The notes under the pieces were generated by a model, which did no database searches, was not told the origin of the DNA, and was given only the letters and a program-made list of their open reading frames with translations. Below are positions 1 through 43,898 of a stretch of DNA of 43,898 nucleotides, piece after piece. This DNA is from Gloeophyllum trabeum ATCC 11539 (lineage: Eukaryota; Basidiomycota; Agaricomycetes; Gloeophyllales; Gloeophyllaceae): positions 2,660,158-2,704,055 of the forward strand of contig NW_006920412.1 of the NCBI RefSeq assembly GCF_000344685.1, read 5' to 3'. Numbering within the stretch: position 1 is the stretch's first letter; every line of letters starts with the position of its first letter. The position numbers and the translations under genes are program-made.

Positions 1-502
1 ACCACTGGAAATAACCAAGTGCAGCGCCGGAGCACTGACAATGGATCACGTCTGTTGAGACCAAGGTAAGTACTACGATGCTCCTTCCGCGTCGATGACA
101 CGGATGCTAACATATCCCTTGTACAGGATGGACGTACACGAAGACAATCAGAATAACCTGGTGACGGCTACCTTCGAGCTCCCGGGTCTCAAGAAAGAAG
201 ACGTCAACATCGACGTGCAGAACAACCAGCTGAGCGTCTCCGGGGAGACCAAGATCTCGTCGGAGCGTGACGAGAATGGATACGCCGTCCGCGAGCGGCG
301 GTACGGCAAGTTCTCGAGGACGCTCCCGCTTCCTCAGGGTATCAAGGTTAGTAGATTTTGTCCAAGTCTTGTGATTCGAGCATCGTACTGACTGTTTCTT
401 CAGCCCGAGGAGATCAAGGCATCGTTGGAGAACGGCGTCTTGACTGTCACCTTCCCTAGGACCGCACCTGAGGCGGCCCCGAAGAAGATCACTATCTCAT
501 GA
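1..502 (+). CDS. Small heat-shock protein (Hsp20 family), 5' end outside window
   Basis: An ATP-independent chaperone that binds unfolding proteins in the cytosol. Exons are 1-65, 127-346 and 404-502. The frame is already open at base 1, so the true start lies upstream. The visible part holds most of an alpha-crystallin domain: it opens with RMDVHED and FELPGLKKEDVNIDV, runs through a Gly-Tyr loop region, and ends with the diagnostic NGVLTVTFP strand and a short Pro/Ala/Lys tail ending in TIS. Both introns have GT-AG ends, and the exon joins keep the domain in frame. In the family the part before this domain is a variable N-terminal arm of some tens of residues, which is what is missing here. 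The gene is convergent with rad1; only about 200 bp separates the two stop codons. Confidence 0.93.
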
Positions 503-704
503 AGTCGCCGGTGTCGAGCCAATGAAGCCTGTAATGCACTTTATACCCGCAACGAATGTATTATATACCTCTGCACTATAAATTCGTGACCTTTAAATTT
601 TCTTCGTTATTGCATTACGCGTGCACGGAATACGACATCGACGACCCGTAAGGGCACATGTGAATGATAAGATCGACGGTAATCTCTCATGTCATACTCG
701 TGCA

Positions 705-2208
705 TCATACTTGATCGTCTAGCGGTAGACACTGTGCTCCACGACATGAGCAACAGTTGAAGAGACGGAGGTCTGATGCTACTCACTCGGAACTCCACAA
801 ACAAAATCCCGTCGTCATCCCGTCCCCTTCCCGAGGGCATCATGAACTGCATACTGAGCGTTCCAAAATCGTCCGTTCGCATAGAGGTCTTGAGGGACGC
901 CTGCAGTGCCCGCGTAGATTTTGCAATGTGGGAGAAACGGTACCTGGGGTTAGTAGAGTTGAAGGAAGGTATTAAAAAATCGCCAGGCGGCGGGCAAGGC
1001 AAATAAGAAACGCACGTGAATTTGACGGGTTGGGTGCATATGAACGTTTCAAGGACCTCGCGGTCGTTCGGGTAATCCATCTATGCAGTCCGTGTATTTA
1101 ATCAGGGTTTCCAGTGTTTCCTTTGCAGACTGTATAGGGACGACGAACCTCGGTGCTTCCGAACATGCCTTCCGCCAGGATGCGAAAAAGGGGTGTGCGG
1201 GATGCGTTGTTCCCTTGCGGAGCAGGTGTACAGACGAAGGTGAGCTTCTCGCAGGATGGATCGAGCTCAGAAAGGGCATCTCGGAGCCATGAGGACTACA
1301 TTTTCCGGTCGATTTCATTTTCATAACGACTATACCATGAGGGGTGCGTACCTTCAGTATGATGTGCATATTTCTTGCATACCCAGTAAGCATTCAGCAG
1401 GGGAACATCCAAATCATGGAGGAAGTACAAACACTGTGTTTTGAGCAAATTCGATCTCCACGGGTCCCTCCGGGTCGAAGGTGGTGAGCTCACATGTTGC
1501 TGTAGGACCGGAAGAGCTCTCTGCCCTACTCAAGATTGTGTGAATGGAGAAATCAGACAATACAGAAGTCGAAGCACAAACAGGATGAGTGTCAGAGGAT
1601 GGCCAGGCCCGGCATATGACATCCTCATGCCCGTGCCGCCCGTGTTGGCAGTGAAATACTTGTCCAAAGGACCATGCCTATTATTCTCGTCGCTATCGCC
1701 ATCATGATCATTTCTCCGCTGTTTCTTGGATTTTGAATTTGACGACAGCGACGCAGTCCCTGCCGTCCCGAATATGTTCAGACATTCGAGGAGCGTGTTC
1801 AAACGTATCTCAAATCCGAGGGCAGGGGCCGAATCGGAGTCTTGGGAAGCGGGAAGAAATCCTTCGTCATTGTACTGGTATTCGTCAAAGACGTGATCCG
1901 ATACAAAGGCGGTACCTGTGATACAGTGCTAGTCAGAGACGTCGGGCTACGGGCCAATGAAGTGAACTAACCGGTTATTGTCTTCCCTTCCTGAACAGAA
2001 ACGTTGAAACCGTTACTTGCGAGGTAGATGGTTGCTCTCTATACACAGATCTATCGTAGAAGCGAATCACATCCGGCGTATGAGAACGTACGTTCGAGAA
2101 ACTAACGCCGCGCAGGAGAGCTGCGAAGTAGCGCACGTCGTGGGACGATGCGCTCAGCACCTGTAGCACTGATTCATGTTCATCACAGTGCAATATCTGC
2201 GCGTGCAT
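705..2208 (-). CDS. rad1: Rad1 subunit of the 9-1-1 DNA-damage checkpoint clamp
   Basis: Rad1 is the PCNA-like subunit that, with Rad9 and Hus1, forms the clamp loaded at DNA damage to activate checkpoint kinase. Nine exons on the minus strand, in coding order: 2208-2092, 2038-1972, 1915-1582, 1525-1433, 1373-1352, 1295-1149, 1080-1016, 943-787 and 731-705. They total 1029 nt, a 342-residue protein. Family blocks are SSHDVRYFAALLRGVSFSN near residue 20, SDHVFDEYQYNDEGF, RLNTLLECLNIFGTAG, SYAGPGHPLTLIL, a SSWLRDALSELDPSCEKLTF block, MDYPNDREVLETF and RALQASLKTSMRTDDFG. The protein ends EFRCLPLDDQV. A Lys/Asp-rich insert after the LNIFG block is poorly conserved in fungi. The start at 2208 is the first in-frame ATG before the conserved block. 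It shares a 223-bp promoter with the divergent phosphodiesterase gene. A 22-nt exon (1373-1352) is the least certain join. Confidence 0.92.
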
Positions 2209-2431
2209 CACCCACCGGTTTCGGGGGCTGTGATGGAGCGGACATCTGCTGCGCACAGCGCCGGCCAGTGCGAACTGCTTGCAATTGTGGAACGCGTCTG
2301 AACCACTTTACGCGTCACGTCACAATCACGGTCAAGCGATGGCGTGAGGCGTCACGCTGCCAAATGTATCCGGCTTGGTGGCGCTGCGTCGGCTTGTCTA
2401 TGGGCTGCACAACGTTCACCTCGACGACGAC
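2209..2431. promoter_or_regulatory. Divergent promoter with two ACGCGT (MluI cell-cycle) boxes
   Basis: This is the 223-bp gap between the rad1 start (leftward) and the phosphodiesterase start (rightward). ACGCGT occurs at 2292-2297 and 2310-2315, 18 bp apart. In yeasts this hexamer is the binding site of MBF, the G1/S factor that drives DNA replication and repair genes. That the boxes serve rad1 here is inference. No clear TATA box is visible. Confidence 0.45.
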
Positions 2432-3967
2432 ATGCATGCGACTGTAACGAATCTGACCGACGATACCATTTTTTACGAGACTAGCGGCGGGAGGGCTAAT
2501 GCAGAACGGCTCTCCATTGGGCCTTCGTCATCTACGACCGTGGCAAAGCTAGGGTCCAGCTTCAGGCTTCACCTGGGACGCCGTCCGTCTTCTAACTCTA
2601 CGGAAGACGCCGTTTATCGAGAGGACAAGGCATTGCTCCGGGACTCCTCGTTCGTTATCAAAACTAGATGGACGACTGGGCGGTCCTGGAAAGTAATAAA
2701 TTTACCGGAAGAGTGCCCATGGCGCATATATCAGATCCGAGTAAGTGTATCTCATCGTGTGTTGGTGACTTCGATTGACAGTTCTGTTTGCTTGTGATAG
2801 GTGTCTAGACGACAGAAGCAGGTCGTCATTCTCCCCAAGCGTGATTTGTCGTCGTTCTTGTCCGAATTACCGGACACACTCCCTCTTTCATCTGTACTCC
2901 TGCCCGGTACGCATGACACGTGGGTGATATATCGCAACGACATCAACAATGCGCTGACGTCTGCATAGAATGGCTTTCTACGGGTGGCCAGTATCTCAAT
3001 GCCAATTCATGGAGACTCCCTTACCCGTCCAGCTACAGTCAGGTATTCGGGTATTGGACATACGTCTGTCCGTGATAAAGGGCCGGCTAATCGCGTACCA
3101 CGGATTATCACCGCAACATGCTCCCTTCCAGCATATATTATCTACTGTTCACGCATTCCTATCAGCCCCTGCAACGTGCCGTGAGACCCTCGTCATGTCG
3201 ATCAAACAGGAGGACTTCCATGTCACCTCACCGGCAACTTTCTCGAAATGTGTTCATTATGAGATCACGAACGGACCTGGTGGACGAGATATGTGGTTCC
3301 TCGAGAACAGGGTTCCTACCTTAGGCGAAGTGAGAGGTAGGGTGGTCATGTTCAGCCGGTTTGGCAGGGATGGGGCTGGCTGGGAGGGCGGTACCAAAGG
3401 GCTGGGAATACACCCGACGAATTGGCCCGACAGCGAGAAGCTGGGGTTCACCTGGCCTTGCAAAAATACCCTGGTCAGGACCCATGACTGGTATGATGCC
3501 CTCCCTTTGACCGTTGTTTCACGGTCTGACCGACTTTCGACAGGTACGCGATACCCTCGTTCTTGTCTATACCGGAAAAGGTCGAACTATCCACCAAGGT
3601 CCTCTTGCCGCCGGAGGACGATTCGCCGATCCCGACACTCACGATTACATATTTCTCCGCGGCTTCACCTCTCGCACTGCCGCCCACCATTGCTCGAGGG
3701 TTCGGCTGGCCCAGCATAGGCTTGGGGATTGAAGGCGTCAACTCCAGAGTGGGCAGGTGGGTGCTCGATATGCTGAGTCAGGATTCAAGGGACCAGAGGC
3801 GTGAAGACCTGGAGAAGAGTCACCAGCGGAGCAGCACGGACGGCCCGAGGATTAGAGGATGGGCGTTGATGGACTTCTACACTGACCCCGTCGAACATGG
3901 GGTGGTGCCCTTGTTAGTGGAGTGTAACTATAGAGGAAGAAAGAAAGGGGACGAGGGCTGGATGTAA
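2432..3967 (+). CDS. PLC-like phosphodiesterase (PI-PLC X domain)
   Basis: Predicted phosphatidylinositol-specific phospholipase C-like enzyme. Exons are 2432-2740, 2801-2919, 2969-3490 and 3544-3967, giving 457 residues. The X-domain starts with LLPGTHDTMAFYGWP (first catalytic His, around residue 139), followed by GIRVLDIRL and then AYHGL with the second His. Later blocks are ETLVMSIKQE, a Trp/Phe-rich ENRVPTLGEVRGRVV and LVRTHDWYAIPSF. This order matches bacterial-type PI-PLCs found in many fungi. The first ~100 residues form an N-terminal domain I do not recognise; no signal peptide is evident, so the site of action is unclear. The ATG at 2432 is preferred to an upstream in-frame codon at 2375 because it begins a sequence resembling fungal homologues. 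The intron inside the first catalytic motif (2920-2968) is required to rebuild it. Confidence 0.87.
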
Positions 3968-4283
3968 TCATATTTCTGTAGTGTACGTAGTTTCGTCTGT
4001 CGGGCACTGTATCATATCATACTCTCTTTCATTTACCGCCGGCTAGAGTTACCTCGGCCTTTTTTCGGCTTTCGTCTCTGCACGCCTCCCTTTGACACGG
4101 GTCTTTCTGAGTTCCTCTGCCATGCACCGTCCATACGGCGTGTTACATGCTGCACAAATACGCAATACGATATGCATATCGTTACGATGACTGATGCTTT
4201 ATCGATTTCATCCGAGTCAAGCTAAAGCCGGTGATCGCTGCGGGTATCGCGACTACCACTTGTAGTACCCATCTACATCTGAC
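3968..4283. other. Intergenic, no gene seen
   Basis: 316 bp between the phosphodiesterase stop and the LOG gene start. It should hold the 3' UTR of the first and the promoter of the second. I see no clear TATA box, repeat or small gene here. Confidence 0.5.
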
Positions 4284-5292
4284 ATGGCTCCTTCGGATAG
4301 CGACAATAGGGCTATAGCTGTATATTGCGCGTCGTCTCTCGGAGCACAGAAAGCTTACCAAGATGCGGCAATATGTACGTCAATTTACGCACCTCTACCC
4401 AGTCATAGCATTGCTAACGCCGTCCATAGCCGTAGGACGGGCGTTAGCTGCAGCGAAGAGACCGCTCGTATACGGCGGGGGATCGAAGGGCATCATGGGT
4501 ATTGTGTCCGGAGCCGTTCTGGAAGGAGGAGGGCAGGTCACGGGCGTGGTTCCGCAGGCTATGGTTGCTGCAGGTGGGGAGGGGGAGAAGAGTACCAAGG
4601 GCGACCCAAAAGACCATGCTGTGTACATTCTACTGGACGAGAGAGGAAGGGAGGATGTACGTCGTAGTGCTGCTGCTCTCGTACAGGAGCTGACCATAGA
4701 TTGCATCGTCGATGAATATAGGTGGACACGGTGAGGATTTACACGGGGTGTATCTTAGGTTGTTATTCATTCTCCTCTAGGTCATTGTAGGTTCCATGCA
4801 TGAACGTAAAGTCGAGATGGCCAAGCGTGCTGCGGGCTTTGTGGCTTTGCCCGGTGGTTTCGGTACCTTTGAGGAGGTCAGTAGATGCGTGAGGTCTCTC
4901 TTGTTGTCGGTGCTAATCATCTCCATACAGGTATTGGAAGTTGCGACATGGACGCAGCTGGGGATCCACAATAAGCGTGTGTTGCTTTCATTCGCGTGGG
5001 CCTAGAGGAGGCGGACTCTGACGACTCAGTAGCTGTCGTATGCCTAAATGTCCTGTCATACTGGGAGCCGCTACGAGCCCTGGTAAAGAACGGTGTTCAG
5101 GCAGGCTTTATCCAAGAGAAGAACGAATCATTGATCATTTTCGTCGACGGCCCTGCCGATCATGCAGAACACGAATCGTTCGATTGGGGAAAGGCCGCCT
5201 TAGAAGCCGTAGAAGGATGGGATAGAGAGGACGTACGGGGTATGTATGACTGGAACAGAGCTGGGAACGGCGATTCGTTCAAGGTCGCGTAG
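4284..5292 (+). CDS. LOG-family cytokinin riboside 5'-monophosphate phosphoribohydrolase
   Basis: LOG proteins release free cytokinin bases by cleaving ribose 5-phosphate from nucleotide precursors; in fungi the substrate is often unproven and the family is also annotated as lysine decarboxylase-like. Exons are 4284-4374, 4430-4656, 4722-4730, 4781-4876, 4931-4976 and 5033-5292 (242 residues). Visible family marks are VYCASSLGA near the N-terminus, [27 protein letters not shown], the catalytic GSMHERK and the hallmark PGGFGTFEE, then LGIHNKPVV and [14 protein letters not shown]. The third exon is only 9 nt (Val-Asp-Thr); it is needed to give the usual spacing before GSMHERK. Length is slightly above the 180-240 typical of the family. 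No signal peptide; cytosolic. Confidence 0.9.
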
Positions 5293-5999
5293 GGTTTGCC
5301 GATATTCCGGAAGTACGTCTTTCGACCGTAAATGGATACTAGGGTTCGGATGCCTCTACGACGACGCGGCCCAATCGGCCGCGAGGCCGGAAGAATCCTG
5401 AGATGTCATTCCGCATCTTTCTGCAGGAGGTGAGGGTTACCGGGTAATAGTACAATGCAATCACGCGTTGGGGCACATGCTACTATTCTTGCCCGGCCAG
5501 CGTCTTAACATGAAACCAGAACAGGTGAGTGCACTAATTCCACTATTGTTATATCAACAGTCATTCTGGTCTACACGCGATACATGTTTGTGAAGTGCAT
5601 ACAGGCTAGCTGGAAACAAATACAGAATAAATAAAACAAAGGTTCCTGACGACGATAGCTACAGATTATATGAAGAGCTAAAAATTGCAAATCTCGAAAG
5701 CGCCGATGAATGTGACGATTATCAACGAGGTAATCGAAGTGTTCAAGCGGTCGAGAAGGTAAAGAATGTGAATGTATAAGGCAAGGATAGAGTCCGTGTA
5801 TCCGTGTATACGCTAACACTGATTATAGTCAAGATAAGCTCCAGGCCCACTGCTCACAGTGAGTCAGATTACAGGTCTTCGGAAAGTTTGAAGAGCAAGC
5901 GGTGTGTTTCTTTATCCAAATTATAGTGAATGGCCTTGTTTCTCGGAGAAGATTCTTGCGGACGAGCAATAAATATATAAATTAAGGGAGCTTCGAGGT
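5293..5999. other. Intergenic, no gene seen
   Basis: About 700 bp, becoming AT-rich after 5570. Short reading frames exist on both strands but none shows family signal or a convincing intron pattern. It lies between two converging genes and probably contains both 3' UTRs. Confidence 0.5.
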
Positions 6000-6591
6000 T
6001 TAGTAAGGCGCCAATATCTCGAAGGGACGTGCTGGATATCCGTTAGTAATTGCTTTCACTCAAAGGGAATGATCACTCACTCCCGCCGCTTGGAGTAGGA
6101 ATGTTGGACGCTTCATGTTGATTGTCTGTTCTCGTCTGCGTGTAGGAGGGTGACGCCGTGTGAGAATGTGTCCCGGTGTGAGAGGGCCCTTGCGAGTGCG
6201 AGTGCGCATGACCGGCATGTGAGCTATGAGAGCCGGAAATTGTGGCATCGAGAGAAGCTTGTACAGTGCTCGTGGTGGACTCGGAGACATCAACTGGAAA
6301 ACCGGGACCTTAGTGCCTCTGGGATGTCATCCAAGTATGGATATGCGTACCTGAGGAACTTAGGATGTCAACAGCCCTTCCCCACCATTCAGGATCTGTA
6401 TTTATATTAATGTCAGAACTGCTGACAACGCGAGGCAGGATCCACTATACCAGGCGGGGTGACTACAGGTGGGGTTAGCAGGGATGCGAAGTGCTAGACC
6501 GACTCTACTCACTCCGTGCTTTCAGCGGCGCCGCCATCACTTGGAAGGCGACAATAAGGAAGATAATGACGAGGGAGAAACAGTGCTTCAT
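6000..6591 (-). CDS. Small secreted peptide precursor with one WWG core and His-rich tail (family member A)
   Basis: Unrecognised as a named family; grouped here with the genes at 13462-14276 and 30541-30892. Exons in coding order are 6591-6513, 6395-6351, 6293-6081 and 6031-6000, for 122 residues. All three introns are phase 1. Residues 1-21 form a clear signal peptide (MKHCFSLVIIFLIV, then AFQVMAA). The second exon begins NPEWWGRAVD: the WWG core is kept, but only one basic residue follows, so the dibasic KR site of the sister genes is missing. The third exon is a Ser/Thr/His tail with about nine histidines, many as SH, GH or TH pairs, suggesting metal binding or O-glycosylation. The last intron has a strong branch site (TTACTAAC); if it is retained, the protein ends with SGGSE instead of RPFEILAPY. 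Confidence 0.72.
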
Positions 6592-6685
6592 TTTGATTAA
6601 TTTGAGTTAGGTTGACTAGAGATGATTAAGCTGAAGATGTGGATGGGTAGAGCTTGTCTGAGTGAGTAGGTTCCTTTGCCCCCTC

Positions 6686-6693
6686 CTTTTATA
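6686..6693 (-). promoter_or_regulatory. TATA box of precursor gene A
   Basis: TATAAAAG on the minus strand, about 95 bp upstream of the start at 6591, followed by a pyrimidine/purine-mixed leader. A canonical TATA so placed supports a real, probably regulated, gene. Confidence 0.6.
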
Positions 6694-6699
6694 CCCAAG

Positions 6700-8880
6700 A
6701 CCCCAGCGGCGATGCCTCATGTGAGTCATAGTGATATGCACTGCTACACCTGCAGTTCACTGACTACGTCCGCGGAGTCAGATGGTGACAGGCTGGTTGA
6801 CTGTGCCATCAGACCGTCATCCCTAGCAAGCGTGGGTTCAGATCTCAGGCGCTGCGAAGGCTCCAGTCCAGCGATCATTCTCGTCAGATCTCATCTTCAG
6901 GCAGTCCTCCGTTGCGTCTCAGGCCTCTTATAGCATCCGTATATAGGCCGCGGGTCTGTGGCACTATCCTGATTTGCGACGAATACTTGTGTGTCAAGCT
7001 ACTAGCTCTTAAGTTCACTCGAGTTGTTATACTGGACTATTTGCGACACATGTCCGCTCCGAAGCAACTACCCTCACTGTCAGAGGTTTAAACCTGAGGA
7101 TTGACAGTATATGCGGTCAACAGCAATAGTACTGAATGCGGGAATGCATAACTACCGAGAGGTTGTGCGTGGTGCGTACGTGGTCAAGATTAGATCTAAT
7201 ACTGATTAGTTTGTTACAGTGCATGTCCCTTAGCACAGCTTTGGCAGTTGCAAGAGCTCGCAGCTTCGGCACGGTTACGGTCAGACTGTTGACATTTCGG
7301 TGCCGCAGACGGATCAACGGATCAGTTGAGGGCATGGACGGGTATGTTGGTCTCAATCTGCAGCGCGCAATCACTGAGGAGTTAACATCATGGTTATTTT
7401 GACCTGCCTGAGCGGGCCTATTGCGTCGGGCGCATCTTCAGATTTCCGTAACATACGTCGCACATACAACCACTTCAGTGTTTCCTGGGCTGAATATTCA
7501 ATCAAATGTGATACGACGACACGCTGTTCTGGCATCTGCCATGCGGCGCAATTACAACACCAGCCTGGTCTATGCTATGCATTATCTGCGCTGCGTCTCC
7601 GCTCCAAATATAGGTCGCTATAGAGCCACATGTACGTATCGTTCCAAAAGCAGTGCATTCTCAAGCCTTCACCGACCACCCCCCTCCCCGCCCGCCAGTT
7701 AAAGCGAAGACGTTCGCAGTACGAACACGTATATAACGTGTCGTATCCGTCTTCGCCGCATCTATACTGCGCCTACGCGTAGACACCTGTGCTCCTGTCA
7801 ATGCCTTCAAATACATCGGGCTGTTCGTCCCAGTACGTGCACCGCAGGATGCTGTGGTAGCAGCTATGGGCTGCCTCTGACAAGACCTGCGCATTGAATG
7901 CCAAGTGCCTAATAGTGCCGTTCAAATTCACTTGTCCCATCCGAGTTGACCCAGTGCCACCGTCTCAGGACCAAACAAATGCACCAATTCCAGTGCTAGT
8001 GCTTAGTCTAAGTGCTATGCAGCTAGTTGAAAGATATTATTAGACATCCCTACTAAAGGTTCGTCAATGTTGCAATGTAGCCGGGATTCATATATCTTGG
8101 GTTCATGGCGTCTGCACAGGGGAATCTCCAGACCTGACTAGCAATCCGTGAAACCCCTTGATGCGGTGAGCCAAAAACGGATCGCTGGCCTTCGCTTGTC
8201 CCATTAAACAAGCTGTGAGCACTACCATGATGCATATATGTGATCCCGATGAGGGCGTTTTCCATTGACTCCTCGAAATAGACGGGTCTTGTCTAGAACT
8301 GTGCCACACCGACCCCAGGAGCGAGTCACAGAAGGAGGAAAAAAATATCATCATATCGCTTTTGAAATGCCACGAATATTCCCGCTACCGTAGGTAGTGG
8401 GTCTTGGACCCCCCGGCCGTTCGCAGGTTTCCTGCGATCGTTTCAAGATCTACGCGATCTATTTGACACTATTTGGCTCTTAACCGTATATGGTGGACGG
8501 CAGGACCGGCACATGGCTTTGGACCAATCAAAGATGGGGTCCTCAAAGGACCCCGATCGTAGAACCACGTGGCATCTCTCTTTCCATCTTTAGCCAAGGT
8601 GGCGGATGCTGGTCAAGGGACTCAAGAGAACAGACATGACCTAGCTTGGGGCGTTGGAGATGCGGCCTCCAGGTGAAAGCAGCATACTTCAATGTCAGCT
8701 GTTTTACATAAATGACTTGTATACTCAGAACCTGAGGGAGGAGTGAGTGGACATCTCTTCAAATCGTTGAGGTGAATGCTCATTCGGAAATCATGGCTGG
8801 AACACAACTGCTTTCGCAAAATAAATATATTAGTATATGATGCTGCTCAGGATGTCAAGTTTTCAGCTTGCTACCAAATC
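6700..8880. other. Gene-poor intergenic stretch
   Basis: About 2.2 kb upstream of precursor A in which I recognise no gene. Reading frames are short, overlap on both strands, and lack family motifs, signal peptides or consistent splice patterns. With the next 2.8 kb it forms the least gene-dense part of the window. Confidence 0.45.
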
Positions 8881-8894
8881 TTATTCCGCTGGCT

Positions 8895-9095
8895 TTACGC
8901 GATTCCTGCCTTATTAGGCAGGTGAGGCTCGGCGGTTCCCGGGTATTCCCACGCCTCGCGCGATGCGTCGACGCGTCGCCTTTCCTCCTCGTTCCCCGGC
9001 GGCTGCACCTCCTCGGGGATGTTTTGGCCCTCCTGTAGTATATAGAAGTTGTTGTATACTATACAAATGCGTGAATCTATTGGTAAAATACTCAA
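8895..9095 (-). pseudogene. Possible transposase C-terminal relic
   Basis: A minus-strand reading frame of about 66 codons includes VYNNFY, EEVQPPGNEEERRRVDASRE and ends PNKAGIA before a stop. The Pro/Glu/Arg-rich, strongly charged tail is unlike the surrounding non-coding DNA and resembles ends of fungal DDE transposases, but I cannot assign a superfamily. No terminal inverted repeats were found around it. It may equally be chance. Confidence 0.25.
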
Positions 9096-9217
9096 AAATT
9101 GTTCTCCCTGGTCAGTTTAGCTCCCAAGGGTCAGAAAGCGCTTCCGCGAGTGCTTAAGCACTCAATTTACCGCATAAGTGCTCAAAAGCACGGCCTAAGC
9201 GCCGTAAAGCATTTATG

Positions 9218-9275
9218 CCGCTGGATTTACGCCGATTTACAGGATTTACAGGCACGTGATGTGTGGATTTACGAG
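9218..9275. repeat. GATTTAC short repeat cluster
   Basis: Four copies of GGATTTAC/CGATTTAC within about 55 bp. Two more GATTTAC copies lie near 10081-10096. Low-complexity arrays of this sort occur inside degraded fungal transposons; no coding role is apparent. Confidence 0.5.
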
Positions 9276-9322
9276 CGCGTCACGCCAAGGGGCGGACACC
9301 GGGAGATGCCGAGACCACATGC

Positions 9323-9362
9323 AGGGGGAGGGGGGGGACCTCGGAGCCCTTAACTGAGATTT
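9323..9362. repeat. Imperfect direct repeat, copy 1
   Basis: A G-rich run followed by ACCTCGGAGCCCTTAACTGA and GATTT. A similar block recurs at 9628-9669, where the segment reads GGTCCCCTGGAGACCATTAA then CTGAGATTT. The two are about 305 bp apart in the same orientation. Confidence 0.5.
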
Positions 9363-9627
9363 ATTATCAGTTAAGCGCCCAGCCATCTGGGGTAAGGGAG
9401 CTAACGGGTAGGTATCTGGCACACCATTGGGTACTTTTGAGTAACCTAAATGCCTTTCTGAAGTATCCCAGAGAAAAGCGGTGAGAAAGAATGACCCCTG
9501 GTAGCGATCTTCAGAAAAACATATGAATTGTGACCGAAGTAGATGTGACACCCCCTGTGACAAAGTAACCCTAACCCTTGCTTGCTATGCGACATACCTT
9601 CCCTTTATGTACCGTGAGACTGTCCCA

Positions 9628-9669
9628 CGGGGGGAGGGGAGGTCCCCTGGAGACCATTAACTGAGATTT
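9628..9669. repeat. Imperfect direct repeat, copy 2
   Basis: Partner of 9323-9362: G-rich run, then a shared TTAACTGAGATTT end. Could mark a small internal duplication or the borders of an old insertion. Confidence 0.5.
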
Positions 9670-11686
9670 GTGGCATGTGGTCTAAAATTTTATTTCTGTC
9701 CGCCCCTTGCGTCACGCCCATCCGTACAATCACATCAAGCCGCCGCCGCTTCGCGCGGCGTTCCCGAGCGCTTCTCCCCATCAAACCCCGGGAACTTTGG
9801 CGCCCTTGTCGGGATACTCACTTGGGGACCCCAGGACGCGTGGCGTGTAATTAGGACGCGTCTGACGCGTCGAGGACCTACGTGCTCCTGGTCGAATAGT
9901 ATTATTTCTCGTATTTAGAGCTTTTGTATCTATTCAGAATAATATGTACAGTATCCCCCTTGTATCTACTATGTATCTGACACTACCCGGGACCTTTTAA
10001 TGCAGCGGGACTGAGAATTTTCGCGCTGTACTTGCTATCCCGTGCCATTAGCCACCGTTGACCCTGGGTCACGGCGGGGTCGATTTACGTAGATTTACAC
10101 AACTTCTTGTAAACTAAGCCAAATATCTGTACTTATCTATGTCTACGGTAGCGGGCTCTGCCGCTCGCACTGGGGAGACGCAACGCCTGCCAACGGCGCG
10201 AGTCGCTTAGTAAGCAGATTGTGGCTGAAGACTGGCACAAGTGCGCCTTGACCCAACTCGCTGTGTAATGACATCGGAGAGTGATTAGAATTTCTTGTAG
10301 GATGATATAATGGTTTTTTGGGATACAGAGGATGTGTAATGGCATCTTTTCCCTTTTACATAAGGATGTACATCATAGCTTTCCTATTCCCTCAATTCCC
10401 ATGCTCAACCACCCATTGATTGTGCTTGCAATGCTCAACAGATTACCTTGTGAGATCCCATATACATCATGAAAGGTGTATATTTATTTTATTCAGCTGA
10501 CTTGAGGCAGACTTAACCAATTAGCATGTATGACTCGGGATGGTACACTTCTTGTTATGGCTGTAGGCAGAGATATTATGCTTCAGTACACCCAAATATC
10601 TGCAAGGGAAGGGAACCATATCAAGAATGCTATATATGAAGTCTGAGAGAAGCTGTGCAGTCTTTAGTGCATTGGAGAGCGGAAAGGCGACCTCCAGTGT
10701 GACACCAGAACGCGGTTGTCACACACGTCACTCAGCCAGACGCGCTGATTTCAGGCGCGTTGTGACTCAAATGCGCCACGCGCATGCAGCTCCCTAGAGT
10801 CATTTTTGGCTCTTGCGACAGTAGTACCAAATGTTCTGAAGACATATCTGGATGTATCGGAAAACTCGGATTCTTCGAAAATGCATCGTATCTTGGAACA
10901 CTAGTCAAACAGATCTCTTTTTCACCCTATATGGAGGGAAAGAGGCAAAGTACCGGAAATCCAACATTTCCGATACATTTTAATCATCCTTCTGAGCATT
11001 TCTCTCAGCCATATCTTAGCCTGATTCTCGCAGTGTGAAGTGATCTACGTGTTCTCATTTTCGTGACACTCGCTATTAGGGAACAAACAAAGCCAAATAA
11101 CTCGCCGCGCGACCCAGGATTGCGTCTCCCCACTCGCACGGCCCTACCGCCTTATTTCATGGCGTGCGGTGAGACTGGGCGATGCCACGTGCTGCCGAGG
11201 TCTCAGTAGCACTAGTCACGATGATTGCTCGAGTGGCACGATTTCTCAAATCGAGGTATGAAAGCTATTCAACAACCTTGGTAGCTGAGATCTTCCTGCT
11301 GCCTCCGCAATTGGAGGGGGCCGAATGGGAAGTAGAATATTCTCTGCCTGAGGACGTCAAGAGGAAGTGTGCGGCACTGCCCGGTATCACTTTATCGCGC
11401 GACCCCGGCGCCACCCGATTAGGGCGCCTCGCCTCTCAATTTATGCATGTCGTCGACTTCGTTCCGTACAGCACATGAGCCTTGAATCCGAGCCAGGCGA
11501 CATTGAAATGGCTTTCGTGGACATCGCACTGCAAGGACGTGAATATCCATATTCTGATTCCCAGCCACATCGGTGGGAGTCGGGCCATAACCTGTGAATT
11601 GATTGTTCGAAGCTTCTCTTTCACTGATGTACTGACCAGGAATTCCACCATAAAAACCGCCTTTCAGGGACAATAAGAGCACCCAG
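9670..11686. other. Intergenic, no gene recognised
   Basis: About 2 kb before the F-box gene. A plus-strand frame at 11182-11478 encodes 98 residues (AEIFLLPPQLEGAEWEVEY is part) without a recognisable domain; I do not call it a gene. The rest shows nothing I can support. Confidence 0.4.
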
Positions 11687-13234
11687 ATGAGTGCGGCCTA
11701 TGAATCACGGGACGTCTGCTCATGCAGGAACAAGGAATCTCTCGTGCAACATAACGAATTAGCCACTATCAATCGCCTACCGGAGGAGCTACTGTGCGAC
11801 ATATTCCTCCGCACTCGCCCAGACGACGATGCTTGGGAACTACCCCTTCGTGTCTCACACGTGTGTTCTCACTGGCGTCTCGTCAGCCTGGGCTACCCTC
11901 TGCTTTGGAACCACGTGGACTTCGACTGTTTTGGTCCCGCCCTCATATCCGAACTCCTCTCTCGGACAAGAGGTACCACCCTCCATGTCCGGATTACGGA
12001 CAAAAGCTTATGTCGACATGACGTGCCGTCCCTGCGCAACCTGTGGCCATCCACCATCTCAAATGCATGCTTTCTGTCTCTGATATGCCCACGCATGGCG
12101 CTGGACTCGGATCTGTTCAATTGGCTTGTCTCGACGCCAGCTCCCCGGCTGGAATGGCTACAAATAGACGGCAGTGGCCTGTGGCACATCCAGAGTATTA
12201 GTCCGGATCAATTCTTTGGCGGACTATCGCCGACGCTTCAGCAACTAGACGCCTTGAATCTTCCTTGGGCATTGCAACCCGGCTTTTGCAAGGGCTTGTC
12301 AAAACTAAACCTAGTCTCGGGTAACAATATGCACTCTACAACCCACGACGGCTTCAACATTATACAAGTGCTGCGTGACTGCCCCGATATAGAACAGTTG
12401 ATATTACATGGACCTTATGATATGATAGGCCCCGACATGCCCGATATCTCCTGTCCGGTCAATCTACGACGGCTTCGGCAGTTAACTCTAAATCTTCAAG
12501 CTCACCTGCTCCTTTACGTCTTGCGTCACATCATAATTCCGCCGGGCAGCACCGTCAGAATTCAATCACGGGGGTTCCCCAGGTTTCCAGCAGCGTTAGC
12601 TGGCATTCCTCCCCATCTACCTTCCATAGGGCATATGGACGGCATAACAATTAGGATACGTTCCAACCCCTCGCGTTCTGACCTTTTCGCAAGAGAACTG
12701 AACATTAGCGGTACCACGATCTTTGGCGGCGAGCTCGGTATTGAACTTGACGATCAGTACTCAGGGTCGACTTTCCAAGGCAATATTGTGGATTCAATTC
12801 TTCGAACATACTCGTTCTCTGCCGTACGATGTCTGTGCATAGAGGGGGAACTCGCTGCGCCCTTGAGACGTATGGAGGCAGAGGACGTCGAGTCCGCGGT
12901 GAAGATTCTGCGACATGTTGTCAATTTGGAGGAATTGACGGTGCGCAGTATGTCAGACAGTTGCTCCAGACTCTGGGACGCCCTCGCGCGTGGGTGCCGG
13001 GATCGGCAGAGCCCTACGTTACCCGCTCTCAGCGTCCTCAAATTGCAGAGGTGTATCGTCACTCCGAGTTTAATGAAGTTCTTCTCGGCGTGGCCCTCAG
13101 TGAAGAACCTAAAGGTTCTGCAAATTGTATCTTGCATGAAGCAACGCATCATCTACAATGGGGATGTCATCGCGCAAATCCGGGAGCAACTGAGCTGGCT
13201 ATCTCCTGGGACGGATATTCAGGTAGTAAACTGA
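11687..13234 (+). CDS. F-box-like domain protein
   Basis: A single-exon gene of 515 residues. Near residues 26-75 it carries an F-box-like domain: INRLPEELLCDIFLRTRP, then LRVSHVCSHWRLVSLGYPLL and WNHVDF. F-box proteins link substrates to SCF (Skp1-Cullin-F-box) ubiquitin ligases. The remainder is Leu-rich with scattered LRR-like segments (for example LRRLRQLTLNLQ) typical of the expanded, fast-evolving F-box families of Agaricomycetes, but no regular repeat is clear. The start is the first ATG of the frame and precedes the F-box by about 25 residues. No substrate can be inferred. Its stop lies about 230 bp from that of the convergent precursor gene B. Confidence 0.88.
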   Translation: MSAAYESRDVCSCRNKESLVQHNELATINRLPEELLCDIFLRTRPDDDAWELPLRVSHVCSHWRLVSLGYPLLWNHVDFDCFGPALISELLSRTRGTTLHVRITDKSLCRHDVPSLRNLWPSTISNACFLSLICPRMALDSDLFNWLVSTPAPRLEWLQIDGSGLWHIQSISPDQFFGGLSPTLQQLDALNLPWALQPGFCKGLSKLNLVSGNNMHSTTHDGFNIIQVLRDCPDIEQLILHGPYDMIGPDMPDISCPVNLRRLRQLTLNLQAHLLLYVLRHIIIPPGSTVRIQSRGFPRFPAALAGIPPHLPSIGHMDGITIRIRSNPSRSDLFARELNISGTTIFGGELGIELDDQYSGSTFQGNIVDSILRTYSFSAVRCLCIEGELAAPLRRMEAEDVESAVKILRHVVNLEELTVRSMSDSCSRLWDALARGCRDRQSPTLPALSVLKLQRCIVTPSLMKFFSAWPSVKNLKVLQIVSCMKQRIIYNGDVIAQIREQLSWLSPGTDIQVVN

Positions 13235-13461
13235 AAGTGTATGTGCTCTTGCGACCTTCTCATGACTGATACTCATTCTAGTCGTTAGAACGCTCATCAC
13301 GTCACCCCAATGTTTCTTGCAGAACAATACATCACCGTCAGAGGCACATATGTACCTGACATAGAAATAAGTTACGGTACACCCTGAAATCTATTCTCTA
13401 AGGAAGTCCAGCTCATGCGATAACAAATGTAAAGACAAGACACTAGAAATCGACCATCGCT

Positions 13462-14276
13462 CTAGTACGATGTTGCCGTCGCAGCACCTTCGGACCGTTT
13501 GCCCCACCAAGCGGTGTCTAACATAGACCCATTAGTCTCGGCTGTGGAAGATATCTCCATCACTTACCGAACGGCGAGGAGGACGTCGTGTTGGACACAA
13601 TCGTTGTCTCCGCAGCACTGGTGGTCGTAGACGTGGTAGTAGGTGCGACGTCCCTCTTTCCCCACCAGTCAGTGTCTACCGCAGGACAGCCTTTAGTCTC
13701 CGCGGCAAATATCCATGCTCTCGCTTACCAAACGACAGGGTGGACCACGTGGCCGATACAGTCGTCATTTCTGCGACACTGGAGGTCGTTGTTGTCGTGG
13801 GCGTGTCAGCCCTCTTGCCCCACCATTCGGTATCTTGGGGATTATCTCAGACCAAGTCCGAGAACGACGTTACATGGTACGCACCTGGGCCGCTAATATG
13901 GGTCGCGACGCTGGACGTCGCTTGTGCTTTGCCCCACCAGGGCGCCTCTACTCTCTAGTGAGAACGGTACTTAACGGAGGCATCCTTCGGTTCCACTTAC
14001 CGGCCGTGATGCTCGTGGTGCTCGTTTTACTGGTTGGATCGACCTGTCTCTTACCCCACCATTCGGTATCTACGGGATAATTAACCCGATAAATTGGCTA
14101 TATACGCATCTGAGAGCTCACCTGGCGGGGTGATGATGGCTGTCGCTTTGTCAACCGGTCAGCAGGGTGTTCTGGGGGAATGGATTAGCTTCGAGATACG
14201 TACCAGAAGATTGAGCAGGGGCAGCGATGACGAACGTCAAGCTGACCAGCGCTGCAAGAGTGGCGAATGCTTGCAT
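13462..14276 (-). CDS. Secreted multi-copy peptide precursor with five WWGK repeats (family member B)
   Basis: Exons in coding order are 14276-14204, 14069-14001, 13947-13885, 13833-13729, 13675-13568 and 13517-13462, giving 157 residues. Exon 1 is a signal peptide (MQAFATLAALVSLTF, then VIAAPAQSS). Every later exon opens with one core: DTEWWGKRQ, EAPWWGKAQ, DTEWWGKRA, DTDWWGKRD and DTAWWGKRS. Each core is followed by a Thr/Ser-rich spacer of about 10-30 residues. All introns are phase 1, so cassettes can be added or lost without shifting the frame. KR is the classic Kex2 cleavage site in the secretory path, so the likely products are short peptides ending in WWG(KR). Core 2 has KA instead of KR and may not be cut. 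A degenerate extra cassette lies in the first intron (14122-14171). No maturation enzyme is encoded nearby. Confidence 0.75.
14122..14171 (-). pseudogene. Degenerate or alternative cassette exon of precursor B
   Basis: A 50-nt block between a good acceptor (14172) and a good donor (14121) within the region treated as intron 1 of gene B. Read in phase it gives EHPADRLTKRQPSSPRQ. The DRLTKRQ part aligns codon for codon with the EWWGKRQ of the next exon, with both Trp codons one base away (CGG and TTG for TGG). Its length is not compatible with the following phase-1 acceptor, so including it would break the frame. Confidence 0.4.
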
Positions 14277-14342
14277 TGTTCAAGTGGTGATTTGTGGACT
14301 AGGATGTAGCTGTGGTGAGCCGTACTACCCACCTTCCCTCTC

Positions 14343-14349
14343 TTTATAT
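14343..14349 (-). promoter_or_regulatory. TATA box of precursor gene B
   Basis: ATATAAA on the minus strand about 67 bp upstream of the start at 14276; similar spacing to the TATA boxes of the other small secreted genes here. Confidence 0.5.
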
Positions 14350-16419
14350 CCTGGACGAGTATATGCCTTTGTTTGCCGCATCGTAGAAGAGATCATGGAC
14401 TGGGCCTGTAGCTGTGTCAAATCTGGCCGTATGTTCCCGAGCAAACTCGATGCGTCTCACCTATCTTTGCTCCACACACCGCCTGTGCATCCATCTCGCG
14501 CCTCGCCGATGAGCTTCCAAGTGGCTTCGGCAGTGCCAGCTTGAGCGCTCAGTTCAAGAAATTCCGACTGGTCTCCAATAATCCCGAGCCGCTATCTCAG
14601 TTATTGTCTCCTCTCACTCATATCTCAACCTACCAAAGGCGTATGTGGGCGGCTAACGACGGCTTGGCAAGTGGTTATTGTGTATATCACTTTCGTTTCT
14701 CCAGCTCGACGCCAACAGAGACTTCCCGCGTCGTCTCTCTAAAAACTGCCCGCTGTCTCAATCCCGAAGGTAGGTGTCAAGGGGACAATACATTCTATCT
14801 GGTAAATTGTGATCTAACAGCTATGGGTACGGCACAGGCCTGATTATCGCGTGACAGGCGCGGGGACGTCAAGGCAATACGCCCTTCAAGTTCATAACCC
14901 GCGTTAGCTACTCTTGTACATCCATCTTTTCAAGTTGGATACCACCTCCATTAGCTGTCTTGACATTCAGCTGGCAAAAGAGGCCGGAACCTGCACTTCT
15001 TCAGGTCTCAGACCTCTTATTACTGATTGCACCAGGTTCTGGCCGGTGGTCTCGATGGTAGAGGCGAAGATGCAATATTCGTCGACAGGATACCGCGTTT
15101 CGATACAATCTGGAAGTCTGTACAGTGTCCGACTCTCGAGGAACATTCTGGCTGCGGAAGATACAGGCAGCTGATCGGCATTCTACTAGCACCATTGGCG
15201 TTGATCCGGCTCGACTGGTTTATTCAAGTTCCAATCAGTCTTGCAAAAGTAGCAGCGGTCCCAATGCGTCGCCGTAGGGCGAGGCCTCTCCTCAACTGCC
15301 AAATTGTCGGACACTCTAGGTTTCCATCATTGTATGGCCTCGCGCGGACGAACTACCTGTACGGAGTTATTGCTAGTCGCAGTAACCCGTCGATCCCAGA
15401 CATATACACCGTCGTACGTGCTGCGCTGTTTAATTGCTGCCTGCCAAGATGGCCACAAGTTGCTTGCTGGGTTATGTGTGACGTGCCGATCCTCGTTGGA
15501 ATATCAGGATGTCAAGCTGCCACTTAATCTATCTTATTCGTAATTAATCCCTTGATCTGCGATCGTGGTAAGGACATGAACGCCACGAAGGCGCACCCAA
15601 ATGCTATTTCTAGCCACTTGGCATAAAATGGTATGTCTGACCTCAACAATAAATCCACGGGTGGGACATCAACGTTTCTATGTCGTTCTAAAGCCGCGAT
15701 AACCTGATAAAGGCACGTCAATAAAGTCAAAGCGTCTGCAATGGATGCTGATGACCCTCATACCACGAGACTGAGGCTGGATGTTTCCTGAAACGGACTA
15801 CAGACGAGGAATCCTGATCTAGATCGAGGACGACGCCCCGTCCCAACTTTACGAGAGCTGACCGGAACTCAGTACAAGTAGAAACCAGTCAAAAAGCCCG
15901 TGGTTACGTGCGGTGCTCAAGTTCTAGCCGTGGTAACCTATTGCCCAGTGATAGATACCATGTGGCTGGGTGCTATAGCCTACCCATAGGCGGAGTTTGT
16001 AGGTTCGCTGGCACGGGGAGGTCCGCGATGGGCAGACTTGACGAACTACAGCGGCACGCTCCATTGCGTGTGATGAACGCGTTTGTTCCTGTGATTGATT
16101 CAACTGATTGCCAGACATCAAATCCATTCTCGGCCCCGAAACCTGTGTTCTCTTGCATGAAACAGATGCCCACCATACAGACGTCATTGCATATTGATGT
16201 CCGCCAATCGCGTTAGACGTGGACTTCGTCACTGCTGGCACGCACCCAATTGGCATAGTAAGGGAAGCCCTAACCCTAGTGCCTCAGCGTATGTGTGACG
16301 CATTTGAATTGCTTCCAGCAGTGATGCCGTAGGCCATCCAGAGGATGCCACCGAAACTGCCGCGGCCAGCCATATATTCGCAATACTCTATACAGGACAC
16401 CGCTCATCCCACGCACTAG
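14350..16419. other. Intergenic, no gene recognised
   Basis: About 2 kb between precursor B and the tryptophanyl-tRNA synthetase. Frames at 15027-15527 (+) and 15524-15730 (-) are open but contain no domain, signal peptide or splice pattern I can defend. The second, with SDIPFYAKWLEIAFGCAFVA, looks membrane-like and could be part of a small unrecognised gene. Confidence 0.4.
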
Positions 16420-18256
16420 TCAGTTCTCTGCCTTTGGTGGCTCTGCCGCGCTGGTTCTACACTTGCTCATGGTCGGAATGATCTTCCTCGTTGGGTCCAT
16501 GAAACGCGAGATATCTTCCTCTGTGACCTGCGCTCGACGCTGTACGGACAGCGTCAATATAGTACACAGATCAGTCTGACCGAGGTGACGCACCTCTTGG
16601 AACCCCTTCACGAAGTCTTGTAGTACTTTGATGCACATAGCCTTGAGCTCACCGGTGAGCAGCCGGCCGGCGCGGTATTCCTAGGATTATACTCGGTTTA
16701 GAAGCGTCTGGAACGCACCACCTGTCCACTCACCGCTCCTATGCGCTCAAGCTCCTCATCGTCATCCAAGAAGAAACCCAGGTACTGATAACTAACGTCC
16801 ACCTCCGTATCACCCCCCTTCTCACGGTGGATTTCCTCAGTCTCCCCTCCGCCTGAGAAGCCATGCCGATTGATCTTATTCTTAATCACGTTAACCGAGT
16901 CGCTCATGTATATCCCTGAGTTGGGGTCGGACGCGCTCATCTTGGTCTGCGGGCCCTGGAGCGCGGGGAAGAACTTGGAGTGGAGGAGCGTGGGTTTGGG
17001 GTACTTGAGCTTGACGGCGACGTCGCGCGTGAGGCGGAAGTACGGGTCCTGGTCGATTGCGCAGGGGATGAGGCACGGGATGTTGGAGGTCGTGCCGAAG
17101 ATCTGGGGGAAGGAGTTGGAGAAGGAGGGCGCGGCCTGGATAGAGGCGAAGTGGATCTTGCCGATGTTGTCACTTAAGGGAGGGGGGTTTAGTTACCGGG
17201 GGTTGGAATAAAATTGGAAGTGAGCTGAGCTGAAGGGCACTTACGACTCCGTGAAACCAAAGGTGGCGCGGGCCTGGCTAAAGGTGATTTGCCGGGATAT
17301 CTTGGAGATGTTCTTGTAGAATGCCCCACCGACGTAATCGTAGTCGCTGAAAATGAACGTCTTCTCCAGGTCAAAGCCGACAGCGATGATGTCCCTTGCA
17401 TTCTCCCGTGCAAATTTGTATGTCTGTTCTGGCTTCAGCTCGTGCTTGAACAGGAATTTCTCATCATCTGGAGTGCGAGAACATCAGAGACCAGGAAAAT
17501 ACGAATCCAAGGCAAAGATAGACTGACCGGTGAGTTGTACAACTAGGGGAACATTGAAGACGTCTTGGAGCCACCTCCATCGTGTATGAGACTCCGTACC
17601 GAATCTATAGGTACTGCCACACTCACTTTGTGAAGGTAAAGGGTATCATATGCCCCAGGTGCATACTCCCGCTACTTGGACCCCGTCCAGTATACAAGAA
17701 GAACGGCTTCCCCTGTTCATACCGGTCCAAAATCTTATCAAACTCCCTACCCTCTCCTCAGCCTCCCCCTCGCCAGCAACAGTTAACGCACTCACCGATG
17801 ACTGAAGAACATCCCCCGCCTGAGCAGGACGTGCGGGCGGTGGCCCGTGAGCCGCTCGAAGCGGTCGAGCAGCGCCTGGTCGACGCGCTTCGTGCCAAAC
17901 TGCTCGATCAGCTTGTCGTAGTCGATCGCGAGCTGCTTGCCGTCACTCGAGACGGAGCCCTGGACGTCCCACGGCGTGACGACCTGGTCGTGTGCGGACG
18001 CCGGGTCGGCGGGCTTGATGGCGGGGGCGCTGGTGTCGGCATTGGGGGCGGGGGTGGATGCAGAGGTCGGGTCGGGCGTGGATGTTTTGGGTCTGGAGAA
18101 CCGCGGGATGAGGTCGTCTGCCGATTTGAAGTATACGGGTACTCACCCGTCGAGGCTCACACCGCCTAGTTTCTGCACAACCGTCTCCACAGTAGCAGGT
18201 GCTGTCGAATCACCCGCAAGCTCATCAGGGACACCAGGGGGCGGTACCGCAGTCAT
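16420..18256 (-). CDS. wrs1: Cytoplasmic tryptophanyl-tRNA synthetase
   Basis: Charges tRNA-Trp with tryptophan using ATP; class I synthetase. Exons in coding order are 18256-18147, 18092-17796, 17746-17627, 17574-17528, 17467-17245, 17172-16734, 16680-16594 and 16539-16420, giving 480 residues. The HIGH-type motif appears as SGSMHLGHM near residue 160, preceded by [11 protein letters not shown]. The KMSKS-type loop is [15 protein letters not shown]. Between them are [23 protein letters not shown] and [20 protein letters not shown], all eukaryotic/archaeal TrpRS marks. There is no mitochondrial targeting sequence; the N-terminal 70 residues are a Pro/Ala/Ser/Thr linker. Length is close to the roughly 430-480 of fungal homologues. 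The C-terminal [20 protein letters not shown] matches the anticodon-binding end. Confidence 0.95.
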
Positions 18257-18657
18257 TGTCAGCTAGTCGCGAATTGCTTTGTAAATCGTGTAGCAGTTTC
18301 AATCCTCTCTATGTTTTTGAACAGGACAACCAGAACCGACAGCAATAACCAAAAGGGAGTACTCCGGGATATCAGGAGAACAAGAGAGCGGAAGGAACCT
18401 TGCACCGTGTCTTCAGCCACAGCGCAGACTTCCGAGTCATTCATCAAAGCATCACGATAAGGTCAGATCACGCGTAGATCAGACGCGTCTACACAGGAAC
18501 ACAGAAATAAAACATACAGCTATATAACATATTTACATGCCAGCGTAGGGTAGAATAGGATAGTACACAATATGCAAACGCGAAAACCAAAGCAAGCAAA
18601 CGGGGAGGAAATAAAGATACGCCAAACCGTCCGACCGAACCGTCCGAACGTCCACCC
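18257..18657. other. Promoter of wrs1 and 3' region of next gene
   Basis: About 400 bp. Two ACGCGT hexamers occur near 18472 and 18484. No gene or clear TATA box is seen. Confidence 0.4.
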
Positions 18658-20132
18658 CTACTCGACGCTGCCTTCAAAGTCGTACTGCTCCCGCCCCTCC
18701 TCGGCCACGGAGGCGTCGACGTTGCGCAGGAGCGGGTCGAGCGAGGACAGCTCGTCCTTGATGCTGTTCCGCGCAAAGGTATCGAGCTCTTTCAGCAGCG
18801 TGGACGTGATTTTCTACGGCATCCCGTCAGCTACGCACCAGCAACCAAAGAGGAATCACTTGCTTTCAACTTGCCGTCGATCTTGAGCACGCTCTCCCCC
18901 AGTCCGGGCGTCCAGCTTGGCGGGGGGCTCCCGAGGCCGCCCAGCCCCGGCGTGCCGCCGAACGGACCCTGGCTGCCAGGCCCTCCGTGCGCGTTGGCGA
19001 TGCCCCACAATCCGTTGTCCGGATCTGCTTCTGCCTGCTGCGAGAACAAGTACGACACGCCCGGGTGAGGGGACAGCGCGCCGAGAGGCCCAAGCATGTG
19101 CTGTGCGTTAGGGAAAGGCGAGGGCCCAAGGAAGCGGAGGATTTTATTGTATAGCTCGGAGAGGACGTCTAAGAGCGATAGGAGAGTTTGGTGGTAGTCG
19201 AGGGGGAACGGCTGTGAGGTGGGGAGTTAGTGGGGAAGACGAGGGCAGGGGAGATGAGGTACGGACCATGTGGGGGATCACTAGGTAAGAGTTGTCTGAG
19301 CTGTCAGAGTAGGATATCGCATAGTCGCTCACTGCGCCTGCCTGGCGCTTCGACATCCTCGATCTACTGAATAATCTCTGGAGAGAAAGCAGTCAACAGC
19401 CTGATCGGTTGAGCCGGCTCTCTACGTACCACCCTCGACTTTTCCTCGCCTTCCTTCATGTTCTCAAACTCATTTAACGTGTTTAACAGCCCGCGCAGGA
19501 GATCCTGGGGTTGCTGAATGTCGAACAGAGTAGACAGCGACATGCCTAGGATGGCAAAGCGGTATGTCCTGATCACCTGGGCAGCTTAAATCGCGCACAA
19601 TACGAACGAGCACCGATGGAATCTCACCGCTTCTTCATCGCGGTGTTGTTGAACACGCGGTCGAGCTCTGCCCGCGACATCATGATGGTGTGGAACCAAT
19701 GACTCCGCCTAGTTCCCCATGAGTATCGCAGCAAACCAAGAGTCACAGCCAGACGTACCCATCATGCACGTTGCGCATATAAGTCAGAGTGATTATGCGC
19801 TTCTGCAGCAAGTCTCGCAGGTACTCTACGGACGTGGCGGTCCCCAGCGCTGGACTTGCGCCTGCAGTGGGCACCGCGGAGGGTACCCCGTCCGACCCCA
19901 TACTCTGCACATCCCACTCCCTCGTCACAGGCGTACTGGTCGTGGGTGTCCCCGTGTATGAGTGCCCCGCGTTCGAGAGGCTCGCGGTCGCGATGGGCGG
20001 CGGGGGGCCAGGCGGCGCGCCCTTGAACGACGCGAGGAGGTTCTGCGCTGACGATTTTCTGCGCATCGAGGGCCGCTGGGTGTCGACGGGGGCGGGGGCC
20101 ATGCTCATGACCGGCGCAGCGAACGAAGCCAT
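18658..20132 (-). CDS. Conserved-looking fungal protein of unknown function
   Basis: I do not recognise a named family. Exons in coding order are 20132-19759, 19708-19628, 19568-19430, about 19347-19267, 19211-18864 and 18813-18658, giving about 392 residues. The first 100 residues are Pro/Ser/Thr-rich and disordered. A core follows: VEYLRDLLQKRIITLTYMRN, SHWFHTIMMSRAELDRVF, TYRFAILGMSLSTLFDIQQP and DLLRGLLNTLNEFENMKEG. Then come DYAISYSDSSDNSYLVIPHM, a helical LLSLLDVLSELYNKILRFLG, a Gly/Pro-rich linker and an acidic C-terminal helix. The density of conserved-looking helical segments and the precise splicing argue for a real housekeeping-type gene. The intron after residue ~232 is uncertain: its acceptor was chosen only to keep frame. 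The intron at 18814-18863 uses a GC donor (GCAAGT). No transmembrane segment or signal peptide. Confidence 0.75.
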
Positions 20133-20291
20133 CGCTAACTACGCGAAGCGGGCGGCACGCGCACGCTCGATTCGGAAGGACCGAACCGCGCCCGACGACG
20201 CGTTGTGGCGTCGCCGATATCCTCTCGCTCATCCCGCCACCACCTTTTATTCCGCTTTTTATTTTCCTCGCTGCGCACGTCGACGTCCACG
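20133..20291. promoter_or_regulatory. Compact 159-bp divergent promoter
   Basis: The only DNA between the start of the unknown gene (leftward) and ntf2 (rightward). GC-rich, with a TTTTATTCCGCTTTTTATTT stretch at about 20247-20266 just before ntf2 that may serve as a core element. The two genes are probably co-expressed; that is inference. Confidence 0.4.
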
Positions 20292-20904
20292 ATGGCCGAT
20301 ATCAACAGCATCGCGAAGCAGTTCACCGAGTTCTACTACTCCACGTTCGACACGAACCGCGCCGGGCTGCAGTCTCTTTACGTGCGTCCTCCTTCGCAGC
20401 GATATCTGGGATCTGCCGCCTGACGAAAAGCAATCACGCTCGACTGTCCTTAGCGCGATGCCTCGATGCTCTCCTTTGAGGGCCAGCCCACCCAGGGCGC
20501 GGCTGCGATCGCAGAGAAATTGACCGTGAGTGCTGGTTTTTCGTCCAGGAATGCGATAAGATCGTGGCTGAACGCTGGTCGATTTCGCAGAGCCTGCCCT
20601 TTCAGAGAGTGCAGCATAAGATCACCACCCTCGATGCCCAGCCATCGTCGCCCACGATTGCCAGTCTCATCGTCAGCGTCACGGGTCTCCTACTGGTGCG
20701 TGTGGATCCTTGTATCACTTCCCATCAAGCATTCACGCGTCCGCAGGTCGACGACGGCGAGAATCCATTACAGTTCAGTCAGGTCTTCCAGCTGATACCG
20801 GAGGGAGGGAGCTACTACGTGTAAGCATGCACACTTGATTCATGTCTAGTCCTAAACGGTTCCCTAGCTTGAACGACATTTTCCGTCTCAATTACGGTGC
20901 ATAA
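20292..20904 (+). CDS. ntf2: Nuclear transport factor 2
   Basis: NTF2 dimers carry RanGDP back into the nucleus through FxFG nucleoporins. Exons are 20292-20381, 20454-20525, 20591-20695, 20747-20820 and 20868-20904, giving 125 residues, exactly the usual size. The protein begins [20 protein letters not shown], then [15 protein letters not shown], the Ran-facing region [17 protein letters not shown], a [16 protein letters not shown] strand and the C-terminal [11 protein letters not shown]. All introns are GT-AG and about 50-70 nt. It converges on vps1, with 315 bp between the stop codons. Nothing unusual. Confidence 0.96.
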
Positions 20905-21219
20905 CGAGGATCGTGACTGGCGATGGACGGTAAATAGAGCATGAGCAGTCCTATCCCTGTCAAACGTGCTTGTAATAGTGGAAAGACAGAGTTTGTATGT
21001 CTTGATGTAATGCGATTTTTGGTGGGAATTCTGGTGATATCACCTGCGATCGAAATCGATCTCCGAATACCTTCGAAGACCTGGGCGATGTCATAGAAGA
21101 AGGACATAGTGAAAGTGTTCCATGAGGATGAAGAAAGAAATATTACAGTACTACTATGCACAAGAGTGGAATAGCCAGAGCAGCCATAATCTAGAAACAA
21201 CCTATCAAGCCAACGTCCC
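20905..21219. other. Convergent intergenic region
   Basis: 315 bp between the ntf2 and vps1 stops; presumably both 3' UTRs. No gene seen. Confidence 0.5.
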
Positions 21220-23972
21220 TCATACTCCCGCCACGATCCTAGAAAATCGTTTCCATCAGCAAGAGCATGAAACACGACCTCAGAAAAGCACTTACTCTTC
21301 CGCTTTATTCAATGCCTGTATCATCGACACGACCTCCTTCCTCCGGCTCACGACGAACTCCGACTCCTTCAGCAGCTCATCCAGCACCTCGGGCTTGTAC
21401 AGCTCCTGTAGCAGCTCCCGCTGCAGGTTCTCCTTCGCAAAGTTCACGAGAGTCAGCGAAATCGCTTTTGGCACCATATCGATCATCTCCCGCTTCACGA
21501 TGTTGTAGTACGAGTGGATCAGGAGCTCTGCGCCGTCATCAGCCAGCAAATCAACGACCAGGGGAAAAGGGACGCACTGATAACCTCCGTCTCCATAACC
21601 TCCCTATCGCTCAGCGCCGACTGCGGCCTGATCACTGGCGGTGGCTACAGCAGAGTCACTTCAGCACAACTGCCACCCACGAACCAACTAGACGGACTTC
21701 ACTGACCGCTTCCATAGTCGCCGTCCCCTTCTTCTTCGTCTGCGCCGTCTTCCCGGCGAAGAACGACCCGAAGAAGCTCGGCTCCTCCTTCTTGGCATCT
21801 ACGTCCAGGTCTTTGTTGTTGTTGATCTGCCCGGGCGCGAGCTTGCCAGTCTTGGGGTCGGCCTGCTGCGGTGGGGGCTTGTTGGCGTTTAGTCGCTCGT
21901 TGACGATGGCCATAGCCTGGTAGGCAGGCTTAGTGTGGGCGCACAAACTCAAGGAGAAACGGTCCTACCTTGTGACCATTGAGGAAGTCGGGATGGGTCG
22001 TGTTAATGTAGCATGCTTGCATACTGAGAAAGAATGTCAAATCAATATCACGTTCTCACCTCGGTTAACCTGGATACTCACGCAACCAGGTCAGATACGA
22101 GTTTCGTGGTGGGGTTCATGGCCTTCTTGAAGAAGTTGACCACTACAGAGTTGAACCGGTCCCGGAGAGCAGGATAACGCCGGAACGCTTGCTGTAACAC
22201 ATACTTAGTCAGTGGAATCGGCCAGAGATGAGTAGTACGAGACGCTAACAATCTTCTGCAGTAGTTGCCCCAGGATGCGGATCAGCTCATCGTACACGAG
22301 GGTACTGCACTTCAGACTGGGCTCCTCCAATCGCTTGATCTGCTGCTTCACAATGACCTCGAAAGCCGTTGTCCCAACGAAGAGGGCTGGTGTCGAACCC
22401 TACCAATCCCCAATCAGCCCAGAGCCACATTACCGCGCAAGCACTTCGCTCACCGACGAGTTATACAAGATCGTCCTGATATCCCCGTCCTTCACTTGGT
22501 CGAACGGATCTATGCTCTTCACGCCATTGTTGAACAGTTCGTGGAACACAAAACTAATCCTAGCGCCACCCGAGAGCTCGTTCAGCGACAAGTCATTCGT
22601 GTTACCGTCGATCGACGAGCGGAACTCGGAGGTGAATTCCGTAATGACGCTGAGGACGATGTTCCCCGAGTTCCCGTCGCCCGTCGGCCCCCCGAGCGAC
22701 TGTAGTTCCGCGTTGTACTTGGATAGTTGTGACGATATGCGCGCCTTGATGTCCGGCAGCGTTGCACGGATGTGGTGCATCAGGATCTACGGCGCACCTT
22801 GATCAGCAGGGGTAATGCATCGGAGACTGGGATAAAATATACCATGTTCAGCTTGCGCGCCAGGAACGGCGTCCCGCAGTACTGCGCCTTGCCCTTGTAC
22901 GACGGGTGGTTCTCGAAGAACTGGCGCTCGTACTCGAGCGCAGCTTGGATCGGCTTGTTCGCCTCAATATCGCGCTGCCCGCGGTTGACCACGGGCACGT
23001 ACCCCAGGCGGAGCGGGATCACTCGGCCAGCGAGGATATCCACGACGTCCGTCCCGGCGTCCCTGCGCTTGGTCAGTGGATGAGATGAATGGCAAACAAG
23101 CCGGACTTACATCAAATCCACCTTCGTAAGCACACCGATCGTCCGCGTCCCCTCCGGATCCACCTCCCGCGCCAGCTTCAACCCATCCGAGTTCGCCAAG
23201 TCCGTGTTCGCCGCAGTCACCGCGAGGATGATACAGCTCGGCTTCGATATGTACTTGAGCAGCATCTCCCGGATCTGCTTCTCGATGTCGCGCGGCTGGT
23301 CGCCCACGGGGACCTTTGTCAGGCCGGGCAGGTCGACGAGCGTGAGCGTGAGGACGTTGGGCGAGAAGATGCGCAGGTTGATGGGGAGCGGGGAGATGCC
23401 TGCGTTCTTGCCCGTCTTCGCCTCGGTGTCGCGGACGATCTCCGCGCGGATCTTGTTGAAGTCGTAGAACTTTTCGCCGGGGAGGTGCAGGAATTCACCC
23501 CACTCGTCGGCGTTGGCGGCCTTGTCGCCGTCTGCTGCGCCGTTGGGGGCTGGCGCTGAGGAGCCAGTCAGTGAGGAAATGGAAAGGCCTAACGAGCGAC
23601 TCACATGAGGTGCCATTCGTTTGTGCGGTAGCTGGGCGGTTGATGAGTTGTAGGACCTGTATATTCCATCAGGCATTGTAGGATGAAGTCATAATCCATT
23701 AACGTACGAGGGGTCGCCGCGTCACAATCCCCGTTCCACGGGGCAAGAAGTCTCGTCCGACGATGTTCTAGGTTGCAGACATACATCAGTATAGCAAAGC
23801 TAACAAAACACACCCTTGAACTCACCTCCAGCACACTACTCTTTCCACTACTCTGACTGCCCAGCACGCATATTTGCGGCAAGTCTATTGAGTTGGCCGA
23901 CGAGCCCACCGCGGTAAAGACATCCTGTAGTTTGTTGATGACAGAGACCACCTCCGTTCCGAGATTCGCCAT
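21220..23972 (-). CDS. vps1: Dynamin-like GTPase Vps1
   Basis: Large GTPase for membrane scission in vacuolar sorting, endocytosis and peroxisome division. Thirteen exons in coding order: 23972-23826, 23767-23708, 23656-23605, 23555-23111, 23062-22843, 22786-22454, 22399-22250, 22191-22082, 22023-21969, 21916-21707, 21644-21578, 21527-21296 and 21238-21220, giving 699 residues. The GTPase domain carries [12 protein letters not shown] (P-loop), [34 protein letters not shown] and [35 protein letters not shown] identifies the Vps1 rather than the Dnm1 branch. The stalk holds [20 protein letters not shown] and [15 protein letters not shown], then a variable linker (about residues 510-600), and the GED ends [20 protein letters not shown] with the last IVAGV on its own short exon. 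No pleckstrin domain, as expected. Confidence 0.95.
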
Positions 23973-24869
23973 TTCGAAAGGTCAATTTACAGTCGTTCGG
24001 TAGGAAGAGGAGGGAGGGTATAAGCGTTGGAAGCAGCAGGCCAGGCGACTGCGACGCGTTTGCCCAAAGCGGGTCAAATAACAACTCCGCTCTCCGCAGC
24101 GAAATGCGACGCTGTGCTTGATCTCTTACTTCCACGTCTTTCTCTTGTTGTCCATCTTGCTGAGGTTAGTCTGGAGGGTTACTGCCGGGCTGAAGACTAC
24201 AAAAGCGGGCTAGGAATATCTCCCAGTTGAATGCTCTAGTGTCTCCTGGTCTTGCTGCTATCTTGCAGCTATCCTGGGTGGTGTGGCGTCAAGCTGATAT
24301 ATCCCTTCTTCACCAAGGCTCTCAGCCAAACCAGCTGGTTGTATATCTTCGGATCTTAATTCTTCTGCTGAAGACTTTCGCGATCTCTGGATACTCTCTT
24401 GACCGGTTGTGCTCGCCGTGGCTTGGTCCTTGCCCTGTTCACTCACGTTGTTACTGTCTCTGACGTTCTACCGACGTTCGACAGCCTTTTGGATCTTCAG
24501 TTGATCTTGCGGAGTTTCCCTTTCAATTTCTGCCATGGCTTCGCCCGCCAAACGCCATATGACTCTTGCGTAGACCTCTTGCTGTTCCTATCGGACGACT
24601 CCCTAACTGCGGCGTGACAGATGCACGGTAAATTCCGCATGTCCTGAAAGTATACGTACTCGATACTCTCTAGATGTGCGAAATGTATCATGTCCGTTGC
24701 GCCAGGATTTCTGAACGAAGGAATTCCTGCCGGTCCGCTCGTCTACAAGTGCGTGACGTTGGTCACTCGTGACAATCCAGCACGGAGTCAAAAACGGGTC
24801 ATGAGAACGAGGCGACCATCTGCTATATATACCGGCCTCCTCGCAGCCATCGTTTCAGCCGCTACCGCC
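23973..24869. other. Intergenic: vps1 promoter and GH88 promoter
   Basis: About 900 bp between divergent genes. One ACGCGT lies near 24054 on the vps1 side. On the other side a TATATATA is seen at 24824-24831. No gene recognised. Confidence 0.45.
24824..24831 (+). promoter_or_regulatory. TATA box of the GH88 gene
   Basis: TATATATA about 40 bp before the start codon at 24870. Such close spacing implies a very short 5' leader and speaks against the upstream in-frame ATG near 24690 as the start. Confidence 0.5.
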
Positions 24870-26728
24870 ATGCGACTATTCACTCTCGTCGCGGCGGCTT
24901 GTCTTACTGGGTCATCCTGGGCAGCATCGGTGCCTGCGGAGCTGTTCTCCCCGCTCGTGGCCTCTAAATTCCTGCAGACAGCGCAGAACGTGCCGAATCC
25001 CGTTCAGTATCCCCAATATACCGACCGCTCGCAAGGCGTATGGCAGTACTTCCCGGCGGACTACTGGACCACTGGCTTCCTCCCTGCTTCTTACTATGCC
25101 CTGCACACGCGCTTCGCCTCGCTCTGCCCGAACTCTAGCGCCGCGCAACAATTCCTGGACCTGGGGAGGAGTCTGAGCGCGCCTGAGGTTGCGCTGGAGC
25201 AGCACACGACGGTGGGGCATGATGTAGGGTTTCTGAGTTTTCCCTTCGTGCAGGAGCTGGCAGTGTGAGTGGGCGCGAGCGCGAGCGTGCGAGGTATGCG
25301 TGCTCAGGGCTTTGACAGAGATTCGAGCAATCAGACTGCGGTCACCGCGGTGAATACGTTTGCGACTCTCTTGGCGGATCGGTTTAATCCTATCGTGGGC
25401 TGCACGAGGAGTTGGGACACGTCGGATCCTACCGATTTTCAAGTGAGTTTATACCGCGTACCAGATACGCAGCAGTTAACATTGCTCTCCAGGTGATCAT
25501 CGACAACATGATGAACCTGCAGGTGAATCAGTGCCCCGTGTTGAGGTTCCTTGAATGCTTGTTCTGACACTTGACGCCGTTCCGAGGTGCTCTTCGATTC
25601 GATGGCTTTGACAGGGAACACGACCCTGCGGGACATCGCTATGTCCCACGCAGACAAGACGGCCCAGAATCATATTCGGCCCGACGGTCAGTGTCGTGCA
25701 TTGTAAACGTCTTAACATGTGCCAACTGGGGGTCTGCAGGTTCTTCGTACCACGTCGTCGAATACAACTCGACCACCGGGGATGTCATCAGGCGGAGGAC
25801 CGCGCAGGGGTACGCTGATAATAGGCGCGCTGGCTTTCATTCATGTTATCCTTCTGCTCTTGGCTTAATGGTGAATATAGTACGTGGACACGCGGGCAAG
25901 CGTGGGGGATCTACGGTTTCGCTAATAGTCCGTACACTCTGGGTGTCTGTAGCTGATATCCGAGACTAACACCACACATCTTTCGTCTAGTGTATCGCAA
26001 CACGAACGAGTCCCGGTACATCGAGACGGCGCGACGGATGGCCTCGTTCTATCTCTCGCAAGTACCGTCTGACGGTATTGTGCCATGGTCAGTGTCCTTC
26101 TCGTGCCGGGTCTGTTCGATCCTAAGATTCGTGAACGATGTAGGGACTTCGACGCGCCTCTCGATCCGCCACGACCAGCAGACAGCTCTGCTGCTATGAT
26201 CGCCACCGTCGGCCTGCTCATGTTGTCCCAGCAAGAGGCATCCCTATCTCCTTCGAACACCACGGGTGCGCAGTACTGGAGTAACGCCGCCATCAAGGTG
26301 ATCCTCCACTATGTTTTTGATGGGTGCATGAAAGCTGATCATGTTTCGTTGCTGTTCGTGATCTCAACTGTCTATCGTTGATGCGATAGTTGTTGAGTGA
26401 TAACACTGCGTTTGCGTGGAAGCCCGAGTGGCAGAGTTTGCTTTCGAACGGGACGGTGAATAACCCAGCTTCGCCGCCCAATAACCTCACTGGGATCATA
26501 TACGGTGCGGTCACCTACGCCCTTGCACAATTCAAGCGCAATATACGGAGTACTGATGAAACTACAGGGGACTACTACTTCGTGGAAGCAGGGAATCAAT
26601 TGATCTCCATGGGTCTTGCATCATGTTCGGGCAACTCAACTTCTCCCGCGAGCCCATCATCGTCCATCCAGCCAGGCCAACAACACACATCCGGAGCTCC
26701 CCGAACAAGACGCATGTGGTTGTTGTAG
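24870..26728 (+). CDS. Secreted GH88-type unsaturated glucuronyl hydrolase (six-hairpin glycosidase)
   Basis: Predicted extracellular hydrolase that removes unsaturated uronic acid from the ends of lyase-cut polysaccharides. Exons are 24870-25264, 25319-25442, 25493-25522, 25587-25686, 25740-25824, 25881-25927, 25991-26087, 26144-26297, 26390-26504 and 26568-26728, giving 435 residues. Residues 1-18 (MRLFTLVAAACLTGSSWA) are a signal peptide, which fixes the start. Family blocks are FPADYWTTGFLPASYYAL, VGHDVGFLSFPFVQELAV, VIIDNMMNLQ, GSSYHVVEYNSTTGDV, AQGYADNSTWTRGQAWGIYG and PSDGIVPWDFDAP. Asp in the DNMMNL and YADNSTW segments are the expected catalytic residues by family knowledge. The donor at 25825 reads AG|GCGCGC, a GC site needed to keep frame. 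The C-terminus adds a Ser/Pro/Gln-rich tail of about 30 residues. Confidence 0.88.
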
Positions 26729-27507
26729 ACTCGTCGTTACCGATACGTAGACAGCTGTGATATCACAAGCGAGTCATTGAGTCGTCTTAAGGCGCTCCAC
26801 AATACGCCTGTATTCCTCCGGGAATCCGCCTGGCTTCGAGTCAGGTCATGAAAGGTAGAAGGGCATGACACTTGAGAATGAAAGAGCGCGGCAGAGTCCT
26901 CGCGAACAATGTCTTGTGACTCCAGAGAACAAGCCAACTGCCCTACCAGGCGACAAAGAACCAGACAGAAACAAGGTTCCTTGAAGAGCGTCAATCTTCA
27001 AGATGCACCGCTTGTGATTGAGAAAATGCAGAGCTTCCAGTATCGGACCATTTGTCATGCGGGTGGGAACGGCCGGTGTACGGGCGCCTGTGCGTGTACG
27101 CCATTGTTCAGGACATGGTAAGCAATGGGACCACTGGCGACGTTGACGAGTCCAGCAGCGGTAGAGTGTGCATAACGAGCAAACCATGGTCGGCGGCGGC
27201 GACGACAGCGACGTTCCAAAGAGTTCCAGAGACGACGACGAGGAACCGCCCGGAGCCGAGGTTGACGTGGTGGTTGATTGATAAGACGTGTGTGGCTCAC
27301 AGTTTACGGTTGTTTGGCTCTGACTCGATCGTCGGAGTTTGAATGCCCAGGTATATAAGAGCGGGTCCTGCGTCGCCTGTTCACCCCTCTCACCCCCCGT
27401 AGAGATTCCCACGCCTCACACGCGTTAATTTTTCCATCCTCTACGCGTCGCAGCGTTATACTCTACTGCTCATCGGTTCATTTCAACCCTTTCGTCGGCT
27501 GTAGAAG
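26729..27507. other. Intergenic: promoter of the TBP gene
   Basis: About 780 bp. A TATATAAG lies at 27352-27359, about 150 bp before the TBP start, and ACGCGT occurs near 27420 and 27443. No gene recognised; overlapping open frames on both strands are not supported. Confidence 0.45.
27352..27359 (+). promoter_or_regulatory. TATA box upstream of the TATA-binding protein gene
   Basis: TATATAAG in a good position (about 150 bp before the ATG, allowing a leader of roughly 120 nt). TBP may therefore act on its own promoter; inference only. Confidence 0.45.
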
Positions 27508-28697
27508 ATGTCGTTCTTGCCTACTCGCCAGGTTACATTCGGGCGCTCGAATGTGCCACAACATCAAGTGAACTTCCAGGCGCAGCAGCAGTTCCAGCAG
27601 CAGCAGGCGCAGCAAAATCAACAGCAGCAGCAGCCCAACTTCGGGCTTGCGCTGCCGTCGTCGGGGCCCCAGCTGCCTCTACCCAATCTATCCCTTCCCG
27701 GCCCTACCCCATCCATCCCGCCACAGCCGCATCAGCCCCGCCAGCCCTCTCCTCTGCGATCGCAGTTCTCGCCTTCGGATTCGCAGTCGCAAACCGTTGC
27801 GCCGTCGCAGACGAACGCTGTTGCGGGGCCGTCGACGCCGACGGTCCCGGCTACTCCTGCACCTCTCACCCTCGAGCAGCAGCACATCACTGCCGTCGAG
27901 GGCATCGTTCCTACCCTCCAAAACATCGTGGCCACCGTCAACCTTGACTGTCGTCTTGATCTGAAGACGATTGCCCTGCACGCTAGGAATGCGGAGTACA
28001 ATCCTAAGGTAGGCTACCTTCATTCTCATCGCTATGGTGCAGACGAACTTCTTCTTCGTTCGTCGTCACTTAGCGTTTCGCCGCTGTGATCATGCGGATA
28101 CGTGACCCCAAGACCACTGCCCTGATCTTTGCGTCGGGCAAGATGGTCGTGACGGGTGCCAAGTCGGAAGATGACTCCCGTCTGGCGTCGCGCAAGTACG
28201 CTCGGATTATCCAGAAGCTTGGCTTCGACGCCAAGTTCTCCGAGTTCAAGATCCAGAACATCGTGGGCAGCTGCGATGTCAAGTTCCCTATCCGCTTGGA
28301 GGGTCTGGCATACAGCCATGGTCAGTTCAGCAGTTACGAGCCTGAGGTACGTCGTCGGTTACGTTTTAGTGAGGACTGGGACTGACTTCTGTGTTAGCTG
28401 TTCCCCGGCTTGATTTACCGCATGATTAAGCCCAAGGTCGTGCTGCTGGTCTTCGTTTCTGGGAAGATTGTCTTGACCGGAGCTAAGGTAAAGTACCATT
28501 TCCATCTATCATGTTCTCGAATCTTCGGCATGCGCTGGTCGCTGCCGAGATGATGCTTGACTCGGGTTCTGTCCGAGGTCCTACCATGTTCATCGGATGC
28601 TGACCGCCGTCTTCACCCTGTACATCAGGTTCGAGAGGAGATCTACACGGCGTTCAACACGATATATACGGTTTTGTGCGAATTCCGCAAGCCGTGA
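27508..28697 (+). CDS. tbp1: TATA-box-binding protein
   Basis: General transcription factor used by all three RNA polymerases. Exons are 27508-28008, 28074-28346, 28398-28487 and 28629-28697, giving 310 residues. The first 125 residues are a Gln-rich then Pro/Ser-rich region, with five consecutive Gln in one run and many QQ pairs. The C-terminal 180 residues are the conserved saddle: [100 protein letters not shown] and [16 protein letters not shown]. Both direct repeats of the saddle are present, including the paired FASGK/FVSGK turns. The last intron is the longest of the gene at 141 nt. The long N-terminus is typical of fungi other than yeasts. Confidence 0.96.
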
Positions 28698-30540
28698 TCG
28701 CCTGCGCTGCTCCTGTCCCCAGCGCACCCCATGTCTTCCCTTATGTTTCCTATACCCACTGTCACGATCCCATACCCACCAAGGACCATCGACCATCTCT
28801 TCTCGTTCTGTTGCCTGTGTCTTGTGTCACGTTTGGGGGTTGATGTGTGTCTTGGGTGGCAGTTGGGATTGGGCGGTGGCGTAAAATCTTTTGACGAGTC
28901 CGAGGGGCATCAGGTGGATGAGCGGACGTAGCGCACGGTTGATGCTTGTTCTTCTCCCTCGATCGGTTTACTCTAGATTATTTCTGTTTATCGTCTCTTA
29001 ATTGTGTGCAATAGTGGGACTGTGCAATAAACCTGTACATCAGAGCAACAGTAATTAATACATACGCCATCATCTCAAACGTTTACGTGCAGGTTTGTGG
29101 CGTTCATACGGCAAAGTCAATCTGGTTAATCATCCCCTTCACCTTGTGTTCCCTGTATCTCCACGCGTGCTATGGACAAGTGATATTGAGGTCAAGCGTA
29201 AGCTCGATAGCCGGAGAGAACTTAAACCAATAGCATTGAGGTGGCGATAGTTCGTCGTTGAAGACGACCTTGATCATGAGCAGGTGCCCCGCACTTGCAG
29301 CGCCGGGCATCTATTATGTTCACATCCGGCGAGGGTGAGAGTACTTATTTTCCACGGGAGGGAGATCTTGAAGTGTGGTAGGGCTGGCGCAACCTGGGTC
29401 GGAGACCAATACTACCTTACTGCTGTGCCTATATGCGCGCCTCCACTGGAATCTCCGGGCTTGAAGTGGACCTCGAAGTCTGTTTCATGCCCCCCTCCCC
29501 TGAACTGTGATACTCCGTGGCTGGCAATGCGCCGCACAGGGTGAGTACTAAGTCTTTCTGGCAGATGTGAGTTGACGAACCACCGCACTCGCTTGATGAT
29601 GCTTCCTGCAAGTGGCCTACGGGTTAGGGTTTATGTTTGGAGGGTGCGTAGTCGCTGGCGGTGCAAGGAATTGCAGATGCGTCTCATCCCGCCGGCCCAT
29701 GGGGGATTTGAATGCTGATATATTGTTGATACAGGCCTTTTGCTTGGTCTCCGAGCGACGTCCTTCGTTGTGGCAGGGGCCACTCACGCGCCACCAGGCC
29801 GCAGCCTTCAGTCATCTGGAGCACCAGGATCTGTGTGGATGCTGCCTTGCGTTCCGTCACCGCATTGTGTAGCACCATCCGTGTCGGTCGACGTATTAAC
29901 TGTCGCAATGTGGAAATGACGGTGCAACCTCGTTCGACGGCAGCGCACTTAACCTCGTTACGTCTATTCCTGGACTGTCGCGTTGCAGAACATCGGAGGC
30001 CGACCCATGCGCATCAACGATGCTGGGAATGGACGTACAATCGAACAATGGTTCTCAGCCGGGAACACTGGTCGGTTGTATTGATCAGGGGCAATAACTT
30101 GAAACGCGATACACCTACGAGGTTGTGCGTGACCGATGGTTTTTCTTCTTCACGGCTAACAAGAGCAGTTGGTTCATAGGGAACCACCCGCCGGCCGCCC
30201 CGCTGCAGGTTAAACATGGCGAGCGAAAATATGGAAGAGGAGAGAGACGAATCCAGAATTTGGACGCAACATTCTCGGTGTATATGAGATGCTATCGCAG
30301 CCTGAGGCCAATCAGTGCAAGTGTAAGTACCAGTTCTCGTCGTCAAGCTGCGACACTTACTCGCGTCCCCGCTGGGATCGCAGCCACTAGCATTCAGTCA
30401 AGCCAGAGCCTCATGCGAGACGCCGCAGAGCGGCGTAGCATCCTCCTTATTATGGACTTGTTGGTGACCCGACCGTAGGATAAAAGGCCACAAGCAAAGC
30501 CGGTGTCTCCAGTTATCTAACCCACAAGTACATCCTATTC
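28698..30540. other. Intergenic, no gene recognised
   Basis: About 1.8 kb between the TBP stop and precursor C. The first 350 bp are likely the TBP 3' UTR. Open frames around 29284-29544, 29612-29908 and 30014-30478 overlap on both strands and have no family signal. A TATA-like GATAAAAGG at 30479-30487 belongs to the next gene. Confidence 0.4.
30479..30487 (+). promoter_or_regulatory. TATA-like element of precursor gene C
   Basis: GATAAAAGG about 54 bp before the start at 30541. Weaker than the TATA boxes of genes A and B but in a matching place. Confidence 0.4.
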
Positions 30541-30892
30541 ATGAAGTCAGTACTAGCATTTTTCACAGTCGCGGCGGCTATTGTTCAAAGTACCGCCGCA
30601 CCCCAAAGTAGCGGCACAGGTAAGTCGCGTTCATTCAACTTTCTCGAGCCTTTTCTAAAGTGACTGACGATGACGACAGGTGGTACCGCTGACGTCTTAG
30701 ACAATGGCCAGGCTTGGAAGCAATATTGCAGCTTTCCTACGAGCTTTGTCCTGCCGACATTTACGTTCTGTGAGTAGCTGCTTTTCAGACAGCGGGTACA
30801 TTGGAGCTCACCTTCGAGCAATGACAGCATTCGAGCCGGACTGGTGGGGCAAGCGAGCTCAAGAGACGGGTAGGCCCGCACAGGATAAATAA
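30541..30892 (+). CDS. Small secreted peptide precursor with one WWGKR core (family member C)
   Basis: Third member of the family at 6000-6591 and 13462-14276. Exons are 30541-30619, 30680-30769 and 30828-30892, giving 77 residues; both introns are phase 1. Exon 1 is 79 nt, the same length as exon 1 of gene A, and encodes a signal peptide (MKSVLAFFTVAAAIVQSTAA) followed by PQSSGT. The last exon encodes FEPDWWGKRAQETGRPAQDK: an acidic residue, WWG, then KR and a short tail. The middle exon (GGTADVLDNG and about 20 more residues, with one Cys) is the least certain part. Skipping it also keeps the frame, so two isoforms are possible. Predicted Kex2 cleavage after KR would free a peptide ending in PDWWG(KR). 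No similarity to mating pheromones: there is no CaaX end. Confidence 0.68.
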
Positions 30893-31816
30893 GATCGATG
30901 TCTATAGCCTAGGAGATCCGAAGAGACACTGTATTAGACGAGCAGGGGAGCATAGTTTGAACACGTAGCGGTCCTGGAATCAAAATTTCGATATAACAGT
31001 AGTTCCAGCTAGGCCCTGGGGCATCTCTGTGCAACCAGTGTTCGAGCTTCAAGCGGAGGATCTTCTAAGGGATGAGTGTCAAGGGCACCCAGCCGATCGG
31101 CAGGCTCCCAGACGAAGCCTGCGAACACGCGAGACGCTCTGCTTGTGCGCTCTCCTTGGCGTGGTTCGTCTGACGCTGTGTCAGGGTGCTCCTTATCTAA
31201 GTGCTGGATGGCGATAATACACGTTGACTTCCTTTTATCCTATTTCGTTCGTAACTTCCTTTCTATCGACACGAAGTTCCAGCGCCAAGGCTGTCCGGAT
31301 CCACTCTGCAGCACCTTGAGTGTTGAGGCACGACAGCTGTTAATTGAATCCAAAGCAGAACAGAAAGAGTTAAGCATACAGTGATAACCTAAGGGCGAGG
31401 AGCTCGGGTATTCCAAACTTCTGAGGCAGCCTATTCATTCGCGGTCCTTGACATATCGACTAGAAGATCCCTGTCAATATTACCCCCTGCTCTCTTGTAC
31501 GTCCGGACTCCGGAGTCGACGGTGGCCTGCATAGGTGACTGGCAGCTGCCGAAGGAAAGAGCTGATGACAAGTGATGACTGGTCGTGATGTTCTGACAGT
31601 GAAAGGCTACAAGCTGCCAGTGCTACAACTTACAAGGTAGCCCGCGGCGTACGAGAGCGTGACCATATGTCGGGTGACGCTGTGACATCTCGTGTCTAGG
31701 ACGCGTTCGCGACTTGGCCACGTTTGACGCAGCACTTTCTTGGTGATCGCCGACCAGGACGAGGACCATTCGAGACACACTGCTTAAACAAGATTTTACA
31801 CTCGAAGAAGCAAGGC
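30893..31816. other. Intergenic with an ACGCGT box before rad18
   Basis: About 920 bp. An ACGCGT box at 31701-31706 lies 111 bp before the rad18 start. I recognise no gene; open frames near 31029-31384 have no domain. Confidence 0.4.
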
Positions 31817-33309
31817 ATGTCGGGCGATGCGCTGAATCGCTGGCTTTCCTCTGACGTTCACGACCCTACCGACTTCCCTGGCTCTGCATTACCCATGCGC
31901 GACCTAGACGCCGCCCTTCGATGCACCATATGCGGCGAACTCTTCAGCGCGCCCGTCAGTCTGGCCTGCGGGCACTGTTTCTGCTCTGTCGTGAGTCTGG
32001 CGTGGACGGAGTGAGGGCGGAGAGTTGACTTCGAGACCAGTGCGTCCGGGAGTCGATACAGCTGAAGCCGGAATGCCCTGCGTGTCGCAAATCATCAAAT
32101 GAGAGCCACATTAGGAGCGACTCGGCAATAGAGGCTGCTGTTGCTGCTTGGAGGAACGCAAGGTTCGCACCCGCTTGGTTGCATTTTCTCTGCCCATCTG
32201 ATCGTGACGTTCACTCCAGAGCAGAAGTATTGCGACTTTGTCAGGAGGAAGATGCCCGGAGGAATGCTCCCCCTCCCTCAATCTCACACAGAAAGCGTAA
32301 ACGAAGTCCAGAATCAACGTGTCATTCTACCCCCCCTGAATCATCCACCGCCAAGTCGTCCAAACCACCAAGCTCTAAAAGAGACAAGACCAAGAACTCG
32401 AGCTCCCCTTCACAGTCTCACGAAGATGACATCACGCATATACCTAGTCAGTGAGCCCAGTGTCAGTCTCCTCTTTGCTAGGCAGTCGCCTTACCTGCGT
32501 CGCAGACGACGCCCCCGTCCAATGCCCCATCTGTAGCAAACGCGTGCAAATGAGGTTCATCAACGCACATATGGACAACGGCTGTCGCTCCCCGTCCTCC
32601 TCAGACGCCGAGGGAAACGGTCGTCCCCCTCGGTCAAAGGGCGACCAGAAGAATGCATGGTCAAAGATTCTGGGCGGGGGCGGGAAGGGTAAAGAGAAAC
32701 AACGGTCAGTCGAAGCTCATCTCCAGGGGAAATATACGGTTCTAATCGGTAGTAGAGACGATGAATGGCTGCCCCTCCCAAAAGCCTCGTATCACACGCT
32801 GAAAGACAAACAACTGAAAGACTTACTAATCGAGCAACAGCTCCCGACAACCGGTGACCGCCAGACCTGGGTTACGAGGCATCAGAGGTGATCGCTCTTG
32901 TTCTCGGATTGTCTATCATGCTCACACGGGATCTTGTCCAGATGGGTGCTGCTGTGGAACGCCAACCTGGATAATCAACCCGGTCAGCGGAAGAGCGTGA
33001 GCGAGCTCCGGACGGAGCTCAAGAGGTGGGAAGAGTCGCGTAGTAAAGCAAAGAAAGCACCGGTGGTCGAGGATCCCACTGCTTACGAGGTGAGCGACCA
33101 TAATTTCCTTTGCGTGTCTCATCCTCCAGGTGCTGATGCCGCGGTTCCAATGATGGCAGAAAGCGAACAAGGATCAATTCGCTCGCCTAATTGAGGCGGC
33201 CCGACCGAAGAAGTCCGTGAGTCCTGGCGAGGCAGCAGTGGATAAACCTCCGGATTCACCAGCAGCCTCTGGGAATGATGATGACCCGGACGTTATTATC
33301 GTGGATTGA
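31817..33309 (+). CDS. rad18: Rad18 E3 ubiquitin ligase (postreplication repair)
   Basis: With Rad6, Rad18 monoubiquitinates PCNA at stalled forks to start DNA-damage tolerance. Exons are 31817-31990, 32041-32162, 32220-32446, 32506-32887, 32942-33089 and 33160-33309, giving 400 residues. The domain order is that of Rad18: RING finger at about residues 34-75 (CTIC, CGHCFC, CVRESIQLKPECPACRK), a Ser/Pro/Lys-rich basic linker, a Rad18-type UBZ finger (VQCPICSKRV with His and Cys in INAHMDNGC), then a SAP-like DNA-binding motif (LKDLLIEQQLPTTGDRQTW) ending RHQRWVLLWNANLD. A C-terminal SELRTELKRWEES helix fits the Rad6-binding region. The end is acidic (DDDPDVIIVD). The segment after UBZ is read as uninterrupted coding; a weak internal intron there cannot be excluded. 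Confidence 0.93.
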
Positions 33310-33896
33310 TCATATTTCCTACGGAACTCAGATATGTATGTCATGATGTATAGTATGTTGTATCTATGGATGCTTCTGTTACCCGTATGTGCACTGATCC
33401 GCTTCTCGCGTTTACCGAATATCTGTACCGTCTATGCGAGCATCGTTCCCCTTGCTCGCTTTATTGCCGAAGGGCCAGCTCGGCGACGTCACAGCACAGG
33501 GAGCGCCGATTCGTAGCTCATTGGATTGCATAGGGTTCTCCCAACGTGCTCTGGCGAAGAGTGCCGTGCCGTCACTTCCTGCGAGATGGACGTCAGACTT
33601 GCCTGCCCTCTTCGCTTCCTTTACGCCAATCGAGTAGCGCCGGATAGTTATTAGCAATGCGCAGCACTGCAGCCAACAGGCAGTGCTCTTGATCTTCCTC
33701 CATGTCCAGTCGGTTATCGGTCCTCACAGTTCTCTCGGTGAGCGATATCGGGGTCGTTCATTCTGATGTCATGGATCAAGTGGGCTTATGATCATTTAGA
33801 CATTGAGCTCGGCCGTAGGCGCAGGCGCTCAGGACGTAGGTTGATCCCCCACTTTCTCTGCGAGGCGCTTACACGACCACATTCCCCATCTCGCAG
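33310..33896. other. Intergenic, includes unresolved 5' part of next gene
   Basis: About 590 bp after rad18. A minus-strand open frame at 33412-33657 has no recognisable domain. Sequence from about 33766 probably holds the first exon of the following gene, which I could not place. Confidence 0.35.
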
Positions 33897-34532
33897 GATG
33901 CCAGTGAGTCGAAGTCGAGGGAAGAGCAATTCGAAGGAGGTATGCAAGACACCATCACCCACGAGCTGATACCTGTCCGACGGGGACGGCACCCGCCCCG
34001 AGTCGAAATCACAGCCAGCCGGGGATGTCTGGAGATCAAGTTGCTGCTGCTATCCCCGGTGCCGTCAGAACTCCCGCCTTTCGAGAAGTCGGTGGTGCAC
34101 ATATCGACCACCACGAAGCCCGTGCGCATCACGGTGGTAGGTGGCCCAGTTTGGGATGGATATTACTGGGTACTGATCGAATTCCCCACCTAGTATCGCG
34201 CTTGCGGTGCCGAGAGCCATTTCCTGCAGCTCACGATCGCGGCGAAGCCCAGCGCGGACGTGACGATCGTTCTCCCTCTCACGTTCCGGGGTATCGTGAA
34301 CGTGGAAAGCCACCCAAGGAAGCCTCGCGTGCTCTGCAACACGGCGTTCTCGGGGCGGATGAAGTGCGGATTTATAACCCTAGATCGGGGGCGCACGGCT
34401 GCGGTTGACGAGGACGAGATCAGCGTGCGCACGCCCGCGCGCGTCGAGCTGCGCCTCATGGACGCGGGCGACCGCGACCGGCATACGATGCTCGACCGGC
34501 TGAAGCTGATCGTCAGGAGATCACTCGTATGA
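33897..34532 (+). CDS. Putative DUF7330-type protein 1, start not resolved
   Basis: Two exons are clear: 33897-34136 and 34194-34532, in frame with each other. They give about 192 residues. The second holds LQLTIAAKPSADVTIVLPLT and FRG, matching in pattern the QLEIQSDVSDVTVWLP and DFRG of the gene at 35137-35970. Both fit a beta-rich domain I know as DUF7330 from Agaricomycetes; function is unknown. The first exon must lie upstream, where a reading frame from about 33766 (beginning MSWIKWAYDH) is a candidate but does not join in phase. No signal peptide or membrane segment in the visible part. The ending is KLIVRRSLV. Confidence 0.6.
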
Positions 34533-35136
34533 CGGGGCGGTGTGCGCGGTGTGCGTTCGAGCCCGACGCAAGCGCGATGGTGCCCAGGTGCATGCCAGTT
34601 CGCGCGTTCTTGTTCCATTTACCTACCATACAGCCAGTCTTCCATTGCGTCTTGTGTACGTATACGAGGCCCTGAGGCCTAATCTGCCGTGCCTAGTAAT
34701 TATCGGTCCGCATTAATGCAATGAATACCTTGTATTCCGGGTGGGCGCGTGCAGGGCAGCAGCACTCGCGCAGGTTGCCATTGTGACTGGGTGTCAAACG
34801 GGGGAACAAAAAGCTGCGGGTTGCATAACGGCGTGCGCAAACGAGGAGGAGAATAGCCGTGGGGGAACAAGACATCCGGGCTTCCGGGGACCGCGCTGCA
34901 TGGCCGGCCGGGGCGACTTCCCGATGCGGAAGCTCCGAGAGGCCGGCGTCCGCGTCTCTTGTTCCCGATCGAGCACAACAACAGGGACAGGCATTCGCGC
35001 TGCTGGACATGGCGACTGCCTGCAGAACCGATATAAGCCCCGGCCTGGCTGTCTCGGCCGCTTGCACCTCCCCCGCATCCATCGCGACCCCCGGCTTATA
35101 GCCATCCGGCCCCCATCATCAACCAACCCTGCCGCC
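34533..35136. other. Intergenic between tandem DUF7330-type genes
   Basis: About 600 GC-rich bp. Long overlapping frames on both strands (34693-35138) are expected at this base composition and lack any domain; I do not call a gene. Confidence 0.4.
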
Positions 35137-35970
35137 ATGTTCGCCTCGGGCTCCTCGTCCAGTCTGGTATGTACAGCGCACCGGGCATCACAGCGCGCGC
35201 TGCACCGTGTTCTGATCGCATGTCTTTCACGTGTAGGAATCGCATTCGCACATGGAAAAATGCCTGGTCGGTATCCCGACTCTTGCTCCGAGCACGTCGG
35301 TGCTCGCGTCTAAATTCATAAGCTGACGCGCGCCATGACAGCTCGACCAACCCATGGGCACACAGAGAGTGCACTTTCAGGGCGGGAAAGACTACGACTT
35401 TGCGCTCGAGAGCGAAGACAGCCCGATCGACCTCTCCCTCATCCTACCACACTACCGCGCGCGCAACCAGCCGCTCGACCACCGTATGTCGATGTACATC
35501 GGCAGCGACAGCGGGCCTATCAAGGTCAAAGTTGTAAGTGTCCACGCTCCTGAGCAGTGTCCCGCACGTGGCTGACACGCGCGTAGTGTCGCCCGCCTTC
35601 GCGCACCCCCTTCCAGCTCGAGATCCAGTCGGACGTGTCGGACGTGACAGTATGGCTGCCATCCGACTTTAGGGGGCGTATACAGCACTCGGCCGCGAAG
35701 GTCACCTTTTCCGCGGGCTTTACGAACCGTATCATGCAGCATGCGCGCATCAACGAGCCGCTGGACGAGCCATACCCCCTCACGTACTCGTCTCTGGACA
35801 TTGAGGACGAGGTGGTTGTCAGCACCGCCGGCAATGTCACGTTCCGCATGTGGGACGTTCAGACGTGCGCGCCGGAAAACCGGAGCAAGGAGTGCTGGAA
35901 GCGCATGTTCGGATGCGCGAAGAAGGCGCCCGAGACGACCATCGACTGGGACTTCCTCCTCGAGGACTAG
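35137..35970 (+). CDS. Putative DUF7330-type protein 2
   Basis: Exons are 35137-35166, 35237-35266, 35342-35533 and 35587-35970, all phase 0, giving 211 residues. The first two exons are only 30 nt each (MFASGSSSSL and ESHSHMEKCL). The domain begins near RVHFQGGKDYDFALESEDSP, with FQLEIQSDVSDVTVWLPSDF, AAKVTFSAGFTNRIMQHARI and EDEVVVSTAGNVTFRMWD, and ends in ETTIDWDFLLED. No function is known for the family. It sits 600 bp after a related gene in the same orientation, suggesting an old tandem duplication; the two have diverged strongly outside the shared DVT.xLPxxFRG strand. Confidence 0.72.
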
Positions 35971-36406
35971 GAACTACCCCGGCTCGGATTGATTCTTTTG
36001 GATTCTGTTTCGATTTTCGTTGTCGATCCTTCCTCGGTCTTGGGTTCATTTTTCTCGTCCTCCGTCGCGCTCGTTCCCCCATGTCCTGTGTCTCTCACCG
36101 CAACATCTTGTAGCTCTTGCAACCATCTCACCATTGTAGCATTATTGCTTTTTCCCTCTGCCATACCTATTTCACGCTCCCTAGACCCGCACGAACCTAT
36201 ATTCTATTACATTCCCTTATTACCCGCTGCACGCACACTTGTATGTAGAGATTATATGGCGCAGTACTATACGGATTAGCTAACCATTTTGTATACCAAG
36301 GTTCAGGTTCTGAATATCCCAAATGCCATATGCATGTTACACACGAGAAAAGCTATCGATACAAATCCTATCCGTACAAGCAACCTCAGCCTCAACGTCC
36401 AGCCAG

Positions 36407-37100
36407 CTACTCGAGTCTCTCCCCGCGAAGCCCGGCGCTGGCCAAGCAATCTTCCACTGCACTCAATAGCGCGGGGTTCTCTAGCGCAGCCGCAACCCGT
36501 TCCTTATCGTTCAGCTGTTTATTGACTGCACGGGTGCAGATGTCAGTCGCCCGAGGACGCCGCCGATCGTTAATCACGTACTGGCATGTTCGCTCTGGTG
36601 CGAACCAGGCTTGACATGAATATCCACCTTGAAGCGCTGTGGCAGACTCCGTAACAGGCGCACCCTGATCGACAAGCCTGCGGAAGCAAAGGCGAACTCA
36701 AAATCCACCAGTACCATCCTCATGTGAAGCCACCCACCAATCAAGGTCGACATACCGCAATGCGGGACGGTCGGCGTGAACTCGACGTCGACGAGGTTCG
36801 ACCCCACCCGTATTTGCGGCGCAGAGACGACCATGAGGTCCTCGAGAGTCATATGCTTGTGCTCGGGATCCGTGATCGAGCGGATGAGGTCTGGCGGGCT
36901 TGGGGTAAGCGGAGGCAGAATGGAACGGATGGTGAATATATCGCACCGAATATCTCGTCTTGGTCTAGCGGCTCGACTTCGTCCGAGTCCTCGATGTTCT
37001 CCTCGTCCTCGACGAGCCATAATGAGCCTTCCTTTGCGCCGGATTTGCGAATTGTTTTTGCCGATTTGTAGACGGTGGGGTTGGGATTGTAGGCCTCCAT
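36407..37100 (-). CDS. cia2: CIA2/MIP18-family cytosolic Fe-S assembly factor
   Basis: Part of the CIA targeting complex that passes Fe-S clusters to cytosolic and nuclear proteins, among them DNA polymerases and helicases. Exons in coding order are 37100-36947, 36890-36738, 36677-36582 and 36525-36407, giving 173 residues. Family marks: [55 protein letters not shown] with the conserved reactive Cys, [20 protein letters not shown] and [20 protein letters not shown]; the first residue of that last string is Ile here. The N-terminus has a short acidic stretch ([14 protein letters not shown]) seen in eukaryotic members. The ATG at 37100 begins [13 protein letters not shown]. Convergent with the DUF7330-type gene, 437 bp apart. 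Confidence 0.93.
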
Positions 37101-37948
37101 AGCAGGATAAAACTCAAAGAAATTCCAATGATTCTGTTCGTTCAAGACCCGTAGCTCAGCGACACGCGAACGTTGTGCGCAAGGCAAACGCAATCGTTGG
37201 AATTCATCGGGCTCATGACAAAATCGCAAACCACGTGGCCGGAGCGTCCCGATCTAGATCGAAGCTGCCATCAATACTGAACGCCTCGCTTGCAATTTCT
37301 GCCGGCGGCCTCTCCTGTCTTATATATATTGCAACTCCTCTGTCTCGGGCATAGCGGGGGTAATCGTAGATGGCTTTTTGTTTTGCGGAAATCATGTCCG
37401 CTGCCCTCGGTATTCAGGGCGGTCGGATGGACATGGCCGTTCTGACGGCGTACGGTCCATGGGACCCGGGAAGGTCCATATGCCAGTATTTACTGCGGTC
37501 TTCTAAGAAAGCTTTTCTCTGTGAGTTTGGACGCGTGACGTAACGAATTAATCATCAGTTTATTGAGGGTGCACAAGAGCCTGACCATACTTCAACAAGC
37601 GGGCGAATGATACTCTCCAGAACCAGCTGTGGCTTTCGCAACCGCTTCAACAATCGCAATTCACCATCCTCGTACCATTATATTTAGGATTTTCTGAACT
37701 TCCTGGTGCTGACACTCCATTTCCTCATCCGTATGAATCCACTCAGGGCCAAAGAAGACGACGTAAGTAAACCTGAGGCAAGCGGTCACAGCAAGGAAAG
37801 ACGCAATATAGTAGAAACATTGTCTGGTGATTAGGGATACAGGTGTTGGATCGTTACACGGAGGAATACAACAACATAGGCACGGAAGTCTTTGTACAAA
37901 TCATACAAAGGGCGGTGCCCTCCCGCAGAGTCACCATCATATCGTTGT
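37101..37948. other. Intergenic, no gene recognised
   Basis: About 850 bp between the cia2 start and the stop of the first Cys-rich gene. A TATATATAT run occurs near 37320. Nothing else can be supported. Confidence 0.4.
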
Positions 37949-38361
37949 TTAACAACTGTAAAGGCACAGGTTATTAAAACAACCACATGCTTAGACTACC
38001 AGGACTTACGGGCAGCTAAAATCGTAAAGCAGTCGAAGTTGGTAAGTTAATAGGAAACACTCCATACGGGCAAATCACTCACGGCTCGCAGTAACTACGA
38101 GGTCATATCATCAGCACGCAGACATCCAAGAGTCTGTAACTCTGGCTTACCTGGCGTAGGGAGGGCAGCAAGTGCCGGTACCGTCCCCAGAGCACTGGTT
38201 ATCTCCGCTAGAATACAAGTACACTTCGGTTAGCCGAGAAGGAGGAGGGCGGACAGATAGAATGTTACTGACGCAGCTGTAGGGCAACACCCGGCGGCGT
38301 TGGCTCCCATGGCGAAGACGGCCATGGCAGCGACGGCAGTAAGGATACGGCTGATGAACAT
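37949..38361 (-). CDS. Small secreted eight-cysteine protein 1
   Basis: Not a family I can name. Exons in coding order are 38361-38273, 38207-38151, 38094-38083 (12 nt), 38015-38010 (6 nt) and 37955-37949, giving 56 residues. Residues 1-22 are a signal peptide (MFISRILTAVAAMAVFAMG, then ANA). The mature part of about 34 residues has eight Cys: AGCCPTAAGDNQCSGDGTG, TCCPPYA and SYCEPCPC. The splice sites of the tiny exons (AG|CTGCCC|GTAAGT) match those of the paralog at 40494-40909, and only with the 6-nt exon is the Cys number even. Spacing is too tight for a hydrophobin. A TATA box (38443-38450) sits about 80 bp upstream. Likely an extracellular, disulfide-rich peptide; role unknown. Confidence 0.78.
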
Positions 38362-38442
38362 CTTGGATGAGAGTTGCTTGAGAAGAGTAGTAGTAGTAGA
38401 CGTTGAGTGTTGATTGAGAACTCGATACGCTGAATCGTTACC

Positions 38443-38450
38443 CTCTTATA
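38443..38450 (-). promoter_or_regulatory. TATA box of Cys-rich gene 1
   Basis: TATAAGAG on the minus strand, 82 bp upstream of the start codon. The paralog has TATAAAAG at nearly the same distance. Confidence 0.5.
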
Positions 38451-40493
38451 CGCTCGTGGAAGGCTGTCCATAGGACGGCTGTGGTGCCGAGAGGCAGCGT
38501 TGAGGCAGGGAGAGTGGCACACGATGCTCCTCCTGTCCGACAAAGACGCAAGAGCCAAGAGCAAGTGAAGTACCTCCATCGAGAGAATTCGGAATGGCCT
38601 GATGCCTAGAGATGTGGCATTCCGAATGACCGCTCTGTCGTCGGAACATCTGGAGGCGTGCAAATTCCACTGGTCCAGTAAAACCTTTTCATAACAGGAG
38701 GGTCTTCATCGCGTTGGCTGATGCTGCGTGGAGCGAGTATACACAGACCCATCCGGCTGGACGATGTACATCAGCTGCCCTGATTAGGTTATTAAGGAAA
38801 CCAAACTCCAACTTGTAAGAATAGCCAACCAAGTTTGCGGTCACAACAATCAGAGCCTGAAGGAGAGGGAAGCATTGCCCAATCCAAGGCTGAGCAGCAC
38901 ATGTACGCAACGATCTGCGGCCAGGGAAAATACGCTTGGATACAACACATACATAGTGCGTGAGTGGGCATACAAGGTGACCCAAAACACAAGACGGAGT
39001 AGCCTCCGATAGGTACGGAAGCACTGGAAGCAAATATCCCCACCCGTCCTCAGTACCCTCGGACATAACCAGTCGCTGGTTAGAAATAACAGCTCACATA
39101 TCAGCAACCTAGGGAGAGATCCATATAGCTTACCTGTGGTGACGAAGCCTGATACACTATACCGTACCACTAATAGTAATAACGGCCGCTCAGACGGAGC
39201 GTCAAGGCTGTGCTGGCTCCAAAGGAGATACATACTGCAATTCGTAGAACCGAAGAACACCCCAGTTTCGTCCACCGGCCACGCACGGGCAAAGTGAGTA
39301 TGGTGTGAGAACGTTCAGCTGAATCCTGTGATCGCGGCGTGCTGGTGGACGGCCCAGCTTTGGGCCCCTCACAATCAGGTCGTGATCCAAGGACTCAGGC
39401 TGCCGAAGACATGGAGACCGGCAGAGGGCGCCACATACGTAGATACCAAACGCCGTCTGCACCGGTGTGGACATACTAGGTGGGCATGTGCTGAGTGAAA
39501 TTCCGAATGTCGCAGTGTCTGAATCTGCGGCTATGACGAGGGTACCGGGTGGGAACTTGATGGGGACTGCAAAGACACGAGTGGGCTGCTGGGTTTTGCC
39601 TCCGCCGCCTGCCTAGCTTAAGCTTGCCTAGTGGCATAGAACAGGAGTTCACATCGACAGAACGTGCAGCAAAGCATATTCTGGACAGAAGGATGAGTCT
39701 AGAGACGTGACCAAGCTAGAAAGCTGCCAAGTAGAGAACAACCACGTGGCGAGCCTCAGCGCTGTGCTTCACAAACTGAGGGGAACACTTGATCGTGGTC
39801 GGTGTGGCTAGACTACCATCTCTATAGTCATGTTGGCATCGATGCCTTCAAAATCGAAACAACAGGGTGCCTGCTTCTGCGGCGAAGTAGTCGCCATACA
39901 GAGGCGGCTCATTCAAGGGTAGGATGGCGAATTGACCCTAACCTTTTCGTGTGCAGCATTACCTCAGGTTGTGTAGAAGGATGGGGTACGTCAGGACAAC
40001 GAGAATGCTGGAGCATACCTTAGCAGATTTGGTGTAACACAGAGACTGACTATAGGCAAACTTATTTGTCGGACTGGGTTCACGTCTCCAGGGGTCAGCC
40101 AGACAACAGAGACATCAATTGGTTGTCGCGCCGAGTCTGACTCGGTATGCGCTCTTTACTCTCGACGTACGAGGGCTTGCAGGGCATTCTGACAGCTTAT
40201 AGTCCGCACCAGTGGCTCGAGGGTATAGGAGGGACCATGTTGCTGCCATTCTTCTCTCCCCCGGTGCTGCACCGTGACCTTAACCGATGGACACGACGCA
40301 GATCCGACTGCACCCAGACTGCTTAATGCAAGAAGTGATTCAAGTCGTTCGTTACAGCAGGATACAAGATACAGCAAGTACAACAAGTGGTACTGGTACA
40401 TCTCCCTATATGTTACACACAACTGAGTGTGCCACATCATAGACTCTTGTTCTCCCGCGATTCTTGATATGTAGTCCGATCGGGCTGACGCGC
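38451..40493. other. Spacer between the two Cys-rich paralogs
   Basis: About 2 kb. Minus-strand open frames at 38689-39066 and 38850-39275 encode hydrophobic, Cys-containing stretches (for example ALIVVTANLVGYSYKLEFGF) that could be exons of a membrane protein, but I could not join them into a gene or recognise a family. No third copy of the Cys-rich gene was found. Confidence 0.35.
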
Positions 40494-40909
40494 TTAGCAG
40501 CTGGGTGAACCGTGAGCTATTCCAGTCTAAGTCTGAGAAGTTCTGAAACTTACGGGCATCTGCAGTCATGAGAGTCAGTTCGTCTCAGGTCAGTTATTGG
40601 GGTTCTTTGGCGGTGAAGCTAATGAGACTACTCACGGTTCGCAGTAGCTGCAGGAATGATTATTAGGCGCATGAAGGAGCGAAGATGGTGGTCGATCTCA
40701 CCTCGAGTAAGCAGGGCAGCAAGTGCCCGTGCCGTCGCCGGCGCACTGGTAGTTTCCTCTGTAGTGCATAGAACGGTCCCGTCAGCTGTTTGCTAGGCGG
40801 AGGAGAGCCGGGAGATCACTGACGCAGCATCCTGGCAGCACTGCGCATTGGCACCTATCGCGAGGACAGCAACAGTAACGACGGCAGTAATAACACGAGA
40901 AATGAACAT
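40494..40909 (-). CDS. Small secreted eight-cysteine protein 2
   Basis: Paralog of the gene at 37949-38361. Exons in coding order are 40909-40824, 40758-40702, 40647-40636 (12 nt), 40559-40554 (6 nt) and 40500-40494, giving 55 residues. Signal peptide MFISRVITAVVTVAVLAIG then ANA; mature part QCCQDAAGNYQCAGDGTG, TCCPAYS and SYCEPCPC with the same eight Cys in the same order. Exon 2 is 57 nt in both copies, and exons 3, 4 and 5 are 12, 6 and 7 nt in both. Introns differ in sequence, so the duplication is not recent, yet the exon pattern is kept exactly. The shared DGTGTCCP-Y-SYCEPCPC end is the most conserved part and probably the functional one. Confidence 0.8.
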
Positions 40910-40982
40910 CGTTGTGAGTGTTGTTGAATGGTGGTAATGAACTTGAGTGTGCACTGAGGATTTCAAACACAGAACACTCACC

Positions 40983-40990
40983 CTTTTATA
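40983..40990 (-). promoter_or_regulatory. TATA box of Cys-rich gene 2
   Basis: TATAAAAG on the minus strand, about 74 bp upstream of the start at 40909. Confidence 0.55.
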
Positions 40991-41816
40991 CACTCGCCAG
41001 GGACAGGTCTCACACAGGATGAACGTAGCACCGAGAGGTGCTCAGTCATGAGGCCAGTGACCGCAGAGCCATCGGTGAGCGGGATGAAGCAAGTCAAACA
41101 GCTCCATTGAGCGAGCTGCGCCGTCCTGAGGACAGAGTTAGTTATTTACGGCCATCGTTCCCGGTCGAGTCTGTACCTGGAGAAGTACAAGTACCGGTGT
41201 ACCCACAATATCCTTTTCAAAGGGCCGTACGTATTGCATGTAATCATCCGAATGCTCTGCAAGGACCGACTAAGGACAACAAACCGGAGCGGACAGGAGC
41301 ATAGGACCAGCCGGCGCTTTTTTAGGATAAGTCATCGGCGCCCAATTGATATTGGGTACGGTCTACGAAGGTGGGTATCTCAAGGATAGGCTACAGGTGC
41401 GAAGGCTAAGTTCATCATTATGACCGGTTGTCTTTGAGGATGGCCAGCATGCGACTGTCGGAAGGGGCATCCGGTCTACAAAGCCAAGCCTGGCAAGTGC
41501 TGGTCGTACTAAACACCGCGCCTCATGAGCATTTCAACCCCGAGCCGTGCACGTTACGAATCGGTTGTTTCGCCCTACCGGAGGCGCCTCTATGTCCGAG
41601 TCAGGCCCTCGAACTAGACTTGAGGTTTTATGGTCTCTGTCTGTGCTCTGTACACGTAGTTCAGCACTCGTTGGGCAAAGCAGGATTACATCCCAGTGAC
41701 CGGGCATGGCTGGATCATTATCGAGCCCAATATTGGAAGATCATACAACCGACTAAGTACACAAAAATACATCACGACGAACTGCTACATAGCCTGATGC
41801 CGAGTGGTCCCAAATA
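40991..41816. other. Intergenic, no gene recognised
   Basis: About 830 bp. A 130-codon plus-strand frame at 41428-41820 runs into the end of the kinase gene on the other strand; it has no domain and is not called. Confidence 0.4.
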
Positions 41817-43050
41817 TTAGTGAGACGCTATAGACGTACGGTGCAGTACTCGGTCGCGATTAGTGAAGTGCAGAGCCTCGCGAACCTTTGCTTCCACTTC
41901 CTCGCTCGTCACGGAACCATCGGAGAGCGGCAGCTTCGCTTCCCGCAGTATGTGCAAAATACTCTCCACCTGCTGAGGGGTGCCGTCAGTGCCCTCATAC
42001 ACGGAGAGACGGCGCAGCACAGAATCGATGAATTCCTGAGGTGGATAATCGGAAGCCGGTCGAATGGGACGCCCCGCTATGAAGACAATGTCCCATTTGA
42101 TGTCTTCGATTGGGATACCCTTCTCCAGCTCGATGCTGACCTCGCGAAGGCGACCAAACAACATCCGGCGTTGGTCCTCGTTGTCGAAACGAGTACGTCG
42201 TCGGGAGATGAGCTCGTCTACGGCTTCTTGTGGGGGTAGGCCATCGGGGGGAAAGACGCTTTGGCCAATCGTCACATTTTCTATACGAGGAGTCAATAAA
42301 GAGTGGAAACATGCAGATGTAGAGACTTACTGCTCCATATCTGGAAATCTTCGCAGTAGCAGTAGATGTCCTCGCAGTCCACATCAATGACATGCTCCCA
42401 TGGCGTCAGATCCCTTCGAATCTCCATCTTGCACTCGCCCTTATGCGGAGAAACCCTGCCGAAGTCAATGATACGAACATCCCGTCCGCGGAGGAGTACG
42501 TTCGGTACCCGGAAGTCTTCGTGGATAATACCACAGCGGTGTATTTCCTGGAGCTTCCGCAGGATAGTCAATCTACGGCGCTCATCATTAGCTGCTACTT
42601 GCAGTAGGACACTGTTCGGCAGACTAACCTGGTGGCGACGGGTAGGTATGGGAAAATAACAGCCGGAGGTTCCCCGCAGTCCTCCAGAACAAGACATCCA
42701 AGCGTATCACCCTCGTGGACCGTCTCGTATAAGCCATAGAAGACCGGGACAACAGTCCCCTGAAGGCTGGACAGCTGGTTCTCATACATGTCTCTCTCTG
42801 TGCGGAGTTCCTCCAGAGCGTCATCTGTGCGGGCAAATTTCAGGACAACCCTTGTCTCGGTATTTGCAATCTGTGCACGGTAGACGATTGAGCGCGAATT
42901 ACGACGAACTTCACGGCAGCCGTCTATCGCCGTCACTCCAGTGTTCTGGGATAATTGGTGGCAACCCTTCATTTGCAGTGTCTCTGGTCCCCATGGGGTT
43001 TCTAATTCAAATGAGATACAAACAGCAGACATAATCGTCGATGAGAGCAT
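41817..43050 (-). CDS. Fungal PK-like protein kinase domain protein
   Basis: Probable exons in coding order are 43050-42661, 42628-42331 and 42280-41817, giving 383 residues. Kinase marks: RSIVYRAQIANTETRVVLKF (ATP-site Lys) near residue 60, a TERDMYENQLSSL helix with Glu, the hinge-like LGCLVLEDCGEPP, a catalytic loop HRCGIIHEDFRVPNVLLRGR and IIDFGRV in place of DFG. The C-terminal 150 residues (from about VTIGQSVFPPDGLPP) lack a named domain. This fits the PK-like kinases expanded in Agaricomycetes, often related to FunK1; substrate unknown. The first intron would be only 32 nt (42660-42629); without it a frameshift separates the lobes. The start at 43050 is the first ATG after a long open stretch and may have an upstream exon. 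An LTR lies about 220 bp upstream. Confidence 0.75.
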
Positions 43051-43272
43051 GAGTCCTGGAGGAACACTGGCTATGGTGAGCTCGACTGCACTGTCGCACC
43101 CTGAGATCCTTTTGAAGTTCAAACCGATGTCGAACAATAGAGCCTGTTGTTGTCACGTGAGCGCGGCAGAAGTCGCCCATCCTCAGAGTTATACTCATAC
43201 GATTCGTCGCATCTTGATCGCATTCAAGTTTGATTCAAGCGGCGTAATTTCGCTTTGGCCGACGGTCGAGGG

Positions 43273-43720
43273 TGTTAGGAAGCGATGTCCTAACTAGTCG
43301 TCTTGAAATAACTGGGCCATGTGCCAACAGTTATGTCATCACTACCTCAGTAAGCATACTGAAAGGTAGGTCTGGCCGGGCCAATGCCAACGGTCAAGTC
43401 AAGAGTCCAGATAATCGCTGTATTCAACAGGAGGTTGAACTAAGGAATACATGGGTTTTCCTACAGTATATATAGTAACTGGTATAGGGGTTAATACCCA
43501 AAGAAGAGAACAATAAGAAAGGACACGTAAGCTATCCTGTGAGAATGTAACTCAGAGAAATGAGAAATACAAGGGTGCCCATTGGTAGAAGGTGAGTCAA
43601 GGGAGATAACGTGTGAGAAGAAGATAGCGTCCATGGGAAGGTCTACTCAGAGAAAGGTACTGTCCAATAGCAATGCTCGGAATGGAAATATAATGAGATA
43701 AGCATGGGAAAATCATAACA
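43273..43720 (-). mobile_element. LTR of a retrotransposon
   Basis: Begins TGTTAGG and ends CATAACA, the TGTTA...TAACA termini common in fungal LTRs, for a length of about 448 bp. It contains TATATATA near 43464-43471. Read on the minus strand, it is preceded by a purine run (AGGAAGGGGATAA, 43721-43733) that fits a polypurine tract, and before that by the end of an open frame. So this is the 3' LTR of an element that extends rightward out of the window. The left boundary rests only on the terminal motif. Target-site duplication cannot be checked here. Confidence 0.6.
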
Positions 43721-43733
43721 TTATCCCCTTCCT
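43721..43733 (-). other. Putative polypurine tract
   Basis: AGGAAGGGGATAA on the minus strand directly abuts the LTR end. In retrotransposons this purine run primes plus-strand DNA synthesis. Confidence 0.5.
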
Positions 43734-43757
43734 ATGGTCGAAGTTTACCCAAACTTC

Positions 43758-43898
43758 CTAGTCATGACCGGTTACCGAACTGTCCAGGTCCACAAGAGTG
43801 CCATCATCGTAGTCTTGCTCTTCGGTGGCTTCTTGGATAGCATTGTCCCAAACAGTTTGTTGAGGACAGGCAGATGGATAATGCCTGGTTGAGTGCGT
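43758..43898 (-). CDS. C-terminal end of a retrotransposon open frame, partial
   Basis: A minus-strand frame is open from the right edge and stops at 43760-43758, ending in an acidic tail (EATEEQDYDDGTLVDLDS, then SVTGHD). Its place just before the purine run and LTR suggests it is the end of the element's polyprotein. The 46 codons visible hold no enzyme motif, so Copia or Gypsy type cannot be decided. Confidence 0.45.
   Translation of the reverse strand, partial: THSTRHYPSACPQQTVWDNAIQEATEEQDYDDGTLVDLDSSVTGHD

Follow-up and report, generated by a model that had tools for sequence, protein, structure and literature searches.

Trp-ending Kex2-repeat peptides of mushrooms, of the XSDW and -AADW kinds, are described in two publications (PMC6339444, PMC9769878), and precursors from Coprinopsis have been expressed in Pichia pastoris (PMC9769878). 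Kex2-processed repeat proteins (KEPs) carry an N-terminal signal peptide, and the first of these publications requires at least three repeated motifs that are separated by KR, RR or KK sites (PMC6339444). The genome of Gloeophyllum trabeum contains two SDW-KR genes, located at C1:3244028-3244299 and C16:213518-213915, on contigs other than that of the locus described here (C3). Both comprise short, near-identical repeats inside one exon, with EP-dipeptide spacers and a core that ends in a single W, and all four of their introns are in phase 0. A genome-wide search with a W-K-R pair pattern gave 41 hits versus 25 in a reversed control, 23 of the 41 falling in the two SDW genes, and a W-R-R pair pattern gave 148 hits versus 108.

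The stretch of contig C3 analyzed here (the window; 43,898 nucleotides) harbors three small predicted genes within 25 kb, each of which, in its spliced model, encodes a small putative secreted protein with WWG-[KR]. An earlier note had delimited three genes here, and the spliced models terminate exactly at its boundaries. Rad1, F-box, synthetase, dynamin and TBP genes are among the neighbors. Gene A (6000-6591, minus strand) is predicted to comprise five exons (6513-6591, 6451-6462, 6351-6395, 6081-6293, and 6000-6031) encoding 126 amino acids, with one WWG (ITPPDPEWWGRA) and a His/Ser-rich second half. Its 12-nt microexon in phase 1-1 (6451-6462, minus strand), which was also recovered with a TPP-microexon pattern, encodes ITPP, and its modeled WWG exon (6351-6395, minus strand) encodes DPEWWGRA. 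Gene B (13462-14276, minus strand) is predicted to comprise seven exons encoding 163 amino acids with five WWG units, four of which read WWGKR. A phase 1-1 microexon of 18 nt (14122-14139, minus strand; IITPP) is the counterpart of that of gene A, and the modeled WWG exons, all on the minus strand, are located at 14001-14069 (DTEWWGKR), 13885-13947 (EAPWWGKA, which lacks a dibasic site), 13729-13833 (DTEWWGKR), 13568-13675 (DTDWWGKR), and 13462-13517 (DTAWWGKR; the last exon). Gene C (30541-30892, plus strand) is predicted to comprise three exons (30541-30619, 30680-30769, and 30828-30892) encoding 77 amino acids, and its single WWGKR lies close to the C-terminus in the third of these (FEPDWWGKRAQ). 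TATA-like boxes precede all three ATGs by 62-102 bases: TATAAA 102 bases upstream in gene A (6688-6693, minus strand), TATAAA 72 bases upstream in gene B (14343-14348, minus strand), and GATAAAA 62 bases upstream in gene C (30479-30485, plus strand). The signal-peptide-like start that had been noted earlier is borne out by hydropathy in all three proteins, in which a hydrophobic N-terminal segment is followed by small residues at the expected place.

The motif common to the three proteins is [DE]-x-x-W-W-G-[KR]. WWG is invariant in all seven copies, and WWGKR occurs in five. The residue before xxWWG, described in the earlier note as acidic or Asn, is acidic in every copy and Asn in none; the basic site given there as WWG-(K)-R holds for the five KR copies and fails for the second copy of gene B (WWGKA) and for gene A, which has no dibasic site because its copy reads WWGRA. 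The Gly codon varies (GGT, GGC, GGC, GGA, and GGC in gene B, GGA in gene A, and GGC in gene C), and the five KR copies show synonymous variation in the Lys (AAG, AAA) and Arg (AGA, AGG, CGG, CGA) codons. Since WWG is retained throughout while the Gly, Lys and Arg codons vary synonymously, the codon pattern points to selection acting on the peptide. Furthermore, the loss of KR in two of the seven copies, together with the invariance of WWG, suggests that the conserved feature may be WWG rather than the cleavage site.

This last observation bears on the alternative that the proteins are not cleaved at all: they would be secreted or wall proteins, O-glycosylated and rich in Ser and Thr, along whose stalk WWG-K/R recurs as a motif for binding or contact. 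The content of Ser and Thr in the mature protein (38% in gene B and 30% in gene A, though only 19% in gene C), and the combination in gene A of a His/Ser-rich half with the lack of a dibasic site, would be consistent with this alternative. However, KR follows WWG in five of the seven copies, with synonymous Arg codons and at the position that the dibasic site occupies in the Trp-ending peptides of mushrooms, and no Pfam domain reached the cut-off in any of the three proteins; intact proteins are considered unlikely, though they deserve some weight. The invariant Gly raises a further alternative, in which Gly-Lys-Arg would direct amidation, as it does in the neuropeptides of animals, to give a product that ends in Trp-Trp-amide. 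The order W-W-G-K-R is indeed that of the animal layout, in which a Gly that serves as amide donor is followed by a dibasic site. Nevertheless, the amidating mono-oxygenase is, to our knowledge, absent from higher fungi, and its domain PF03712 had no match in the genome, in a search in which no control genome gave a match either. In addition, Coprinopsis peptides, for which amidation was searched, are reported as linear and minimally modified, and the available text mentions none that is amidated (PMC9769878). Amidation is considered quite improbable.

The three genes had been held to share no overall similarity. For genes A and B this is wrong: they share ITPPDxEWWG and the same exon order and align by BLASTP at an E-value of 5e-7, an alignment that takes in the signal region, and when only the mature parts are compared none of 2000 shuffles scores as well. 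Gene C aligns with gene B at SFxxDWWGKR (BLASTP E-value 3e-5; one of 2000 shuffles as good). An alignment of the three full-length proteins together was poor and was set aside. The phase-1 intron reported after the signal region is present in each gene, and moreover all 12 modeled introns are in phase 1, have GT-AG borders and measure 49-64 nt. In gene B, each of the five WWG units occupies its own modeled exon, symmetric in phase 1-1. The third and fourth units are alike in both exon (70% identity) and intron (74%; ungapped columns), which indicates that exon-intron cassettes have been duplicated. With each DxxWWG unit modeled as a symmetric phase-1 cassette, gain, loss or splice-skipping of copies would leave the frame intact; if the peptides are made, this genomic layout lets the copy number evolve by exon duplication. 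It is tempting to speculate, although only tentatively, that the locus is a lineage-specific, modular peptide-hormone locus, in which DxxWWG cassette exons would provide variable copy sets and glycosylated, WWG-ending peptides from one gene.

Whether the motif might be a chance resemblance, or a relic of decayed genes, can be judged from its frequency. The window contains five WWG[KR][KR] sites, whereas 200 dinucleotide shuffles gave 0.025 on average and one at most. Sites of WWG[KR] behind a splice acceptor number six, and the shuffles averaged 0.005 of these, again with one at most. Across the 35.5-Mb genome, a WWG[KR]R pattern, which admits Ser at the last codon, excludes CGN as the first-codon Arg and misses gene A and the second copy of gene B, gave 21 hits: five in the window (four in gene B and one in gene C) and 16 outside, from which 0.02 sites per window would be expected. 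Twelve of these 16 translate as WWG[KR][KR], and none is family-like within 35 residues on each side; longer context was inspected for one of them. A pattern of acceptor, phase 1 and WWG, which misses the third copy of gene B and gene C, gave nine hits, five of them in the window, and the four outside were rejected after inspection of approximately 1 kb. The TPP-microexon pattern gave four hits, of which two are genes A and B and the other two were inspected and rejected, and an initial, shorter pattern gave three hits, one of them outside the window. A search for an aromatic residue, W, an optional residue and a dibasic site behind an acceptor, in the window and 40 kb of flanking sequence (of which ~9.7 kb is N), returned four family copies and one other site, at window position 15123 (TFWLRK), which is not a family member. 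Thus, no further members outside the locus were found with the three genome patterns, each of which would miss certain variants, and the idea that the predicted secreted precursors, with their WWG-K/R core, make up a local family is supported. The second copy of gene B and gene A, both without a dibasic site, might suggest decay; against this, besides the shuffles and genome-wide counts, the exons are open and consistently phased, the core is invariant amid synonymous codon variation, and the similarity of genes A and B spans two introns. Chance or decay is strongly disfavored and, in our judgment, scarcely credible.

The genome contains one match to the Kex2-type P-domain and one to DPPIV_N. 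A single match to PF00141 was also recorded, which may hint that the lignin-peroxidase set is not expanded. In silico digestion of gene B yields the signal start and then fragments that end in WWGKR; those ending at KR span 20-44 residues and resemble one another mainly in the last ~7. Once trimmed, the predicted products would have unmodified monoisotopic masses of 1925.92 (assuming that the signal is cut after residue 18), 4472.12, 3553.57 and 3490.59 Da. The proposal that these genes are Kex2 repeat precursors suits gene B, which has four WWGKR repeats and so reaches the three required of a KEP; it applies weakly to gene C, with one such site, and does not extend to gene A, with none. Judging from the gene models and motif, genes A, B and C probably form a local WWG-[KR] family in which gene B is a Kex2-processed repeat precursor that would release short, linear, Ser/Thr-rich peptides ending in DxxWWG. 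The products of all three genes would enter the secretory pathway, where the Kex2-like protease would cleave after KR, a Kex1-like carboxypeptidase would trim K and R to leave ...DTEWWG, and the Ser/Thr-rich stretch ahead of each core might be O-glycosylated. Once released, the peptide might serve as a signal outside the cell or take part in interactions, a role already suggested for other Kex2-repeat peptides of mushrooms. Genes A and C would be single-copy relatives derived from the same ancestor as gene B, and the product of gene A would either be cut after a lone Arg or remain whole.

The precursors could instead give rise to a dikaritin-like, cyclized ribosomal peptide, whose UstYa-type enzyme would be encoded at another place in the genome. 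The genome has at least 13 UstYa (DUF3328) matches, and Trp could serve as a cross-link site. However, the UstYa gene expected near a dikaritin precursor is absent from contig C3 among the matches listed, and a scan of 20 of the 79 window frames with at least 120 residues showed no tailoring family; to that extent, the earlier remark that no tailoring enzyme is visible agrees with the present data. In basidiomycetes, a UstYa gene was found near only 103 of 1680 Kex2-repeat genes (PMC7329392). Cyclization is regarded as very improbable here.

A protein search with the whole of gene B yielded 4910 candidates, none at an E-value of 1, and with its residues 26-85 no candidate with three shared words. 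As a control, an SDW-repeat gene retrieved four proteins at an E-value of 1 or better among 6162 candidates; all four carry DW-[KR]R repeats, and one is named from Ramaria rubella, so fungi are represented in the database. WWGKR was not found in the open-access literature searched, wider motif terms gave no related title among the matches listed, and no description of the family appeared in the titles and abstract openings listed by further literature searches; survey supplements could list gene B. One survey of fungal Kex2 repeats demands at least three repeats in annotated proteins (PMC6339444). A family with single-copy members, microexons of 12 and 18 nt, and repeats that lie on separate small exons could easily escape notice or be annotated wrongly. 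The peptides of this family, if they are made, would represent a second class of Trp-containing secreted peptides in G. trabeum, beside the SDW kind.

The WWG family can be compared with several known systems. Like the XSDW and -AADW KEPs, it combines a predicted signal peptide and a small precursor with repeats in which an acidic residue and Trp precede the dibasic site; the xSDW core directly before KR or RR is replaced by [DE]xxWWG. In contrast to the two SDW genes, its core ends in WWG, long spacers rich in Ser and Thr separate the cores, and each repeat has a modeled phase 1-1 exon to itself. Classical Kex2 repeats are near-identical, whereas the fragments of gene B are alike only near their C-terminal end. 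Dikaritin and ustiloxin precursors similarly possess a signal peptide, and Kex2 sites separate their repeats, but the WWG core has no Tyr, and the contig no UstYa among the matches listed. The repeat of MiSSP8 of Laccaria bicolor is DW-R-R, and we know of neither WWG nor an exon-per-repeat layout in it. MiSSP8 is likewise a secreted repeat precursor with Kex2 sites (PMC7329392). Ascomycete alpha-pheromone precursors also comprise a signal peptide and several peptide copies separated by KR, and alpha pheromones play no part in basidiomycete mating (PMC6339444); unlike these precursors, gene B has no XA or XP dipeptide directly after KR, and its core is unrelated. We read gene B, with its DxxWWG core and one predicted exon per repeat, as a divergent form of the known kind of Kex2-repeat precursor.

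The positions of three genes proposed in an earlier note to form a family of secreted WWGKR precursors are borne out by spliced models, drawn by eye from the sequence with GT-AG introns of 49–64 nt. Predicted gene A (6000-6591, minus strand) has five exons and encodes 126 aa, gene B (13462-14276, minus strand) has seven exons and encodes 163 aa, and gene C (30541-30892, plus strand) has three exons and encodes 77 aa. All 12 modelled introns are in phase 1, the phases within B being mutually non-independent because its cassettes (a WWG-bearing exon plus its intron) are duplicates. Since the inner exons are all phase 1-1, the gain, loss or skipping of one would preserve the frame. At each of the three starts, small residues and Ala-Pro come after a hydrophobic segment. 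Signal-like starts number 58 in about 84 kb (the window and four 10-kb flanks, of which about 9.7 kb is N); when these are filtered jointly for a TATA-like box and a phase-1 donor, four are left, those of A, B and C and one that lies antisense to B, a survival that denotes rarity rather than proof because the filter was built on A, B and C themselves. Exon 4 of A (6081-6293) is His- and Ser-rich (SHSSHAGHAHSHSQGPSHTGTHSHT), and is possibly a metal-binding stretch.

Seven cores align as [DE]-x-x-W-W-G-[KR]: one in A (DPEWWGRA), one in C (EPDWWGKR) and five in B (units 1-5: DTEWWGKR, EAPWWGKA, DTEWWGKR, DTDWWGKR and DTAWWGKR). The window contains five WWG[KR][KR] motifs, against a mean of 0.025 and a maximum of 1 in 200 dinucleotide shuffles. 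The Gly codons differ among the seven copies, and the Lys and Arg codons differ synonymously among the five KR copies. In the most likely mechanism, the precursors would pass into secretion, Kex2 would cut after KR, Kex1 would trim the product to a ...WWG end, Ser/Thr residues of the spacers would be glycosylated, and the peptides would act extracellularly. Alternatively, and less probably, WWG itself may be the functional contact motif within an uncleaved protein, a reading compatible with its invariance in 7/7 copies against the looser dibasic KR (5/7).

In both A and B, the signal exon is followed by a microexon (12 nt for ITPP in A, 18 nt for IITPP in B) and then by a WWG exon, and the two genes align at E 5e-7 with the signal region counted in; C aligns with B at SFxxDWWGKR (E 3e-5). 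Shuffled mature parts reached the observed score in 0/2000 cases for A-B, 1/2000 for C-B and 13/2000 for C-A. The repeats of units 3, 4 and 5 of B are spaced 158 nt apart. Units 3 and 4, the one pair compared for identity, show 70% in their exons and 74% in their introns, with gap columns excluded. This spacing and identity show that exon-intron cassettes in B arose by duplication.

Gene A is the sole gene seen in a stretch of about 7 kb (4732-11653) that lacks stop-to-stop frames of at least 120 aa on either strand; a 39-nt direct repeat (9324-9362 and 9631-9669, 72% identical, 307 nt apart) also lies there. Among 79 window frames of at least 120 residues, 20 were selected for Pfam scanning and 11 matched at E 0.01: Rad1 (two frames), F-box, a class I Trp/Tyr-type tRNA synthetase, dynamin, TBP, DUF7330 and, below Pfam's cut-off, PI-PLC-X-like, SLOG-like, G-path-suppressor-like and SAP-like frames, the last two of which presumably belong to one Rad18-like gene, judged by eye. 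No peptide-tailoring family was found among the 20 scanned frames. A frame at 24648-25265 has a signal-like start and resembles a secreted enzyme by eye, with no Pfam match. Two duplicated tiny predicted genes (38146-38362 and 40697-40910, minus strand) have very short exons and Cys-rich products with signal-like starts, the latter copy beginning MFISRVITAVVTVAVLAIGANAQCC in a partial model. Genome-wide, the Kex2-type P-domain and DPPIV_N each gave one match; UstYa gave at least 13, none of those listed being on the contig that carries the window; and PF03712 gave zero, which is uninformative since its controls gave zero too.

The genome (35.5 Mb, 34 contigs, window included) yielded no further family member with the patterns used. 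The WWG[KR]R pattern matched 21 times, 16 of them outside the window; 12 of these 16 translate as WWG[KR][KR], and none is family-like, judged on 35 residues each side. A pattern of acceptor, phase 1 and WWG placed four of its nine matches elsewhere, all unrelated on viewing about 1 kb each, and a TPP-microexon pattern gave four, namely A, B and two unrelated loci. A diverged member may nevertheless exist elsewhere in the genome, since the patterns miss some known copies. With B as the query, no homolog was found among 5.8 billion proteins, a null that is not strong because small genes with many introns are frequently mis-predicted and the fungal depth of the set is uncertain; an SDW-gene control retrieved four relatives from the same set, all with DW-[KR]R repeats and one from Ramaria rubella. 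A narrow distribution of the family is thus suggested, though not strongly.

A W-K-R pair pattern gave 41 genome matches, 23 of which lie inside two canonical (G/A)SDW-KR Kex2-repeat precursor genes on other contigs (C1:3244028-3244299 and C16:213518-213915). Both consist of a signal exon, a short middle exon and a third exon that holds all the repeats, with EP spacers and a ...SDW-stop terminus. They agree with the conserved XSDW motif of Basidiomycota described in PMC6339444. PMC9769878 reports mass-spectrometric detection of peptides ending in -AADW in Lentinula and Pleurotus and, in Coprinopsis, six single precursor knockouts without phenotype and synthetic peptides without antibacterial activity. 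The WWG genes resemble the SDW genes in carrying an acidic residue and Trp ahead of a dibasic site, but differ in their core, their spacer, their one exon per repeat and their intron phase (phase 1 in 12/12 introns vs. phase 0 in 4/4). The repeats and sites by which Kex2-repeat precursors are defined occur together in B, and A and C fall outside this definition; B is thus predicted to work like a Kex2-repeat precursor.
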